DNA of 64,000 nt, taken from NCBI GenBank assembly GCA_019359675.1, contig JAHHGX010000031.1:186001-250000 (forward strand). The letters run 5' to 3'. This document shows positions 1 to 64,000 of this stretch, piece by piece (position 1 is the first letter of the stretch; every line of letters starts with the position of its first letter). The translations under genes were made by a program, and so were the position numbers. The stretch comes from Calothrix sp. FI2-JRJ7. Its GTDB lineage: Bacteria; Cyanobacteriota; Cyanobacteriia; Cyanobacteriales; Nostocaceae. The notes below the pieces were generated by a model, which made no database searches, was not told the DNA's origin, and saw nothing but the letters and a program-made list of their open reading frames with translations.

Positions 1-149
1 AACAACTTGCACAGGAATATTTACCTTTAATTCACTTAGTTAACCCCTACTCACTATCTGCTGTACGCGATAAATTTGTAGGAATTAAACACTCTGCAAC
101 AGGTGGTTCCTTCTGGAATATCCACGATATTAAAGTCAAACAATCTTAA
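1..149 (+). CDS. Extracellular solute-binding protein, C-terminal end (partial)
   Basis: The reading frame enters from the left edge (frame begins at base 3) and stops at 147-149. The 48 visible residues include QEYLPLIHLVNPYSLSAVR and end in a WNIHDIKV-like tail. They align residue by residue with the C-terminus of the protein fragment at 190-966 (QEYLPEIYLVTPLSLVAVR), so this is the end of an oligopeptide/nickel-type ABC substrate-binding protein (SBP_bac_5 family), a periplasmic lipoprotein in most cyanobacteria. The two copies are tandem paralogues. Only the tail is in the window, so substrate cannot be judged. Confidence 0.75.
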   Translation, partial: QLAQEYLPLIHLVNPYSLSAVRDKFVGIKHSATGGSFWNIHDIKVKQS

Positions 150-156
150 TAAGTAA

Positions 157-173
157 GGTGGGCAGTGCCCACC
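157..173. repeat. Dispersed palindrome GGTGGGCA-N-TGCCCACC
   Basis: An 8-bp perfect inverted repeat with a one-base centre lies just after the stop codon of the first gene. The same palindrome recurs at 42088-42104, and a decayed form is near 13715. It could act as a terminator in either direction, but it lacks a T-run and is better called a dispersed palindromic repeat. Confidence 0.6.
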
Positions 174-189
174 CTACAATTTTAATTAA

Positions 190-966
190 GGCAAACCACA
201 AGTACCAATAGCAACACTAGTAAAAGTAGCAGTAGGAAGTGGCAGGGCAGGACTAAACGTACCAGTATTAGTTGACAACACTCTTGATATTCAAAGTCCG
301 TATTATTTATCACCTCAAAAAGGTTTAAAAGTCTACGAGTACAATCCAGAAAAGGCGAAGAAATTACTTTTAGATGCTGGATTTAATTATGATGCTAAAA
401 ACCAGTTAGTCGATGCTTCAGGAAATCGTGTGCGTTTTACGTTGAATACAAACGTGGAAAATAAAACTCGTGTGACAATGGCAGCACAAATCAAGGGTGA
501 TTTAGCTAAAATTGGTATACAGGTAGACGCAAATCCTATTTCTTTTAATACGCTTGTTGATAAACTAAATAATGGGCTTGATTGGGAATGTTACCTTCTT
601 GGCTTTACTGGTTCGCTTGAGCCTAACGATGGCGCCAATAAATGGATACCAGATGGCAACTCGCATTCATTCAATCAAAAGCCACAGCGAGGACAGTCAC
701 AGTTAATGGGTAGAAAAGTGAATGATTGGGAAGAAGAAATTGGGCGCCTATATATCGAAGCAGCACAAGAATTAGACGACAATAAACGTAAGCAAATTTA
801 CGGAAAAACTCAACAGATAACGCAGGAATATTTACCTGAGATTTACTTAGTAACTCCATTATCTTTGGTAGCAGTCAGGAACCGTATTCAAAATGTGAAA
901 TTTTCTGCCCTTGGCGCCCAAGGTGGAACATTATGGAATAAGTATGAATTAATAGTAAAAGAATAA
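190..966 (+). pseudogene. Extracellular solute-binding protein, 5'-truncated copy
   Basis: The frame is open from just after a stop at 187-189 but has no early ATG; the first usable start (GTG 430) lies in the middle of conserved sequence. Residues before it (for example SPYYLSPQKGLKVYEYNPEK) are clearly coding and belong to the C-terminal lobe of an SBP_bac_5 peptide-binding protein. About 259 codons remain of a family that is usually 550-600 residues long. The signal peptide and first lobe are missing, so the product should not reach the periplasm. It lies directly behind a paralogue (1-149), suggesting a tandem duplication followed by deletion. Confidence 0.7.
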
Positions 967-970
967 TTAA

Positions 971-1759
971 ATGACAAATGACCAAAATTTGCGCTACCTT
1001 CTCGAATCTGTAGCGAATGGTAGCCTTTCTACCGATACCGCATTCGATAAACTCAAAGATTTAGCATACGAACCTGTTGGAGAATTTGCCAAAATAGACC
1101 ATCATCGGGAACTCAGAACAGGTTTTCCGGAAGTTATTTGGGGACAGGGCAAAACTCCAGAGCAAATTGCCCAAATAATGAATGTAATGCGTCAGCGTAA
1201 CCCTGTAGTTATGGCAACACGCATTTCATCGGATGTATATCAATTATTGCAGCCTAAAGTTAGAGAACTGCGCTATTACGAAATGGCGAGAATTTGCGCC
1301 ATTACTCCCGATACAATAGAACCGAAATATCACGGTACTATTGGTATTATTTCTGCTGGCACTGCTGATTTACCAATTGCTGAAGAAGCTGCCGTGACTG
1401 CTGAACTTTGCGGTTTTCGTGTGCAGCGACTATGGGATGTTGGTGTTGCTGGTATTCACCGTTTACTTAATAACCGTCACGTTATTGAATCCGCTTCTGT
1501 GTTAATTGTTGTTGCTGGTATGGAAGGCGCCTTACCTAGCGTTGTAGCAGGTCTCGCTGACTGTCCTGTAATTGCCGTGCCTACTAGTATTGGTTATGGC
1601 GCCAGTTTTAGTGGACTGGCGCCACTGTTAACGATGTTAAATTCGTGTGCAGCAGGTATTGGAGTTGTAAATATTGATAATGGCTTTGGTTCTGCTGTAC
1701 TAGCTGGACAAATTTTACGAACAGCCGAGAAATTGCGGTTGGCGCCTCAAGAGTGTTGA
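971..1759 (+). CDS. larB: Nickel pincer cofactor biosynthesis protein LarB
   Basis: A 262-residue protein of the LarB family, which carboxylates nicotinic acid adenine dinucleotide to start synthesis of the nickel-pincer nucleotide cofactor. The second half (about residues 115-250) is an AIR-carboxylase (PurE)-like domain with GIISAGTADLPIAEEA and a glycine-rich VVAGMEGALPSVVAG motif, both typical of LarB. The N-terminal part carries the conserved R-x-GFPEVIWGQGKT segment. The length is normal. The ATG lies 5 bp after the solute-binding fragment. No larC or larE is in the window. The identification is secure from motifs; whether this host makes the cofactor cannot be seen here. Confidence 0.88.
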   Translation: MTNDQNLRYLLESVANGSLSTDTAFDKLKDLAYEPVGEFAKIDHHRELRTGFPEVIWGQGKTPEQIAQIMNVMRQRNPVVMATRISSDVYQLLQPKVRELRYYEMARICAITPDTIEPKYHGTIGIISAGTADLPIAEEAAVTAELCGFRVQRLWDVGVAGIHRLLNNRHVIESASVLIVVAGMEGALPSVVAGLADCPVIAVPTSIGYGASFSGLAPLLTMLNSCAAGIGVVNIDNGFGSAVLAGQILRTAEKLRLAPQEC

Positions 1760-1805
1760 GGTTATGACTGTATTTTATTCACAAATACGGTCGGTAAACT
1801 TTAAG

Positions 1806-1889
1806 ATGGTACGTTTTTTAACAAAAAATTGGGTAATTTTAGCTGCTTTCGCTCTCAGCTTTGTACTGACTGTCAGTATTTCTGCTTAG
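1806..1889 (+). CDS. Small single-pass membrane peptide (27 aa)
   Basis: An open frame of 28 codons starts at ATG 1806 and encodes a short basic N-terminus followed by a hydrophobic stretch (WVILAAFALSFVLTVSISA) that could span a membrane once. I do not recognise the family. It is too short for statistical support, and no strong ribosome-binding site is visible, so it may not be a real gene. Confidence 0.3.
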   Translation: MVRFLTKNWVILAAFALSFVLTVSISA

Positions 1890-1964
1890 GGTGGTTTTTG
1901 TAGTGGACATTACCTGCGTATTCAGGTTATGACAGGTTTGTCATTATTTAATTTGTATTTTAAT

Positions 1965-1988
1965 ACACAGGCGTTTTGGCCTGTACCA
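1965..1988. repeat. Dispersed palindrome ACAGGC-loop-GCCTGT
   Basis: Imperfect copy (ACAGGCgttttgGCCTGT) of a palindrome family also seen near 43500-43523 and 49551-49573 as GCACAGGC-N5-GCCTGTGC. It precedes the small membrane gene at 2000. Such short palindromes are common in Nostocales intergenic DNA. Confidence 0.5.
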
Positions 1989-1999
1989 CAAGAGAGCTT

Positions 2000-2203
2000 A
2001 TGGATATTTTTAGTGATTGGGTGTTTCAATTTGGACTGGGGCATATAGATTTGACGGTTTTGGCTCAGAATGTTACTGACCCGAATCTCTTGGGTCAGAT
2101 ACAAAAGTCGTTTACGCACTTTGTACAAACTGGGCAAGCATGGGCACTGTTGATTGGGCTGGCTATTGGCTATATGATTCGTAATCTAACTAGCTACGGC
2201 TAG
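2000..2203 (+). CDS. Small membrane protein, unknown function
   Basis: A 67-residue protein starting at ATG 2000, preceded by AGAGAG. An earlier non-ATG start at 1976 would run into the dispersed palindrome and was rejected. The C-terminal third (about residues 46-60, AWALLIGLAIGYMIRN) is a single hydrophobic span. I do not recognise the family. It lies between larB and argH on the same strand, but the spacing to each exceeds 100 bp, so no operon is implied. Confidence 0.5.
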   Translation: MDIFSDWVFQFGLGHIDLTVLAQNVTDPNLLGQIQKSFTHFVQTGQAWALLIGLAIGYMIRNLTSYG

Positions 2204-2226
2204 GAAGTTAGCATTGTCGTAAGTAA

Positions 2227-2286
2227 GGTGCGTGACGCTACTAGATAGCTAGCTTCGTTTTAGGATTGTTGTTAGCGTCACGCACC
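2227..2286. repeat. Dispersed inverted repeat GGTGCGTGACGCTA
   Basis: Two 14-bp perfect inverted arms (GGTGCGTGACGCTA at 2227-2240 and its complement at 2273-2286) enclose a 32-bp loop. The same arms with an unrelated loop occur at 58228-58286, and related arms lie in 53190-53350. The identical arms with diverged loops suggest a small mobile palindrome (MITE-like or REP-like) rather than a chance hairpin. Confidence 0.65.
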
Positions 2287-2311
2287 CTACTCTTTTCCCC
2301 AACAACTTTTT

Positions 2312-3706
2312 ATGACTCAGCAACCGAATTGGAGTCCACGATTTGAATCAGGACTGCATCCTCATATTGCTCGCTTTAATGCGAGTATTAACTTTGATAT
2401 TGAATTAATTGAGTATGATATTACTGGTTCTGTGGCGCACGCGAAAATGCTTGCTCATACTGGTATTATCTCTGAATCGGAAGGTGAACAGCTTGTTTCT
2501 GGTTTGGAACAAATTCGTCAAGAGTATCGCTCTGGTAAGTTTACCCCAGGTGTTGATGCTGAAGATGTACATTTTGCTGTGGAACGGCGCCTGACGGAAA
2601 TTACAGGTGATGTGGGCAAAAAATTACACACTGCTCGTTCGCGTAATGACCAAGTTGGTACTGATACTCGTCTTTATTTACGGGCGCAAATTGAACAAAT
2701 TCAACGCAAAATTCGAGAATTTCAATCTGTATTGCTCGATATTGCAGAACAAAATGTTGAAACTTTAATACCTGGTTATACGCATTTACAACGCGCACAA
2801 CCGCTGAGTTTAGCTCACCACCTTCTCGCTTATTTCCAAATGCTAGAGCGGGACTGCCAACGATTGAGTGATGTTCGGCGCCGTGTTAACATATCACCGC
2901 TTGGATGTGGTGCCTTAGCAGGAACAACTTTTCCTATCGACCGTCACTATACTGCTGAACTATTACATTTTGATACTGTCTACGAAAATAGTCTAGATGG
3001 TGTCAGCGATAGAGACTTTGCGATTGAATTTACGTGTGCAGCTAGTTTAATTATGGTTCACCTGAGCCGCCTTGCTGAAGAAGTAATTTTTTGGGCAAGT
3101 CAAGAATTTGGCTTTGTAACTTTATTAGATAGCTGTGCAACTGGTTCAAGTATTATGCCCCAAAAGAAAAACCCCGATGTTCCAGAACTAGTACGGGGTA
3201 AAACTGGTCGTGTATTCGGTCATCTCCAAGCGCTGTTGGTGATGATGAAAGGACTACCCTTGGCATATAACAAGGACTTACAAGAAGATAAAGAGGGTCT
3301 ATTTGATAGCGTCAAAACCGTTACAGATTGTTTAGAGTCAATGACAATATTGCTACGCTCTGGGTTGCAGTTTCGTACTCCTCGCTTAGAACAAGCTGTA
3401 TGCGAAGATTTTTCTAACGCTACTGATGTAGCTGACTATTTAGCAACCAAGGGAGTTCCATTTCGCGAAGCTTATAATCTTGTGGGCAAAGTCGTTAAAA
3501 CTTGTATTGCCGCAAATAAACTTCTGAAAGATTTAACTTTAGAAGAATGGAAACAGTTACATCCAGCTTTTGAAGCAGATATTTACCAAGCTATTAACCC
3601 GCTTCAAGTCGTTGCCGCACGTAACAGCTATGGTGGTACTGGCTTTACTCAAGTTCGAGAAGCATTAAAGAATGCTCGTACCACTTTAAACGCTTTACCA
3701 ACATAG
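2312..3706 (+). CDS. argH: Argininosuccinate lyase
   Basis: 464 residues, the usual size for ArgH, which splits argininosuccinate into arginine and fumarate in the last step of arginine synthesis in the cytoplasm. The fumarase/aspartase signature [12 protein letters not shown] is present at about residues 280-291. [10 protein letters not shown] (substrate-binding region) and [12 protein letters not shown]-like segments (here [12 protein letters not shown]) are intact. The start ATG is the first in frame, and translation begins [15 protein letters not shown] hairpin follows the stop codon at once. Confidence 0.96.
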
Positions 3707-3730
3707 AGACGCGAGGAACATCGCGTCTCT
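3705..3730 (+). terminator. Hairpin after argH
   Basis: Perfect 10-bp inverted repeat AGAGACGCGA / TCGCGTCTCT with a six-base loop, starting within the argH stop region. A T-run is lacking, so it could be a dispersed palindrome reused as a terminator. Confidence 0.5.
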
Positions 3731-3826
3731 ACGACGGGGTGTGTTAAAAAGCAAATTGGGGGATACAGTAATGTACCCCCCAACTTCGTAACAGCGACTT
3801 TTATGAACCTACGCAATAATGTAGTA

Positions 3827-3994
3827 TTATCCCTCAGCGTCCATTGCTGCTGTACTCTCTTCTTCTTCGCTCTTAGGCGCTCTTTGCTGGAATCTTCGTT
3901 GCATTCTTCCCGTAGTCGTCCGTTTACGGAACTTTCGGGCGTAAGCCTGGTTCCGTAGCGCCTTTTCTTTTTTTGGGTTACGGCGCTTGGCCAT
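3827..3994 (-). CDS. Small basic protein, conserved in cyanobacteria
   Basis: A 55-residue frame on the minus strand, from ATG 3994 to TAA 3827. The first 35 residues are very basic (MAKRRNPKKEKALRNQAYAR...), and the tail is acidic (SEEEESTAAMDAEG). An A/G-rich stretch upstream (GAGGTGAAC before the ATG) gives a good ribosome-binding site. The composition resembles ribosome-associated or RNA-binding small proteins. I do not know a named function for it. Confidence 0.65.
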   Translation of the reverse strand: MAKRRNPKKEKALRNQAYARKFRKRTTTGRMQRRFQQRAPKSEEEESTAAMDAEG

Positions 3995-4165
3995 GTTCAC
4001 CTCATTTTGTAAACAACAAAAAAGCTATGCTTTGGCATCTGCTTGGTAATCTTAACAGTTACCAATCCTATCAAATAGTTTCTGCCGTTCTAGCTTTGAT
4101 TATTTATAGAACAGCAATCTAGTATACATTACAGCCTGCCGTTATGTCAAATCTTTAAAAAAGCC

Positions 4166-4231
4166 AGAAACCCGGTTTCTGAGGTGGATTATCATTTTCA
4201 CCAATAAATATGAACCAGAAACCCGGTTTCT
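4166..4231. repeat. Repeated palindrome AGAAACCCGGTTTCT (two copies)
   Basis: Two identical 15-bp palindromes (4166-4180, 4217-4231) are separated by 36 bp. Close variants occur at 10548-10614 and near 54349. They lie in the gene-free stretch 3995-4431, which otherwise shows nothing that I can interpret. Confidence 0.6.
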
Positions 4232-4431
4232 TGTATAATTATTCAATAAATGTAAAATACGTATTTAAGCATACACTGCTGAAATATTTAGTGGATGCTA
4301 ATATTGATTTGTTCTAGGGTAATGGTTAGAATATAGCCCAAAACCACGAAATTTATAATTCAATCAAAAATTAATAGCACAGCTGAAGTTAGCTAATGTC
4401 ATTAAGTATTTGAGTAAATAATCGTGGCGAC

Positions 4432-4965
4432 TTGGAACATTTTAAGCTCAATTACTTACCCAAACGAATATTGAATATTTTTGCCTTGTTTGCTTTCGTA
4501 ATTCAGTCCACACGTGGCTTGTGGCGTTTTGGACAAACTGTACTTGGTGTTATATTTCGTCACCCCGTTCCTGGTACAAGTATAATTCCAATTTTACCTG
4601 ACGGAAAAATTGTGCTAATTCGGCGCCGTGACAACGGTCTTTGGTCGTTACCTGGAGGTATGGTTGATTGGGGAGAAGATATACCTATTACGGTTGAGCG
4701 TGAGTTAAAAGAAGAAACTGGGTTAGATTTGGTAAAAATTACCCGCTTAGTTGGCGTGTACTCGGCACCCGACCGTGACCCCAGAATTCATTCTATCTGT
4801 GTAGTCGTTGAAGCAGAAGTTAAAGGCAATATGTCGGTTCAAGACACAATGGAAGTCATAGAAATACAAGCGTTCTCTCCAGATTCCATACCTTCAGAAC
4901 CAATGTCCCACGACCATGCTCAACAGTTAAAAGACTACTTAGAGGGTTTGACGACAGTTTCTTAG
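4432..4965 (+). CDS. Nudix hydrolase
   Basis: 177 residues containing a complete Nudix box at about residues 80-102 (GGMVDWGED...RELKEETGLD), the Mg-binding helix that hydrolyses nucleoside diphosphates linked to another moiety. An N-terminal hydrophobic segment (ILNIFALFAFVIQSTRG) precedes the domain and may anchor it to a membrane. The only in-frame start upstream of the domain is TTG 4432, since a stop lies at 4411. The substrate cannot be read from the sequence. Confidence 0.85.
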   Translation: MEHFKLNYLPKRILNIFALFAFVIQSTRGLWRFGQTVLGVIFRHPVPGTSIIPILPDGKIVLIRRRDNGLWSLPGGMVDWGEDIPITVERELKEETGLDLVKITRLVGVYSAPDRDPRIHSICVVVEAEVKGNMSVQDTMEVIEIQAFSPDSIPSEPMSHDHAQQLKDYLEGLTTVS

Positions 4966-5188
4966 TACCATAGTCGTTATTATGCTAATGCTTTAGTACT
5001 TTGAACTAGAATTAATTTATTATTTTGAGTACGTAAGTATACTGTATATATATTTAGCGCCATAACTGAAAATTAATAATTTTGACTGATATTTCCGCAC
5101 TTTCCCGATGAACTGCGTGTATAACAGAAGTCAATAATAACGCGGTCACGCTTTTATTAACTTTTTTACTCCTTGCTTCTACATTAAA

Positions 5189-6025
5189 ATGGATAGTTTA
5201 TTTCGTAACTCTCGGAGAAAGCTCTCTCAAGGGCTTCTGTTTTGGCGCGAAGTCGGTCAAGGTTCTAATGTTATTTTTTTGCATGGTAGCTGGAACGAAG
5301 GTAGTCAATGGGTACCAGTGATGGAGTCGTTATCGCACGATTATCATTGTTTGGCACCAGATTTATTAGGATTTGGAGAGTCTGAGATTCCTGATATTCA
5401 TTACTCGGTAGATGTACAAGTCGAGTGCTTGGCAGAGTTTCTTTTAGCATTAAAGTTAGAGCGCGTATATTTAGTTGGAGATACACTAGGCGCCTGGATA
5501 GCCGCAAGTTATGCTTTGAAATATCCAGAGCGAGTTCTTGGGTTGATTTTGGTTTCCCCGGAAGGTGTAGCAACTTCTTCAACCGACAAACGTTTGAAGC
5601 AAATGAAAACTATACTTCAGCGTTCAGAGTTAGCGTTTGCCTTATTAAAATTAATACGTCCAATTGCCAAAATGTTTGGTTGGGAAATCAAAGTTCAAGA
5701 AGAATGGCGCCAGCGTTTAATTATGGACCAATATCCAACAGCGTGTGAGCTATTATTTCAGCGTCAACTTCCCGAAGTACACGCTGAACTTCTCGAAAAC
5801 CGTCTTGCTTTCTTAGTAGTTCCAGTTTTAATTTTACAAGGTGGCAAAGATACACAAGAAGCAATTGCCATGAGTAACACTTACGCTCAATTAATACCTG
5901 GAGCTAAGATAAATACGATTGCTCACGCAGAGCAAAATTTACCGCATTTTTGTAGTAGCGCTGTTGCTGAACAAATTCGTGACTTTATTAAAAGCCGTAA
6001 AGTTAGTTGGGCAGTTTTTAATTAA
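5189..6025 (+). CDS. Alpha/beta hydrolase with Thr at the nucleophile position
   Basis: 278 residues with an alpha/beta hydrolase fold: oxyanion-loop motif FLHGSWNEGSQW, APDLLGFGESE, and a late GGKD (acid) and AHAEQNLPHF (His) region. The nucleophile elbow, normally G-x-S-x-G, reads GDTLGA, so Thr replaces Ser. The protein may therefore be inactive or unusual. The neighbouring Nudix and coaX genes give no clear functional link. Confidence 0.8.
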   Translation: MDSLFRNSRRKLSQGLLFWREVGQGSNVIFLHGSWNEGSQWVPVMESLSHDYHCLAPDLLGFGESEIPDIHYSVDVQVECLAEFLLALKLERVYLVGDTLGAWIAASYALKYPERVLGLILVSPEGVATSSTDKRLKQMKTILQRSELAFALLKLIRPIAKMFGWEIKVQEEWRQRLIMDQYPTACELLFQRQLPEVHAELLENRLAFLVVPVLILQGGKDTQEAIAMSNTYAQLIPGAKINTIAHAEQNLPHFCSSAVAEQIRDFIKSRKVSWAVFN

Positions 6026-6069
6026 GAGTATATTGGCAACGGATGTAGCGGATGACTTGTTTTAACTAA

Positions 6070-6807
6070 TTAACCATCCGTTACATCCGTTACATCCGTT
6101 GCAAGTTGCATCCCCCAGAATATTAAATTATGTTCTACAACTATGTGTGTGGCTATTTCTGGATAAGCAGATTGTAGATAAGAATATAACAGCGTACACG
6201 CTCCCCCAGTCATTACAACTTGACTTTGTGGAAAGTCATTCCACCAGGAAGTGACGAAATCAATAATTCCCGCAAGTAATGTATAAATTACTCCGCTTTG
6301 TATCGCTTCAGGAGTGTTTATTGCCCAGCGTGAAGGTAGCTTTTGCGGTAGGTCAACTTTAGGTAAGGCGCCAGTTCGTATGGATAACATTGTCATTTGC
6401 ATACTCAATCCTGGTAGAATAGCCCCACCTACTAATGCTTGATTATTATCGGCGCCAGTAAAAGTCAGTGCAGTCCCTACATCAATGACTAGTACAGGAA
6501 ACCCTAAAACTTGACCGGCGCCTAATATAGCTAAAGCTCTATCAATACCGAAAGTCGGATACATTTGCTTTAGTGCAATATTTTCTAAATTAATTAGCTT
6601 GACATTTGAGTAATTTTGCCATAAAGCAGTCTGTGAAGGAACAACAGAAGCAAGATACAAAGGCAGATGAGGATTCAAAGGACAGGGTAACTCTGGGGTT
6701 AATAAATAATCGCTATCCCAGCTATAGATAAAATCTTTGTACTCAAATAATCCCCAATGCAACCGCGAATTCCCAATCATTAACCCCAACCAGCTTTCCA
6801 ACATCAA
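6070..6807 (-). CDS. coaX: Type III pantothenate kinase
   Basis: 245 residues of the CoaX (Baf) family, which phosphorylates pantothenate in the first step of coenzyme A synthesis and belongs to the actin/hexokinase fold. Visible motifs are IGNSRLHWGLF (phosphate loop, with Asn where many CoaX have DxGN), VIDVGTALTFTGAD, and GGAILPGLSMQMTMLSIRTGALP, the family signature. VVMTGGA near residue 205 is the adenosine-binding part. The start could be either of the first two Met codons. It is convergent with the hydrolase gene, and a 17-bp tandem of GTTACATCC-type repeats lies between them. Confidence 0.88.
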   Translation of the reverse strand: MMLESWLGLMIGNSRLHWGLFEYKDFIYSWDSDYLLTPELPCPLNPHLPLYLASVVPSQTALWQNYSNVKLINLENIALKQMYPTFGIDRALAILGAGQVLGFPVLVIDVGTALTFTGADNNQALVGGAILPGLSMQMTMLSIRTGALPKVDLPQKLPSRWAINTPEAIQSGVIYTLLAGIIDFVTSWWNDFPQSQVVMTGGACTLLYSYLQSAYPEIATHIVVEHNLIFWGMQLATDVTDVTDG

Positions 6808-6996
6808 CTCCTTACACCTGTACGGGCGGGTTAACCCATATCCTAGTTATAATGAAGAATTTTGTAAACCTGCCCCTCCACGCCTCCCAACTCCTGACTC
6901 TTTTGTTTTATTTAACTCATCGATAGTTTTTTTAATAATTATTTACATTTAACTCATGCCACAATAGAGCTAGATGTAATAAATACTTAATTTATA

Positions 6997-7009
6997 AAGG
7001 AGGAGAGCT
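6997..7009 (+). promoter_or_regulatory. Strong ribosome-binding site of flv3
   Basis: AAAGGAGGAGAGCT directly before ATG 7010 is a near-perfect Shine-Dalgarno sequence and fixes the flv3 start. Confidence 0.7.
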
Positions 7010-8734
7010 ATGGTAGCACTCACCGAAAAGACTCAAAAAAGACTTACTATACAGATTGCGGATATCGCTTGCGATACAACAACGATTCGCTCGCTAGATT
7101 GGGATAGAGACCGCTTCGATATTGAATTTGGCTTACAAAATGGCACCACGTACAACTCATTTTTAATTCGTGGAGAGAAAAAAGCTCTTGTAGACACCTC
7201 CCATGAAAAGTTCCGTCATCTATATTTAGATGCTGTAAAAGGACTAATCGACTTTTGCGAAATAGATTATTTAATTATCAGCCATACGGAACCTGACCAC
7301 AGTGGTTTAGTCAAAGACGTTTTAAAACTGGCGCCAGATATTACTGTAGTTGGTTCAAAGGTAGCGATTCAATTTTTAGAGAATCTTGTACATATTCCAT
7401 TCAAGCGGCAAATCATCAAAAACGGCGACAAGTTGGATTTGGGTAACGGGCATGAACTGGAATTTGTGATTGCTCCCAATTTACACTGGCCCGACACCAT
7501 TTTTACATTCGACCACAAAACCAAAACTCTCTACACCTGTGATGCATTTGGATTGCATTACTGTTCGGATGCGACGTTCGATGAAAATTTGGAAGCTATT
7601 TCGCCTGACTATAAATACTACTACGAATGTTTGATGGCGCCAAACGCCCGCTCGGTACTATCTGCACTAAAGCGGATGGGCGAACTCGAACATATCGACA
7701 TGATAGCCACTGGTCACGGGCCACTATTACTGCATAACGTTGACGAGCTAACAACCAGATACCGTACCTGGAGTCAAACCCAAACAAAAGCGGAAACTAC
7801 AGTTGCTGTATTTTACGTTTCAGAATATGGCGCCTCAGATAGACTAGCAGCTTCACTTGCAAACGGTATTAGCAAAACAGGTGTAGCTGTTGAAATGATA
7901 GACCTAAGCGGCAACCCAGATTTACAAGAACTACGTGAACTTGTAAGTCGAGTTGCAGGTATTGTGGTCGGTATGACACCTGCTACCAACGACCCTAACA
8001 TTCAAGGTGCCCTTGGTACAATATTAGGTTCAGCCAAAGAAAAACAAGCTATTGGTATTTTTGAAACAGGTGGTGGCAACGACGAACCAACTTACCCGTT
8101 ACTCAATAAATTCCGCGCGTTAGGTTTACACATAGCATTCCCAGTTATCGAAATTCGCTCTACTCCAACCGAAAACACCTACAAACTTTGCGAAGAAGCA
8201 GGTACTGACTTAGCACAGTGGGTAACGCGCGATAAAAGCATCAAACAATTGAAGTCATTAGGTGCCGACCTAGAAAAAGCACTAGGAAGAATTAGTGGCG
8301 GTTTATACATAATTACAGCAAAGAAAAGTGATGTACAAAGTGCGATGTTAGCTTCATGGGTAGCACAAGCAAGCTTTAAGCCATTAGGTTTTAGCGTTGC
8401 CGTAGCAAAAGACCGTGCGATTGAATCACTGATGCAAGTAGATGATAAATTTGTCCTCAACGTTCTTGAAGAAGGAAACTATCAAGGCTTAATGAAACAT
8501 TTCCTCAAACGATTTGCACCAGGTGCAGACCGTTTTGAAGGAGTACGTACTCAACCTGCCCAAAACGGTGCCCCTATTCTTGCGGATGCATTAGCGTACA
8601 TGGAATGTGAAGTAGCAAGCCGACTCGACGCAGGAGACCACTGGATAGTTTACTGTACTGTTTACGCTGGTAGAGTTTCTAAACCCGAAGGATTAACAGC
8701 AGTACACCACCGTAAAGTTGGTAATCACTATTAA
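7010..8734 (+). CDS. flv3: Flavodiiron protein Flv3 (canonical di-iron site)
   Basis: 574 residues with the three cyanobacterial flavodiiron domains: a metallo-beta-lactamase-like di-iron domain (1-260), a flavodoxin domain (about 265-410) and a C-terminal flavin reductase domain (about 430-574). The iron-ligand motif is canonical, SHTEPDHSG with H92, E94, D96 and H97, which groups it with Flv3/Flv4. Flv1/Flv3 partners reduce O2 to water with electrons from photosystem I. The next gene has the non-canonical motif of Flv1, so the pair is Flv3-Flv1. In Anabaena the adjacent pair is the heterocyst-specific flv1B/flv3B set; whether this is the B set cannot be settled by eye. Confidence 0.92.
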   Translation: MVALTEKTQKRLTIQIADIACDTTTIRSLDWDRDRFDIEFGLQNGTTYNSFLIRGEKKALVDTSHEKFRHLYLDAVKGLIDFCEIDYLIISHTEPDHSGLVKDVLKLAPDITVVGSKVAIQFLENLVHIPFKRQIIKNGDKLDLGNGHELEFVIAPNLHWPDTIFTFDHKTKTLYTCDAFGLHYCSDATFDENLEAISPDYKYYYECLMAPNARSVLSALKRMGELEHIDMIATGHGPLLLHNVDELTTRYRTWSQTQTKAETTVAVFYVSEYGASDRLAASLANGISKTGVAVEMIDLSGNPDLQELRELVSRVAGIVVGMTPATNDPNIQGALGTILGSAKEKQAIGIFETGGGNDEPTYPLLNKFRALGLHIAFPVIEIRSTPTENTYKLCEEAGTDLAQWVTRDKSIKQLKSLGADLEKALGRISGGLYIITAKKSDVQSAMLASWVAQASFKPLGFSVAVAKDRAIESLMQVDDKFVLNVLEEGNYQGLMKHFLKRFAPGADRFEGVRTQPAQNGAPILADALAYMECEVASRLDAGDHWIVYCTVYAGRVSKPEGLTAVHHRKVGNHY

Positions 8735-8735
8735 A

Positions 8736-8826
8736 CCTAGTTATGAGTTAAGAGTTATGAGGCGTGGAGTTAATTTGAACTCATCACTCTTAACTCCTAA
8801 CTCCTCACTCCTCACTCTTAACTTTT
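8736..8826 (+). repeat. Short tandem heptanucleotide-like repeats (STRR)
   Basis: The flv3-flv1 gap is filled by repeats of AACTCCT/CACTCCT/AACTCTT units on one side and the complement (GAGTTAAGAGTTATGAG) on the other. The same units occur at 6866-6900. This matches the short tandemly repeated repetitive sequences known from heterocystous cyanobacteria. The two arms can fold into a long imperfect hairpin. Confidence 0.7.
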
Positions 8827-8834
8827 TAACTGCC

Positions 8835-10538
8835 ATGTCAATAAAACCTCGTGATGTTCAAGTTTTACCAGTTGCTACAGATACGCGCGTATTTCGTTCT
8901 CGCAGTTGGGCACGTTTAAGATTTGAAGTTGAGTATGCTTTAGCAAAGGGTACAACTGCCAATTGTTTTTTAATCGAAGCTAATAAAACAGCCCTTATTG
9001 ACCCACCTGGAGAAACGTTTACAGAAATTTTCTTAAATGCATTACAGCAACGAGTTGATATTAAAAAGATCGATTATGTAATTCTTGGTCACGTCAACCC
9101 TAACCGTGCGGCAACATTAAAGGCTTTATTTGAAATTGCACCCCAAATTACGTTCGTTTGTTCTAATCCAGGCGCCATCAATTTACGCGGTGCGTTAGAA
9201 AATCCAGATTTACCTATATTAGTAAAACGTGGTGAAGAAACACTAGATTTAGGAAAAGGACACCACCTCGAATTTATTCCTACACCTAACCCCCGTTACC
9301 CTGACGAACTTTGCACCTACGACCCGCAGACAGAAATTTTATACACAGATAAATTATTTGGCGCCCATATATGTGGCGACCAAGTATTTGACGAAGGTTG
9401 GCAATCGTTCCTAGAGGATAGAAGATATTACTTTGAGTGCGTAATGGCGCCTCATGCTCGTCAAGTCGATACAGCACTAGAAAAACTATCCGACTTGAAA
9501 GTGCGAATGTATGCTCCTAACCACGGGCCAATGGTACGGTACGGGTTAATTGAATTAACCAAATCGTATCGCGAATGGATACAGCAGCAAACTAATCAAG
9601 AAAACACAGTAGCATTAATTTACGCTTCCGCTTACGGAAATACCGCAACAGTAGCTCAAGCCATCGCTTATGGAATAACCAAAGCAGGTGTAAGGGTAGA
9701 ATCAATCAACTGTGAATTTGCCGACCCAGCAGAAATTCAAGAAGCTGTTGAAAAATCAGCAGGGTTTATTATGGGTTCTCCCACACTAGGAGGACACGCA
9801 CCCACACCCGTGCAAACAGCTTTAGGAATAGTCCTAACCAACGCTAGCAAAACCAAACTCGCAGGAGTATTTGGTTCCTATGGTTGGAGTGGTGAAGCTA
9901 TCGACATATTAGAAACAAAACTCAAAGACGGAGGATACCGTTTTGGTTTTGACCCCATCCGCGTCAAATTCAAACCCGACGACAAAACCATCCAATTCTG
10001 TGAAGAAGCAGGAACCGACTTTGCCCAAGCAATAAAACGCACAAACCGAGTTCGCGTAGCAAGCGCACCAGCAAGCAGCTTAGAACAAGCCGTAGGAAGA
10101 ATTCTTGGTTCCCTATCAGTAGTTACAGCCAAACAAGGCGACGTATCAAGCGCCATGCTCGCATCGTGGATATCACAGGCAAGCTTTAGTCCCCCTGGTT
10201 TAACAATATCCGTAGCCAAAGACCGCGCATTAGAAGCTCTCATGCACACCGGAAGCACCTTCGTCGTCAACATATTAGCCGAAGGTCGAGAAATCCGTAA
10301 ACACTTCATGAAAAACTACGCACCAGGACAAGACAGATTTGCCGGACTAGAAACAACCGAAGCAGTCAACGGTTCACCTGTATTAACAGGCGCCTTAGCT
10401 TACTTAGAATGCACCGTCAAAGACCGCATGGAAGTAGGCGACCACTGGCTAGTATACGCCACAGTAGATGACGGTAAAGTCCTAAACCAAGATAGCGTCA
10501 CCGCAGTCCACCACCGCAAATCCGGCAACCATTATTAA
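8835..10538 (+). CDS. flv1: Flavodiiron protein Flv1 (non-canonical di-iron site)
   Basis: 567 residues from ATG 8835 (MSIKPRDVQVLP). Longer in-frame starts upstream lie in the repeat DNA and were rejected. Domain order is the same as Flv3: metallo-beta-lactamase-like, flavodoxin (QENTVALIYASAYGNTATVAQ) and flavin reductase. The iron motif reads GHVNPNRAA in place of HxExDH, the hallmark of Flv1/Flv2, which work as hetero-oligomers with Flv3/Flv4. The C-terminal SAMLASWISQASFSPPG segment is the FMN-binding part. It is probably co-transcribed with flv3. Confidence 0.92.
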   Translation: MSIKPRDVQVLPVATDTRVFRSRSWARLRFEVEYALAKGTTANCFLIEANKTALIDPPGETFTEIFLNALQQRVDIKKIDYVILGHVNPNRAATLKALFEIAPQITFVCSNPGAINLRGALENPDLPILVKRGEETLDLGKGHHLEFIPTPNPRYPDELCTYDPQTEILYTDKLFGAHICGDQVFDEGWQSFLEDRRYYFECVMAPHARQVDTALEKLSDLKVRMYAPNHGPMVRYGLIELTKSYREWIQQQTNQENTVALIYASAYGNTATVAQAIAYGITKAGVRVESINCEFADPAEIQEAVEKSAGFIMGSPTLGGHAPTPVQTALGIVLTNASKTKLAGVFGSYGWSGEAIDILETKLKDGGYRFGFDPIRVKFKPDDKTIQFCEEAGTDFAQAIKRTNRVRVASAPASSLEQAVGRILGSLSVVTAKQGDVSSAMLASWISQASFSPPGLTISVAKDRALEALMHTGSTFVVNILAEGREIRKHFMKNYAPGQDRFAGLETTEAVNGSPVLTGALAYLECTVKDRMEVGDHWLVYATVDDGKVLNQDSVTAVHHRKSGNHY

Positions 10539-10547
10539 ACCCCCCCA

Positions 10548-10614
10548 AAGAAACCTGGTTTCTTCATCACTGAACATAACAACCTTCAGTGAAACAAAAA
10601 GAAACCAGGTTTCT
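10548..10614. repeat. Pair of AGAAACCWGGTTTCT palindromes
   Basis: Two palindromes, AAGAAACCTGGTTTCTT at 10548-10564 and AAGAAACCAGGTTTCT at 10599-10614, differ only in the centre base and also pair with each other. They belong to the family at 4166-4231 and sit directly after flv1, where they may end transcription. Confidence 0.6.
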
Positions 10615-10751
10615 CAAAATTCACGCAAAATCTAGAAAGACAAATATATTGATAGGACGGGGCTTGCGACGCCCATCCCACAAGACCTATTTACAAGAGT
10701 TGTATATTATAATTTTGTAGTTTACTTACAAAATATTGTGTAAGCTTATTT

Positions 10752-10962
10752 CTAAGATTTGCTTTTCATCTGCATTTTTTCCTGAATTGCCGCTTTGATT
10801 TTGGACTCAGAATCAGGATCATTCAGCACTTGCAATAACTTTACGTTCGCGCCTGCTTAATCTATCCAAATACGCTTGAAGTGCTAATTTATCCTCACGG
10901 TTCCGAAGAAAATACTGCTTTAACTCCTGGTCAGACATATCATCATAATTAATCTGAGTCAT
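10752..10962 (-). pseudogene. DUF6887-like small protein, frameshifted
   Basis: ATG 10962 opens a frame beginning MTQINYDDMSDQELKQYFLR, which matches the small DUF6887-type proteins of cyanobacteria. It stops after 47 codons. Reading one base out of phase restores the expected tail (NDPDSESKIKAAIQEKMQ) to a stop at 10752. One indel therefore broke the gene. Such genes are commonly paired with a DUF6888 gene, and a remnant lies immediately upstream. Confidence 0.6.
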
Positions 10963-11030
10963 CAAAACACCTCTCCATCTAGGGTAATCTGGAATTCTAA
11001 CTCTTCATCGTTGCCAGCAATAATGTACAA
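10962..11030 (-). pseudogene. Truncated upstream partner of the DUF6887-like gene
   Basis: A tail of about 22 codons (LYIIAGNDEELEFQITLDGE...) ends in TGA overlapping the ATG of the next gene as TGATG, a classic translational coupling. An in-frame stop precedes it and the rest of the gene is gone. Its position suggests a DUF6888-type partner; this is inference from gene order. Confidence 0.4.
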
Positions 11031-11089
11031 CTAACGAACCTGTGAAGTAATCGAGCAGTAATATAAATGTATGTTAGCAACATTCACCA

Positions 11090-13536
11090 TTAGAGGTTTG
11101 AAATTAAAGGCAAAGTGATGATAAATTCAGTACCTTGACCGAGTTGAGAGTTGACGGCAATGTTACCGTTGTGTTTTTCTTCAATAATTTGTTTGGCAAT
11201 AGCTAATCCTAAACCTGTTCCTTTACCGACTTCTTTAGTTGTAAATGAATGGTCAAATATTTTGGCTTTAACTTCCTCGCTCATACCTTTAGCGTTATCA
11301 GTAATTGAAATTTTAACTGAATTACTATTTACTAAGGTTTTAATCATAATTTGGTTGGGGTTTGCTTGAATTTGCTTAAAGTTTTTTCCTTGGTTTGATT
11401 CTTCTAATGCATCAATTGCGTTAGCGAGGATATTCATGAATACTTGATTTAATTGTCCATCAAAACACTCGATTTTAGGAATATTGCCGTATTCTGTAAT
11501 AACTTCGATTGCTGGACGTTGTCCTGAAGCCTTGAGACGATGTTTGAGAATCAGAATTGTGCTGTCTAATCCTTCATGGATATTAAATGCTTGCTTGAAG
11601 TTGGTATCGGTACGGGAAAAAGTGCGTAAACTTGTGCTAATATTTTCAAGGCGCCCGCAAGCCATAACCATCGCATCGAGCATTTTGGGAAAATCTTCTA
11701 AAGTGTAATCTATGTCAATTTTCGATTCATGTGCGAGAATTTCTTCACTCTTGTTGGGTAACTCTTGATAAAGTTGGAGATGTTTGGCTACATCTGTAAA
11801 AGCAGGTTGAGCTTGCTTGAGGGTAGCAGCAATAAACCCAAGGGGATTATTCATTTCGTGTGCTACCCCAGCAACTAAGTTACCTAGTGCTGACATTTTT
11901 TCACTTTGGATGATTTGTAATTGTGCTTGCTGTAAATTTTGTAGTGCTTCAGTAGCTTGCTTATAAAGTCTGGCATTTTCAAGTGATATGGCAGCTTGGG
12001 AGGCAAGTAATTGAATTGCTTGTAGACGTGAGCTTGTAAACACCCCTGATGTATATTGGTTTTCTAGATATAAAATTCCCACTAAATGCCCTTGGTTAAT
12101 AATGGGGGTACATAATACACTTTTGGGTTGATGCTCTAGCATGTATTTCCCTATTAATCCTGGTATATCGGTTTTGCAGTTATCTAAAATAAGTGTTTGT
12201 TGAGTATTTTTGACGTAATTAATAATTTTTCTTGGTATATCTTGACAGGTATCGATATTTTGTGATATTAAAATGGTTTCGATTTCATCGGCAGAATTGA
12301 ATGAGCTATTAACTTTAGTAATTGCCCTAAGAAGCCAAATGTTATCTTGGGGGATAATTAATACAGATTTTTTGGCGCCGCAGTTTTCGAGGATAATTTC
12401 AGTTAGGCTGGCAAGAAGTTTGTCCAAATCAATATTACTAGAAATAGTTCGAGCCGCTTTAAGGAAAGAACAGAAATCGAGTGCATCGTCAATAGATTTA
12501 CTACCGTTGGTGGAAGTAATTGTTTGAGATGTGGAATTAACTGTATGACGAGCAATAGTAGCAATTGTTTCTAAGCGATTAAGATTGAGATTGAGTTTTT
12601 GTTGTTGCAGGGTAAATTCGAGTAATTGGGGATAACGTTGTTCTAAGTCGGTAACTTTGGCTTTTGCTCCCCAACGCGCGTAACAGTAGTATGCTTCTTG
12701 CATGTAGACTTGAGCAATTTTTTCAAAACCGCATTGAAGATAAAACTTAGCCGCGAGTTCGTTTGCTAGAGCTTCTTCATGAATATAGCCGTTTTGTTTT
12801 GCCCCCGATATTGCTAGGTCATAATATTCTTGTGCTTGAAGGGTATTGCTACGAATGCGAGCGCGTTCTGCTCTAATTAAATCGCATTTGTGTTTAATGT
12901 CGGTGGGGACTAAGAAAGCCCGCCGTTCTAGGTTGCGCTGGATTTGGCTAACCCGTTTAAGTAGCTGTTTTTTTCGTTGAGGTGAGGAGTTAGGATAAGC
13001 AGCTAATCGCGTTAAAGCATCGTAAAACCAAATCTGTATAATACTATAGATGCCAATTAATTCTTGTTCGTAGGGAAGCCCAGCATCTGAGAAGTCAAGC
13101 GCTACTGAGATATTACTAAATAAGTATGCAATAAATACTGCTTAGAGTAGAGTACCTGAAGAGTCTCAGCTAATTGTAGCGCTATAATTAAACACTCCTC
13201 CAAAGATACTACATACCCCGTCTGAAGACTTTTAATGTATTCCCGTAGCGAAATTCCCCCAAAATCCTCCATTACCAACATATAACCATTACGATACGTT
13301 TCCAAACCTAGAGGACAGACAATATTGGGAATATTCAGATTCTTGGCAATGGTATACTGATTACGAAACTGTAATAATTCGCTGAAAGTTGGATATTCGG
13401 CTGATAAAATTTTGATGACTACCTCTAGAAAATCTGAGTTCCGAATTGCCCGATAGACAACGGTTCTTGGCCCCGTATATAGTTGCTCAACAATTTGATA
13501 TCCAGGGATGGATAGATTATTTACTATATTAGTCAT
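11090..13536 (-). pseudogene. Ser/Thr kinase-histidine kinase hybrid, internal deletion and frameshift
   Basis: The 5' part (ATG 13536) encodes the start of a protein kinase (GYQIVEQLYTGPRTVVYRAI, VVIKILS, LEDFGG-like VMEDFGGISL) and stops at 13102. In another frame, coding continues from about 13100 to 11090 without a proper start: a helical region, a GAF domain (about 12450-11950) and a histidine kinase with H-box GVAHEMNNPLGF and ATP-binding motifs N, GKGTGLGLAI. Intact relatives in Nostocales are about 1800 residues with an AAA-type ATPase between kinase and GAF; here roughly 1000 codons are missing and the frame is shifted at the join. The 537-residue histidine kinase part could still be made from ATG 12703. 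Confidence 0.75.
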
Positions 13537-13691
13537 TGATATTAACGTTTTATTCAGTGTTTTAAACAGCGCGATATCAATCCCCAAAACTCTGATAAGT
13601 TTTGGGTGCTGTACAAGTATTATTCCCAGGATGAGCATAAGTTATAACATGAACGGTATTCATACCTGACAGCACGTTGTAGCATAGGCAT

Positions 13692-14297
13692 TCATCGCCT
13701 GTGCAAAAGGTTGTAGGGTGGGCAATGCCAGCCCATGATGGCGCGAACTTTAATAGCATTATCTCTGACTAGGCAACTTGTAGCACTTGCTTGATTTGTG
13801 TCAGTAAAGTTACTAGGTTGTTGTTGAAGCGAGTTATCTTGTCTGGTTTTTTCTGTAGTGATACTAGTCGTACCATTAATGCCGCGTTCTGATGCTGCAA
13901 TAATATTGCTATCTTCAGATTTAAATAATCCTTGGGTTGTAATTTGGATATTACCAGCACTACCTTTAACTGCGTTTGCAGTAATGTTGCTATTTTCTAG
14001 TTGTGCTATAACGCCTGCGTTAATTGTAATATTACCTCCATTTGCATCAAGGCTAGCATTGGTCGTAATATTACTGCCGCCAAGTATAATAAGTGTTTGG
14101 GTATGAATGTTAATATTTCCTTGGTTGCCAACATTCACATGACCTCGAAGATTGGCGCCTCGATTTAATTCAATTGAGTTAGCCTGAATATTGAGGTGTC
14201 AACGTTGAACTCACTGAAGCTATGAAATAAATTATTACCCCGAACGGCGCCGCCATCAATTTTATCGCTCAAAACCCCGTTTGGCATAACAATGCTG
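13692..14297 (-). pseudogene. Filamentous haemagglutinin-type secreted protein, collapsed remnant
   Basis: Reading from about 14297 gives SIVMPNGVLSDKIDGGAVRGNNLFHSF split over two short pieces, the N-terminal haemagglutination-activity (TPS) domain of two-partner secretion exoproteins. It jumps frame at about 14180 into NIQANSIELNRGANLRG and a beta-helix-like tail (GNINIHTQTLIILGGSNITT and similar). These proteins are normally 700-1500 residues; here most of the middle is absent. It ends in a dispersed repeat region. Confidence 0.6.
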
Positions 14298-14337
14298 AGA
14301 TGAAAGCATAGAGAATTGGAGAGATATTACAGAGTGG

Positions 14338-14547
14338 TTGGAAGAAGCAGGATATAAAACACAAGTATCTTTTGAAACAGATAATAGTGGTAGTGTAAGT
14401 TTAAAGGTTGTGGTAAAGAAAGCAAATATTATTCTTGAAAATAATCATTTAATTATTGACTTAAATATGCGAATAGTGGCGCCCTCACCTTCAGAGGCGC
14501 CAATGATAGAAGATAAAAACAGCCATAATGGGAAAATAGAAATGTAG
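14338..14547 (+). CDS. Hypothetical fragment
   Basis: An open frame of about 85 codons runs from a stop at 14296-14298 to TAG 14545. It has no ATG start before the conserved-looking part (ENWRDITEWLEEAGYKTQV...). TTG 14338 is the formal start. It has a charged, soluble composition. I do not recognise it. It probably represents the 3' end of a deleted gene. Confidence 0.3.
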   Translation: MEEAGYKTQVSFETDNSGSVSLKVVVKKANIILENNHLIIDLNMRIVAPSPSEAPMIEDKNSHNGKIEM

Positions 14548-14648
14548 ATGCTAGAACACTAAAGCTTTGATACATTATAATATTACAAGCTTAAGGTAGC
14601 TACAATAGAATAAACAGTATTTACGAACCATGCTGGGAAGGGTTTTTT

Positions 14649-14885
14649 ATGATTGTCCTTAAAGAAGTGATTACTCAAGAGTTAGATAATCTTAATGAAC
14701 AACAACTTCAACAGGTTGCGGATTTTGTTGCCTTTCTTAGATACAAAAACCGTGTAGCTAGCCTGAAAATTGATGAAAAGCAGATGGCGGCTCTATATCA
14801 AGAGTTTGAGGAGGAAGATAGAAACCTTGCTGAAGAGGGAATCAATGAATATGCAAAATCTTTACACCAAGAAGATTTAAGATGA
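14649..14885 (+). CDS. Antitoxin-like protein of a MazEF-type pair
   Basis: 78 residues, ATG 14649. The N-terminal part (LDNLNEQQLQQVADFVAFLRYK) resembles the DUF2281-type antitoxin segment, and the acidic tail would bind a toxin. The last codons overlap the next gene by 4 bp (ATGA), the usual coupling in toxin-antitoxin operons. It presumably neutralises the PemK/MazF-like product downstream and represses the operon; the latter is inference. Confidence 0.75.
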   Translation: MIVLKEVITQELDNLNEQQLQQVADFVAFLRYKNRVASLKIDEKQMAALYQEFEEEDRNLAEEGINEYAKSLHQEDLR

Positions 14886-15229
14886 CTATCAAAAAAGGTG
14901 AAATATGGTTGGCTGATTTAAATCCAACCAAAGGTTCTGAGCAGGGTGGAAATCGGCCTGTAATTATTTTCCAAAATGATATTATTTCTCAGTTTTCTAA
15001 AACTTTAATTACCATTCCTTTAACGACTAATTTGCGTCGAGCTTCATTACCTACCTGTGTACTTATTTCTAGCGGTGAAGGTGGAATCGATAGAGATTCC
15101 GTAGCTTTATGCCATCAATTACGAGTTCTTGATGTAACTAGGTTAGAAAGAAAACTAGGTGAATTAAGTCCTGAAACTTTAATGAATATAGAAAGCGTTG
15201 TCTTATTGACTTTGGGCTATCAATTTTAA
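14882..15229 (+). CDS. MazF/PemK-family endoribonuclease toxin
   Basis: 115 residues with the MazF fold signature KKGEIWLADLNPTKGSEQGG, RPVIIFQND and VALCHQLRVLD. The family cleaves mRNA at short specific sequences. The length and all strands look intact, so this is one of the few undamaged genes between 10.7 and 16.2 kb. It is translationally coupled to the antitoxin-like gene. Confidence 0.88.
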   Translation: MTIKKGEIWLADLNPTKGSEQGGNRPVIIFQNDIISQFSKTLITIPLTTNLRRASLPTCVLISSGEGGIDRDSVALCHQLRVLDVTRLERKLGELSPETLMNIESVVLLTLGYQF

Positions 15230-15334
15230 AGCTGTAATGATATAATAATGTCCTACTTATTATCAGTAAAGCGTGTAAATTAGTACATAAAAAACACTAA
15301 ATTACAAAATATTTATGAAAAACGGGTAATATCC

Positions 15335-15634
15335 ATGAATACTGTTGTGCTAAATTTAGAGCCGATAGCTCATTTAACTGACGAGCAATTTTATCAATTG
15401 TGCATGGCAAACCGTGATTTAAGCCTAGAATTGAATGCTGATGGAGAGTTAATTATTATGTCACCAGTAGGAGGAGAAAGCGGTAATAACGAAGCTGGGT
15501 TAATTACCGATTTAGAAATTTGGAATCGTCAAACTAAATTAGGTAAAGTCTTCAGTTCATCAACAATTTTCAGATTACCAAATGGTGCCAATCCTTCTCC
15601 CGATGCTGCTTGGGTAAGTTTAGTACAACTTTAA
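15335..15634 (+). pseudogene. Uma2-family (DUF820) endonuclease, C-terminally truncated
   Basis: 99 codons are open: DEQFYQLCMANRDLSLELNADGELIIMSPVGGESGNNEAG is the start of the Uma2 PD-(D/E)XK domain, and PNGANPSPDAAWV contains the catalytic Asp. Family members are about 190 residues, so the second half with the E-x-K motif is missing. The sequence turns into the decayed HigA-like gene of the opposite strand. The protein should be inactive. Confidence 0.75.
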
Positions 15635-15640
15635 CTATAA

Positions 15641-15940
15641 TTAATAACAACGTCTCTTGGCAAATACGTTTATGAAGGGCGGCGCCTGTGGTCGCTTCTG
15701 TCCAATTTCCCACTTTTGAACCGTTGATACACTTACATTCAAAACCGCAGCAAACACCGCTTGGCTGGCATTGGATGATTCACGGATTTGCTTGATTTAT
15801 TCAGGTTCTAGATGTTCAATTGGCGGTAAGCACAGTCGGTCGAATTCGCGCATTGTTACCTGATCCATTACAGCAGTCCTATGTAGCCCGTTAGCCGTTT
15901 CGTGAACGGCATCAAGAATCGCTGATTTTTTCTTCCGCAT
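15641..15940 (-). pseudogene. HigA-like XRE antitoxin, nonsense-mutated
   Basis: From ATG 15940 the frame reads MRKKKSAILDAVHETANGLH..., then a TAA replaces the CAA expected in PEQIKQIRE, followed by a clear helix-turn-helix (SNASQAVFAAVLNVSVSTVQKWEIGQKRP). The last part (GAALxK) is out of phase, showing a second lesion. Proteins of this family are the antitoxins encoded after HigB/RelE-like toxins. Confidence 0.7.
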
Positions 15941-16170
15941 TACAATTTACCTCTATTAATTCATCTTCTAACTTTGCTTTTTCCAGGGCATCTGAAGTGT
16001 AAGATAATAGTTCCGATGCCAGTTTCTTTAATGCTTCTTCTTCGTCCTTGTCAATATTGCTGCGCTAGTTTTTTGGAAAGTTTTTTTGACTTTGGTGTAG
16101 CAATTTTGCAAACTCATGCAGGGCAAGCGTTTTCAGACCATCCTGCCGGAAATTATACACATCTCGGCTC
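15912..16170 (-). pseudogene. HigB/RelE-like toxin remnant
   Basis: Upstream of the HigA-like gene and overlapping its start, one frame reads KN-stop-RSNIDKDEEEALKKLASELL..., matching the C-terminus of HigB-type toxins with a TAG in place of CAG. The N-terminal part is missing next to the element's left att site. Confidence 0.55.
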
Positions 16171-16176
16171 GATACC

Positions 16177-16249
16177 ATATTGCGAAAACGACTGATAACT
16201 TTACTAAGCCGATGGCGGGATTTGAACCCGCGACCGCTCGATTACGAAT
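16177..16249 (-). repeat. Left attachment site (partial tRNA-Thr copy)
   Basis: This copy contains tRNA-Thr sequence from the discriminator base to the anticodon loop (GCCGATGGCGGGATTTGAAC... on the plus strand), then diverges right after ATTACGAAT. It differs from the right copy only at 16191 (A versus G). Just beyond, TTCGTAATCGA occurs in inverted orientation at about 16277-16287, facing the core TCGATTACGAA. Confidence 0.88.
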
Positions 16250-16386
16250 GAGAGTGCGTATCTATTTATCAACTTTTTCGTAATCGAACAATGAAAAATA
16301 CGTCGTTTTTCGCTTCATATCACCGAGAGAGATAATAACACAAAAAATAGTTAACTCACAAAAATAAGTAATTACCGATGTAATAC

Positions 16387-16420
16387 AAAACGACCGTAAT
16401 CTATTAGCTACGGTCGTTTT
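16387..16420. terminator. Bidirectional terminator hairpin
   Basis: Perfect 12-bp stem AAAACGACCGTA / TACGGTCGTTTT with a 10-base loop, A-run on one side and T-run on the other. It follows the stop of the minus-strand gene at 16423 and shields the element from chromosomal transcription. Confidence 0.8.
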
Positions 16421-16422
16421 CG

Positions 16423-16689
16423 CTATTTTTTAATTTCTGATTCCGCCCATTTAATAGCGAGTTTCCTTAAGACGTGAGACATCCCGCCACGACTCGCGCA
16501 AAGCTTCTTTAACATTTCGTGTTCATCCGGTGTTACGTAGACTTTAATTAACGTGGCGCCTACATCGCGTTGTTTTAGGATGTCGTTGCCGAAACTTAAC
16601 CCCACATCAACATCAATACAGATATTTGTGGGGTCATCTGAGTTACTCAAAGTTTGTAAGTCACTTGAGTTACTCAATGTGTTACTCAC
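16423..16689 (-). CDS. Small DNA-binding-like protein of the element
   Basis: 88 residues. The C-terminal half (ATLIKVYVTPDEHEMLKKLCASRGGMSHVLRKLAIKWAE) has the beta-helix-helix pattern of ribbon-helix-helix repressors or mobilisation accessory proteins; the N-terminal half is polar and Ser/Asp-rich. It lies 14 bp after the RHH gene at 16704-16907 on the same strand, so the two form an operon ending at the strong hairpin 16387-16420. The likely role is control of partition or copy number; this is inferred from position only. Confidence 0.6.
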   Translation of the reverse strand: MSNTLSNSSDLQTLSNSDDPTNICIDVDVGLSFGNDILKQRDVGATLIKVYVTPDEHEMLKKLCASRGGMSHVLRKLAIKWAESEIKK

Positions 16690-16703
16690 GTCTGTAATTA
16701 CGT

Positions 16704-16907
16704 TTAATTTGTCGCTGGCTCCGAGTTCTGCTTTTTTTGTTGTAGTCCTTTTTCAATTGCAATGTTACGAATCAAATCTGAAAAAATCATTGCCGCAAAT
16801 GTAGCTACGGGACGCTGTTCAAGTTCAGCTAGTTCTTTCGTTAGTTCTACAACATCCTCATCAAGTACCAACGTCAGCCGTGGTCGAGCAAATTTACCTG
16901 CTGGCAT
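16704..16907 (-). CDS. Ribbon-helix-helix protein
   Basis: 67 residues: RPRLTLVLDEDVVELTKELAEL is a strand followed by two helices as in CopG/Arc proteins, with a charged tail. It is transcribed away from the parM-like gene, and the region between them holds direct repeats that could be its operator or a centromere. Confidence 0.6.
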   Translation of the reverse strand: MPAGKFARPRLTLVLDEDVVELTKELAELEQRPVATFAAMIFSDLIRNIAIEKGLQQKKQNSEPATN

Positions 16908-16958
16908 AAATTTTTTACCTAATTGTTAAAACGTCCAAAGCATTATCATAACTGCTAC

Positions 16959-17041
16959 TAACCGCTAGTGACAGTATTATTCTCTGAGAAAGGTATGAAA
17001 TAACTGTTAGTGACTGTTGACAAAAACTGTTAGTGACTGTT
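16959..17041. repeat. Direct repeats AACTGTTAGTGACTGTT (operator or parC candidate)
   Basis: Two identical 17-bp repeats (17002-17018 and 17025-17041, 23 bp apart) and a third diverged copy (16959-16976, AACCGCTAGTGACAGT). A TTGACA hexamer (17017-17022) overlaps the gap between the two perfect copies. The position between the RHH gene and the ParM-like gene fits an autoregulatory operator or a partition centromere. Confidence 0.6.
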
Positions 17042-17306
17042 ACTCTATATTCATAGCGACGAACACAGAGAGACGCAAAACACACAGTGTAATCCCTAAA
17101 CGGTTGTCTAATGTTCGCAAAGCTACCAATTCTAAAAACTAATTAATGCAACTTAATCGCATCCTGCAAATGCGAAAAATATCAACCTTATACACGAGAA
17201 CCAATCCGAGGGCGTGTTTGATGGGAAGCTGTGAAACTCAGCAAACCCTGTTTATTCGGTTGACTACTGCCAGTGGCAGTACCAACTTACATAAATAGGA
17301 AAATAC
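17042..17306 (+). other. Leader region of the parM-like gene
   Basis: 265 bp without a convincing gene. It holds a perfect short palindrome ACTGCCAGTGGCAGT (17266-17280) 26 bp before the ATG, which may be a regulatory hairpin in the leader. AATAGGAAAATAC supplies the ribosome-binding site for the gene at 17307. Confidence 0.4.
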
Positions 17307-18221
17307 ATGAAACTATTTGCTGACATCGGTAACTACTCATCCATTACAGCATTTAAAGGCGAAAAACCTTTGATGATTCGTTCTGTTGAAGCTGATGTAA
17401 CTGTTAAGTCAGTTATGGCTAAGAATAGCGATGAATCTCCCACAGTGCAATGTGACGGTAAAAAGCTTATTTTAGGCGAGTTTGCCACTAAGCAGAAAAA
17501 CGTCCAAAGCATTGTAGAACGCGGCAAACATAACGCTAACGTTGTAAAGCCTTATCTGCTTTCTGGACTGCGTGAAGTGTTTAACGGTTCGGTTCATTAC
17601 CTGTTACCGAAGCGTGACCGATGGATTGAGGACGGACTACGAAGCAAGCTAATAGGAACTCACGAAATCAGTATTAACGGTAAGTTCTATAAGCACACCA
17701 TTACTGATATTCAGTTCTTTCTAGAGTCTGACGTAGCAGCACAACACGCTTTCTTAAGTGGCGCCATAGCGGATGACGGAGATTGCCTAGCTATCGATAT
17801 AGGTGGAGGTACAACGAATTACCTCGTTATGACACCTGAAACCACTGTCTTACACAGAAACTCAATTCCTGATGTGGGAGGTATTTCGCTAGCCAATGAC
17901 GTTATTAACTCCGATTGGATGCAAAGTTTTAACTACGCCTTCAACGCTAGTAAAGTTATGGACGCTATAGCAGACGGTTCATTAACCTACGGTCGGCGTT
18001 ACGACTTCTCAGAAGTCTTTAAGCCACTACTAGATAACTGGTTTAACCGTCTAGTAGACAAAATAATGATGGACTGCCGTGACTATATGTCTGATGTTGT
18101 TACCGTAATGTTCATTGGTGGTAACGCTGAGTTAATCCGTAGCCGCGTTGCTAACCAAGAAAGCTACTACATACCCGATAGCCCACAACTAGCAAACATT
18201 ACCGCGTTAATGGAACTCTAA
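17307..18221 (+). CDS. ParM/Alp-like actin-family plasmid segregation protein
   Basis: 304 residues with the actin-fold nucleotide motifs: phosphate-1 FADIGNYSS at the N-terminus, phosphate-2 LAIDIGGGTTNYLVM at about residues 161-175, and adenosine motif VMFIGGNAELIR near residue 271. The length and order fit the ParM/StbA group that forms filaments to push plasmid copies apart, rather than MreB or Hsp70. It is the first gene of a tight plus-strand cluster, and the next ATG overlaps its stop codon by one base. Known ParM systems need an adaptor ParR and a centromere; candidates for both are adjacent. Confidence 0.8.
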   Translation: MKLFADIGNYSSITAFKGEKPLMIRSVEADVTVKSVMAKNSDESPTVQCDGKKLILGEFATKQKNVQSIVERGKHNANVVKPYLLSGLREVFNGSVHYLLPKRDRWIEDGLRSKLIGTHEISINGKFYKHTITDIQFFLESDVAAQHAFLSGAIADDGDCLAIDIGGGTTNYLVMTPETTVLHRNSIPDVGGISLANDVINSDWMQSFNYAFNASKVMDAIADGSLTYGRRYDFSEVFKPLLDNWFNRLVDKIMMDCRDYMSDVVTVMFIGGNAELIRSRVANQESYYIPDSPQLANITALMEL

Positions 18222-18703
18222 TGTATGTAACTATCAGTTCTCATAACATGGCTGAAGTCGAAGGAATCAGAGATAAGTTAGTGGGTGCATCTAATAAGTA
18301 TGTGGTTGATTTAATTTTCGATTCGATAGTTAACGAATGGGGATTAAGGATACATCACACACCAATTAAAAGCGATAGCCACAAAATACGTCTAGCAGAA
18401 CGACATTTTACTTATGTAGAAGAATATGCGACACAAAGACACATATCGTTAACGCTAGCGGCTAATTTAATCCTCAATGACTACTTTTCATTCCGAATAA
18501 GCACAAATTACGCCACTAAGGAGCCACAAATTACACCGACGTTAACTAAAAATAATCCACAGTTACACAAAGTTAACGACGCTGACACAAATAAATCCGA
18601 AGTGGCACAAATTACGCCTAGTCAGCCAGAAACTAAACCCGTAACTGAAGATAAGCCAAAATCATTACGTGGTGCGGCTCTATTACAAAATATCAAAAAC
18701 TAG
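18221..18703 (+). CDS. Putative ParR-like adaptor
   Basis: 160 residues starting within the stop of the parM-like gene (TAATG). The first 100 residues are mixed helical and basic. The tail (from about 105) is polar and Thr/Lys-rich with repeats of AQITP/PQITP type, probably disordered. ParR adaptors bind DNA by a ribbon-helix-helix and the filament by a flexible tail, which this shape would suit. The assignment rests on gene order and coupling, not on recognised homology. Confidence 0.45.
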   Translation: MYVTISSHNMAEVEGIRDKLVGASNKYVVDLIFDSIVNEWGLRIHHTPIKSDSHKIRLAERHFTYVEEYATQRHISLTLAANLILNDYFSFRISTNYATKEPQITPTLTKNNPQLHKVNDADTNKSEVAQITPSQPETKPVTEDKPKSLRGAALLQNIKN

Positions 18704-18712
18704 GATTGCATC

Positions 18713-18880
18713 ATGGCACAAACACGAATTGTACTTAATCCAAAGCACCAACCGAAAGCAGAAGAAATATTAGAGCAGACGGGAATAGATAACTTTAGCC
18801 AGCTATTCTCTATCTTCCTAGTTAACTATGGCGACTGTTTAGTAAAAAAATTGAACGGAGTTTGTAAAAATGAAAACTAA
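18713..18880 (+). CDS. Small protein, RHH-like (55 aa)
   Basis: ATG 18713 to TAA 18880: MAQTRIVLNPKHQPKAEEIL... NFSQLFSIFLVNYGDCL. A short strand followed by two helices resembles a minimal ribbon-helix-helix fold. It is 10 bp after the ParR-like gene and overlaps the next gene by 11 bp. Confidence 0.5.
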   Translation: MAQTRIVLNPKHQPKAEEILEQTGIDNFSQLFSIFLVNYGDCLVKKLNGVCKNEN

Positions 18881-19028
18881 AGAATTCGCTCAACTACTTA
18901 AAACGGAAGTAAAACCACGCTACCGTTTACGCTGGCAAGGATTTTGTCAACATCAACGTGACTTATTAATTCTTGGATTTCTACCGCACCCAAAGGGCGT
19001 AAACATTTACGAACATCGTTACTGGTAA
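18870..19028 (+). CDS. Small basic protein (52 aa)
   Basis: ATG 18870 overlaps the previous gene. The 52 residues are basic and aromatic (RYRLRWQGFCQHQRDLL, PHPKGVNIYEHRYW). The stop overlaps the following ATG (TAATG), so it is translationally coupled on both sides. I do not recognise it. Confidence 0.5.
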   Translation: MKTKEFAQLLKTEVKPRYRLRWQGFCQHQRDLLILGFLPHPKGVNIYEHRYW

Positions 19029-19255
19029 TGACAGATTTAGATTTACTGCACCATATCGCCACTATTGAAAACCATTTGGTGATATTGCAGCAGTTCACAC
19101 CATACAGTGAGTTGTGGGAATGCTCAAACCTATTACATAAGCTTTCCCACAGGTTACTAAATCAAAATGCGCTCGCCCCTACCACGGAAACCAAGCGCAT
19201 TAATGATGACGAAATTTGCGAAATCTTGTTAATTCCACAAAATCTACATTACTAG
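19028..19255 (+). CDS. Small helical protein (75 aa)
   Basis: 75 residues, ATG within the previous stop codon. It is mostly helical with His and Leu (LLHHIATIENHLVILQQFTPY...). The family is unknown. It is part of the coupled cluster 17307-19783. Confidence 0.5.
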   Translation: MTDLDLLHHIATIENHLVILQQFTPYSELWECSNLLHKLSHRLLNQNALAPTTETKRINDDEICEILLIPQNLHY

Positions 19256-19264
19256 GAGTTTACC

Positions 19265-19783
19265 ATGTCGAAGTCACTAGGGTATTACGATTGTCGGTAC
19301 GAGTACGAACTAATCAAAGATATTGCCGAAACTTGGGGTGATAACTTAGAAAAAATCACAGAACTAGACCAAGTTTGGTTAATTGCGCGTCTGTCTAGCC
19401 ACTACTGGATGCAGCATTGTGATGGCACGCCCACGGAGTTAGCGCAAGAAGTCGATTTGAGACTAGAGGAATTACCTCAAAATCAACTCGGAGCTTTGAT
19501 TCAAGCGCTAGCTAATAAATCTTCTACCAAGCCTCTAGGGTACTGGGCATGTAATTACGAATACAAATTAATCATGGATATTGCAGAGAGTTACAACGAA
19601 TTACAAGACATGAACGAAATTGATCAAACATGGTTACTCGGTCGATGTGCTGACTTCTATTTTGTAACTTTCAATTACGACGATATAACCTCATCAGACG
19701 AAGCTGACGAAGTTGTGAGACGAATGCCTACGTTACCCGCTCATCAAATCTACTGCTTAATTCAAGCACTCGCTAATAAGTAA
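19265..19783 (+). CDS. Two-repeat protein of the element
   Basis: 172 residues made of two tandem repeats of about 82 residues. Each begins SLGYYDCRYEYELI / PLGYWACNYEYKLI, contains ELDQVWLIAR / EIDQTWLLGR, and ends LIQALANK / LIQALANK. The family is not recognised. The repeat suggests a pseudo-dimer made by internal duplication. GGAG four bases before the start gives a good ribosome-binding site. A hairpin follows the gene. Confidence 0.65.
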   Translation: MSKSLGYYDCRYEYELIKDIAETWGDNLEKITELDQVWLIARLSSHYWMQHCDGTPTELAQEVDLRLEELPQNQLGALIQALANKSSTKPLGYWACNYEYKLIMDIAESYNELQDMNEIDQTWLLGRCADFYFVTFNYDDITSSDEADEVVRRMPTLPAHQIYCLIQALANK

Positions 19784-19790
19784 TTAAAAA

Positions 19791-19813
19791 GCCTCCCACA
19801 ATAAAGGGGAGGC
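19791..19813 (+). terminator. GC-rich hairpin between gene blocks
   Basis: GCCTCCC / GGGGAGGC stem with an eight-base A-rich loop, directly after the two-repeat gene and just before the AACCATATAGGAG leader. No T-run follows, so it may act as an mRNA stability or attenuation element instead of a terminator. Confidence 0.45.
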
Positions 19814-19817
19814 GACG

Positions 19818-19830
19818 AACCATATAGGAG
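19818..19830 (+). promoter_or_regulatory. AACCATATAGGAG leader motif, copy 1
   Basis: First of three near-identical leaders before consecutive genes (others at 20353-20366 and 21165-21177). GGAG is the ribosome-binding site; conservation extends seven bases upstream of it. Confidence 0.5.
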
Positions 19831-19841
19831 CTTTTCAACTA

Positions 19842-20354
19842 ATGAAAAACTATTTCGATGATATCCAATCGGCATGGAGCCGAACTGGATTAAAGGCAGC
19901 ACAAGGCTTTTTCTTAATCGCTGGTATTGTTGCTGTGGGTTTTAGCTATCCATCATTTCAGAAGTATCAAGCCAGCATAGACCGCGATAAGGCAACAATT
20001 GACCAAATAACCGCGCAACGACGGGAACTACAGTTACAGCTTGAATCCGAGAAGGAACAAGCCGAAATAGCTAACGAACGCTATAAAACGTGTCTACCTG
20101 TGGTCGGTGAGAATTTTAAAAACGGTACGCATTACTTCGCAGGCATCCAGGAAGGAATGATTATACACGACCGCATAACTGGTAAACCGTTACCGCAAGG
20201 AACCGTAATATGTGACGCATTTGGGAATACTGGAACTCTAGACGAAAACGGCAAGGTTAAAAGTCTTGCGTTTACAGGTAATAGGGCACTTATTGAACAA
20301 AGGTTAAAGCGTTTTCGTGGTTCACAATTTTCTAACCCTGTAATCAATCAATAA
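19842..20354 (+). CDS. Membrane-anchored coiled-coil protein
   Basis: 170 residues. One transmembrane helix at about 20-37 (AQGFFLIAGIVAVGFSYPSF) is followed by a coiled coil (about 45-75, rich in Glu/Gln/Lys heptads) and then a soluble domain containing GKPLPQGTVICDAFGNTG. By the positive-inside rule the C-terminal domain is likely outside the cytoplasm. It is followed after 20 bp by another membrane gene and then by the FtsK-like ATPase, suggesting a membrane complex. The family is unknown. Confidence 0.6.
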   Translation: MKNYFDDIQSAWSRTGLKAAQGFFLIAGIVAVGFSYPSFQKYQASIDRDKATIDQITAQRRELQLQLESEKEQAEIANERYKTCLPVVGENFKNGTHYFAGIQEGMIIHDRITGKPLPQGTVICDAFGNTGTLDENGKVKSLAFTGNRALIEQRLKRFRGSQFSNPVINQ

Positions 20355-20366
20355 CCCATATAGGAG
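20353..20366 (+). promoter_or_regulatory. AACCCATATAGGAG leader motif, copy 2
   Basis: Begins inside the stop codon of the preceding gene and supplies the ribosome-binding site for the gene at 20375. Confidence 0.5.
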
Positions 20367-20374
20367 TAAAGACA

Positions 20375-21103
20375 ATGGCATTAAACGGAAGCAATAGCAC
20401 CAGAAACGATAACGCAAACGAAAACAATAGTTATACGCCCCCAAATCGCGGTAATAGTCCTAAATCGGCTAAACATGTACCGTTACCGCTTAAAATGCTA
20501 CGTTTTTGTATAACGATGGTTATCGGTGCCTTTATATTCGCCAACATCAAACCATATGAAGTGATTGCGACTCAATTCTTAAGCAGTTTTGATTACAATT
20601 CGATTGCTAGTATTATTTCTTCGATACCAATACTAGGCGGTCTAATTCAGTTCATTACTAAGTTTTTCGCGTTCGGCTTGGGTACGGCGTTATGGTGCAT
20701 ATTCCAAATTTTAGAATTACTACCGCTTATCTTATTTGGACACGGGCGATTCCTTAATAACCAAATCGGTAAACACGGTAAAGCGGCTAAGTATCCGGTA
20801 AGCGGCAATGACTCATGGGAAACTAAAGCGGCTAAATTCCTAGGTAACTCATTATCAACTGAGGTTATGCGGTTCCTGGTAGTCATGGCGATAGGGGTTT
20901 ACGTTCTAGATTTCTTATTAATTTTGACCGTATACCCTCCAGTTAAAGGTAATTTCGGCGACTTCCTCTACATTATTCAAACCGCCCAATGGGACAAGAT
21001 TAACTGGGTAAACGTTCTAGTTAGCTTCTGTGTGTTGTTCGCGGTTGAGTTCTTAGTAAAACTTCAAGGCGTAGTCAAGCAAGTTATCGAAGATTTAGCT
21101 TAA
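20375..21103 (+). CDS. Multi-pass membrane protein of the element
   Basis: 242 residues. The first 35 residues are polar and Asn/Ser-rich. Four or five hydrophobic segments follow: about 44-60, 78-105, 110-125, 165-190 and 210-230. The loops are basic (GRFLNNQIGKHGKAAKYP). The family is not recognised. Its place between a membrane-anchored coiled-coil protein and an FtsK/VirD4-like ATPase suggests a role as membrane partner or channel of the ATPase; this is inference. Confidence 0.6.
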   Translation: MALNGSNSTRNDNANENNSYTPPNRGNSPKSAKHVPLPLKMLRFCITMVIGAFIFANIKPYEVIATQFLSSFDYNSIASIISSIPILGGLIQFITKFFAFGLGTALWCIFQILELLPLILFGHGRFLNNQIGKHGKAAKYPVSGNDSWETKAAKFLGNSLSTEVMRFLVVMAIGVYVLDFLLILTVYPPVKGNFGDFLYIIQTAQWDKINWVNVLVSFCVLFAVEFLVKLQGVVKQVIEDLA

Positions 21104-21108
21104 CAACT

Positions 21109-21155
21109 AGGTAGCTCTGGTGAGTTTAATGTGGGTTCAATTCCCACACTACCCA
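21109..21155 (+). ncRNA. tRNA-like fragment without an anticodon arm
   Basis: Directly after the membrane gene: GCTC-TGGT-GAGT (D-arm-like), then a canonical T-arm GTGGG-TTCAATT-CCCAC (21131-21147) fitting TTCRANY with the G-C closing pair. GGTAG (21110-21114) pairs with CTACC (21149-21153) to close the structure. There is no anticodon stem. It may be a decayed tRNA or a structured RNA element in the leader of the ATPase gene. Confidence 0.45.
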
Positions 21156-21164
21156 TTGTCCAAT

Positions 21165-21177
21165 AACCATATAGGAA
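21165..21177 (+). promoter_or_regulatory. AACCATATAGGAA leader motif, copy 3
   Basis: Third copy of the leader motif, 9 bp before the ATPase start at 21187. Confidence 0.5.
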
Positions 21178-21186
21178 TCAAATACT

Positions 21187-22749
21187 ATGACTAGATTTAA
21201 TCCAGATGCCGATTTAGTCTCTATCGAACAATGGGAAGAAATAGCAGAACGTAAAGCCTCTGATACTGGTGTAGCTTGGCGAATAATAGGCGGAATACTA
21301 GCGGGGGGCGTAGGCTTCGCAGCATCAGTACCAGCATTAGGTATTGTTGTGGGAGGTTATCTTTGTTACTCCGCTTACGAACGGTTTCTTAAGTCTGATA
21401 AAGATATAAAAGCCGTTCGTGATTTTGGCTGTATCGCTCACGTACTAGACGAACAAGAATTTAGAAGTTTTGCAAAACAGTTCGGTGATAAAGAGGTTTA
21501 CGACCAAATTTCATTCGCCCTTGACCGTAACTGGGAAGTATCTAAATTTGCTCTAAATTGGCTCAATACTTACGAGCGTGGGCAACAGTTAAAACCAAGC
21601 TGGAAGCAAGATAACCGCACTATTGCATCATCACCAACGCAGGAAGTAAGACAGCTACAACGTAACTGGAATGCTAGCCCACAAGTAGAAATACCTCCAA
21701 TAAAAACAAACGTATCGACTTATAACCCTTACGCTGACAGCCAAATTGATATTGTTGCTGAAATGACCGACCGCGTACAAAATATTTTCGGTGTTGGTCA
21801 AGGTGGTTCGGGTAAAGGAATGCTTTTAGCTAATGCGTGCCGCGCGGTTAAGGCGAAGCATCCAGGTAAAAAGATATTCCTAATTAATGGTAAAGATGAC
21901 CCCAAAGAACACGATTACTTTACCGGATGCGTAGACGTTGAGAAGCCTTTACATTGCGAAACCGCGAAACCTGCCACGGTTGCCGCTTGGTTCGAGGCTG
22001 CAATAGCCGAATACGATGATTATGCAGTTAAGAATAATGGTGCATTACTAGTAATTGATGAAGGCACAATTATAGGCGCCAGATTAAAAGATGCGAAATC
22101 AAACGCATTGAATGACAAGATAATCGGCATTACTAGTTGTGGGGGAAGTACAGGTAAAAATGTATGGGTATTCGCCCAAACACCGTTCGCTGGTGCTGGT
22201 GGAACTAACTTAACCGCTCTATCACAAATGATAAAAGTGGTAATAGTTAGAGGCGATGCAATTGGAGTGTTAGACGAATGGAGAAGAGCGTCAATATTTA
22301 AGAAGTTCAACTCCGATGAAGTCGCGGATTTAGCCGCTAATTCCGAGTGTAATCGTGCGGTTTATTGGGGTGGAAGTGCTAGTTGGTATTCTATGCCTAA
22401 GTTAACTAATTATTCCGCATATGACCGCGATAGTGGAACATTTATAAAGGATGTTTTAACACCAGTTGAAAAGTTAGAACAGTCGTTAGCTATTAGCGAA
22501 ACACCCACAACAATCTTAGATGATTCTAATACTGATGAAGATAACGAGTTATCAGGTATAGCTTACTTAGTTTTTACCATTGTCAAAGCGTCGCGCAATG
22601 AGTACATAAGCTTCGATAGTATCCGTAAATCAAAGCGATGGGGCGAAGACAATAAGATAACTTTTGATGCACTAAGAGAAGTGTTAGAAGAGTTATTAAA
22701 CGCGGCAAAAATAGAAGGTGACGAAAAACGCGGCTATCGTATTATCTAA
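21187..22749 (+). CDS. FtsK/VirD4-like membrane ATPase (putative DNA translocase)
   Basis: 520 residues. Two hydrophobic stretches at about 32-62 (IIGGILAGGVGFAASVPALG and following) anchor the N-terminus. The P-loop is GVGQGGSGKGM (about 202-212), and Walker B is ALLVIDEG with D291 and E292. A sensor-like FAQTPFAGAGG segment follows near residue 335. The last 70 residues look like a winged helix (KRWGEDNKITFDALREVLEELL). This order, membrane anchor - motor - winged helix, is that of FtsK/SpoIIIE and of the Tra translocases of actinomycete elements. Type IV coupling proteins are the alternative. No relaxase is visible nearby. Confidence 0.7.
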   Translation: MTRFNPDADLVSIEQWEEIAERKASDTGVAWRIIGGILAGGVGFAASVPALGIVVGGYLCYSAYERFLKSDKDIKAVRDFGCIAHVLDEQEFRSFAKQFGDKEVYDQISFALDRNWEVSKFALNWLNTYERGQQLKPSWKQDNRTIASSPTQEVRQLQRNWNASPQVEIPPIKTNVSTYNPYADSQIDIVAEMTDRVQNIFGVGQGGSGKGMLLANACRAVKAKHPGKKIFLINGKDDPKEHDYFTGCVDVEKPLHCETAKPATVAAWFEAAIAEYDDYAVKNNGALLVIDEGTIIGARLKDAKSNALNDKIIGITSCGGSTGKNVWVFAQTPFAGAGGTNLTALSQMIKVVIVRGDAIGVLDEWRRASIFKKFNSDEVADLAANSECNRAVYWGGSASWYSMPKLTNYSAYDRDSGTFIKDVLTPVEKLEQSLAISETPTTILDDSNTDEDNELSGIAYLVFTIVKASRNEYISFDSIRKSKRWGEDNKITFDALREVLEELLNAAKIEGDEKRGYRII

Positions 22750-22763
22750 TATTAAATACTAAC

Positions 22764-22846
22764 TGCGGAACTCGGAACTAGGAACTGAACACCTCTAAAA
22801 CCCTAGTTCCGCAACGGTTCCGCGCTAGTTCCGCCTTAGTTTCCGC
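22764..22846. repeat. GGAACT/AGTTCC repeat cluster
   Basis: Three GGAACT units (22767, 22774, 22781) are followed by four inverted units (AGTTCC 22805, GGTTCC 22816, AGTTCC 22827, and a diverged copy near 22838). CGGAACTAGG (22773-22782) and CCTAGTTCCG (22802-22811) form a perfect 10-bp hairpin. It could end the ATPase transcript or serve as a protein-binding iteron cluster. Confidence 0.6.
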
Positions 22847-22922
22847 GTTGTTTCGCACTATTGGGCTAAAGTTACGTAAAATTTTTGAGTTCTATAAATC
22901 TGTAGTTACTATTAGGAGATGT

Positions 22923-23135
22923 ATGTTTTTGAATCTTGCTAACCATCTGATAAAGATAGATGAAATAGTTTCCGTATTTTTTAACTTTGAAACTCGTGGG
23001 GGAGGATATAACCCTTTACCAGGGAAACCACATTACGGAGTAGGAACCGTAGTTATTAGCTTGAGACAATGCAATTGCGCTTTGCTGCTTTTGCTTGGTA
23101 AAGTGCCTTATCTGCCTTCACAATCAAATCTGTAG
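22923..23135 (+). CDS. Small hypothetical protein, probably truncated
   Basis: ATG 22923 has a good ribosome-binding site (AGGAGAT). The first 45 residues (MFLNLANHLIKIDEIVSVFF...) look like a real protein; from about 23056 the frame runs antisense through the end of the GGDEF gene. The original gene was probably cut when the regulator gene arrived. Confidence 0.4.
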   Translation: MFLNLANHLIKIDEIVSVFFNFETRGGGYNPLPGKPHYGVGTVVISLRQCNCALLLLLGKVPYLPSQSNL

Positions 23136-24078
23136 GATAAGAATCCCAACTAGGGATAACAGTTGCTACTCCCAGACTCAACGTGACATACTGATTAATG
23201 GCAGACCCCTCATGAATAATTTGCAAATCTCTGACCCCCGCTTGAATCATATTTGCAACATGAATTGCACTAAATGTATTGGTGTTCGGCATAATTACAG
23301 CAAATTCTTCCCCACCATAACGTGCGACTAAATCATGATGTTTTTGAAGTTTATATTTTAAAGCAGTGCCTATCTTTTGTAAGCAGATGTCTCCAGCAGG
23401 ATGTCCATATTTATCGTTATAAGCTTTAAAAAAGTCTACATCACATAAAATTAGTGACAGAGGGGATTTCTCCTGTGCTAAATTAATCCACTGAGTATTA
23501 AGATAATTATCAAAGCGGCGACGATTAGCCAAGCCAGTTAAACTATCTACGTTTGCCAATTGCTGCAAAGTTTGGTTTGCAGCCTCTAACTGTTTGTAAA
23601 CTTGCCCTTGTTTGAGCAGTTGTCGCACCTGCCGACGTAATAAGGTAAATTGAATTGGTTTTGTAATATAATTAGTTGCTCCTATATCAAAGGCACGATT
23701 TATTGAATCTTCATCATCCAAATCAGTGATCATCAATATAGGAGTACGCTTCCATAGCTGTGAAATCAGAGTATTGTTCATATCCATTTCTGTATCAAAC
23801 CCTGCAAGTGCTGATATCAAATTATTTCTAGCAATTTGCAATAATTTTTGACAGCAGGTAAAGCCATTCATCACAGGCATCACAGCATCTAGCAAAACGA
23901 TATCTGGTTGAACAGTCTCATAAACATTTAAACACTGCTCACCATTACAAACCTCCACCACTCGATAACCTTCATGCTCCATAACTTTTCGTAACGTCAG
24001 TCGCATGAACTTGTCATCATCAGCTATAAGAATGACCGGGGGTTGCTTGCCCTGAGAAGATGCGCTTATGCCTGACAT
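23056..24078 (-). CDS. Response regulator with GGDEF domain (REC-GGDEF), element copy
   Basis: 340 residues from ATG 24078 (MSGISASS). An upstream in-frame Met adds 20 residues absent from the paralogue and was rejected. The receiver domain has ILIADDDKFMR and phospho-acceptor LLDAVMPVMNG; the region also has an insertion (RNNLISALAGFDTEMDMN). The diguanylate cyclase domain has ARYGGEEFAVIMP (active GGEEF). The product-inhibition site RxxD is absent (KHHD). It makes c-di-GMP if active. A close paralogue is just outside the element at 36356-37396. It is unlikely to be part of the element's core functions. Confidence 0.88.
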   Translation of the reverse strand: MSGISASSQGKQPPVILIADDDKFMRLTLRKVMEHEGYRVVEVCNGEQCLNVYETVQPDIVLLDAVMPVMNGFTCCQKLLQIARNNLISALAGFDTEMDMNNTLISQLWKRTPILMITDLDDEDSINRAFDIGATNYITKPIQFTLLRRQVRQLLKQGQVYKQLEAANQTLQQLANVDSLTGLANRRRFDNYLNTQWINLAQEKSPLSLILCDVDFFKAYNDKYGHPAGDICLQKIGTALKYKLQKHHDLVARYGGEEFAVIMPNTNTFSAIHVANMIQAGVRDLQIIHEGSAINQYVTLSLGVATVIPSWDSYPTDLIVKADKALYQAKAAKRNCIVSS

Positions 24079-24222
24079 AATATGTAAAAACCCTAAGTGT
24101 ACCAATACTGTATTAAGTATTCCCAAAATATAGGACATATATAATACTGGTAAAGGGGTATAAATGTAACGAAATATTTCGCCAACAGCATCGAATGCTA
24201 CTCATACCCTAATATCCAAACA

Positions 24223-24420
24223 TTAATCACATACGAGCATTAGGAATAGCTTCAACCGACACCACGCAATGCGCGTTAAGTTTTGATGTTGGTAGTAGAT
24301 TGACTCATGTATAGAGTAAATCCGCTTGATTTCGTCTTTTAGTTCTTGGATATCGCTATAGACATCACCCTTGGCATCGTCGGTAACTTCTAATTCTAGA
24401 TTTGTAATTTTAATTTTCAT
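24223..24420 (-). CDS. Small hypothetical protein (65 aa)
   Basis: Its ATG overlaps the stop of the gene at 24417-24791 by 4 bp (ATGA), so the two are coupled. The start is acidic (MKIKITNLELEVTDDAKGDV), and the middle is a helix (IQELKDEIKRIYSIHES). Function unknown. Confidence 0.55.
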   Translation of the reverse strand: MKIKITNLELEVTDDAKGDVYSDIQELKDEIKRIYSIHESIYYQHQNLTRIAWCRLKLFLMLVCD

Positions 24421-24791
24421 GATAGGGATGCCATTATCTCTAAAATCCGTTTCTTAATCTTGCTGCTATTGTTCTGTGGATATTTTTCGTTGTCTAATAG
24501 TTCACCCAGTTGTTCTATCAATTTACGGTTATCAGACGTAGTTTGCGTAGATTGAATGTTATCTACTCGCTGTCGTAGTTCGTCTATACTATCTTCTATT
24601 TTTTTAATTCTGTCGTTTGGTTGTTCGATAGATTCGTTATTCACTAGTTCGGACGCTTCGCGGTTGACGGCATCGTTAAGAACACGCGCGCAAAAATCAC
24701 TAATTCGGTATCCGCGAACTTTGCAAAGCTTCCTTATCTTTTCCGGTAGTTCGGGATAATCGTCTAATGCAATATTAAATTGTGGTCGCAT
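24417..24791 (-). CDS. RHH-like protein with coiled coil
   Basis: 124 residues. The N-terminal part (PQFNIALDDYPELPEKIRKLCKVRGYRISDFCARVLNDAV) has the strand-helix-helix pattern of ribbon-helix-helix proteins. Residues 60-85 (IKKIEDSIDELRQRVDNIQ) are a coiled coil. Repeats just upstream of its start suggest autoregulation. It may be a second partition or replication regulator. Confidence 0.55.
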   Translation of the reverse strand: MRPQFNIALDDYPELPEKIRKLCKVRGYRISDFCARVLNDAVNREASELVNNESIEQPNDRIKKIEDSIDELRQRVDNIQSTQTTSDNRKLIEQLGELLDNEKYPQNNSSKIKKRILEIMASLS

Positions 24792-24833
24792 AGATTTATC
24801 TAGAAATTTCTATCTAGACAAATAATAACTTTA

Positions 24834-24885
24834 TTTCTTACTCCAGAGATGACTAATTATGTAAAAGTAAGAAACTAGTAAGAAA
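24834..24885. repeat. AGTAAGAAA repeats (operator candidate)
   Basis: Two direct copies, 24866-24874 and 24877-24885, 11 bp apart (about one helical turn), and an inverted copy at 24834-24842, all in front of the minus-strand RHH-like gene. Additional single copies lie near 25059 and 25317. Confidence 0.5.
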
Positions 24886-25299
24886 TAATAAAAGCTTGTT
24901 TAGCTGGAATAGTTTATTTGTGGGCGTTATAGAAGGCAACACTACGCAAGACTGGCGCCCAGTGCTGGCTACTTATTACTTATTTGTTTTTAATAATCCG
25001 CTCTACGTCTACGTTACAGCGATTTTACCCACAAAAATAAGCAATGCATTACCAACAAGTAAGAAATGCATTGTCAAGGATATCTCTAAAGAATTATAAG
25101 CATACTTACTAATTTATAGAAAGATATCATTCGATTCGAGCTAAATCGTATCGTTATCTCTAATCGGTTAATAATCTATATTCGTTAATTCGGTATCATC
25201 GAACTTCTATGTTAGTTATTTGAAACGAGACGTAGCCTATTGATAATAGGATGAATTATGTAATTAAAGATATCCCATGATTCACGAAGTCCTTTTTAT

Positions 25300-25319
25300 G
25301 CCTAAATCCTAGGCTTTTT
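25300..25319 (+). terminator. Intrinsic terminator without upstream gene
   Basis: GCCTA-AATCC-TAGGC stem followed directly by TTTTT. No protein gene lies upstream on this strand, so it may end a small RNA. Confidence 0.5.
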
Positions 25320-25808
25320 CTTACTTATATATAGTTCGGCGCCTATTTTGGACGGCGTGTTTCGAGTCGTCACATACCGCGTTGTCCGACGCGCGTCCGT
25401 GCGTGTGCGCGTAAAATCCATATAGAAACAGCACTCCACCAAAGCGTGTAGTTTTCCCCCGAAACAGGGAAAAGCTTGTATGACGCGCACTTAACCTACC
25501 CGTTGAGTAATTGTTTCTAATATTATCTCTAGGCTAAAATCCCGAAATAATAAGCCTATGCTAGCGTCCATATTAGTTTACAACCGTCACGTTGAAAATT
25601 GACCATAATTCATACAGCAACCATTCGACCACGCATTACTATCCTAAAAAAATAAAAATATAAGACAGTAACCGTTAGTTGCATGTAGTTTTAGTCATTT
25701 TACGAAAAACTTTGTATACTACATTAAAAATATGGTTGTCACACCTTTAAATCAAGCCGTACCAATACATTCAGCAATTGTAGTATATGTAATTGCGACC
25801 CCTAATAT

Positions 25809-25840
25809 AAAGCACCCGTGCAGTGCGACACGAGTGCTTT
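25809..25840. terminator. Hairpin AAAGCAC..GTGCTTT
   Basis: Seven-bp outer stem AAAGCAC / GTGCTTT with inner CGTG / CACG, separated by bulges. No T-run follows. It is a structured element in the gene-free region. Confidence 0.45.
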
Positions 25841-26300
25841 AGTACTTGGGTTATATTAATTTGCTTTATTAGTTTATTTTTACTGATTGATATTTGATTC
25901 GGTTTTCTGGAATAAAATGTAGCAAAAGCCGAATAATTAGCGGATGGCTAAGAGTATTTAAAGGACAGCTTTTGAATTATAAGTAAGGTGCGTGATAACT
26001 AGGTTATATTTGTAACCAGTAAATATATTTGGGCGCCGAAACAAGGCAAGAAAGATAATTTTAAATTGTTCGCTATTTACATCTGGTATAAGAGTAAACA
26101 TTTTATACATAAAATTCAGTAAAATCAGCAGCAGATAGTAATATAGCGTTACTCCTACTTAATGATAATCTTAGTCATTTTTTCAATGCTATATATAGGT
26201 ATTGTAAAGCTTTATAAATATTATCAGTATTCATGCCAATAGACGCCTACACAATCGTGACTCCATAATAGTGTTGTGTTCATTAATAATATACAAATAA

Positions 26301-27149
26301 ATGCTTACAACCACACTAACTGATTTCAATTCACGCATTAAAATCAATAAACTAGAAAAACTAGGTCGATTTGGTTGGTATAGAAAACTTGTTAGTCACT
26401 ACAAAAAACAAACACAAAAAAATGTCATGCACAACCTACAAGCAAATGACATTGATGTATTTGATTGCCCAGTAGATATTGATTCGGCAATATATACTGT
26501 TAATAACCAAGCAGTGTGGTGCGGGTTAAATTTACAATCGCACTTGTTTGATTCAATTTTATTGTATGCAAAATCAACTCCATGCGTCGATCCAAAATCG
26601 GATGGAATATTATTTTACTCCCATCAGTACAAAACAGCGAGCAAAAAACAAATATATCGTGGACTTGTTACCAATACTCATAAGTGTAATTCAATATCTG
26701 CAATTGCGTACAATAGAATTTCGCTTCAACTAGCAACCAAATTTCTTGGTCATACACCGACTAAAATCACATTGCATTTAACATGGAGCTTTCCCACATC
26801 ACCCAATGATACTAATGTAAACCGCAATTATGCGCCCACAAACTGGCATTATGATGTTGTTGGTTGCGAATCACTAACACTCAACTTTTATATTACTGAC
26901 ATTCGAGATATCAATTCCGGTCCACACCAATATATCGAAAAAAGTCACGGGAAGTACACCCCGCAAGCACTGTTATTCTCAAATAATATTATCAATGCCG
27001 ACAAAATTGAAAAATACTTTGGTTCAAGCAATAAAATAACACTTCTTGGTAATGCCGGATTTGGCTTTATTGAAAATCCTACCTGTATTCATCGAGTTAA
27101 ACCGCCAACCACAACTAGCAGATTAATTTTACAAATAAGATACAGCTAA
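26301..27149 (+). CDS. Phytanoyl-CoA dioxygenase (PhyH)-like 2-oxoglutarate/Fe(II) enzyme
   Basis: 282 residues. The double-stranded beta-helix metal motif is visible: NWHYDVVG gives H-x-D, and CIHRVKPP near residue 264 gives the distal His. SRLILQIRYS supplies the Arg that would bind 2-oxoglutarate, and the GPHQYIEKSH loop is typical of PhyH proteins. The substrate is unknown; relatives act on lipids, halogenated compounds and natural-product intermediates. No biosynthetic neighbours exist, so this looks like cargo of the element, next to IS sequences. No clear ribosome-binding site is visible. Confidence 0.7.
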   Translation: MLTTTLTDFNSRIKINKLEKLGRFGWYRKLVSHYKKQTQKNVMHNLQANDIDVFDCPVDIDSAIYTVNNQAVWCGLNLQSHLFDSILLYAKSTPCVDPKSDGILFYSHQYKTASKKQIYRGLVTNTHKCNSISAIAYNRISLQLATKFLGHTPTKITLHLTWSFPTSPNDTNVNRNYAPTNWHYDVVGCESLTLNFYITDIRDINSGPHQYIEKSHGKYTPQALLFSNNIINADKIEKYFGSSNKITLLGNAGFGFIENPTCIHRVKPPTTTSRLILQIRYS

Positions 27150-27160
27150 CCCTCTTAGAG

Positions 27161-27446
27161 GATGTTTGAAAAGTCGGCAGTTGAGTAAAAAAAAGCTCTC
27201 AGGGCGTAAGCTGTTAATAAGTAAACACAACAGCACCACTGAGAGAGATGAGTAAATTATACTCTACCAATCTTACCCAAGAGCAATGGGAACTTATTGA
27301 ACCTTTAATCCCAGCACCACTACCTGGCGGTCGCCCAAGAGAAGCGAACATGTGGGAGGTACTTAATGCCATATTTTATGTTAATAGCGAAGGTTGTCGA
27401 TGGCGCGCATTACCAGGTGACTTTCCCAACTGGCAAACAGTTTATA
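27161..27446 (+). mobile_element. IS5-type (DUF4096) insertion sequence, left remnant
   Basis: The left end resembles IS5-group ends (GAGGATGTTTGAAAAGTC) and is followed by the start of a transposase. It is cut at the TA where the IS630-type element begins, and no matching right part follows that element, so the rest has been deleted. Confidence 0.65.
27248..27446 (+). pseudogene. IS5-type transposase, N-terminal fragment
   Basis: Reads LTQEQWELIEPLIPAP and GCRWRALPGDFPNWQTVY, the DUF4096 N-terminal domain of IS5/IS1031-like transposases, then is interrupted after about 66 codons. The DDE domain is absent. Confidence 0.8.
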
Positions 27447-27451
27447 CCATT

Positions 27452-28030
27452 TCACGAAAAGCCTGATACAAATAAAGCTTCTAAAATAAAATCCCATCCA
27501 GCAATAGATTGTATTTGATAAGTGGTAAATTTATCTAGCTGTTTCCAGACAACTTCTTTTAATTCGTCTAATGTTTGAAAGCATTCCCATTTTAATGCTT
27601 TTTTAATTTCCTTCCAAAATCTCTCTATTGGATTAACCTCTGGTGTATATGGAGGTTGAAATAAAAGAATAATATTCTCTGGTACTTGCAGATATTTACT
27701 AAAATGAAATGCTCCGTTATCAACTTGTATTACATGTATATCTTCTGCGTATAATCGAGATAAATTGTCTAAAAATATTCCGAAACAAAGTGCATCTAAA
27801 TGTGAAAATTCAAGTGTAAAGTTCTCACCTGTTAATGGTTCCACCACTCCATATATATAGAAGTTATCTCTCTTCCATTGTGTAAAACCATGTGGTTTTA
27901 TACCTTTTCGTGTAATTAATCTTCCTGTGACAGTCTGGAGTCCAAATCTACTTTCCGAACCACACCAGTAACGTATTTTACGATGTTGTTCTCCAGGTGA
28001 TATTAAATACTTCTTTATCACTCCTAGCAT
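27452..28030 (-). CDS. IS630-type transposase, catalytic part (ORF B)
   Basis: 192 codons in the -1 frame relative to ORF A. It contains IQVDNGAFH (second catalytic Asp) and PEVNPIERFWKEIKK (catalytic Glu). The first catalytic position, usually D-E-S-R, reads GSESRFGL, so the first Asp appears to be Ser. If so, the IS is catalytically dead. It joins ORF A through the slippery A-AAA-AAC at about 28036-28042. Confidence 0.8.
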   Translation of the reverse strand: MLGVIKKYLISPGEQHRKIRYWCGSESRFGLQTVTGRLITRKGIKPHGFTQWKRDNFYIYGVVEPLTGENFTLEFSHLDALCFGIFLDNLSRLYAEDIHVIQVDNGAFHFSKYLQVPENIILLFQPPYTPEVNPIERFWKEIKKALKWECFQTLDELKEVVWKQLDKFTTYQIQSIAGWDFILEALFVSGFS

Positions 28031-28545
28031 TAAAGGAAGTTTTTTTTAAAGTCATCTTCTACACTTTTATCTTGTTTAAGACTCCGTGGGCGAGGCGCCT
28101 TTAATTTGGCTTTCATTTTATAACGTACTACTTCATGTACGACTTTATACGAGGCTTCGATACCAAACTCTGCTAAAAGCCAAGTACAAACTTCCTCATA
28201 ACTTTTAAATCCTTCTGGGTCGGACAATTCTTTTTCGATTTGTGAGCGCACATCAAGTGGTATCTTTTTTGGTCGCCCCGGACTCTTCTTCTCTAAAAGC
28301 ATGTTACTTAAACCTGCCTCTCTATATGCTTTTAACCATCTTTGTATGGTTATACGTCCTCGACCTAATACGGCAGCTAGGTGTTGTACTGTTTCTACTT
28401 GGCGTGTTTTAAGTAAGTATAAAGCTTGAACTCGTTCTTTACCCGACGCCGTTTTTTGCTTCCTCAGCAGTTCTTGGAGAACTTCAAGTGTTTCACTTAT
28501 CTCTAATTTAATAACTCGACTCATTATTTTTAAGTAGTAATGCAC
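28030..28545 (-). CDS. IS630-type transposase, DNA-binding part (ORF A)
   Basis: 171 codons (or 164 from the second Met). Helix-turn-helix region VETVQHLAAVLGRGRITIQRWLKAYREAG and a linker GRPKKIPLDVRSQIEKEL precede the frameshift site. The stop lies just after TTTAAAAAAAAC; a -1 shift at A-AAA-AAC continues into ORF B as DDFKKKLPLM. Programmed frameshifting is known in IS630-family transposases. Confidence 0.8.
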   Translation of the reverse strand: MHYYLKIMSRVIKLEISETLEVLQELLRKQKTASGKERVQALYLLKTRQVETVQHLAAVLGRGRITIQRWLKAYREAGLSNMLLEKKSPGRPKKIPLDVRSQIEKELSDPEGFKSYEEVCTWLLAEFGIEASYKVVHEVVRYKMKAKLKAPRPRSLKQDKSVEDDFKKNFL

Positions 28546-28593
28546 CTTCTCTTAAATGTATCATGATTTTAGTGAAATGGTATTACTATCTTA

Positions 28594-28713
28594 TTATTTA
28601 ATTTTATCCTTATCGTTTAACTTTTTATCTTCCTGTAACTTTACGACTTCTGCCGCGAACGCTTCCATTAACTTTTTATATCTTTTAGATTTCGGTGATA
28701 AATATTCGCCCAT
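28594..28713 (-). CDS. Small lysine-rich protein (39 aa)
   Basis: ATG 28713, GAGG ribosome-binding site overlapping the end of the upstream gene, TAA at 28594. MGEYLSPKSKRYKKLMEAFAA and a charged tail. It is coupled to the coiled-coil gene at 28715-29119. The IS630-type element inserted 12 bp after its stop. Confidence 0.45.
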   Translation of the reverse strand: MGEYLSPKSKRYKKLMEAFAAEVVKLQEDKKLNDKDKIK

Positions 28714-28714
28714 A

Positions 28715-29119
28715 TTAATCCTCGTATGGTTTATAAACTGTCTTAAGATATTCGTCGGTTAACTCTATTTCGTCTGTTGGTGCCAGTGCTATAACTTCTT
28801 CTTCCGCTTCTATTACTTTAGCCCTATCTTCACGATGCCGTAATAGATTTAATAACGGTCTATAACTAGCCATGTAGCTTATTGCGAGTGCTGAATGGTT
28901 ACGATTGTAGGCGCCTAATAGCTTCTGATAGCTGTCTAACAATTGCGCCTTAGTTTTAACGTTCTTAGCTACCGCTATCTGTTTTTTCAAATTGTCCAAC
29001 TCGGACGCGCAAAACTCTAGCTCCTCATCCAGACGCTTTATATAGCCGTAAGTTTTCTCTAATATTTGGGTTGATAGCTCCTCAAATTCTAACGCGGTCG
29101 GTGTTATTTCTTGGCTCAT
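28715..29119 (-). CDS. Coiled-coil protein of the element
   Basis: 134 residues, mostly helical with heptads (ILEKTYGYIKRLDEELEFC, LDNLKKQIAVAKNVKTK) and an acidic C-terminus (EAEEEVIALAPTDEIELTD). No family recognised. Such small charged coiled-coil proteins occur as scaffold or terminase-like accessory proteins, but nothing here proves that. Confidence 0.55.
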   Translation of the reverse strand: MSQEITPTALEFEELSTQILEKTYGYIKRLDEELEFCASELDNLKKQIAVAKNVKTKAQLLDSYQKLLGAYNRNHSALAISYMASYRPLLNLLRHREDRAKVIEAEEEVIALAPTDEIELTDEYLKTVYKPYED

Positions 29120-29549
29120 AATAAAATTCCTATTTAATTACATTATCGCCGATATCCTTCTTAGGTACTACGGCTACGATGCGATTTAAGACGCTTTCAC
29201 CATTGTTTAAGGTGTTTGTATGGTTGACGTGGGAAAGGGCGTAGAAGGGCGAAATCGAGCGGTTACAGGTCTGCGACAAATAGCGTTGACCTATGTCCTT
29301 CTAGGGGACTCACCAAATTACGATACGTGCCGTACTTCCGTTTATAAGGACGGTAGGATACCCACAACAATCTTAGTCATTTGATCAGTAATTCTAACCT
29401 CCATGACTCGGTGGATGTTGCTATTTATCATAATTTACTCATAATTGACACTATACTGATTACTAATTGGTTACATAATGACTACATAATGATTCATAAT
29501 TGAATCATAGTTGACTATATACTTACTCACTACCGTACTAGTAATCATC
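29120..29549. other. Gene-free divergent region with short repeats
   Basis: 430 bp between divergent genes. Near 29436-29520 there are overlapping repeats of CATAATGA and ATAATTGA (for example ACATAATGACTACATAATGATTC). These could be operators for the flanking genes. Confidence 0.4.
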
Positions 29550-29804
29550 ATGGCTGATATAGCTACCGAGATAAAAACACAAGCAGAACTGGCAATAGCC
29601 ATACAAGGCGAAATATTAAAAGGAATGCAGTCCGGCGCCGATAACGACTTAATAGCACTCCAAAAGTTAAAAGCAATTAACTTAACGTTCGATAACTTTC
29701 TTAAAATTAAATCCACTTTAGATAACTATTTAGGCGAGATTGGCGCCGATGAATACTTAAACGAAACAACTAAAGATAAATCGGAAAATATACAAATTTA
29801 TTAA
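29550..29804 (+). CDS. Small helical protein (84 aa)
   Basis: Start chosen at ATG 29550 (MADIATEIKTQAELAIAIQG); the longer frame from 29511 begins in the repeat DNA and would add an unlikely hydrophobic head. Helical and acidic. Function unknown. Two GGCGCC sites are within it, rare for this element. Confidence 0.5.
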   Translation: MADIATEIKTQAELAIAIQGEILKGMQSGADNDLIALQKLKAINLTFDNFLKIKSTLDNYLGEIGADEYLNETTKDKSENIQIY

Positions 29805-29892
29805 TGCAATCTGTGATAAATGTAATTACAATAGGAGTAGATTACATAGTTAATCATTAAAAGATTAAAACCGTATTTAAGAGGATGTCAGC

Positions 29893-30378
29893 ATGGAATC
29901 AATACGTAGCGTAAAAGGTGTTAAAGCCGGAAGTAAATTACATAGTGTTAACCCGATAGAAGGCAATTTACCCGATATAGCTTCGCCAAGCGAACATCCT
30001 CTTTGGGATATGGCTAACGCCTTATCGATTGCGGCAGACCCCACGAAGCCCGTTAACAGCGAAAGAGTAAATCAAATAGTTACCTATATTGAAAAGGGTA
30101 TTAAAGCGACCGAATCACCAAAACACGAAAGCGATTTACAGAAGGCGAGAGCGGTAGTGTTAAGAACGCTTGCCGATAGGATGCTACTTTTAGCTGGTGC
30201 GTGTCAAAGTGACCCCTCGCAGGTGAAAGCATACGTAGACTGCTTTGAGAAGCTTATTACCGCGTCTGACAACCAGCTAAGAGCATCCGAAATGACCATT
30301 CGCACCAAGACTAAGCCAAAAGGACAATACGACCACTGGAGTACAGAGGATTTAATAGCCGCAGGGTTATCGCGATAA
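29893..30378 (+). CDS. Hypothetical protein (161 aa)
   Basis: 161 residues with a helical middle (ARAVVLRTLADRMLLLAGAC, VKAYVDCFEKLITASDNQL) and a basic C-terminal RTKTKPKGQYDHW. Preceded by AAGAGGATGTCAGC; ATG 29893 is the first plausible start. Same strand as the gene at 29550. Not recognised. Confidence 0.55.
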   Translation: MESIRSVKGVKAGSKLHSVNPIEGNLPDIASPSEHPLWDMANALSIAADPTKPVNSERVNQIVTYIEKGIKATESPKHESDLQKARAVVLRTLADRMLLLAGACQSDPSQVKAYVDCFEKLITASDNQLRASEMTIRTKTKPKGQYDHWSTEDLIAAGLSR

Positions 30379-30922
30379 CTTCAATTACATATAGTCACCG
30401 TGAACGTCTTGTTAATCGCAGGGCGTTTTGTTTTATTAAACGATATGTTTACCCACATTACCCTTTTACCCAAAGTAAGGTGTAATTGGCGAAACCGTTG
30501 ATTTATATAGCGTCTAGCTTCAATTACACATCGGATATTTTTCAATTACACATGATGTAATCACCGTAACGCTTAATATACAAAGGTTTCAGACGTTCAA
30601 TGTCATAATTACATCAATTACATATAAAGAAGAAAATAAAAACAATTATACGTAGATAAAAATATACTAAGTAGAGAGAGAAGAAAAATAAAAGTATGTA
30701 ATTAATGTAATTGAGTAAGTAATTTAAATATATATATATATATATTCTATATATATCAATCATTTCAGCGTTTAGACTCTATTCAATCCGATGTAATCGG
30801 AGATGTAATCGAGACGTAATTGAAACGCTCAATTACATCCATTTCACAAAAATCATAAAAAAACACCCCAAGCAATCAGCAAGGGGTAATGTGGGTAAGT
30901 TACTTCGAGATGTAATTGTTTT
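30379..30922. repeat. Iteron-rich, AT-rich region (replication origin candidate)
   Basis: At least a dozen copies of TGTAATTG/TGTAATCG or their complement CAATTACA(T/C) in 540 bp, for example GATGTAATCGGAGATGTAAT near 30790, CAATTACATATA near 30373 and 30612, and CGCTCAATTACATCC near 30828. A (TA)n tract lies at about 30729-30760. It is directly downstream of the primase-helicase gene. Iterons plus an easily melted tract are the usual parts of a plasmid origin. A CCCC/GGGG hairpin near 30865-30887 may end the rep transcript. Confidence 0.55.
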
Positions 30923-33900
30923 TTATTTGGGTATAAATTCGTTAGCGTAAAAAGTCTTCTTGCGACCATCTACGACAAGCTTACCTTTACCTAGCGCTTC
31001 TAGCTGCTCGAACATTTTAATAATCTTTTGGCTACCACCAGGTTTACGTAATTCGGCTTGAATACCAGCGTTCTGAATATTTGTAGTTGTTATACCATTC
31101 TCTTTTGCGGATTCAGCCATTTCGAGAATCTTATGCATTACAGGGATAATCACAGCCGAACCGCTAGCCACTGCAACAGAAAATTCATCACCAGACATGT
31201 TTTGCGCGTTAAACAGTTGAAACATTTTTTTGGCATGTTCCACGTATATAAGCGAGAGTTTTACAGCCTTTTTTATGGTATCCAGCGATATTAGATAATG
31301 TGGAATAGCCGAATCTCGAATTACATCTTCGTCGGAGTATCCATCGTCGTCTAATGCCAGCCATTTATCTATTTCTTCGTCTATAGCGCTAGGTGCTATA
31401 TCATCAGGCGTTATTAAACGGTTATTTGTATTATTTATTAAATGCAGTATTAACGCTATTCGTAGTACTAGCCCTTTTACTTTACCCCAGTAAGTTTTAA
31501 CACCCGGTAGTGAGCTACCGTCTTTTGCTTTATCTAGTGTCCAATCAGAAAATGATTCAAAGTACGTTCTAGCTGCGGGTGTAAGTGTGTATAAACGAGG
31601 ATTGTTAGCTAGAATTCGGCGATATAATCGCGTTAGCTCACGTTTTAATGCTTTTGGACTACCTTTCCTTTCAAATGATTTTCTGGGGTCATCATTTGAA
31701 ATAACCCACATAAAACGGCTAAATAATCCTCTGGGGTCTTTTCCGCCTTCACCGTATTTATCAAGTATCTCTAGAAGGGTATCATTTTGCGTAGTACCCA
31801 CTATGTTTATTGCACTTTTACTTACGAACACGTTTCTATCATCAGTCTTTCTGTCATGTGTAACACCGCCACCTCCGTGAATGGTTAGTAAGTTTTCGAT
31901 GTCGCTACCTTTACCGTTTTTATAACCGTTTAATCCGGCAAAGAAGCCTGAAATTTCTTCATCTTCTAGGAGTAACCCTGATGATTTCGTCTCTTTATTG
32001 CTAAAAGTAACGTAGTCTAACTGTGTTGCTTGAATTTTTAGTAAAGCCTCCATAGTCGGATTAGTAACCCAAAAACGACGCTTAACAGGTAAATCTTCAG
32101 GTGTGATTAATCCTTTTTGGTACGCTTGCTTTAAAGATTTAACTCCTAATTGTTCTAATAACTTCTTAATTTCTCTTTCGTGCCTACGTCGCGATTTTAC
32201 TTCAAGCTTTTGGATTACTTGTGTTACTAGCGTTAACGCTGGTGATTTTAACCCTCCAGATATTTTAATTACAGCTAACCATAGAATAGCAGGTTGAATA
32301 TATCCTTCCCAGGCTTCTATATTGGTTCCGATGGGTATTAATGAAGCTACTACAGGAAGTAAAAAGCTTAATGCCGCCAAATTGTTATACCCTAAATCGC
32401 GATAGCATTCGCTTAAATGTTCTGCCAACTCGGTGTAAACGTAATTATTTAGATTTATATCTAATTCGCCTACCTTAGAGTATTTATCGAACGAAGTAGC
32501 TAATGCTTCGGTATCTATATGGGTGGATTCAAGCTCGATAGAGTTATAAAGTTCGCGAACGTTATTTATATGTACTCTATGCTTTTTAGATATCTCAGTC
32601 AGTTTAAAATCTAAGTCGCTACCGCTAACGTTAGAGTTAAATAAATCAATTAAATCTTGGCGTATATCTCCGGGTTCCTTATCTTTAGTTCCCTTAGTAG
32701 CATCTGCTTTTGGTTCATCGTAGTAAACATCGTAACCAAGCATGGTACTAGTTACTATGTCCTTTACTCTTTGTGGGTTATCAGCATCGCTAATTGTTTC
32801 GGTAATTCGTTCGATTGTTTCCGATGCGGTTTCCGGTTCTGTTTTAGCGGTGTCTTCGTCTTCTTTCTTATGTGGATGCGTCCATCCGAACTGTTTAGCA
32901 TACCAAAATATAGTAGCTATCGTGGTTGGATTGGCACCGCTGCTGTTAAAGCCACGCCATTTCTTTTCAGGGAACCAATCTTCGAGCGGGTCAGTCGGCG
33001 ACCACTCATCAATTAACTCAATTGCGTCATCCTCTGATATAATCTCAACTTCCGTTGATGCATGATGTAAGCCCATTAGCACAGCTAAACATATAGGATA
33101 GTTACCACTACCCTTTACCCGTTGTGGAAGGTAGGTTAATGCATCCCGTAATAGATTCACGGTGTCTTCAGGTGAGATATCAGGATTAGCGGCTCTAAAA
33201 CGTTCTGCGCGTTCTTTACGCTCTGCTTTCTGTTGTTCAATTATTAGAGCTATTCTTTCTTCATTTTCCTTAACTAGCTCAAAAAAGTTATCCGGTAGTT
33301 TTTTGGTGTTATCTAATATGAACGGCTTTTTACCTTGGGCACCAAAGAAGAAACGATTAGCGTCTACACATTGCTTATCTGCCAATCCACCAAATACGTT
33401 ATCAACCAAGTACCGTAAGCATGACTCAATAAACTTATATCCCCCCATATCGGCTGTAATAGGTTGCGGTAAGCGGAATACGCCCCGAAACTTATGTTGT
33501 GTGGGTGAACTTGACGCGGACGGCATAGCTAGACCGCAATAATCCTTAACAAATTCTATTTCTTGGTATTCTTGGTAAGTTATTGTGCCGTCGAAGTCTA
33601 ACCCTAATATGTGCGCTACGTTCGCGTATTGTTTTCTACGTGGTTTGTCCTCATCCAATATCGAGAACATCCAAGGGTAGCCATTTTCGTGATGCCTAGC
33701 TAAATCAGCGAAACACATCTCTTCTGTCCTAAACGAACCCGGTTCGGATAACTTTGTCTCACCACTTTTATTGATATATAATCCGTTGGTCGCAACGCAG
33801 AATACCTCTGTGTTATCCGCGCTAGCCATTACATCTAATTTTACTTTTTCTGTTTTAGCGACCGCATTAATAACTAATGGCTCTGCGTCTTCGCCTTCTA

Positions 33901-34111
33901 TGAGAGCTACTGCATCGTATGCATTGTATGTATTTACTGTTTTTTCTTCCTTAGCTGCTGTATTCTCCGCAATCCCGTTAGAGTTTCCGGTAATTACATC
34001 TGGCTTGCTAATTTCTTCAGCTTGAGATACACTAATATCAATTGAAAATTTCTTAGTGGGTAGCGCGTTTGCTTTGTCAGGGCTGGACGCGCTATTTGCG
34101 TTTGTATTCAT
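30923..34111 (-). CDS. Primase-helicase-like replication protein (DUF3987-type)
   Basis: 1062 residues. The N-terminal half resembles an archaeo-eukaryotic-type primase of mobile elements: HILGLDFDGTITYQEY with paired acidic residues near 170, SPTQHKFRGVFRLPQPI, and DANRFFFGAQGKKPF. After a linker comes a DUF3987-type helicase-like domain (about 540-1000) starting NNLAALSFLLPVVASLIP. In that domain ISGGLKSPALTLV stands where a Walker A would be, so the motif looks degenerate. The end may be a winged helix (IIKMFEQLEALGKGKLVVDG). This is the most likely Rep of the element. Iteron-like DNA flanks it on both sides. Confidence 0.7.
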   Translation of the reverse strand: MNTNANSASSPDKANALPTKKFSIDISVSQAEEISKPDVITGNSNGIAENTAAKEEKTVNTYNAYDAVALIEGEDAEPLVINAVAKTEKVKLDVMASADNTEVFCVATNGLYINKSGETKLSEPGSFRTEEMCFADLARHHENGYPWMFSILDEDKPRRKQYANVAHILGLDFDGTITYQEYQEIEFVKDYCGLAMPSASSSPTQHKFRGVFRLPQPITADMGGYKFIESCLRYLVDNVFGGLADKQCVDANRFFFGAQGKKPFILDNTKKLPDNFFELVKENEERIALIIEQQKAERKERAERFRAANPDISPEDTVNLLRDALTYLPQRVKGSGNYPICLAVLMGLHHASTEVEIISEDDAIELIDEWSPTDPLEDWFPEKKWRGFNSSGANPTTIATIFWYAKQFGWTHPHKKEDEDTAKTEPETASETIERITETISDADNPQRVKDIVTSTMLGYDVYYDEPKADATKGTKDKEPGDIRQDLIDLFNSNVSGSDLDFKLTEISKKHRVHINNVRELYNSIELESTHIDTEALATSFDKYSKVGELDINLNNYVYTELAEHLSECYRDLGYNNLAALSFLLPVVASLIPIGTNIEAWEGYIQPAILWLAVIKISGGLKSPALTLVTQVIQKLEVKSRRRHEREIKKLLEQLGVKSLKQAYQKGLITPEDLPVKRRFWVTNPTMEALLKIQATQLDYVTFSNKETKSSGLLLEDEEISGFFAGLNGYKNGKGSDIENLLTIHGGGGVTHDRKTDDRNVFVSKSAINIVGTTQNDTLLEILDKYGEGGKDPRGLFSRFMWVISNDDPRKSFERKGSPKALKRELTRLYRRILANNPRLYTLTPAARTYFESFSDWTLDKAKDGSSLPGVKTYWGKVKGLVLRIALILHLINNTNNRLITPDDIAPSAIDEEIDKWLALDDDGYSDEDVIRDSAIPHYLISLDTIKKAVKLSLIYVEHAKKMFQLFNAQNMSGDEFSVAVASGSAVIIPVMHKILEMAESAKENGITTTNIQNAGIQAELRKPGGSQKIIKMFEQLEALGKGKLVVDGRKKTFYANEFIPK

Positions 34112-34324
34112 CTTTTTTTCCTATTAATAAAATTTTTAGTCATTTAACGACTAAGATTGATAAATTTAGAGTTGGTTTATTCGAGTCGTCTACTTTTCAG
34201 ATAAGCACACCGAAATAGATATTGGAAGGCTTACTAGTAATAGTTCACTTCTTTTGTAATTACATTCGGACAACTTTTTAGTAATAATTGAAAAGCTAAA
34301 TGTAATTACCGGAAACCAACCGTA
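34112..34324. other. Intergenic region with TGTAATTAC motifs
   Basis: 213 bp between the integrase and replication genes, both on the minus strand. TGTAATTAC occurs twice (near 34255 and 34307), matching the iteron motif downstream of the replication gene. The region upstream of the replication gene probably contains its promoter. Confidence 0.4.
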
Positions 34325-35515
34325 CTATAGCTCTGGTACGCTTGAAGCGCTAGAAACACCAGCGTAGTGTTGGTATATCGTTTGTGGTGAATTTCCTACC
34401 CAGCGCGAAACTTGTGCAGCACTAATACCACGTTCTAAGCACTGCGAAATAAACGTATGCCTCATGTTGTAGGGACTGCGATATCTAGAGACTTCTCCCA
34501 GTTGCACTAACCGCGAAACGATACCGGGCTTAAACGAACCGCGAGAGTGTTTACCGTGCCAAATACGCAAAAATAAATCTAATTTGATTTCTGAGTTTCT
34601 ATCAGGCGCCAGAAACACGGAACGATTAGAGACTGGCGCAACCGCTCGTAACCTAGTTAATAACTCTCTAATCTGTTGGTTGCAAGGGAATCGTCTATTT
34701 TCGTAGTTCTTAGTGTCTTTACGTCCATACTTACGGTCTAATGTTTCACAAAAGTAAATCTCGTTACAATCGCGGTTTACGTGATGCCATTGAAGCGCTA
34801 TTATTTCTCCTAATCTCGCACCCGTCCAGAAAGCGAACCGCACGAAGTCGCTGTACTCCGGTAACTCCGTATCGAAAGCAGCAATAATACTTTGTTGCTC
34901 CTCTGGTGAGAACGGGTCAATCTTAGTCCATGAGTATTTAGGTACTTTGATACTAGTTGCTAATCCATCAAACGGGTTTGAGGTTATTAGCTTGCTAGTT
35001 ACCGCCCATTTAGCACAAGCGTTGAACTGAGTTAAATAACGCTTCGTTGCGTTTGCAGTGTAGTTACTCAGTAAGTAATCTCTAATCTCTAAGGCTTTAT
35101 TTATATCTTGTGACGGTAACTTAGTGATTAAGTCGGGTATCAATTTGACGTAATGATTGTAGAAATAAGCCTTAGTTACCTGAGATTCCTTAAAAAGAGC
35201 GTACTTATCCCACAACTCAGATAATTGTGGGGTTTTCTTTACGATTTCGATAGTTTGCTTACCTGATAGCTCTTTAAGAGCCGCTTTGTATCGATTTAAA
35301 CTGATGTCAAGCTTGCTGCATTCGATGTCCGTCTCAATCATGAGCGCTACAGTTTGCGCTTTCTTGCGGTTAATCGGGGTATCGTCCATACCCGCATAGA
35401 GATAAATTTGTTTACCGTTGCCGATGCTACGGGGTAATCTAATTCTTAGCCTGTTGTTTATGGCATCAATGGAACATGTACCGCGTTTAGCGATAGGTTT
35501 AATTACGGAAGTCAT
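34325..35515 (-). CDS. int: Tyrosine recombinase (integrase) of the element
   Basis: 396 residues from ATG 35515. The longer frame reads through tRNA-Thr (its spurious head spells MYADVAQLVEHSIR) and was rejected; DNA between 35515 and 35560 consists of direct repeats. The catalytic domain has GARLGEIIALQW (Arg), YNMRHTFISQ (second Arg; Tyr replaces the usual His four positions earlier) and YQHYAG (nucleophilic Tyr). It lies 71 bp downstream of the tRNA 3' end on the same strand, so tRNA transcription may run into it when integrated. Confidence 0.9.
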   Translation of the reverse strand: MTSVIKPIAKRGTCSIDAINNRLRIRLPRSIGNGKQIYLYAGMDDTPINRKKAQTVALMIETDIECSKLDISLNRYKAALKELSGKQTIEIVKKTPQLSELWDKYALFKESQVTKAYFYNHYVKLIPDLITKLPSQDINKALEIRDYLLSNYTANATKRYLTQFNACAKWAVTSKLITSNPFDGLATSIKVPKYSWTKIDPFSPEEQQSIIAAFDTELPEYSDFVRFAFWTGARLGEIIALQWHHVNRDCNEIYFCETLDRKYGRKDTKNYENRRFPCNQQIRELLTRLRAVAPVSNRSVFLAPDRNSEIKLDLFLRIWHGKHSRGSFKPGIVSRLVQLGEVSRYRSPYNMRHTFISQCLERGISAAQVSRWVGNSPQTIYQHYAGVSSASSVPEL

Positions 35516-35556
35516 TACAAACGTCACCATTCGCGTCATTACAAACGTGTATGGTG
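35511..35556. repeat. Direct repeats beside the right attachment site
   Basis: GTCATTACAAACGT occurs at 35511-35524 and 35535-35548 (24-bp period), with CACCAT (35525) and ATGGTG (35551) inverted around them. They resemble arm-type recombinase sites or an operator over the int start. Confidence 0.55.
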
Positions 35557-35629
35557 ATATTGCGAAAACGGCTGATAACTTTACTAAGCCGATGGCGGGA
35601 TTTGAACCCGCGACCGCTCGATTACGAAT
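35557..35629 (-). repeat. Right attachment site
   Basis: Right copy of the 73-bp direct repeat; it forms the 3' half of the intact tRNA-Thr and the 30 bp after it. The sequence identity with the left copy ends in the anticodon arm. Confidence 0.9.
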
Positions 35630-35659
35630 CGAGTGCTCTACCAACTGAGCCACATCGGC
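35587..35659 (-). tRNA. tRNA-Thr (anticodon CGT)
   Basis: A complete cloverleaf on the minus strand: acceptor GCCGATG / CATCGGC, D-arm GGCTCAGTTGGTAGAGC, anticodon stem CTCGA / TCGAG around loop TTCGTAA (anticodon CGT), T-arm GCGGG-TTCAAAT-CCCGC. CCA is not encoded. The element's insertion restored the 3' half. Confidence 0.95.
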
Positions 35660-35703
35660 ATACAATATAAATCCTACACAATTATAGCACTATTTGCATA
35701 AAT

Positions 35704-36000
35704 ATGGTAGAAAAAAATTCGTCTGAACAGGTTAAGGGACGCGCGTCTCAACTCGACCCAGAAATAAGAGCGCGTCTGGTGGCTGAGATGGCTGCTCCTT
35801 ACCGAGGGTTGCGGAAGTTTATCTATGTTGGTTGCGCTGCTTCTGGTTTTATCGGCGCCTTTGTATTTTTATCCCAAATTCTCGCTGGACGCGATATTGA
35901 AGCCGCATTGCCTAATTTCGCGCTACAAGTGGGAGTCATTGCTCTCATGGGGTTTCTTTGGCGATGGGAACTTCAACGCGAGCAACGAAAATTAAAATGA
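35704..36000 (+). CDS. DUF3493-type small membrane protein
   Basis: 98 residues: LDPEIRARLVAEMAAPYRGLRKF, then two hydrophobic segments (about 40-60 and 74-86) and a basic end (WRWELQREQRKLK). This pattern fits the DUF3493 family, related to plant LPA3, which aids photosystem II assembly. The functional link is from the family, not from this sequence. It is divergent from the tRNA and just outside the element. Confidence 0.65.
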   Translation: MVEKNSSEQVKGRASQLDPEIRARLVAEMAAPYRGLRKFIYVGCAASGFIGAFVFLSQILAGRDIEAALPNFALQVGVIALMGFLWRWELQREQRKLK

Positions 36001-36218
36001 TTAACGTAATGTTTGTTCATACAACGCAACATGCCGCAATAAAAGGTGAGGAAATATAAAAAAAATATTAGGAAATTTAGAAATTTCAAAATTTCTGAGA
36101 CACTAATAATTGTTGAAACGGGGTCAGCCTATATAAAGACCCTGAAAATAAATAACCGTTATGAAACAGGAGTCAACCTTTTTTATGACTCCTAGATGAA
36201 AAAATCGATTGCAAATAG

Positions 36219-36255
36219 AGTGTCAGAATTGGTAATCATAAGTTCTGGCACTTTT
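36219..36255 (+). terminator. Intrinsic terminator
   Basis: AGTGTCAGAA / TTCTGGCACT stem (one G-T pair) followed by TTTT. It lies 220 bp downstream of the DUF3493 gene; a second hairpin AGGAGTCA / TGACTCCT is at 36168-36193. The rest of 36001-36355 shows nothing more. Confidence 0.6.
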
Positions 36256-36355
36256 AATTTGAACATAATTATTTTAAACTATTTTTATACGTGTTATTAC
36301 TAAATTTTTAATTTGACAAAATGATTTTTTTATGTATTCATTTCTATGATTAAAT

Positions 36356-37396
36356 TCATAAAGTTTGTGCTTGTTTAATGATAATACGGTTTCGCCCTTG
36401 TTCTTTGGCTTGGTATAGCGCTTTGTCAGCAGTTGTTATTAACTCTTGTGGTGAAGAGTCGAAACTCGGAATAATTGTGCCAACTCCTAAACTCAAGGTT
36501 ACATATTGACTGACAGCAGATTCAACGTGGACTAGTTCTAGTTCGCGTACTCCTGCTTGCATTGATGCTGCAATACTCACTGCTCTGGTAGCATTGATAT
36601 ATGGCATAATCACCGCAAATTCTTCTCCACCGTAACGTGCGACTAAATTCTGGTCTTTTTGTGCTGTGTATTTCAAAACAGTAGCAACTTTTTGCAGGCA
36701 TGTATCTCCTGCTGGGTGTCCATATTTGTCGTTGTAACGTTTGAAATAATCGATGTCACATAATATCAAAGATAATGGCGCCTTTTCTTGCGCTAGAGTT
36801 AACCACTTGGAATTGATACATTGGTCAAAGTGGCGCCTATTTGCGACATTTGTCAACCCATCAACGTTTGCAAGTTGCTGTAAAGCTTGGTTTGCCGCTT
36901 CTAGTTGTTTATAAAGTTGAGCTTGCTGTAATAGTCTTCGGACTCGCTGACGTAATACTGCCCAGTGAATAGGTTTAGTCACAAAGTCACTAGCTCCAAC
37001 TTCAAACGCATAGTCTACTGACTCTGGGTCATCTAGTCCAGTAATCATCAATATTGGAGTTCGTTCCCAAAGCTTGGAAATCACTGCATTATCAAGTGAA
37101 CCATTACCACTGTCAAAGTTGGCAAGTGCAACGGCAAGATTGTTCTTAGCAATCTGAAGCAGTTCTTTACAGCAAGTAAAACCGTCCATTTCTGGCATTA
37201 CCGCATCCAGGAGTATCAAATCTGGCTTATCCGCAGCAAAAGCTTTTAGACAATCTTTACCATTATTCCCTTCAACTACTCGATAACCTTCTTGTTCCAT
37301 AAACTCACGCAGTAGTAACCGCATGGTTTTATCATCATCAACCACAAGAATCAAAGGTGGTTTACTAGAAATTGTAATTGGTCTTTTCCCTGACAT
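36356..37396 (-). CDS. Response regulator with GGDEF domain (REC-GGDEF), chromosomal copy
   Basis: 346 residues, domain order as in the element copy at 23056-24078 and very similar in sequence (shared LLDAVMPxMNG/DGFTCC, ARYGGEEFAVIMP, YVTLSLGV). ATG 37396 reads MSGKRPITISS. The phospho-acceptor Asp and GGEEF active site are present; the RxxD inhibitory site is absent (QKDQ precedes NLVARYGGEEF). A diguanylate cyclase controlled by phosphorylation. Transcribed toward the element. Confidence 0.9.
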   Translation of the reverse strand: MSGKRPITISSKPPLILVVDDDKTMRLLLREFMEQEGYRVVEGNNGKDCLKAFAADKPDLILLDAVMPEMDGFTCCKELLQIAKNNLAVALANFDSGNGSLDNAVISKLWERTPILMITGLDDPESVDYAFEVGASDFVTKPIHWAVLRQRVRRLLQQAQLYKQLEAANQALQQLANVDGLTNVANRRHFDQCINSKWLTLAQEKAPLSLILCDIDYFKRYNDKYGHPAGDTCLQKVATVLKYTAQKDQNLVARYGGEEFAVIMPYINATRAVSIAASMQAGVRELELVHVESAVSQYVTLSLGVGTIIPSFDSSPQELITTADKALYQAKEQGRNRIIIKQAQTL

Positions 37397-37889
37397 GAGT
37401 TGCGTTATAAAAATATTTTCAATTTGGTTGTTAGCGAGCCTTTTATCGCAAAAAGTTGTATAATATAAGAGTGATTTTGCGTAAGTTACACTGTTTATAT
37501 ATGTATATTTAAAAAATCTTAATTACGCTGAATTACTTAGATATCTAAGATGATAAAAATGCCAGCAGTGAAATACCGCATTGTGAATTTGGTGATGATT
37601 TAACGAAATTAATACGGGTAGTAAATGACGGTGATGCATAGATACTGTATACAAGACACAAAAATTGGTTTACTTTTTTAACCTATAGACAGCTAGGTGT
37701 AATTTTATATTTCCCATCTATTGCCGTCTAATCTCATTCTCTAAAAAAATGATGCTCTACTGCTTGCTATAAAAGGCGCCATTCAGACAACGCACACTAT
37801 TAGAATTAAAGAAATAATCACACATGGCTAAGAAGCAGAACACGTGTATTACTTAGTCACAGTTTCAGAAAATACAACTAATCTGTAAA
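37397..37889. other. Intergenic region, nothing recognised
   Basis: About 490 bp, AT-rich, no gene-like frames. It must contain the divergent promoters of the REC-GGDEF and CRR7 genes, but I cannot point to them. Confidence 0.35.
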
Positions 37890-38150
37890 ATGCCAAATTC
37901 AATAATGTATGAGGAAGATTATTTTGTCGTCCTCGAAACCAACCAACCCGAACAAATTATCTCAGTCTCGGAGTTACACGAAAAGCTCAAAGCTACCTTA
38001 CTTGAGCTAAAGTCTGAAAATTTACCTAATGATTTGCGCCAATTTGATACAGTGGAAGCACAAGTAAGATATTTAATTGATACCAGTTGCGAGTTAGACC
38101 TTGGTCCCGGAGAGTACCTGCAATGGTACGCAGTACGCTTAGAAAAATAG
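37890..38150 (+). CDS. Chlororespiratory reduction 7 (CRR7) family protein
   Basis: 86 residues with the family's compact sequence: YEEDYFVVLETNQPEQ, FDTVEAQVRYLIDTSCELDLG and the C-terminal GEYLQWYAVRLEK. In plants CRR7 is needed for chloroplast NDH complex assembly; the cyanobacterial protein is assumed to have a related role at the thylakoid NDH-1. The length is normal. No operon partner: the next gene is convergent. Confidence 0.82.
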   Translation: MPNSIMYEEDYFVVLETNQPEQIISVSELHEKLKATLLELKSENLPNDLRQFDTVEAQVRYLIDTSCELDLGPGEYLQWYAVRLEK

Positions 38151-38191
38151 ATAGTAGGTTGGGTGTAGCGACAGCACAACCCAACACACTT

Positions 38192-38740
38192 TTAGCTATT
38201 ACTAGTAATTAAAGTTAGCTCGATTTGTTCTTCACCTGTTTGCGCGACTTTAACGTCAACGTTGGGTCCAAAGTACTTTGTCATTTTTTCCTGTTTTGCC
38301 TGCCAAGCTTCTAACGGGACACAGGGTGAATCAAATTCTAATGTTAAAGTATATGCTCCCGAAGTAGAGGTTTCGCGCAAACCTGTCACTATTGGCATCT
38401 CATCATCTGAAGGACTTAACTGTAAGTATTCGAGTGCTTGGTCAAAATGAGCTTCCTGTCCGTAACAGTAGCGAGTAATATCTTTACGGATTTTATTTTG
38501 AGTGACAGTTGCTTGCTCTTCACGTAGCTTCAATACTTCTGGGGTCGTTGGTTGAGTAAAAGGTACTGGTTCGAGTTCGCTAGCTTTAAGCGCTAGTCCT
38601 CCTAGTAGTAGGGGTATACCGTAAAAGAAACCAGCTAGGTTGAGTGTAGCGTTATCGTTAGCATAAGCAACAAAACCAATCGTTGTTAAAATGCCACCTA
38701 CTGTTAAACCGAGAATAGATAAGCGAAGTTTACCGAACAT
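38192..38740 (-). CDS. DUF2854 family membrane protein
   Basis: 182 residues. Two transmembrane helices at about 8-28 and 33-51 (LAGFFYGIPLLLGGLALKASELEP) are followed by a soluble domain. This matches the DUF2854 proteins conserved in cyanobacteria and plastids, of unknown function. Start MFGKLRLSILGLTVGG is preceded by a suitable gap. Confidence 0.75.
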   Translation of the reverse strand: MFGKLRLSILGLTVGGILTTIGFVAYANDNATLNLAGFFYGIPLLLGGLALKASELEPVPFTQPTTPEVLKLREEQATVTQNKIRKDITRYCYGQEAHFDQALEYLQLSPSDDEMPIVTGLRETSTSGAYTLTLEFDSPCVPLEAWQAKQEKMTKYFGPNVDVKVAQTGEEQIELTLITSNS

Positions 38741-38756
38741 AAGACAAAGGTATAAA

Positions 38757-38948
38757 TTAAGCTACTAGGACTTCTGTTTCTATATCATCGACTATTGCTT
38801 GACATTTAGGAAATATTTTAAGTTGTGGCGTACAACGAAACATAAAGCTCCGCACGTTCGTCCTGGTTCCTAAGTAGGTGCGATTACATTCCTCATAGTA
38901 AACTACGAAATATACCGTGTGTTCTGTAAGGAATTCCAGATTGTGCAA
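38757..38948 (-). CDS. Hypothetical small protein
   Basis: 63 codons, ATG 38948, 16 bp upstream of the DUF2854 gene on the same strand. Contains several Cys and aromatic residues (YYEECNRTYLGTRTN, FRCTPQLKIFPKC). Not recognised, and it may be a remnant; no firm ribosome-binding site. Confidence 0.35.
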   Translation of the reverse strand: MHNLEFLTEHTVYFVVYYEECNRTYLGTRTNVRSFMFRCTPQLKIFPKCQAIVDDIETEVLVA

Positions 38949-39028
38949 TAGTACCTGGATATACTACTAGAAATCACTAAAATTAAGTCGTTAACACAAC
39001 GAAGTTATAAATAAAGCCTCAAATTCTT

Positions 39029-39547
39029 ATGGTTCCTGCTAATAATTTCCTCACCAAGAGTCAGATTCGTCGTTTTGGTTTAGCTTTAGTGTTACCTGTT
39101 ACACTTTTCGGCGCCCTCAATTTTAACCTAAGTAACCTCGGACATCAAAATGCCTCATTAACTTCTATAGCGAATGCTCAAAACGCTGCTCAAAATCGCG
39201 GTATTCGCATTAGTTCCGATACTCAAGAATACGACGCTAAAGCCCAAGTCGCTACAGCACGCGGTAACGTGCAAATGTTTTATCCTGCCCGTGGTATTCA
39301 AGCAACTGCCGCACAAGCCCAGTACTTCAGCCGTGAGCGACAAATTATTTTAAGCGGCAATGTGTATATTTTACAACAAGGTGGCAATAGTATTAGAGGC
39401 GAGCGAGTAGTTTATTTAATTGACCAAGGAAGATTTGTCGCCCAACCACAAAGCGGTCGTCAGGTAGAATCGATTTATATTGTAGATGAAACACAAACCC
39501 GTCCGGCGCCTGCACCTAGAACACCCGCGTTAAGACGTGGAAATTAA
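39029..39547 (+). CDS. lptA: LptA/OstA-type periplasmic lipopolysaccharide transport protein
   Basis: 172 residues. N-terminal signal-like segment (RRFGLALVLPVTLFGALNF) followed by the OstA/LptA jellyroll repeat: GIRISSDTQEYDAKAQVATARGNVQMFYP, then RQIILSGNVYILQQGGNSIRGERVVYLID, and a Pro-rich tail. LptA bridges the inner and outer membrane for lipopolysaccharide. It is directly followed by lptB and then an LptF/G permease, which confirms the role. Confidence 0.88.
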   Translation: MVPANNFLTKSQIRRFGLALVLPVTLFGALNFNLSNLGHQNASLTSIANAQNAAQNRGIRISSDTQEYDAKAQVATARGNVQMFYPARGIQATAAQAQYFSRERQIILSGNVYILQQGGNSIRGERVVYLIDQGRFVAQPQSGRQVESIYIVDETQTRPAPAPRTPALRRGN

Positions 39548-39574
39548 TTGTGCCGTCCTGAGGGGTGTAAAGAA

Positions 39575-40303
39575 GTGAAAATAACTTTAGAGAATATTCA
39601 CAAGTCTTATGGTAAGCGCGTAATCGTTAATCGCGTTAGCATTTCGGTTGCTCAAGGAGAAGTCGTTGGTTTACTTGGTCCCAATGGCGCCGGTAAAACA
39701 ACTACCTTTTATATTGCCACTGGTTTAGAAAAACCTAACCAAGGCAAGGTCTGGCTTGATAACATGGATATTACTGCCTTACCTATGCACAAGCGCGCGC
39801 GTCTTGGTATTGGCTATTTAGCGCAGGAAGCAAGCATATTTCGCCAATTGACTGTACGCGAAAACATTCTTTTAGTACTCGAACAAACCAACGTACCCCG
39901 CTGGGAATGGTCGATGCGAATGGACACCCTATTGCGGGAGTTCCGTTTGGAAAAAGTCGCTAGAAGTAAAGGTATCCAACTTTCGGGGGGTGAAAGGCGG
40001 CGTTGCGAATTAGCACGCGCACTAGCTGCCGGTCAAAATGGACCCAGCTTTTTATTGCTCGATGAACCTTTCGCTGGTGTTGACCCAATTGCTGTTTCCG
40101 AAATTCAGCAAATTGTCGCACAACTAAAGAACCGCAACATGGGTATTCTCATTACCGACCACAACGTTCGTGAAACCCTTGCTATAACCGACCGTTCGTA
40201 CATAATGCGAGAAGGTCAAATACTTGCAAGTGGAACATCTGAAGAACTGTATAACAACCCTCTTGTTAGGCAATATTACTTAGGAGATAATTTTCAAGTT
40301 TAG
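39575..40303 (+). CDS. lptB: LPS export ABC transporter ATPase LptB
   Basis: 242 residues from GTG 39575 (reads KITLENIHKSYGKRVIV); TTG 39548 would add nine atypical residues. Walker A GPNGAGKTTT, Q-loop, signature LSGGERRRCELARAL and Walker B LLLDEPFAGVDP are intact. ITDHNVRETLAITDR is the LptB-type H-loop. It powers extraction of LPS by LptFG. The ribosome-binding site is probably GAGGGG at about 39558. Confidence 0.92.
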   Translation: MKITLENIHKSYGKRVIVNRVSISVAQGEVVGLLGPNGAGKTTTFYIATGLEKPNQGKVWLDNMDITALPMHKRARLGIGYLAQEASIFRQLTVRENILLVLEQTNVPRWEWSMRMDTLLREFRLEKVARSKGIQLSGGERRRCELARALAAGQNGPSFLLLDEPFAGVDPIAVSEIQQIVAQLKNRNMGILITDHNVRETLAITDRSYIMREGQILASGTSEELYNNPLVRQYYLGDNFQV

Positions 40304-40429
40304 TCCAAGTTTAGTTTAACTTTAGTCCAGGTTTGGTACGAGCAGAAGCGAAATATAAAATTCATCAATCATCTGGTACACCTAATTTGTTGTTAGGCAA
40401 TAGTCAGGTGCTGGTTATTTCAGTGATAT

Positions 40430-41608
40430 ATGATGGCATCAAAAAAGCTCAAATCATTTTATACTCTTGGCTCGCTGGTTCCATTTACAATTATGGACCG
40501 CTATCTTATCGGCCAATTACTGCCACCGTTTTTGTTTGGTGTTGGTGCGTTTGCTTCGCTTGTACTGGCTATTGATAGCTTGTTTGAAGTGATGCGAAAA
40601 TTGGTTGAGTCTGGTCTTCCACCTGCGGTTGGATTGAAGGTTCTTGTTTTACAATTGCCTAGGGCAGTTGTATTTGCATTTCCCATGTCAACGTTACTAG
40701 CGACTTTAATGACTTATAGTCGTCTTTCGGGTGAAAGCGAACTCGTTGCGATGCGTAGTTGTGGGGTCAGCGTTTACCGAATGGTGATGCCAGCAGTAAT
40801 GTTAAGCTTGATTATTACAGGTATGACTTTTGTTTTCAACGAGAAAATTGTGCCTGCTGCCACTTATGAAGCTGGCTTGACTCTTGAGAATGCCGTAAAA
40901 TCAGATAAACCGTCATACCGACGCGAAAACATATTTTATCCAGAATACCGCGAAACCAAAGATGCCAAAGGTAAGAAGCAAAAAATATTGACTCGCTTAT
41001 TTTATGCGGATGAATTTGATGGTAAGCAGATGAAGGGTTTGACGATTATCGACCGTTCTGAGGGAGCTTTAAATCAAATTGTTGTCTCTGAGTCTGGAGA
41101 ATGGAATCCTATAGAGAATATTTGGGATTTTTATAATGGAACAGCTTATTTGATTGCCCCCGATAATTCTTACCGTAATATAGTCCGTTTCAAGCGTCAA
41201 AAAATTGAATTACCACGTACTCCCTTAAGTTTGGCAGAACGTGAACGTGATACTGAGGAAATGAATATTTCTGAGTCATTTGAACAGCTTGAACTAGAAC
41301 GACTTAGTGGTGACGACCAAAAAATTCGTAAACTTAAGGTTCGTATTCAGCAAAAAATTGCTTTCCCATTTGCGTGTGTTGTGTTTGGTTTGGTAGGTTC
41401 TGTGGTGGGTACTGTGCCTCAACGTACTGGTAAAGGCGCCAGTTTTGGGATAAGTTTAATAGTAATTTTCTCTTTCTATGTATTGCTAGTGTTCACACGT
41501 GCGCTTGGAGACGCAGGTATTTTATCCCCTCACATTGCTGCATGGTCGCCGAATACATTCGGTTTAGGTGCTGGTATATTCTTATTAACACGAGTTGCAA
41601 GAAAGTAG
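40430..41608 (+). CDS. LptF/LptG family permease
   Basis: 392 residues of the YjgP/YjgQ family: six membrane spans, three before the periplasmic domain (about 20-125) and three after it (about 310-390), with a large beta-jellyroll-like domain between (residues 140-290). Conserved MDRYLIGQLLPPFLFGVGAF at the start; MDRY could be the true start, 20 residues later. Cyanobacteria often have one such gene that forms the permease with LptB. Third gene of the lptA-lptB cluster. Confidence 0.88.
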   Translation: MMASKKLKSFYTLGSLVPFTIMDRYLIGQLLPPFLFGVGAFASLVLAIDSLFEVMRKLVESGLPPAVGLKVLVLQLPRAVVFAFPMSTLLATLMTYSRLSGESELVAMRSCGVSVYRMVMPAVMLSLIITGMTFVFNEKIVPAATYEAGLTLENAVKSDKPSYRRENIFYPEYRETKDAKGKKQKILTRLFYADEFDGKQMKGLTIIDRSEGALNQIVVSESGEWNPIENIWDFYNGTAYLIAPDNSYRNIVRFKRQKIELPRTPLSLAERERDTEEMNISESFEQLELERLSGDDQKIRKLKVRIQQKIAFPFACVVFGLVGSVVGTVPQRTGKGASFGISLIVIFSFYVLLVFTRALGDAGILSPHIAAWSPNTFGLGAGIFLLTRVARK

Positions 41609-41612
41609 TTAA

Positions 41613-42087
41613 ATGACCGAAGTGCAATATCCTTGGCAACAAGAAATAATCATTCGTCATACGAACACGTTTGTTACGAAGTTATCACCATTGGACGGGG
41701 CAATTACTTTTTGATTTAAATATGGCGCCGTCTGATGTGGCACAATTTTTATTTGAGGCGCCGTTCGTTGTAGTTTCCCACGGTATCGAAGCGAATCCTA
41801 TTCTTAATTATGGAAATAAAAAAGCATTGACACTATGGGAGCTAGACTGAAATAAATTTACACAAACGCCTTCGCGTGAAACTGCTGTACAAATAGATCG
41901 CGAAAATAGAGAAAAGTTGTTAGAAGAGACTGAAAAGAACGGGTTTGTTGATAATTATTCGTGTATACGTATTTCTAGTACAGGTAAAATATTTTACATT
42001 GAGAATTTGTTGATTTGGAATGTGCTGGGCGAGAATAATGAGCGCTGTGGTCAAGCTGCTATGTTTTATAAGTGGAAGTATGTGTAG
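41613..42087 (+). pseudogene. MEKHLA-domain protein, frameshifted
   Basis: ATG 41613 opens a frame broken after 33 codons. The other frame then gives SDVAQFLFEAPFVVVSHGIEANPILNYGNKKALTLWELD, a TGA in place of the expected Trp codon, and NYSCIRISSTGKIFYIE, all matching the PAS-like MEKHLA domain. At least one indel and one nonsense change are present. Confidence 0.65.
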
Positions 42088-42104
42088 GGTGGGCAGTGCC
42101 CACC
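42088..42104. repeat. Dispersed palindrome GGTGGGCA-N-TGCCCACC, second copy
   Basis: Identical to 157-173; lies between the convergent MEKHLA remnant and smpB, where it may serve as a terminator. Confidence 0.6.
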
Positions 42105-42110
42105 TACTGG

Positions 42111-42578
42111 TTAATAACGCTTCATTGCGCGTTGCATTTCGCGTTGGTCGTCGCGTCGCTTCATATCTTCGCGTTTGTCGTGTAACTTCTTACCCTTACC
42201 AAGAGCAAAGCTAACTTTGACAAGACCGCGTTTGAGGTACATTTTTAGAGGTACCAACGTTAAACCCTGCTGTTCGACTTTACCTACAAGGGTTCTAATT
42301 TCTTTACGATGCAACAGTAGTTTACGGGTGCGACGTGGTTCGTGGTTGAAGTACTCGCTACTTTGAGTGTAAGGAGAAATGTGTACGTTGATTAGCCATA
42401 CTTCACCGTTACGAACTAGTGCATAGCCATCTTGGAGATTCACTTTTCCTGCGCGAATAGACTTTACCTCTGTCCCGGTCAGTTGAATTCCTGCTTCATA
42501 GGTTTCGAGGATTTCGTATAAGAAGCGCGCTTGACGATTGTCGGCAATAACTTTGAAACCTTCGCTTTTGTCTTTCAT
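42111..42578 (-). CDS. smpB: SsrA-binding protein SmpB
   Basis: 155 residues, normal length. Motifs NRQARFLYEILETYEAGIQLTGTEVKSIR, and the basic C-terminal tail with GKKLHDKRED are diagnostic. SmpB delivers tmRNA to stalled ribosomes. Confidence 0.95.
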   Translation of the reverse strand: MKDKSEGFKVIADNRQARFLYEILETYEAGIQLTGTEVKSIRAGKVNLQDGYALVRNGEVWLINVHISPYTQSSEYFNHEPRRTRKLLLHRKEIRTLVGKVEQQGLTLVPLKMYLKRGLVKVSFALGKGKKLHDKREDMKRRDDQREMQRAMKRY

Positions 42579-42805
42579 TAATAATCTGGCTTATTTCCTA
42601 TGTATAGATAATTTTTGAGCGGTATATCTTTCAGGATAACCAACAAATCACTCGTGACCTCTAATCATTAACAAATAACAATATTTTGCAGGTTGTATTC
42701 CTATAGTGCTAGTTAAAACTGAAATTAGTTTATGGCTAATGGGTGATTTTTATAAGTGGCTGACTGTGTAAAGTAGGGGTAACAACAAAGGGAAAGCAAA
42801 AAACT

Positions 42806-43108
42806 ATGAAACGCAATTTTAACAAAGTCATCGGAGCTAGCGTACTAGCTGCAAGTTTGTCTATTTTACCTTTATCAATGAGCGCCAATGCTCAAAGCAC
42901 TACCGATGGTACTTCTGGTACTTCAACGACACAAACTACTACCGGAGTTAACAACGATGGTACTTACACAAGAGATAACGGTTTTGATTGGGGATGGTTG
43001 GGATTACTTGGTTTAGCAGGTTTAGCAGGTCTTGCTGGTAAGAAGCGCTCTGAACCTACTGCTTATCGTGACCCTAATGCTGTTGGCACCAGTGGCTACC
43101 GCGAATAG
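42806..43108 (+). CDS. WGxxGxxG-type secreted small protein
   Basis: 100 residues. Signal peptide (KVIGASVLAASLSILPLSMSANAQ, cleavage after ANA), a Thr/Ser-rich linker, then FDWGWLGLLGLAGLAGLAGKKR: a WGxxGxxG motif with a hydrophobic helix and basic stop, like a C-terminal sorting tag, and a short tail. Found in many cyanobacteria; function unknown. AAAGGGAAAGC gives a ribosome-binding site. Confidence 0.7.
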   Translation: MKRNFNKVIGASVLAASLSILPLSMSANAQSTTDGTSGTSTTQTTTGVNNDGTYTRDNGFDWGWLGLLGLAGLAGLAGKKRSEPTAYRDPNAVGTSGYRE

Positions 43109-43277
43109 GTGTGAAATAAAGAATTTGTCATAATAGAATAACTAGGGCATTAGCAAACCGCACCATAAGTTTTGCAATGCCCTATTTACATTTTTATTAC
43201 GAGCGGCGCCTATTCAACCTACAACCTTAACCGACTTAATTCATTGTGCTGCATTTTTGAATCAAAAACCATCGATT

Positions 43278-43457
43278 TTAGTCTTTATCAAGTGCGGGAA
43301 GTACACGAAAATTAAATACATCTTCCCATACCTCTATACAGTGTAGGTTGACAAACTCACGCTCAAGCTCTTTAAAACGTGACCAACTACGCTCATTAAT
43401 AGCGGTCAGCATTGAAATAATGGTACTTACTGGTACTCAAGTTGCAACTTCACTCAT
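43278..43457 (-). pseudogene. Small gene with in-frame stop
   Basis: From ATG 43457 the frame reads MSEVAT, a TGA, then VPVSTIISMLTAINERSWSRFKELEREF to TAA 43278. The continuous, protein-like sequence on both sides of the TGA suggests a recently broken small gene. Family unknown. Confidence 0.35.
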
Positions 43458-43499
43458 CTGTAATATCCTGAAATATTCTTTTTTTGAGATAATAATGAC

Positions 43500-43523
43500 T
43501 GCACAGGCTTTTCGGCCTGTGCT
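43500..43523. repeat. Dispersed palindrome GCACAGGC-loop-GCCTGTGC
   Basis: Perfect 8-bp arms with a six-base centre; same family as 1965-1988 and 49551-49573. It lies just after the ictB stop and may end its transcript. Confidence 0.5.
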
Positions 43524-43532
43524 ACAAGAAGT

Positions 43533-44963
43533 TTAATTTGCTGCGGGTTGGGGGTTGGGTGAGGTGTCTTGGTTAATGCGAGAAGGTTGTAATGTCCAGT
43601 AAGATGCAACTAAACCAACCATTAACCACCATAAGGTGTTGATTTCTGGACGATACCAAACTGTGTCTACTAGACCGTGACCAAGCATAGCTACTAGTGA
43701 CCCAATGGCGCCGATTAACCATAGCCCATCTGTACTATGAGTTTGACGGAATTGTCTTAACTGTAGCCATCCCGTGTTAAATGTTACAGTTAAAAGCCAT
43801 AAAAATACACCCAAGCCAATAAAACCCATTTCTACGGTTATTTCTAAAATGATAGAGTACGCACTTAACGCACTAAAACGCGGTATTTGATACAGCGGAT
43901 ACACTTTGTTAAACGAAGCGTGACCTGGACCAATACCAATTATTGGACGGTCGCGAATCATTTCAAATACCGCAGTCCAAACGTTTATTCGGAAGTTATT
44001 ACTACTGTCACCTCGACCTGCGAATATACTAACTATTCGCAAACGAAAATCTTCAGATACACCAAAAGCTACAGCAAATAATGCGACAAAGCTTCCTAAT
44101 AAAATTGGTACTAGCCAAGTTCGCCAAAACTTGGGTAGAGATTCGCTATACCAATACCGCAGTAACAGCATGACGACTATAAAAGCTAATGCTAACCCAA
44201 TAAAGCTACCGCGACTGTCGGCAAATCGAAAGCACATTAAGTTCATAACTAGCATTGTCGCAGCTAGAGCTTTACGCGCGGTTCCACGCCAAGCAAAAAT
44301 TGCTATCAAGCTTAAAATTACCGCAGGCAGTAAATATCCTGCTAGTAAGTTGGGGTTCCCTAAATAACTATATACTCTTGTATTTTTAGCAAGCGGTGAC
44401 TCTGGGTCTACCCAAGTCGCTAACTGTGCGGCGCCAAAAAGCTTTTGACGTACTCCATACACGCTGACGACGAGCGAGACGAGCAGGTACAGAACTAGCA
44501 ACCAATTACGGAATGGTGGTAATCTAAGTACTCTGGCGCAAAGGGCAAACAGTAATAGATAAAGAGTTAAATTTATGAAGTCTGAAATGGCGTGCTGTCG
44601 TACTGGTGATAAAGCAGTAGCTATAAGAGCAACTACCCAGTAAAGGCATACTAGCAAGTGAATAGGGGTGACAGTTGGAGCATTTGTATCTGTGGGTTCG
44701 TCAGATATTGTTAATAGAAGCCAAAAAGCTCCACATGCTCCTAAAAGTACCCCTGTCAACGTGCTTGTCACAAAAGGCGCCAGTCCATATACAAAACTGA
44801 CTAACACAGCAGCAATGGTCTCTCCCCACCGCATTAAAATGCTGCTTTGCTTCCAAGAATGCAGCAGTCCAAACAGTACACTGTGTAAGTAGCTAGTACT
44901 AAGATATTGCCGTAGTGGCAAATCTGATAATGTAAATCGTTGCCAAACTAGATTCATAAACAA
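43533..44963 (-). CDS. ictB: IctB-type membrane protein (O-antigen ligase family)
   Basis: 476 residues with about ten membrane helices. The N-terminus (MNLVWQRFTLSDLPLRQYL...) and LLHSWKQSSILMRWGE region match cyanobacterial IctB, once proposed as a bicarbonate transporter, now placed in the Wzy/O-antigen ligase superfamily; the periplasmic loop has GIGPGHASFNKVYPLYQ, typical of that superfamily. Start at the first or third Met. True substrate uncertain. Confidence 0.85.
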   Translation of the reverse strand: MFMNLVWQRFTLSDLPLRQYLSTSYLHSVLFGLLHSWKQSSILMRWGETIAAVLVSFVYGLAPFVTSTLTGVLLGACGAFWLLLTISDEPTDTNAPTVTPIHLLVCLYWVVALIATALSPVRQHAISDFINLTLYLLLFALCARVLRLPPFRNWLLVLYLLVSLVVSVYGVRQKLFGAAQLATWVDPESPLAKNTRVYSYLGNPNLLAGYLLPAVILSLIAIFAWRGTARKALAATMLVMNLMCFRFADSRGSFIGLALAFIVVMLLLRYWYSESLPKFWRTWLVPILLGSFVALFAVAFGVSEDFRLRIVSIFAGRGDSSNNFRINVWTAVFEMIRDRPIIGIGPGHASFNKVYPLYQIPRFSALSAYSIILEITVEMGFIGLGVFLWLLTVTFNTGWLQLRQFRQTHSTDGLWLIGAIGSLVAMLGHGLVDTVWYRPEINTLWWLMVGLVASYWTLQPSRINQDTSPNPQPAAN

Positions 44964-45094
44964 CTTTGCGATTATAAGTGTACTTCTAGATAGAAGTGCG
45001 ACTTAATCATAATCTGCATAGTTCCAAAAAGTTAATAACTGCTGATTGCTTTCTTGTTAATTGTAATAGTAGCCAAGATGCAATCAAGGGTTGC

Positions 45095-46654
45095 TTATGC
45101 ATTGGTAGTAGTTTCGGCTGTTGTGTTTTGTATTGGTAATGACAATACATAGCGATAACCAGATTCTATGGACCCCTGAATCGAAATTTGCCCTTTATGA
45201 AGTTCTGCGAGTTGGCAACTTAGTAATAACCCTAAGCTTTCGCGTGACATGTGGTTGGTTGGCCCTTTCAAGTCTAAATCACCAGAATTTAAAGATACGG
45301 CGCCATTTGAGACAGGTAAATCTTTCGATTTTTCTACCATTACCGCCAAGTCTGACATTTCTTGGTTCTCGAAATTCATATTATAGTTTTGGGCGATGCT
45401 TGTTAATTCAAGCAAAGGTTGTGGGTTGAGTCTAAAATATGGGTCAACTTCGGTTATTCCATCTCCTAACCAAGGATGTGACACCCACACCGTGATGCTC
45501 AAGGTATCTTCTTTATAGGAGACGTGAATTCTCACGATGCTTCCTGTTGCCGAAACCTGAATGACGCTAAAGATTAAGTGGTACAACATTTGACGCACTT
45601 TATCTTTATCGAGAGGTACAATTCGATTGCGTCCTGGTTCTAGCGAGAGTCGTATATCTTGCTCGCGACGATTTGCAGCTTCTTCAAGCGTGTTAATTGC
45701 TTGTTGGCACAGCATTTCAATATCTACAGGCGCCACATTTAGTGCTTCAACACTACTATCCATTGCTCCCAACTCGGTAATTTCGTTGACTAGGGAGAGC
45801 AAGTAGCGACCACTATGCTGAATAATTTCGAGGTATTCGCGCTGTTTAGTGGTGAGCGGACCATAAATTTCTCGTCCTAACACGCTTGCCATACCTAGCA
45901 CTGAAGTTAGTGGGGTGCGTAACTCTTGTGTTAGTTGCGATAATAATTCGAGTTTAAGCTGGTTTGTTGTACGGTCTTGTTGAAGATCTTTTTGTAAAAT
46001 CGGCGCCGTAAGTTTAATTTCTTGGCTAGTATTCGTAGATTGTGACCAACCAGCATCACCATATAATTTTTCTTCTTTTGCCACTGGTGCTGCTAATAAG
46101 CGGTTTCTTTCAAACTCGCTCATGCTCCAACGCGCGATGATTTGTAAAAATTCGATATCTCGCGAAGTGAAAGTGCGCGGTACTAGGTCAAAAACTGCCA
46201 ACGACCCTAAACAATTTCCATTGGCATCAATTAACGGCGCCCCTAAGTAAGCGCGTACTCCATATTCTTTAACCAATTTGGTGGTTACAAGTTCAGAATT
46301 AGAGTATTTGTGCGTATCATTAATGACGACAATTTGGGCGTTGTCAACAACAGAAGTACAAAAAGACTCCTTTCGAGGTAAAGCTCTAGCTTGTGCAAGT
46401 TGGTTCATCAATCCCAAACGCGATAAACCCACTGCCGATTTAAACCAGTGACGTTCTTGGTCAATGAACCCCAAAAGCGAAATGGGAGCTTCTAAAAAAT
46501 GTGCAGCAGTTTGAGTTGCTTCCTCGAATACAGGAATGGTCTCTGGTTGGCGTAAACCTAAGTCAGATAGGGCTTTGAGACGTTTTTGCTCTCGCCCATC
46601 GGAACCATTCCAACCGTCTTTTAAACTTAATAATTTCTTTTCCGGCTCTAACAT
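45095..46654 (-). CDS. GAF-domain histidine-kinase-like protein lacking the phospho-acceptor His
   Basis: 519 residues from ATG 46654 (MLEPEKKLLSL); a Met 27 codons upstream is possible. A GAF domain (about 40-190: LLGFIDQERHWFKS, GSLAVFDLVPRTFTSRDIEFLQ) is followed by a kinase-like module. The H-box reads LTQELRTPLTSVLGM, so Gln replaces the His. The ATP-binding domain is also degenerate: no clear N or G1 box and a weak SRESLGLLLSCQLAELHKG. It probably works as a pseudokinase or scaffold. The GAF pocket lacks an obvious bilin Cys. Confidence 0.85.
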   Translation of the reverse strand: MLEPEKKLLSLKDGWNGSDGREQKRLKALSDLGLRQPETIPVFEEATQTAAHFLEAPISLLGFIDQERHWFKSAVGLSRLGLMNQLAQARALPRKESFCTSVVDNAQIVVINDTHKYSNSELVTTKLVKEYGVRAYLGAPLIDANGNCLGSLAVFDLVPRTFTSRDIEFLQIIARWSMSEFERNRLLAAPVAKEEKLYGDAGWSQSTNTSQEIKLTAPILQKDLQQDRTTNQLKLELLSQLTQELRTPLTSVLGMASVLGREIYGPLTTKQREYLEIIQHSGRYLLSLVNEITELGAMDSSVEALNVAPVDIEMLCQQAINTLEEAANRREQDIRLSLEPGRNRIVPLDKDKVRQMLYHLIFSVIQVSATGSIVRIHVSYKEDTLSITVWVSHPWLGDGITEVDPYFRLNPQPLLELTSIAQNYNMNFENQEMSDLAVMVEKSKDLPVSNGAVSLNSGDLDLKGPTNHMSRESLGLLLSCQLAELHKGQISIQGSIESGYRYVLSLPIQNTTAETTTNA

Positions 46655-46739
46655 TACCACAGTTACCTTGATAAATACTCGATAGTGTATTTCATATAAC
46701 CAACGACATAACTGGTTATTCCTATTTCTAAGCATTCCC

Positions 46740-47422
46740 CATTTTTATGCCAGACAAACAATTACCACCAATTTTTTTTTACCTTCTCAAGTCCGCGATT
46801 CAACGGACTGTTTAATACCCGATAAAAATTGCTTTCACCCCCCACTGCTACCGCATTCAACCCACGAGAGATAATCATTTACAGCCACAATATCAATACA
46901 AGGGCGCCGAATCAGCAGCGTATCTAAGCAATATCCCGTTACTTTGTTGTAATCTTTAAATCACCAACATCAATAATATTACGGTAATTAGACATTTATC
47001 TACTTACGCTAGTACTTACAATTTTAACATTTAAAATATCATTATTATTACTGAGGCAGGTATGTGAATCTATTGTGCTAATTATTGATTAGAAACTATA
47101 GTTTTAGGTTTAACAAATATGAAACAACTAAATATATAAACATAAATTCACAACTGCCTTTTAGTGCAAATTTAACAGAGAAAACCAACCAGTGGCGCCG
47201 ACTCTACAAATCCTGACAGCACTCGGTCTTGTTTGCCGTAGAGAAATAAAAATACATCTAATTGCAAAAGAAAAGGCAAATAAATAGGAAGCTTAATACA
47301 AAATTTACAATTCCTTCACATTTATGATTTGTTTAATAACTTATGCTCAATCACATATAGAGTGTACTTTGTTATAAAACAGACAAGTAAAAATATTTTT
47401 CAGTTACGATTATTTGAATAGC
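46740..47422. other. Intergenic region, nothing recognised
   Basis: About 680 bp, AT-rich, with no coding-like frame. It should contain the promoters of the divergently arranged kinase-like and aminotransferase genes. Two GGCGCC sites occur in it. Confidence 0.35.
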
Positions 47423-48580
47423 ATGAACGTTAAAATTCCTTTTGTAGATTTAAATTTCCAACATCAACCGATTCAAAATCAAATAAATTTAGCAATACAG
47501 TCTGTACTGCAAAACGGAGATTTTATTTTAGGTAAAGCGTTAACCGATTTTGAAAAAGCATTTGCAGCAGCATCGCACGCGGAATTTGGCATAGGAGTTG
47601 CATCTGGAACCGATGCCATTGCTCTGGGACTACAAGCTTGTAACATTGGTCTTGGTGACGAAGTAATATTGCCAGCAAACACATTTGTTGCAACATTGAT
47701 AGGGGTAATAAGAGCAGGAGCAACGCCAATTTTTGTTGATTGTTGCCCAAAAACAGCCTTAATTGATTTAGAAGCGGCTTCTGCGGCTGTTACATCTAAA
47801 ACAAAAGCAATTATTCCAGTCCATCTCTATGGACAAATGGTTTCGCCTTTAAAATTATTAAATTTTGCTAAAACCCATAACCTACTGATTTTTGAAGATG
47901 CAGCGCAAGCGCACTTAGCAACTCGTGATGGGTATCGCGCTGGTTCGGTTGGAACTGCGGCAGCATTTAGCTTTTACCCTAGTAAAAACTTAGGCGCCAT
48001 TGGTGATGGAGGAATGCTATTAACTAGTGATGCGGAAGTCGCACAAAAAATGACGCGCTTACGTAATTACGGTGCCTCGTATAAATATTATCACACCGAA
48101 CCTGGTACAAATAGTCGTCTAGACACACTACAAGCAGCAGTGTTGTTAGAAAAATTACCATATTTATCTGAGTGGAATCGTCAACGCTTGCAGCTTGCAA
48201 AGCTTTACGATTTAGAATTGGCGCCATTGGTATCAAAAGGAATAATACCAATGCAAAATCAAAGCGACGAAGGGCATGTATATCACCTATACGTTGTTAA
48301 AATTACTGAAGATAGTTCAATATCTCGCCAAGACTTGCAGCAAAAATTTATTGAAGCTGGAATTCAAACAGGTATTCATTACCCCATACCATGCCACCTT
48401 CAACCCGCTTTTGCCAACCTCGGTTATCAAATTGGCGACTTCCCACACGCCGAAGCATTAGCAAAACAAATACTATCATTGCCAATGTATCCAGGTTTAA
48501 CGCCAAGTCAGGTCAAAGAAACAGTGGCAACAATTGCCGAAGTACTCTGCGAACCAGAATTAGTAATACTTAATACTTAA
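47423..48580 (+). CDS. DegT/DnrJ/EryC1/StrS-family sugar aminotransferase
   Basis: 385 residues. IPFVDLNFQHQPIQNQI start, GIGVASGTDAIALGLQA (PLP phosphate site), FEDAAQAHLA (PLP Asp) and SFYPSKNLGAIGDGGM (Lys that binds PLP). These enzymes aminate nucleotide-linked keto sugars for polysaccharides. It is 6 bp from cyanoexosortase B, so surface polysaccharide and exported-protein functions may be linked. Confidence 0.9.
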   Translation: MNVKIPFVDLNFQHQPIQNQINLAIQSVLQNGDFILGKALTDFEKAFAAASHAEFGIGVASGTDAIALGLQACNIGLGDEVILPANTFVATLIGVIRAGATPIFVDCCPKTALIDLEAASAAVTSKTKAIIPVHLYGQMVSPLKLLNFAKTHNLLIFEDAAQAHLATRDGYRAGSVGTAAAFSFYPSKNLGAIGDGGMLLTSDAEVAQKMTRLRNYGASYKYYHTEPGTNSRLDTLQAAVLLEKLPYLSEWNRQRLQLAKLYDLELAPLVSKGIIPMQNQSDEGHVYHLYVVKITEDSSISRQDLQQKFIEAGIQTGIHYPIPCHLQPAFANLGYQIGDFPHAEALAKQILSLPMYPGLTPSQVKETVATIAEVLCEPELVILNT

Positions 48581-48586
48581 GAGTTT

Positions 48587-49507
48587 ATGGGAGTTTCTTA
48601 CTCCCTCACACATACTATGCATCAACGCTCCTATAGAACTACAAATCCAACCGAGTTATTCAATTTCGCCATAATTGGTGTTTTAGTACTACTTTATGCT
48701 CCTATACTTTTACATTGGGTTAATGGTTGGGTTAATAAAAGTATTAGTACAGAACACGAGTATTTTAGCCACGGATTGATTGGTTTGCCTTTTGCTGCGT
48801 ACTTGGTGTGGCAAAACCGAAAATTATGGTATAGACTGCGCTCTAAAAATCACCCATTAGGTGCCGTTTTATTATTAATAGGAGCATTTTTTTACATCAG
48901 TGGAGTAGGTGAATACGTAAACCTCTCGCTGCCGTTGATTTTAACTGGTTTATGCTTATGGCTCAAAGGTCGAGCCGGGTTTAAAATGCAATGGTTTCCT
49001 TTATTACTAGTATTTTTAGCAACACCGACTTCAGTTCCTTATTTGATTGCTCCCTTTACTGTACCTTTACAAGCTTTTATTGCTGGCACAGCTGGTTTTA
49101 TTTTGAATCAGTTAGGTATGAACGTCAATGTAGATGGTATATATATATTCGTTGATGGACGGGTTGTAGAAGTGGCGCCGTACTGCGCTGGCTTAAAAAT
49201 GCTGTTTACAACTTTATATGTATGTTTGATGCTACTACATTGGACAGGCGCCATTAGCTCACGTCGTAAAATTGGTTGGTTTCTCGGTAGCGCTATCGTA
49301 ATTAGTGTTGGCGCCAATATTATTCGTAACACACTACTAACATTTTTCCACGGTACAGGAAACGAAGGGCTATTTAAATGGCTTCACGATAGCTGGGGTG
49401 GTGACATCTACTCAGCATTAATGCTCCTATCACTAGTTCCAGTTCTAAATTGGATTGATAATCATTTCTCCGAATCAACACAACCCACCAAAGAACCCAT
49501 TACATAA
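48587..49507 (+). CDS. crtB: Cyanoexosortase B
   Basis: 306 residues with about eight membrane helices. The exosortase/archaeosortase catalytic triad is visible: Cys in VEVAPYCAGLKML (about residue 202), Arg in NIIRNTLL (about 248) and His in WLHDSWGGD (about 267). Exosortases process PEP-CTERM tags at the cytoplasmic membrane. A PEP-CTERM substrate is encoded at 56172-56942. The usual associated small protein gene was not seen downstream. An alternative start is Met 11 (48617). The symbol crtB here means cyanoexosortase, not phytoene synthase. Confidence 0.85.
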   Translation: MGVSYSLTHTMHQRSYRTTNPTELFNFAIIGVLVLLYAPILLHWVNGWVNKSISTEHEYFSHGLIGLPFAAYLVWQNRKLWYRLRSKNHPLGAVLLLIGAFFYISGVGEYVNLSLPLILTGLCLWLKGRAGFKMQWFPLLLVFLATPTSVPYLIAPFTVPLQAFIAGTAGFILNQLGMNVNVDGIYIFVDGRVVEVAPYCAGLKMLFTTLYVCLMLLHWTGAISSRRKIGWFLGSAIVISVGANIIRNTLLTFFHGTGNEGLFKWLHDSWGGDIYSALMLLSLVPVLNWIDNHFSESTQPTKEPIT

Positions 49508-49513
49508 TTGTGC

Positions 49514-49573
49514 TACAGATGTTGTAGCACAAATGTTGTAGTACAGATGTTATAGCACAGGCATCCTGCCTGT
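49514..49573. repeat. Tandem 14-mers and palindrome
   Basis: About three tandem units GTTGTAGCACAAAT / GTTGTAGTACAGAT / GTTATAGCACAGGC, the last running into the dispersed palindrome GCACAGGC-ATCCT-GCCTGTGC (49551-49573). Lies between convergent genes. Confidence 0.6.
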
Positions 49574-49588
49574 GCATTGAATCTTAAA

Positions 49589-50026
49589 TTATACCTGAGC
49601 GTGCTTCTCAATTACCTTAGCAAAATCAGGCACAGCTTCCTCCACATGCTTCTTGGCAGAACCACGAAGCTTCTCGTAGGTTCCCTTTACTATTTGGCGA
49701 CTTGAATTTTTGACTTTCTGATCAGTAACACTAAGCAGCGCATCTGCTGTAACAGAACTACTCGCTACCAAATGTCCCACAGGGTCGCCATTTTGTACAC
49801 CTTCATTCCAAATAGGGTCAATAGCTGTTAAGCACGAAGGTAAAAGTTGCTCTACAGCACCGTTAATGTATCCTGGTTTTATTCCTTTAAGAGCAGCAAA
49901 AGCAGCTTTCAAAGCCATACCGCTGATACCAGACTTAGAAGCAAGCTGCTCCTCAATCATATTACAGCAGTCATCTACAACCATTCCTTTTTTCGCTGGG
50001 TCTAAAAGTCTATTGCTGAGTTCCAT
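49589..50026 (-). CDS. DUF6918-like protein
   Basis: 145 residues, helical. NRLLDPAKKGMVVDDCCNMIEEQLASKSGISGMALKAAF resembles the small DUF6918 family known mostly from actinobacteria. PGYINGAVEQLLP and EGVQNGDPVGHLV are the other conserved-looking parts. No known function. Confidence 0.6.
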   Translation of the reverse strand: MELSNRLLDPAKKGMVVDDCCNMIEEQLASKSGISGMALKAAFAALKGIKPGYINGAVEQLLPSCLTAIDPIWNEGVQNGDPVGHLVASSSVTADALLSVTDQKVKNSSRQIVKGTYEKLRGSAKKHVEEAVPDFAKVIEKHAQV

Positions 50027-50507
50027 GTCACTCCCCTTGTTCTAATAGTTCTTGAAAATGTCTCTATATTACATTAAGCAAATGTACTATAGATAACTCT
50101 GTATCTCCAGGAAATACTTCGTTCATTTACTACTGTATCCGGATACAGTACTAGACCTAACTGCTTGATTTAAGTGTTCCTCATATTCAAGGATTTACCA
50201 AATATTTAACAAATATAGCAAGTATTTTGCTTGACGCAAATAAAAAAGTTTGCCGCATATACTTACTGTTTTTTGATTTTGTAATTTAAAATACCAACTT
50301 CAATTAAATTAAAAATTTATACATCCCTATTTGCACAAATCTTTTAGAAAAGGCGGTATAAAAGTTGCTACTGTTGATGAAATTAGGGTCAAATCTGACG
50401 AATTTCTCGGCGCCACAAATGTGAAATATTTTGTTCCACCTCGTATATATATAGACTTAGGGTAAAATGACGGCGATAATAACTTGCCACAAGGTTGGGG
50501 TTTTAGT
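50027..50507. other. Intergenic region with a coding fragment
   Basis: 480 bp. At about 50345-50463 a short plus-strand frame (VATVDEIRVKSDEFLGATN, FVPPRIYIDLG) looks like the end of a lost gene; family not recognised. Nothing else seen. Confidence 0.35.
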
Positions 50508-50675
50508 TTAGAAACTGTTGGCGCCCTTTTTTACCAAATTACGGAGACAACGCCCTACGCTGTTATAATTACCAATGCCCTGAAAATCCTTACGTGTAAA
50601 GACTTCATCATCGGCAAGCGTAATTTTTTCTAAAATCTTATCTTCCAATGTTTTAGAAGACTCAAGGGTATTCAT
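50508..50675 (-). pseudogene. DUF6088-like (AbiEi-type) antitoxin fragment
   Basis: ATG 50675 opens 55 codons: LEDKILEKITLADDEVFTRKDF, SVGRCLRNLVKKG, the N-terminal winged helix of DUF6088 proteins (type IV antitoxins). The frame ends where the domain should continue, and no partner toxin follows. A broken gene. Confidence 0.55.
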
Positions 50676-50938
50676 CTTGAATTCGCCTTTAAATGCAAAA
50701 CTTATGATTGAGTAAAGGCGCCTCAATTATAACAATATATTAATATATGTTGGGTTCCGTTCCTCCACCCAGCCTACATTTCGCATATTTCCTTGTTTAT
50801 AGGTAAGTGTTTGCTGGATTGCATAAATTAACTGGCGCCAGATATATAGTTGCAAAGACATTGCTTGATGGGAAGCAGAAATTTTTTCTGAAAAAGTATA
50901 TTTTGCTGTTGTAGTTATATCTAAAATTATATTGGCAA

Positions 50939-51283
50939 ATGCTTAAATTTATACAACAAATTACTACTCATAGAAAAAAATGTTGGGGTTTATTAGATGA
51001 AGTAATAGTGCAGATTTATCGCGAAGAGTTGACGAGTCTAAAGTCGAAACTTAAGAATAATGATTTGCTACGTATTAAAAATAAGATACCAGTAGCAATT
51101 GGTTTATATACTGGCCCATTTTTAAAAGCAAAGTCTATTGAGAAGGTTAAGCAAGAAGTTAAAATTGTTCAACAATCAACGTATAAAGGTGTTTCTTTCT
51201 TTTGTTGGGAAACTACGCTTTGGTTTTTTAAGGGTGGTTCGCATGACTCTGTAGAGCAAAGTTTCCGCAAATTGTTTATTTAA
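50939..51283 (+). pseudogene. Family 10-type glycosyl hydrolase (GHL10), 3' fragment
   Basis: Residues WGLLDEVIVQIYRE, VAIGLYTGPF and GVSFFCWETTLWFFKGG match the C-terminal part of cyanobacterial GHL10/DUF187 proteins, which are usually over 400 residues. Only 114 codons remain; the N-terminal barrel part is missing. Confidence 0.65.
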
Positions 51284-51347
51284 CCTTTAGTTAATAATTT
51301 TCTTGAACAATGGGACAATAGATTCGATAATTTCTTGGTAACTTAAA

Positions 51348-53102
51348 ATGACTTCAATACGCCGAAAACATCAGAAATGGATGGCTTTGATGGCATCTGC
51401 TTTCTTAGTAACGTTTGTAGCGTTTGGCTGTGTTCCTTTTCTCTCCAAGTCAACGCGCGGTAATGGGGTCAATGTAATACTGATGATTGGTGATGGTATG
51501 GGGTGGCAAATGGCGCGCGTTGGTGCTGTTGGAAACGGTGCCCCTCTATATACTGAAGGTAAGGGACAAGGTTTAAATTTTCAAAAACTTGAAGGTTATA
51601 CTTGGGCGACTACTTACGGTACTTTAATACAAAACAAAGACGGTTCGTTTTCGCCTAATAATTCTGCCCTAGATGAAACAAATTTTGAAACTGGTAAAAG
51701 TGCTGTTACCCCTGGCTTTGTTTTTGAACCAAAGAATAATGTTGTTGGCTATGACCCAGTTAAAGGAGGTAAAAACCCTTGGACACCCGGCAATGATAAA
51801 GAATATATCAAAATAAATTATCCTGATTCTGCTGGTACTGCTACTACTCTTTATACAGGCGCCAAGACTTATAATAACGCGATGGGTGTAGATATTTACG
51901 AACGGCGCCAAACTACTATTCTTGAACAAGCTGCACTCAAAGGTAAATCTACTGGTTTAGTTACATCCGTTCCTATTAGTCATGCTACACCAGGTGCCGC
52001 CGCTTCATTTGTAAATCGACGCAGCAAATATGATGCTCCTAATGCTGACTTAGATAATATTCTCCAGCAAACGTTAAAAATCTTTAAGCCGACTGTGTTA
52101 CTAGGTGGTGGTCATCCGCTTGACATGGATAACAAAGGAACCAGAGGAGGATTTTATAACTATATATATATGATGGAGTCAACTTATAAAGAGTTTAGAG
52201 AAAAGCCCAAGAATAACTCTTATGGTTACACGTTTGTAGAACGAGGACCAAATGCTGCTAAAACTTTGTTAGAAACAGCTAACTCTCTCGACCCAAATAA
52301 ACACGAGAAACTTTTGGGATTATACGGCGCCCGTGGGCAAAGTGGTAATTTACCTTTTAGTACTGCAAATGGTGATTACAGTAGTACTGGTTTTGATAGT
52401 GCTTCTGTATATTCCACCGCTAGCAAAAATGAGCAAATTCCCAAACCTGACACAGTACGTCCTTTGTTACCTGGTGAAACCGATGCTGATTTTATCAAAA
52501 AAGAAATCAACGAAAATCCAACTTTATCAGATTTAACGCAGGCAGCCTTAACTGTTTTGGGTAAAGACCCTGATGGTTTTTGGTTAATGGTCGAGGGTGG
52601 AGATATCGACTGGGCTTGTCACGATGATAATATGGACAACCTGATTGGTACAGTGAAAGATTTTGACAAAGCTGTAAGCACTGTTGTTAATTGGATTAAT
52701 CAAAATGGTGGTTGGAAAAAGAATTTACTAATCGTCACTGCTGACCATGACCATTATTTAACGCTTAATCCCAACTTTCAGGAGTTATTAACCAAATTTG
52801 GTGCCGAAGATTTGACGTACAACAAGCATAAACCCACCGAAGCTGCTCACTTCTGGGGTAGTGATTCGAGTATTAAATATGGCTGGGGTAATCATAGTAA
52901 TAACTTAGTACCTGTTTACTATCAAGGTAATCTAGCTAACTTTGATAAATATATTGGTAAAAATGTTACCTTTATTGACCACCCCCCAGGAGGCGCCGCA
53001 AAGACTTACTCGATACCTGGAGTTGAAGGTGCTATAGACCAATCTCATATATATCAGGTCATGCTCGAAGCAATAACTGCGGCGCCTGTTGTTAAAAGCT
53101 AG
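51348..53102 (+). CDS. phoA: Alkaline phosphatase (PhoA-like)
   Basis: 584 residues. N-terminal hydrophobic segment (MALMASAFLVTFVAFGC) is a signal, possibly a lipoprotein signal with Cys at AFGC. NVILMIGDGMGWQMARVGAV binds metal; PDSAGTATTLYTGAKTY holds the catalytic Ser; VEGGDIDWACHDDN and TADHDH are the other metal sites. It releases phosphate from esters in the periplasm. No Pho-box was found by eye. Confidence 0.9.
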   Translation: MTSIRRKHQKWMALMASAFLVTFVAFGCVPFLSKSTRGNGVNVILMIGDGMGWQMARVGAVGNGAPLYTEGKGQGLNFQKLEGYTWATTYGTLIQNKDGSFSPNNSALDETNFETGKSAVTPGFVFEPKNNVVGYDPVKGGKNPWTPGNDKEYIKINYPDSAGTATTLYTGAKTYNNAMGVDIYERRQTTILEQAALKGKSTGLVTSVPISHATPGAAASFVNRRSKYDAPNADLDNILQQTLKIFKPTVLLGGGHPLDMDNKGTRGGFYNYIYMMESTYKEFREKPKNNSYGYTFVERGPNAAKTLLETANSLDPNKHEKLLGLYGARGQSGNLPFSTANGDYSSTGFDSASVYSTASKNEQIPKPDTVRPLLPGETDADFIKKEINENPTLSDLTQAALTVLGKDPDGFWLMVEGGDIDWACHDDNMDNLIGTVKDFDKAVSTVVNWINQNGGWKKNLLIVTADHDHYLTLNPNFQELLTKFGAEDLTYNKHKPTEAAHFWGSDSSIKYGWGNHSNNLVPVYYQGNLANFDKYIGKNVTFIDHPPGGAAKTYSIPGVEGAIDQSHIYQVMLEAITAAPVVKS

Positions 53103-53139
53103 TAGTTCGTGTCATAAGATTTGGGGAGTTGGCGCCTGC

Positions 53140-53350
53140 CGTTACGGTATGGTAGGGTGTGTGACCTATGCGGAAAATTCCACGTTTCACGAAAAGACTT
53201 GTAGGGTGTGTCACGCCACTCCGAAGTTCGCTTCGTTAAAAACAACTTGCTAGCGTGACGCACCTTATGTCACGCACCGTCATTCTCGGTGGTGCGTCAA
53301 AGCACATGATTTTTCGTTTTATTGAAGATTGTAACGGCTTTGACACACCC
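53140..53350. repeat. Cluster of GTAGGGTGTGTGAC / GTGACGCACC palindromic repeats
   Basis: The 280 bp between alkaline phosphatase and the aldolase gene contain several copies of the GGTGCGTGACGCT-type arm in both orientations (near 53205, 53255 and 53275). No gene. Related to 2227-2286 and 58228-58286. Confidence 0.55.
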
Positions 53351-53383
53351 TACTCAACATATCAAAATTTATGACATGGAGTA

Positions 53384-54160
53384 CTAGTGTAAAAGTTCAG
53401 GTTGTTGTCGAGTAATCATATCGTACAAGGGTTGGAAACTAAACCAACCCATGTAATGCGAGCCAACTTGGTGACGTGCTAAAGTTGCAGAGTCGTGGTT
53501 AATAAAACCTGGTTTACCAGCAGCTTCAGCGAGTAATTGCGCTTGACTGTTGCGTTCCATAGAAATAAACCACCATGCAGCTTCATCAACTGAGTGACCC
53601 ACCGTTAGTAAACCGTGATTTTTTAAAATTAAAGCTTTGTGATCACCAAGAGTTTCGGCAATACGTCTACCTTCTTCTATATCTAAAACGACACCAGTAT
53701 AATCATGGTAAACGCTGTGATGCTGGTAAAAAGCACAGGCATCTTGACTTAGAGGGTCAAGTTCGCGTCCTAAACTCGACCAGCTTTTACCGTAAATTGA
53801 GTGAGTATGAACTGCGGAAACCACATCAGGACGTACAGCATGAATTTGGGAATGAATAGCGAATGCAGCTTCATTAACAGGATGTTCACCCTCAACGACA
53901 TCTCCCAAATGGTTAACACGAATAAGATCACTAGCTTTAATCTCACCAAAATGCATTCCAAATGGATTTACCCAAAAACTGTCTAAGAATTCTGGGTCAC
54001 GTGCGGTAATATGTCCGGCAACACCTTCATCGAAACCGTATTTAGCAAATAATCTAAGTGCTGCTGCGAGACGCTGTTTACGATGTAAACGTTCTTCACC
54101 AACACAAGTAAAAGTAGGTGGAGTGGGAGCTTTGGGTTTAAGGCGTGTTGTAATTTGCAT
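53384..54160 (-). CDS. Class II aldolase/adducin family protein
   Basis: 258 residues with the zinc-binding pattern of this family: GHITARDPE, NEAAFAIHSQIHAVRPDVVSAVHTHS (two His), then KNHGLLTVGHSVDEAAWWF. The catalytic Glu position of L-fuculose-phosphate aldolase is not evident (the segment reads NEAAFAIH), so it may be a related enzyme acting on another substrate. Confidence 0.85.
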   Translation of the reverse strand: MQITTRLKPKAPTPPTFTCVGEERLHRKQRLAAALRLFAKYGFDEGVAGHITARDPEFLDSFWVNPFGMHFGEIKASDLIRVNHLGDVVEGEHPVNEAAFAIHSQIHAVRPDVVSAVHTHSIYGKSWSSLGRELDPLSQDACAFYQHHSVYHDYTGVVLDIEEGRRIAETLGDHKALILKNHGLLTVGHSVDEAAWWFISMERNSQAQLLAEAAGKPGFINHDSATLARHQVGSHYMGWFSFQPLYDMITRQQPELLH

Positions 54161-54449
54161 GTTGAATTTTTATATAACGTGAGTACGTATTAGCGGTAAA
54201 AACAAATTTTTAAGGCTTTTAATACAAGTTTATACTTCTCTATATATATATGCATCCAAGAATTTAAATAATTAAAAATAATTAAAAATAATTACGATTG
54301 GTTACGAGAATCCTAAAGAAAGCCAGTTTATGATAATAACGCTGATAAACCCGGTTTCTAGGTAACAATCTGTATCGCAGCATCAAGTAGATAAGAAAAT
54401 TTCCCTACAATAAATTTAAAAGACTATATGTATACAGGGTCAAAGTGTA

Positions 54450-54908
54450 ATGACTAAAACAGTTGCTGATGTGATGAGCCACAACCCGGTTGTTGTTAAG
54501 CGTGAAACTTCCTTAACTGAAGCAATAAAAATTTTAGCAGAGCGACGAATTAGTGGGCTACCCGTTGTTGACGATAGCGGAAAGCTTATAGGTATAATCT
54601 CAGAGACAGATTTGATGTGGCAAGAAACAGGTGTAACGCCACCTGCCTACATTATGTTTCTAGATAGTGTAATTTATTTACAAAATCCTGCCACATACGA
54701 ACGCGATTTACATAAAGCGCTTGGGCAAACGGTTGGGGAGGTAATGAGCAAAGACCCAATAACCATAGCTCCCGATAAATCGCTGCGCGATGCTGCTAAA
54801 CTCATGCATGACAAAAATATCCACCGTCTACCGATACTTGACAGCGAGGGTCAAGTCATTGGTATCCTCACACGTGGTGACATAATACGTGCGATGGCTA
54901 GTGCTTAA
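54450..54908 (+). CDS. Two-CBS-domain protein
   Basis: 152 residues with two CBS motifs (about 8-60 and 93-150): RRISGLPVVDDSGKLIGIISETDL and NIHRLPILDSEGQVIGILTRGDII. CBS pairs bind adenosine nucleotides and regulate partners. It lies 60 bp upstream of nblB on the same strand. Confidence 0.9.
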   Translation: MTKTVADVMSHNPVVVKRETSLTEAIKILAERRISGLPVVDDSGKLIGIISETDLMWQETGVTPPAYIMFLDSVIYLQNPATYERDLHKALGQTVGEVMSKDPITIAPDKSLRDAAKLMHDKNIHRLPILDSEGQVIGILTRGDIIRAMASA

Positions 54909-54968
54909 TCACCAGTGTCTTTAGATATGCACCTCTATTCAAACAATTTTTAAAAGAGAGAGATTTTG

Positions 54969-55622
54969 ATGAGCGTTACACCTGATAGTGTTAAGCAGAT
55001 GCTTTCTTCAGAAGATTTAGGCGACCGTTTGCGTGCCGTAAATTTAATTAGGGACTTAGAACCGGGTATTGGTTTTGAATTGATTCAATCTGCTTTGAAT
55101 GATTCTAATGCGCGCGTTCGCTACTCAGCAGTTAGTCAAATAGATACTTTAGGTAGTCAAGATTTAGATTTATCGCTTTCATTGCTGCGTCGCATGATAC
55201 AAGACCCAGAACCTGATGTCCAAGCTGCTGCTGCTGATTGTATCGGCGCCTTAAAGTTGGTGACAGCATACGATGATTTGAATCAGCTATATCACAGCAC
55301 AGGTGAATGGATTGTACAACTCAGTGTAATTGCTACATTAGGAGCATTAGGGGAACCACGGGGATTTGAGTTGCTAAAAGAAGCACTCGACTCAAGTAAC
55401 GAATTAGTCAAAATTTCGGCAATTAGCTCTTTGGGTGAGCTAGGAAACCCAGAAGCGGTTTCTTTAATTGCACCACTGGCAGAAAATCCCGACTGGCAAA
55501 TTCGCCATCGAGTTGTCCTCTCCTTGCGTCTTTTGGGTGGAGAACAAGCTCAGTCCATTTTAGAGTCTTTAAGCAAGGACGAAGTAGAAGCTGTTGCCGT
55601 AGAAGCTAAAAGACCCGCTTAA
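54969..55622 (+). CDS. nblB: Phycobilisome degradation protein NblB-like HEAT-repeat protein
   Basis: 217 residues from ATG 54969 (MSVTPDSVKQMLSSEDLGDRLR). Five to six HEAT-like repeats, e.g. DSNARVRYSAVSQIDTLG and DWQIRHRVVLSLRLLGG. Length and repeat pattern match NblB of Nostoc, a phycocyanobilin-lyase-related protein needed for phycobilisome breakdown under starvation. Other CpcE-like proteins are longer or differ in repeats. Confidence 0.75.
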   Translation: MSVTPDSVKQMLSSEDLGDRLRAVNLIRDLEPGIGFELIQSALNDSNARVRYSAVSQIDTLGSQDLDLSLSLLRRMIQDPEPDVQAAAADCIGALKLVTAYDDLNQLYHSTGEWIVQLSVIATLGALGEPRGFELLKEALDSSNELVKISAISSLGELGNPEAVSLIAPLAENPDWQIRHRVVLSLRLLGGEQAQSILESLSKDEVEAVAVEAKRPA

Positions 55623-56171
55623 ATACACCAAATATAAAATCAACTATCTTGTCTTGTGTAGCATCTTGTGGAGCGGGCATCCCGAACCGCCCCCCTCTTA
55701 CACAAAACACTAATTATATAAGGCGCCTACTTAAATATAGGGCGCCTTTTGATTATGGAACGCGCAAGGATGCCCATTCCACAAGAAGTTTTGCCCATCC
55801 TACAAGGGTTCTTGGATATTTTGGGGTGTCAGTAATTTTAACGAGTACTATAAATCTTGATTTTTGGCGCCGTTAGTTATTTAAAAACTTTATAAAGTGG
55901 ATACAAACATTTATCTTTTACCTGTAAAAGCATGAGTTATCGCGCTTACTTTTTTAACTTGATTTATGAACATACTGTTATTAAAAAATACATCAATTTT
56001 GCGTAATTTACCAAATATTATTAGTATTATCAAGTTCAAGTAAACCTTGGCAAAAAGGGATGACGATTGCACTTAGGCGGAAATACTATACAAATATCAA
56101 TCAGAGAAAACACGCAGACAAACATCTGGTGTACAACCTGAGAGAAACACGTAATAATTTCCATTCCAACC
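55623..56171. other. Intergenic region with palindromes
   Basis: About 550 bp. AGGCGCCTA (about 55720) and AGGGCGCCTTTT (about 55738) form a hairpin with a T-run that may end the nblB transcript. GAGCGGGCATCCCGAACCGCC is another imperfect palindrome (55671-55691). No gene. Confidence 0.45.
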
Positions 56172-56942
56172 ATGCAAAAAGTTATGTTAAGCGCAAAAAT
56201 TCTCGCAGCAGCTACTTTCGGTCTCAGTGTTCTTACCTTCGCTTCTACTGCAAGTGCTACTTCCTTGGTTCCTAATATAGAAGGTGAAATCAAAACAACA
56301 AATCTTGGTTGTCTTAGTAATGCGACCTGTATTGATACTACAAATGCAGCACAATCTCCTTTTACTTATAAAGTGACAAGTATACCTTTCGATTCTAAAT
56401 TTACTGAAAGCCTTTTGTTTGTTGATAACCGCGCCACTTCAAATAGTTACAGTGTTGGCAGTCTTGGCATTACATTTGGAACAACAGATGCAGGTACAAA
56501 CCCACCTAAAGGTCAATACTGGTTCCGTCCTGTAGCAAGACGTATTGATAAAAATAATAACATCAGCATACCCGAAAGCGGTCAATTAGAAATTGGTCAA
56601 TTCTTCTTCGATTTTCTAGATAAAGAAGTTGATTCTCTTACTCTTGAATTATTCGATGTTGAAGACAAAGATATAACCAAAATTTTGAAAGTTAATGGTT
56701 TAGCTCCCAATCCTGCAATTGTCGCTGCTGAACGTCAAAATGGTAAGATACAGCGAGTTACTATTAAGGAAGTGAAAAATTTTCAAATTCAACTTGGCAA
56801 TCCTAACAGCGCCAAATTTCCTACGACTGGTGATGGTGTAGCTATGCGTAGTGTTCCTGAACCTGCTACTTTAATTAGTCTGGGCGCCTTGGCTGTGGCT
56901 GGTATGTTTGGTACTCGCCAACGTCGTAAAATAGGTGTTTAA
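56172..56942 (+). CDS. PEP-CTERM sorting domain protein
   Basis: 256 residues. Signal peptide ILAAATFGLSVLTFASTASA; middle domain of unknown type; C-terminal tag SVPEPATLISLGALAVAG then a basic TRQRRK tail, the exosortase-recognised PEP-CTERM signal. It should be processed by the cyanoexosortase at 48587-49507 and exported to the surface or matrix. Confidence 0.9.
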   Translation: MQKVMLSAKILAAATFGLSVLTFASTASATSLVPNIEGEIKTTNLGCLSNATCIDTTNAAQSPFTYKVTSIPFDSKFTESLLFVDNRATSNSYSVGSLGITFGTTDAGTNPPKGQYWFRPVARRIDKNNNISIPESGQLEIGQFFFDFLDKEVDSLTLELFDVEDKDITKILKVNGLAPNPAIVAAERQNGKIQRVTIKEVKNFQIQLGNPNSAKFPTTGDGVAMRSVPEPATLISLGALAVAGMFGTRQRRKIGV

Positions 56943-57025
56943 TGAGGGACGGGCAGGGATGCCCATCCCACAAGATATCTATTTCACATCATCACATCAA
57001 TGTATAATATTTGGCCAAATACTTG

Positions 57026-57541
57026 TTAGCCAAATACTTGTGGATAGGTGGTGTAAATAAATACGGCAACTGCGGCAATTGCGAGTAGTCCTTGGATTAA
57101 ATTTCCAACTACAGTACCGACGACGATGCCAATACCAGCTTTTATAGCAGTTTGAAAATTTTTACAATACAAGTACTCACCTATAATTGCTCCTAGTAGT
57201 GGTCCAAGTAGCATACCTAACAATGGGCCACCAACAGGAAGCGCAGGTAGTAAACCTAAAAATCCCACTATTAAACCTACAAAGGCGCCTATTTGTCCCC
57301 AATTACTAGCACCTGCTTTTTTGGCGCCAATATAACCCGCAAGAAAATCAACACCAATACTTAATAGTAAAACTACGCCAGTGACAATAAGAGGTGTACT
57401 AATTACTGCAAAAGACTTTTGTACTATACCCCAAATAATAATCGCGATTAAAATCAAACTACTTCCTGGTAAAGCTGGAACGACGGCGCCAACTATACCA
57501 AATATCATTACAACTACTAACGACCAATAAATAATTTGCAT
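57026..57541 (-). CDS. DUF456 family membrane protein
   Basis: 171 residues with several glycine-rich hydrophobic segments (GAVVPALPGSSLILIAIIIWG, GQIGAFVGLIVGFLGLLPALP, LGMLLGPLLGAIIGEYLYCK), the pattern of DUF456 proteins of unknown function. It lies 20 bp after the complex C assembly gene on the same strand. Confidence 0.85.
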   Translation of the reverse strand: MQIIYWSLVVVMIFGIVGAVVPALPGSSLILIAIIIWGIVQKSFAVISTPLIVTGVVLLLSIGVDFLAGYIGAKKAGASNWGQIGAFVGLIVGFLGLLPALPVGGPLLGMLLGPLLGAIIGEYLYCKNFQTAIKAGIGIVVGTVVGNLIQGLLAIAAVAVFIYTTYPQVFG

Positions 57542-57561
57542 AAATAAATATATTACAAGTT

Positions 57562-58197
57562 TTACCCTTCTAGGCTAACAGCTAGTTTATCGGCAATTCC
57601 AGCTATCCAGTTTTCGTCTTGCCGGGTGTAACTACGTGGTGCGTTGGCGCCTAGTATGATTGCACCATCTTTACCTATTGGTTGACAAATTATGCCTTGC
57701 GTGTTTTCTGGTAAATAATCAAACTCTATTTTGCCTGGGTAAGCTTTGACATCAACTAAATAAACTGCTTTTTGCTTTTCGAGTACTCGATTTAATATTG
57801 CCCCCGGTTTTACTTCTAATTTTTGTCCTAATATTCCTCGCCGTAATAAAACTTTACCTTTATATACGACGACGATTGAGCGTGTGACTGTATTTAGTAG
57901 TAATAATCGCGAAGCCCAGGCCAATTCATTTTTGACTGTATCTGGTAAGTCAGTTACTAATTCAAATCCTTCTTCTCCAATTAATTCAACTGCGTCAGGT
58001 GTTCTGGCTTGCACTTGTTGCCATAGCATCCCAGTTAATACTAATAAAGCACTTAATATTACTCCCAAAACGTCGGCGCGCGATTGGGAGTTTGTTAGTT
58101 CTGGTGTAAATATTCTATTTATAAACAATAATACGGCACCTAACATACCCACTACTAGCGGTAGGCGCCTGATTACGCGATTTGGGTCTTTTGCCAT
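57562..58197 (-). CDS. Cofactor assembly of complex C subunit B (CCB)
   Basis: 211 residues. Two N-terminal membrane helices (RLPLVVGMLGAVLLFINRIF, GVILSALLVLTGMLWQQV), then a GAF-like soluble domain. This matches the cyanobacterial CCB2/CCB4-type protein that attaches haem c' to cytochrome b6 of the b6f complex. Start MAKDPNRVIRR. Confidence 0.82.
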   Translation of the reverse strand: MAKDPNRVIRRLPLVVGMLGAVLLFINRIFTPELTNSQSRADVLGVILSALLVLTGMLWQQVQARTPDAVELIGEEGFELVTDLPDTVKNELAWASRLLLLNTVTRSIVVVYKGKVLLRRGILGQKLEVKPGAILNRVLEKQKAVYLVDVKAYPGKIEFDYLPENTQGIICQPIGKDGAIILGANAPRSYTRQDENWIAGIADKLAVSLEG

Positions 58198-58227
58198 AAT
58201 TTTTTGGTCTTAACTCTTAATTGCGAT

Positions 58228-58286
58228 GGTGCGTGACGCTACGAAATTAGTAATTATGTTTCAGGTTTTTAATAGCGTCACGCACC
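58228..58286. repeat. Dispersed inverted repeat GGTGCGTGACGCTA, second copy
   Basis: Arms at 58228-58241 and 58273-58286 are identical to those at 2227-2286; the 31-bp loop is different. It separates rpaB from the complex C assembly gene and may end rpaB transcription. Confidence 0.65.
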
Positions 58287-58290
58287 CTAC

Positions 58291-59028
58291 TTATTCTTCA
58301 CCCGGTTCGATAATGCGTTGAAAAAGGTAGCCGGTACCTCGTGCTGTCAATATCAATTCTGGGTTGCTAGGGTCGTCTTCGAGTTTTGCACGTAGTCGAG
58401 AGATATGTACGTCTACTACACGGGTGTCTACATGACGCTCAGGTGTGTATCCCCAAACTTCTTGCAAAATTTCTGACCGAGAAAATGCTTCCCCAGAACG
58501 ACTTACGAGTAATTCAAGTAAGCTAAATTCCATTCCTGTCAACCGGATGCGTTCATCACCTTTATAAACTTGACGTTTATTTGTATCAATTTTTATAGTG
58601 CTGACATGAATCACGCCTGAACTTGGAATGCCTGAAATTCCTGTCTTATCTACTCGGCGGAGTACAGACCTGATTCGAGCTTCGAGTTCTTTCGGAGAAA
58701 ATGGTTTGACTACGTAGTCATCAGCACCTAATTCCAGCCCTGTGATGCGGTCAGCCACATCTCCTAGGGCTGTTAACATAATTATAGGTACATCTGATTC
58801 TTTACGTAATTCTTGGCAAACCCCATACCCGTCCAATTTTGGCATCATTACATCCAAAACTACCAAGTCGGGTTCGGCTTTGCGGAATGTTTCTAAAGCT
58901 TCTTCTCCATCCCCAGCGGTGACTACTTCGTAGCCAATCATCGAAAGGCGCGTTTCCAATATTCGACGAATGCTAGCCTCATCGTCTACCACTAGGATTT
59001 TTTCTTTATGGCTTTCCAAGTTTCTCAA
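58291..59028 (-). CDS. rpaB: Response regulator RpaB
   Basis: 245 residues, OmpR/PhoB type. Receiver LVVDDEASIRRILETRLSMIGYEV with phospho-acceptor VLDVMMPKLDGYG and KPFSPKELEARIRSVLRR; C-terminal winged helix ending VDVHISRLRAKLEDDPSNPELILTARGTGYLFQRI. The sequence is characteristic of RpaB (ycf27), the essential regulator of high-light and photosystem genes that binds HLR1 sites. Confidence 0.93.
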   Translation of the reverse strand: MRNLESHKEKILVVDDEASIRRILETRLSMIGYEVVTAGDGEEALETFRKAEPDLVVLDVMMPKLDGYGVCQELRKESDVPIIMLTALGDVADRITGLELGADDYVVKPFSPKELEARIRSVLRRVDKTGISGIPSSGVIHVSTIKIDTNKRQVYKGDERIRLTGMEFSLLELLVSRSGEAFSRSEILQEVWGYTPERHVDTRVVDVHISRLRAKLEDDPSNPELILTARGTGYLFQRIIEPGEE

Positions 59029-59186
59029 CGCTCCTTAACTAAACTTTGCATGATTAATTTTTACTACCATATTATTAAGATATCATTCCTATTATTCGTT
59101 AGTAAAAACCTACAAGGCTTGCGATTACTAGCTTTTACTTTTGCCTAAAACTTAAGGAAAAATTAAGATTATTTAACTAAATTAAA

Positions 59187-60812
59187 ATGCCAAAGTCTCG
59201 TACAATTTACGTTTGCAACGAATGCGGTTGTGAATCACCACAGTGGTTCGGTCGGTGTCCCGGTTGCGGTACCTACAATTCGCTGGAAGAACAAATTTCT
59301 AACCAAGCTGCCAGTGATGCTTCACCAAGTCGGGGTGTTGGTAGCTGGCACAATCAATCAGGCGCCAACAAAGCTGATAAGAAACCTCCAAAAGCACGCG
59401 CGTCTCTCAGGTTCGACCAAATTAGCGACCGTCAGGTTTTACGTTTACCTTCAGGATACGGCGAACTCGACCGTGTTTTAGGTGGGGGTGTAGTACCTGG
59501 TTCGATGGTACTCATCGGTGGAGACCCAGGTATTGGTAAATCAACGCTGTTGTTACAGGTATCGAATCAACTCGCACAGCGTTATCGTATTCTGTATATT
59601 TCTGGTGAAGAATCTGGACAACAGGTGAAATTGCGTGCTTCACGTTTGGGGGTTTCACCAACCATCGACGATATTGAGGCGCCTACTGATAACCCTGTAG
59701 AAATAGAAGGCCAGGAGAATGGTAATGGTAATAGCGTTAGTAGTGAAAACGGAAATGCCACTAAAAGCATCAAGTTAGAAGAAATACCTTTAATTGAAAC
59801 GACTAAATCAGTAGGCGCCGATTTGTACATCTTGCCAGAGACAGATTTAGAAGAAATACTGCGCGAAATTGATTCCTTGAAGCCAGATTTAGCGGTAATA
59901 GACAGTATTCAAACGGTATTTTTCCCAAGTCTAGCATCGTCGCCTGGTTCAGTAGCACAGGTACGCGAATGTACAGCAGCACTAATGAAAGTCGCGAAAC
60001 ACGAAGATATCACGATGTTGATAGTCGGACACGTGACTAAAGAAGGTGCAATTGCAGGACCAAGGGTATTGGAACACCTTGTAGATACAGTGCTTTACTT
60101 TGAAGGTGACAGGTTTGCTTCGCACCGTTTACTACGAACCGTTAAAAACCGTTTTGGCGCCACTCATGAAATTGGTATTTTTGAAATGGTTGCCAACGGG
60201 TTACGAGAAGTACCCAACCCATCAGAATTATTTTTAGGAAACCGCGATGACCCGGCGCCTGGAAGTGCAATAGTGGTAGCGTGTGAAGGTACACGTCCCA
60301 TTGTAGTTGAACTACAAGCATTGGTAAGTCCAACAAGTTACTCATCTCCACGTCGTTCCACAACAGGTATTGACTATAACCGTCTAGTCCAAATTCTCGC
60401 AGTATTAGAAAAGCGAGTAGGAATTCCAATGTCAAAGCTAGACTCTTATGTAGCTTCTGTAGGTGGTTTAAATGTCGAAGAACCTGCCGTTGACTTAGGA
60501 GTTGCCATTGCCTTAGTAGCGAGTTTCCGAGACAGAATAGTAGATTCGAGTACAGTGCTAATTGGTGAAGTCGGTTTAGGTGGACAAGTTCGTCCAGTTT
60601 CGCAAATGGAAATGCGACTCAAAGAAGCGGCAAAACTCGGATTTAAGCGCGCAATTGTTCCAAAAGGGCAAAAATTCCCCGAATTAGATATCGAGATTAT
60701 ACCAGTAGCAAAAGTCATCGACGCTATTATCGCCGCAATTCCTCAACAATCACTCAGTGTTGAAGATTTTGCCCCAGATGACGACGATGAAGTCGAAAGT
60801 ACTGAGTATTAA
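59187..60812 (+). CDS. radA: DNA repair protein RadA
   Basis: 541 residues. Four-Cys zinc finger (VCNECGCESPQWFGRCPGC), Walker A GGDPGIGKST, the RadA motif KNRFG, and a C-terminal Lon-like domain (VEEPAVDLGVAIALVAS). It acts in recombination and branch migration. An Asn/Glu-rich insert after residue 165 (EIEGQENGNGNSVSSENGN) makes it longer than Escherichia coli RadA and is typical of cyanobacteria. Confidence 0.96.
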   Translation: MPKSRTIYVCNECGCESPQWFGRCPGCGTYNSLEEQISNQAASDASPSRGVGSWHNQSGANKADKKPPKARASLRFDQISDRQVLRLPSGYGELDRVLGGGVVPGSMVLIGGDPGIGKSTLLLQVSNQLAQRYRILYISGEESGQQVKLRASRLGVSPTIDDIEAPTDNPVEIEGQENGNGNSVSSENGNATKSIKLEEIPLIETTKSVGADLYILPETDLEEILREIDSLKPDLAVIDSIQTVFFPSLASSPGSVAQVRECTAALMKVAKHEDITMLIVGHVTKEGAIAGPRVLEHLVDTVLYFEGDRFASHRLLRTVKNRFGATHEIGIFEMVANGLREVPNPSELFLGNRDDPAPGSAIVVACEGTRPIVVELQALVSPTSYSSPRRSTTGIDYNRLVQILAVLEKRVGIPMSKLDSYVASVGGLNVEEPAVDLGVAIALVASFRDRIVDSSTVLIGEVGLGGQVRPVSQMEMRLKEAAKLGFKRAIVPKGQKFPELDIEIIPVAKVIDAIIAAIPQQSLSVEDFAPDDDDEVESTEY

Positions 60813-60820
60813 CGTTGTAG

Positions 60821-60843
60821 AGACCGTATTCATACGGTCTTTA
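60821..60843 (+). terminator. Terminator after radA
   Basis: AGACCGTAT-TC-ATACGGTCT perfect 9-bp stem followed by TTATAAT. Confidence 0.7.
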
Positions 60844-60887
60844 TAATATCAAGAGTTTAGGTAGAATTTATAATGTGCTAAAAATAT

Positions 60888-61139
60888 ATGGCTATTAAGC
60901 TGCATCCACACGCACAAGCGCGATTAATTGAACGTGGTGCAACAGAGGAAGAAGTCATTGCTACCGTAGAAAGTGGTATTACTTTTGATGCTCAATATAA
61001 TAGAACAGGGTTCAGACGAAACTTTCCGTTTAATGCTGAATGGAAAGGAAAACAATATGCTACAAAAAAAGTTGAGGCAATAGCCGCTAAAGATGGTGAA
61101 GACTGGCTTGTAATTACAGTAATCGTAAAATATTTTTAA
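60888..61139 (+). CDS. DUF4258 protein (toxin-like)
   Basis: 83 residues: HPHAQARLIERGATEEEVIATVESG, YATKKVEAIAAKDGEDWLVITVIVKYF, the DUF4258 fold related to RelE-type toxins. It is followed after 13 bp by a DUF2283 gene, a common pairing believed to be a toxin-antitoxin system. Confidence 0.8.
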   Translation: MAIKLHPHAQARLIERGATEEEVIATVESGITFDAQYNRTGFRRNFPFNAEWKGKQYATKKVEAIAAKDGEDWLVITVIVKYF

Positions 61140-61152
61140 AGGAAGCTTCATT

Positions 61153-61392
61153 ATGAAAATCACCTATGACCCAAGATTTAATATTGCTTATATCTATTTG
61201 CGCGAAAAAACAGCACAGGTCGAAACTATTCAAGTTAGCGATGAAATGAATGTAGATATTGCTCCAGATGGAACGATATATGGAATAGAACTACTTGATG
61301 CGAACAACCAGTTAGGTATGGATGAGCAAGGTAAGTTAACTATTGTTAATGAAGCATTAGGAAAATCTACAGAGATGCAACTGTTATTATAA
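61153..61392 (+). CDS. DUF2283 protein (antitoxin-like)
   Basis: 79 residues: YDPRFNIAYIYLREKTAQVETIQV, VNVDIAPDGTIYGIELLDA-like segment (MNVDIAPDGTIYGIELLDA), a classic DUF2283 beta-rich domain. Toxin first and antitoxin second in this pair. AAGGAAGC is the ribosome-binding site. Confidence 0.85.
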   Translation: MKITYDPRFNIAYIYLREKTAQVETIQVSDEMNVDIAPDGTIYGIELLDANNQLGMDEQGKLTIVNEALGKSTEMQLLL

Positions 61393-61424
61393 GTTTCATC
61401 AAATAGCAGTTAGTTTAGATTTGA

Positions 61425-61456
61425 CCCCTTCCCTTTACTTTAAGAGAAGGGGTTTA
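61425..61456 (+). terminator. Terminator after DUF2283 gene
   Basis: CCCCTTC / GAAGGGG stem with inner pairing and TTTA after it. Confidence 0.65.
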
Positions 61457-61652
61457 GGTAATTAATATTATATTTTAAAGTTCATTATTAACAATTCGAC
61501 TCATTAAAAAGGATATTTAAAAACATATTACATTAGTAATTTATAACACTTTTTTAACAAATTATTGCAAAGTATATTTATTTAATTACTGTTTCATTTC
61601 AACTTTCATTCAGATAAATAATTAATTATCACGCTATAACTCACTCTCTGTA

Positions 61653-62561
61653 ATGAAATTTATGAGTTTATCGCGCGTTCTGCTGCTGCAAGTTCTAACT
61701 ATTGGACTGTTTGCGATAGGATGCGAAACTAAGAACGTGCCGGATGACGACTCGAATATCGATAAGCTCAGTATTGGTGTTGTTAGCTACGGTGAAGGCG
61801 CCAATTCGCTTGTCTTGTACGAACAATTTAAGGATTATATTGCTACTAAAACCAAAAAAATTGTCGAACTTGAGCCTGCTTACAATGAATTACAAGCAGT
61901 TGCACAAGTAGAGCGCAAAACCTGGGAAGTCGTTTTTGCACCACCAGGACTAGCGGCAATTGCTATTGCTTCTTCACAATATAAACCGATTTTTTCGATG
62001 GAGGGTATTAGTAGCACGCAGCGTTCTTTAATCTTGGTTCGTGATGATAAACCTTATCAAAAAATTGGCGACTTGGCTAATCAAGTTATTGCTTTAGGTA
62101 AACCTGGTTCCGCTGCTGCTTTTTATGTGCCATTGTACGACTTGTATGGAATGACACTAGCACAAATCAAACTGGCGCCAACTCCAAAAGCTGCACTAAC
62201 CTGGTTAAGCGATAGCACTGTTGAAGCTATTGCTATATCTGAAAGTGATTATGAGACTTTGGTGCGCGAATTTCCCCAAACCAAGTTTAGAGTTTTACAT
62301 ACAAGTCGTTGGATACCAGCAGGTGTTGTATTAGCATCACCAAATCTCGACCGTAGGCTATTTTCTGTAATCCAAAAATCGATGCGTGAGGCGCCTGCTG
62401 ATATTGTCGCAGATGCTGGTTATGTGCCTACTGCCAAAATACCCAATTACGAACAGTTTATAAAACTAATCGAAAAAGTCCGACCGTTCGAGGAAAAAGT
62501 CAAACAAACCCCCGTTGTCTTAGTACCCACAATATCAGCCACAACACCAAAAATTAAATAA
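61653..62561 (+). CDS. Phosphonate-type (PhnD-like) substrate-binding lipoprotein
   Basis: 302 residues. Lipoprotein signal with lipobox FAIGC (Cys about 24). LSIGVVSYGEGANSLVLYEQF and QVIALGKPGSAAAFYVPLYDLY are typical of PhnD/PBP2 proteins that bind phosphate or phosphonate-like anions. No permease or ATPase gene is adjacent, so it may feed the sensory kinase downstream instead of a transporter; this is a guess. Confidence 0.8.
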   Translation: MKFMSLSRVLLLQVLTIGLFAIGCETKNVPDDDSNIDKLSIGVVSYGEGANSLVLYEQFKDYIATKTKKIVELEPAYNELQAVAQVERKTWEVVFAPPGLAAIAIASSQYKPIFSMEGISSTQRSLILVRDDKPYQKIGDLANQVIALGKPGSAAAFYVPLYDLYGMTLAQIKLAPTPKAALTWLSDSTVEAIAISESDYETLVREFPQTKFRVLHTSRWIPAGVVLASPNLDRRLFSVIQKSMREAPADIVADAGYVPTAKIPNYEQFIKLIEKVRPFEEKVKQTPVVLVPTISATTPKIK

Positions 62562-62571
62562 CAAAATGTAG

Positions 62572-62591
62572 AGACGTTACATGTAACGTCT
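62572..62591 (+). terminator. Hairpin between the lipoprotein and kinase genes
   Basis: AGACGTTAC-AT-GTAACGTCT perfect 9-bp stem; no T-run. Confidence 0.5.
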
Positions 62592-62612
62592 GCATCACTA
62601 GGAGTAATACAT

Positions 62613-63947
62613 ATGTCTGGGTTCCCCTTAGCAGGTTCAGAAATAGCTGCTGGAACATTAATCGATAATCGTTACATAATTCAAAAGCTGCTCGGACAAG
62701 GAGGACTTGGCAGAACTTATCTAGCTTTTGATACCCGTCGTTTTAATGAAGCTTGTGTTCTAAAAGAGTTTGCCCCTATTGGCACGGGTGAAAGCGGTAT
62801 AGAAAAGTGTCGCAATTTATTTAAACGCGAAGCCAAAATTTTGCATCAACTCGAACACCCACAAATTCCCCGCTTTTTGGCGTGTTTTGAAGGAGAAGGC
62901 AGATTATTTTTGGTGCAAGAATACGTTGATGGTAAGACTTATTCGGCTTTACTGCGCGAACGGCAGCAGCAAGATAAAGTTTTTACTGAGAACGAAGTCA
63001 TCGAGTGGTTGAATAAATTATTACCTATACTTGAGTATATACACGAGCATAATATTATTCATCGTGATATTTCCCCCGATAATATCATGTTGCCTTCAGG
63101 AAAAGATTTACCCGTATTAATCGATTTTGGGGTAGGTAAACAAATTGCCGACTTTAATGACAGTAGTAACGGCGAACAGGTAACTTTTGTTGGCAAAATG
63201 TCATTAGTGGGAAAAGTCGGATATGCACCACGCGAGCAAATTAGTATCGGGATGTGTTCACCTAGTAGCGATTTATATGCTTTGGGTGTTACAGCAGTTG
63301 TGTTATTAACGGGTCGTGACCCATCGTTTTTGATGGACCAATACTCTTTAGAGTGGAAATGGCGATTTTACGCTAATGTTCGCGATGATTTTGCACAAAT
63401 TCTCGATAAAATGCTGATTGATATTCCTAAAAACCGCTACCAGTCAGCATCTGAAGTTATTCAACACTTAGAACAATTACAGGCGCCACCATCTAACAAT
63501 CTACCAAAAACCGAGATTAACTTACCATATAGTTTGTTACCCAAGTATGATACATTGTCTGATAATTTATCCGTCCAGTTACCTCCACAAATACCTAATA
63601 CATCGTGGCAACGACCATTAATTAGTACCCAATCAGATAATACATTATACAGTACATTTAGTAGTACAATTGGTAATACTTCTAATACTTCAAATAACGC
63701 ACAAAATAATTTTAATGAGAATGATAATATAAATCATGCGACTCGATTACCATCACTAGACGTAGATTTTATTGAGCGTTGTGAGCTTTCTCTAGCTTAT
63801 TACATAGGCCCAATGGCTAATTTGATTATTGAAGAAGTACTAGCAGAAAATCCAGATATTTCCCACTATCATTTTATTCAGCTTCTTTCTAGAGAAATTA
63901 CTGACTCGCGCGATGCTATTGAATTTTCACGTAAACTATTAGGGTAG
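62613..63947 (+). CDS. Serine/threonine protein kinase
   Basis: 444 residues. Kinase domain about 20-290: ILGQGGLGRTYLAFD-like P-loop (LLGQGGLGRTYLAF), VLKEFAP (Lys), HRDISPDNIMLP (Ser replaces Lys in HRDxK, as in many cyanobacterial kinases), DFGVGKQ, and APREQ. A Ser/Asn/Pro-rich linker (about 295-375) leads to a C-terminal domain with YIGPMANLIIEEVL and DSRDAIEFSRKLL, a module of other cyanobacterial signalling proteins. No membrane span. Could be regulated with the lipoprotein upstream. Confidence 0.9.
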   Translation: MSGFPLAGSEIAAGTLIDNRYIIQKLLGQGGLGRTYLAFDTRRFNEACVLKEFAPIGTGESGIEKCRNLFKREAKILHQLEHPQIPRFLACFEGEGRLFLVQEYVDGKTYSALLRERQQQDKVFTENEVIEWLNKLLPILEYIHEHNIIHRDISPDNIMLPSGKDLPVLIDFGVGKQIADFNDSSNGEQVTFVGKMSLVGKVGYAPREQISIGMCSPSSDLYALGVTAVVLLTGRDPSFLMDQYSLEWKWRFYANVRDDFAQILDKMLIDIPKNRYQSASEVIQHLEQLQAPPSNNLPKTEINLPYSLLPKYDTLSDNLSVQLPPQIPNTSWQRPLISTQSDNTLYSTFSSTIGNTSNTSNNAQNNFNENDNINHATRLPSLDVDFIERCELSLAYYIGPMANLIIEEVLAENPDISHYHFIQLLSREITDSRDAIEFSRKLLG

Positions 63948-64000
63948 GTTGGGTGGAGGCTTTGCGCTCACGTAGTATTCCGAAGGAAAACCCAACATTG

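Follow-up and report, generated by a model that had tools for sequence, protein, structure and literature searches.

The window analyzed here, a stretch of 64,000 nucleotides from Calothrix sp. FI2-JRJ7, contains a 19.4-kb integrative plasmid (positions 16177 to 35629) inserted in a tRNA-Thr(CGT) gene. On balance, and by analogy with the actinomycete integrative and conjugative elements (AICEs), we read it as an AICE-like, relaxase-free element of multicellular Gram-negative bacteria that would pass from cell to cell as double-stranded DNA (dsDNA).

The element is flanked by two copies of a 73-bp repeat (16177-16249 and 35557-35629) that are identical at 72 of 73 positions, the right one consisting of the 3' 43 nt of tRNA-Thr(CGT) plus the 30 nt downstream. 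A preliminary description of this DNA had proposed an integrative plasmid at these coordinates and suggested looking for an empty tRNA-Thr site in relatives; the proposal was borne out, the element being absent from this tRNA in all six congeneric genomes. The site was clean in three of them (G060, G061, and G064), retained a remnant of the right end of the element in G062 and G063 (in the latter the end of the integrase gene, 86% over 35 aa), and held a piece resembling the 160-aa ORF of the element in G065. Because these sites are either clean or scarred without the element, tandem duplication, the other origin that had been considered for the repeat, does not explain it.

A related element, HK-06, is inserted in a tRNA-Phe gene as two tandem copies with a period of 20,327 bp and one mismatch over the 20.4 kb compared, the 3' half of the tRNA being repeated at three junctions; this insertion was found only once the whole contig was taken. 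Among 48 loci searched for a tRNA-bracketed insertion, none longer than about 21 kb and many of them on short contigs, only two contain a tRNA at all and in none is a tRNA end repeated, and the relative in Calothrix PCC 7103 shows no tRNA in 80 kb, so that integration in a tRNA gene is established for two members only. The features of the Calothrix sp. FI2-JRJ7 element are as follows.

16177 to 16249, no strand: left attachment-site copy (tRNA-Thr 3' half plus 30 bp; 72/73 against the right copy)
16423 to 16689, minus: 88-aa small protein (sub-threshold NikA-like and regulator matches; recurs in relatives)
17307 to 18221, plus: ParM-like actin partition protein (PF21522, 2.1e-11; phrog_691, 2.4e-24)
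18221 to 18703, plus: 160-aa partner of the ParM gene (67% identical orthologue beside parM in Calothrix PCC 7103)
19265 to 19783, plus: conserved 172-aa protein, apparently built from two ~85-aa repeats (orthologues occupy this position in other elements)
19842 to 20354, plus: tm170, module gene 1, one N-terminal membrane helix and a second domain (hydropathy; conserved order)
20375 to 21103, plus: tm242, module gene 2, polytopic membrane protein with five hydrophobic segments (hydropathy; conserved order before the ATPase)
21187 to 22749, plus: membrane-anchored ATPase, 520 aa (AlphaFold2; winged-helix matches; FtsK profile)
22765 to 22847, no strand: clt-like array (GGAACT three times, followed by AGTTCC-type sites that face the other way)
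23056 to 24138, minus: cargo, response-regulator diguanylate cyclase, GGDEF (HMM; the host has a paralogue at 36356-37396)
27248 to 28545, no strand: insertion sequence remnants, an IS4/5 piece and an IS630-type pair, secondary insertions (HMM)
about 30380 to 30820, no strand: short iteron-like repeats on the 5' side of the replication gene (TCAATTACA four times, and others)
30923 to 34111, minus: replication protein, 1062 aa, PriCT_2 plus DUF3987, primase-helicase type (HMM)
34325 to 35539, minus: tyrosine integrase, adjoining the att site (PF00589, 4.5e-9; start codon at 35539 picked by eye)
35557 to 35629, no strand: right copy of the attachment site, which overlaps the intact tRNA
35587 to 35659, minus: tRNA-Thr (CGT), the integration target, intact (ARAGORN)

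These matches confirmed the integrase, the primase-helicase-like replication protein with its iteron-rich flank, and the ParM-like partition gene of the preliminary description. The N-terminal 319 aa of the replication protein gave no relevant match; a related DUF3987 protein is present on the circular plasmid AP018200 of Scytonema HK-05, and the iteron-like repeats are probably the origin. Proteins 53 to 55% identical to the ParM-like one are annotated as ParM on several Nostocales plasmids, and its 160-aa partner may play a ParR-like role. A circular relative of 17,328 bp follows the same plan, with ParM, a DUF3987 protein, an integrase, and the tm170-tm242-ATPase module.

The ATPase is predicted to have N-terminal membrane helices, a RecA-like motor, and, within residues 446 to 520, a C-terminal winged helix (AlphaFold2 pLDDT of 81.2 for the protein and 84.0 for the C-terminal domain modelled apart, which matches winged-helix folds). 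Scans against Pfam, NCBIfam, and PHROG gave no significant match for it, and PDB searches by phmmer and by profile returned nothing useful; among 28 family members, two touch PF01580 (weakly), six SXT_TraD, and 15 the generic AAA_22. Comparison of the family profile with that of FtsK gave a probability of 82 to 86%, with Walker A, the DPK motif, Walker B, and Q-x-P aligned, a modest signal for which the only control was a DnaB profile (0.3%). As a single sequence in hhalign the ATPase did not favor FtsK (Rho 75%, VirB11 40%, TraB 29%, FtsK 10%), and for this reason only the profile comparison is relied on. Foldseek with the whole model retrieved generic RecA-like folds (KaiC, Rho, Orc), with no FtsK among the 50 matches listed. 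The protein looks like a remote FtsK/HerA relative from an apparently undescribed family. The kinship named in the earlier label of FtsK/VirD4-like membrane ATPase would thus be a remote one.

The closest relatives of the ATPase are Calothrix and other Nostocales records, and the family, present in 92 of the 217 genomes of the host's family, also occurs on many other cyanobacterial plasmids. The translocase, single in the preliminary description, is not alone: two conserved membrane-protein genes precede it, in the order tm170-tm242-ATPase, in 26 of 52 loci.

As described in PMC3218068 and PMC3583192, AICEs and the Streptomyces TraB/clt plasmids share with this element an integrase, a site at a tRNA 3' end, their own replication, the lack of a relaxase and of a type IV secretion system (T4SS; for our element, among the ORFs scanned), a membrane-anchored FtsK-like ATPase with a C-terminal winged helix (the fold and the FtsK likeness being predictions for our element), and repeats of 7 to 8 bp. 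According to the portions of PMC3583192 drawn on here, the winged helix of Streptomyces TraB reads 8-bp repeats, and the clt of pWTY27 consists of 16 bp of traA and 159 bp alongside, with four 7-bp repeats, directly beside the ATPase gene as in our element. Of what had been proposed, the integrative plasmid and the likeness to AICEs are supported, but the element is not an AICE by definition. It resides in a diderm cyanobacterial host and not in Actinomycetales, its ATPase falls outside PF01580, the family that defines AICE Tra proteins, it has DUF3987 plus PriCT_2 and not RepSA, RepAM (DUF3631), or Prim-Pol (PF09250), and it adds two conserved upstream membrane proteins and a ParM partition system.

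ICEth1 of Thermus thermophilus, which takes part in transjugation, is comparable as a 14.9-kb element lying between 47-bp repeats that correspond to the 3' end of a tRNA, with one hexameric FtsK/HerA-type ATPase, TdtA, located at the membrane and required for DNA donation (PMC5365140). It differs in that TdtA has NurA and restriction genes as partners, that the recipient takes up DNA through competence, and that the cited parts of that paper describe no repeat array for TdtA (PMC5365140); no NurA match was found among the element ORFs scanned. Cyanobacterial integrative elements and conjugative plasmids of the T4SS type (MOBV/MPF) share the hosts and probably the superfamily of the coupling-type ATPase, but need a relaxase and VirB4/VirD4, none of which was found in the scanned ORFs of this element. 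FtsK/SpoIIIE has a membrane anchor, a RecA-like motor, and a winged-helix DNA reader, as predicted for this ATPase, which differs in being plasmid borne and in having an element-specific array beside its gene. Tycheposons, of marine picocyanobacteria, are also integrative elements at tRNA sites with a tyrosine recombinase; they are not known to carry an FtsK-type module.

In the mechanism that we favor, the tyrosine integrase would excise the element as a circle, which would replicate from the primase-helicase origin and have its copies partitioned by the ParM system. The membrane-anchored ATPase, presumably a hexameric pump of the FtsK/HerA type, would use the array just 3' of its own gene as a clt-like loading site, docking there through its winged helix, and move the element as dsDNA, while tm170 and tm242 might form or position a membrane pore through which the DNA would be delivered into another cell.

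The module could instead serve maintenance within the cell, the ATPase loading on the array and pumping or positioning the plasmid at septation as FtsK does for the chromosome, so that no cell in a filament of polyploid cells would lose a low-copy plasmid, with no transfer to another cell line. In both the element and PCC 7103 the ParM gene precedes the module by a few genes, and the FtsK_SpoIIIE matches of the host genome are only weak. Moreover, relatives are also found on large plasmids with their own relaxase or T4SS (6 of 19 records were typed as conjugative), which would seem to have little need of a further transfer system, a point that counts against the transfer reading. We still regard a pure maintenance motor as unlikely, given that partition is already provided for by the ParM system of the element and that the array adjoins the gene of the motor, an arrangement also published for the clt of pWTY27 (PMC3583192).

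Transfer might also take place by borrowing, with the ATPase in the role of a coupling protein through which the element would enter the T4SS of another plasmid in the cell. Host contig C82 does have a VirD4-family gene and an FtsK_SpoIIIE match (a 937-codon frame, perhaps VirB4), the SXT_TraD matches in six of the 28 family members point in the same direction, and so does the 88-aa protein at 16423-16689, whose NikA-like match fell under the cut-off (E of 0.17). However, when ORFs of the element were compared with Pfam (19 ORFs, E up to 0.5) and with PHROGs (10 ORFs), none matched a relaxase, VirB4, capsid, portal, or terminase at an E value of 0.001, in agreement with the earlier statement that no relaxase, mating-pair, or phage genes were visible, the matches to such genes being weak ones only. 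Nor was there a relaxase among ten large ORFs of two small circular relatives, both of which were MOB-typed as non-mobilizable, a verdict also given to pIJ101, which is known to transfer. We regard such hitch-hiking as distinctly improbable.

The array, with 15 bases between it and the stop codon of the ATPase gene, consists of 7- to 8-bp repeats in both orientations; the 22-bp pattern at its head is found at a single place in the 8.66-Mb genome. Among relatives of the ATPase, we scanned ORFs of at least 150 codons, some of them fragments, with at least 200 bp of 3' DNA; 184 profile matches were reduced to 123 and, after removing near-identical C-termini, to 103. An array (best 7-mer at least four times in 300 bp, shuffle p of ≤0.02) was found behind 36 of the 103, with the first repeat 0 to 36 bp past the stop codon in all 36, against 24 of 711 background windows. 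The array of the element itself is among the weaker ones, its best 7-mer occurring four times, a count that 5% of the other windows of the element reach. None of 34 type-b C-termini was followed by an array, versus 36 of the 69 others (Fisher 8e-9; the class was drawn from 12 C-terminal sequences, by sequence alone, and chosen after the array table had been seen), and in 33 of those 69 an array was undetected.

C-terminal identity predicted the repeat (Mantel r of 0.44, p of 2e-4), also after regression on motor identity (r of 0.37, p of 2e-4), although both the shuffles and the Mantel permutations leave shared ancestry in. A motif was common to 7 of 8 pairs with C-terminal identity of at least 0.6, three of the best pairs forming one trio, to 5 of 32 at 0.3 to 0.6 (27 differed), and to about 1% of 590 pairs below 0.3. 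Relative L294 has a motor 28% identical, and a C-terminus 71 to 72% identical, to those of two others, L035 and L010; all three carry CGCCACA arrays, and their DNA 300 to 1,500 bp further downstream is unrelated. The PCC 7103 relative has a GGGTGCA array. Since array and C-terminus lie on adjacent DNA, part of this covariation is linkage. If the array had nothing to do with the ATPase and tracked the C-terminus through adjacency alone, its being an origin, operator, or terminator would account for inverted copies that could fold and for the spacer sequence that repeat-sharing pairs also have in common through co-inheritance of neighboring DNA. We consider it very unlikely in view of the consistent lack of arrays behind type-b C-termini, of downstream DNA that does not track the shared repeat in nine of ten usable pairs (the L013/L069 pair was left out, the L069 fragment being the wrong one), and of the separate iteron-like repeats by the replication gene. 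That the array is the cognate site of the winged helix of the ATPase is, from these sequence comparisons, a well-supported prediction. This covarying array is new here, having escaped the preliminary description, and strengthens the likeness to AICEs. STRR sequences, simple tandem heptamers common in Nostocales, were considered as an identity for the arrays, which differ by position, by their two orientations, and by covariation.

The slimmest chance is given to a remnant or satellite of a membrane-containing virus, with the ATPase as packaging motor and the array as packaging site: HK-06 encodes an endolysin (phrog_435, 2.8e-50), together with seven clustered genes of structural flavor that recur in L062 and L082, ATPase relatives occur on 10 viral-database contigs, and the 134-aa ORF at 28715-29119 weakly matches phrog_7970, "virion structural" (0.0058), but the cluster is absent from the window and from the HK-05 plasmid, two complete plasmids of ~20.8 kb hold relatives of cluster proteins without the module, the ATPase and the 526-aa protein of the cluster match none of 50,697 phage records, and the scanned ORFs gave no capsid, portal, or terminase match. 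The other phage-related matches were weak, namely, an endolysin (phrog_833, 0.028) at 18221-18703 and a tail lysin (phrog_1047, 0.037) at 24417-24791. Viral scans returned one TraB relative and no TrwB relatives.

In a survey of 424 cyanobacterial plasmids, 374 (88%) appear likely to be immobile under the relaxase model, and the relevant part of that survey points back to an earlier proposal that cyanobacteria conjugate by a mechanism not yet known (PMC8600333). A survey of integrative and conjugative elements, in the parts drawn on here, ascribes FtsK-based transfer to actinobacteria and lists cyanobacterial elements only in Cyanothece (PMC3158045). The tm170-tm242-ATPase module, with its ATPase in so many genomes of the host's family, is a concrete candidate for the movement of relaxase-less plasmids and, if confirmed, would place FtsK-type DNA transfer in two groups of multicellular bacteria. 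More tentatively, with the odds slightly against so broad a claim, filamentous cyanobacteria may have their own relaxase-free dsDNA transfer, evolved apart from TraB/clt, in which the module is the pump and a swappable winged helix with its cognate array selects the cargo; it would spread plasmids within and between filaments and explain the movement of many relaxase-less cyanobacterial plasmids.

As for the cargo, the GGDEF protein of the element is 62% identical to the resident copy of the host (36356-37396).

The integrative plasmid sits at a tRNA-Thr gene of the 8.66-Mb host genome, in which the window is C31:186001-250000, and its 73-bp repeat, tRNA target and gene content were borne out as preliminarily described. 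With the tRNA plus the right flank as the query, the corresponding locus was recovered in all six congeneric genomes examined, and in 6/6 this tRNA-Thr site lacked the element, which marks it as a genuine insertion. In G060, G061 and G064, other chromosomal sequence directly follows the tRNA, with homologues of the window left flank beyond it. G062 and G063 keep a right-end remnant of the element after the tRNA (35 residues of the integrase start in G063, 86% identity), and G065 has a piece like ORF160, the 160-aa partner gene beside the ParM-like gene, within about 1.2 kb of the tRNA.

What remains of related elements behind the tRNA-Thr of three congeners: two right ends and one ORF160-like piece
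L121 1274-1357
L125 19182-19300
L122 18203-18463

Judging by these remnants, the site was probably used and vacated earlier, and the repeat extends 30 bp beyond the tRNA probably because the target had been visited before. The left flank (window 14649-15634), parts of which are common to several congeners, carries a PemK-like toxin gene, a probable antitoxin gene and a truncated Uma2 nuclease gene.

Searches confirmed the integrase, the PriCT_2/DUF3987 replication protein, the ParM-like actin and the 520-aa ATPase, and found no relaxase, VirB4, capsid, portal or terminase at E 0.001 (19 ORFs against Pfam, 10 against PHROGs). Weaker matches fell each on a separate small ORF: NikA-like (0.17), phrog_7970 virion structural (0.0058), phrog_833 endolysin (0.028) and phrog_1047 tail lysin (0.037). 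The best match in a PADLOC scan was 0.0011. Insertion sequence pieces and the gene for a GGDEF response regulator seem to be cargo acquired later; the latter gene (23056-24138) is 62% identical to a resident gene (36356-37396) just beyond the right end. The proposed plan of an actinomycete integrative and conjugative element (AICE) stands for the anatomy, on which the plasmid would work like one. By the published criteria, as excerpted from their source, it is not an AICE, since it lacks PF01580, has a different replication protein and belongs to a different phylum (PMC3218068).

ATPase homologues were found in 92/217 genomes of the host family and, by profile, in 51/388 genomes of the class. 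They also occur on 19 plasmid records, none reaching 80% query coverage in one piece, from genera that we take to be Nostocales. Another 48 loci of a genome collection all have cyanobacterial titles; their genera are presumably all filamentous, the search pattern itself being derived from Nostocales. In BLASTP comparisons, 26 of 52 loci have the genes for two membrane proteins, tm170 and tm242, ahead of the ATPase gene in conserved order (L044 duplicates L039, and no row was obtained for two loci). This module accompanies ParM, a DUF3987 protein and an integrase on AP018200, a circular plasmid of 17,328 bp from Scytonema sp. HK-05, which is a free form of the plan of the window element. The host has two further genes of the family (G000:C80:109682 and G000:C13:50572; L131, L132), both with the array-less type of C-terminus. 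One viral-database contig (L148; 74,115 bp) has the same size as host contig C13, and the module may thus have been miscalled as viral there. No description of the family was found in the listed titles or abstract openings of open-licence PubMed Central papers, which is no proof of absence.

The ATPase is a probable remote FtsK/HerA-type motor. In its AlphaFold2 model (38 sequences, pLDDT 81.2), helices at the N terminus are followed by a RecA-like core and a C-terminal domain, which, modeled alone (14 sequences, pLDDT 84.0), forms three helices and two strands. Foldseek probabilities for this domain were mostly 0.9-1.0, with no E value below 0.001, and most of the matches, among them MecI, biotin ligase, Fur, PadR and RosR, are winged-helix proteins. 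Profile comparison gave 82% with 14 FtsK sequences (86% with two TraB added), matching up Walker A, the DPK strand, Walker B and the Q-x-P strand, against 0.3% for DnaB, 58% over 69 columns for a three-sequence T4CP set and 40% for two TraB sequences. Single-sequence comparison favored Rho (75%) over TraB (29%) and FtsK (10%); FtsK was absent among the best 50 Foldseek matches of the model, and AAA_22 was touched by 15/28 family members, FtsK_SpoIIIE by 2/28. Searching the whole host genome with FtsK_SpoIIIE gave two matches and no canonical FtsK; one match was barely above the cut-off, on contig C82, which also carries a VirD4-family gene.

Short repeats in both orientations follow the ATPase gene in the window, and repeats of TGGGTGCA type, also in both orientations, occupy the corresponding place in the PCC 7103 relative.

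Repeat array of the window
from 15 bases after the ATPase stop codon to 22847: GCGGAACT, CGGAACT, AGGAACT, then opposite-orientation AGTTCC-type sites

Scored as a 7-mer occurring at least four times in 300 bp, with a shuffle p of 0.02 or less, arrays were present behind 36/103 distinct loci, the first repeat always 0-36 bp from the stop codon (36/36); 24/711 random 300-bp windows from those loci pass the same test. When the relatives were typed on their last 75 residues, arrays followed none of 34 type-b loci and 36/69 of the others (Fisher 8e-9).

Among the 36 array loci, similar predicted winged helices accompany similar repeats (Mantel r 0.44, p 2e-4; with motor identity regressed out, r 0.37, p 2e-4). 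The 7-mer was identical in 7/8 pairs with C-terminal identity of 60% or more, and repeats were alike in 5/32 pairs at 30-60% and about 1% of 590 below 30%. For example, HK-06, PCC 7716 (L028) and the HK-05 plasmid share a GGTGTGA array, the window, L060 and L031 a GGAAC core, and L294, L010 and the Fischerella plasmid AP018303 (L035) a CGCCACA array, the L294 motor being 28% identical to the other two. Exceptions include L308/L100 (68% C-terminal identity, repeats matching in part only), L091 and L092 versus L305 (53-54%, no match) and L014 versus L006, L028 and L034 (38-48%, no match). DNA 300-1500 bp downstream was unrelated in 9/10 usable pairs and related in L006/L028; therefore, C-terminus and array move as a cassette.

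The closest described arrangement is Streptomyces TraB and its clt site. According to the excerpted report, clt sequences vary from plasmid to plasmid, that of pWTY27 comprises 16 bp inside traA and 159 bp adjoining and contains inverted repeats as well as four repeats of 7 bp, and pSVH1 TraB recognizes 8-bp repeats via the third helix of its C-terminal winged helix (PMC3583192). By analogy, the predicted winged helix would load the pump onto the array, and pump, tm170 and tm242 would carry double-stranded DNA across the membrane. Delivery into the neighboring cell might be direct or combine donor export with recipient competence, as in the excerpted account of Thermus transjugation (PMC5365140). 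A maintenance role for the ATPase is the main rival to transfer. The rival reading as a packaging motor is kept alive by a virus-like cluster of seven genes (300, 665, 225, 82, 130, 526 and 134 aa) in three loci.

Seven-gene cluster of structural flavor
HK-06: G062:C186 about 20,400-29,200 (L314, L129)
L062
L082 12,800-20,700

HK-06 also has an endolysin. The family of the 526-aa protein occurs in 40/217 host-family genomes, with two equal-scoring copies 18,006 bp apart in G073:C81; the protein itself matched neither phage records nor viral contigs. Two circular plasmids of ~20.8 kb, NZ_CP064893 (5/7 proteins) and NC_019743 (3/7), carry cluster relatives and lack the module. The cluster may represent an undescribed non-tailed cyanobacterial virus (family) or a plasmid, and the transfer reading of the module does not need it.

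The related element of Calothrix sp. HK-06 (G062:C186), which encodes an integrase of its own as well as a VapE/DUF3854 primase, lies behind tRNA-Phe in two tandem copies with a period of 20,327 bp. The copies differ by one mismatch over the 20.4 kb compared (BLASTN, 99.99% over 14.9 kb), and an assembly error is possible. The 3' half of the tRNA-Phe is present three times, at the tRNA, the junction and the far end, and the repeat begins at the anticodon region, as does that of the window. Just beyond the second copy lies another integrase gene (G062:C186:60619-61770), 35% identical to the window integrase.
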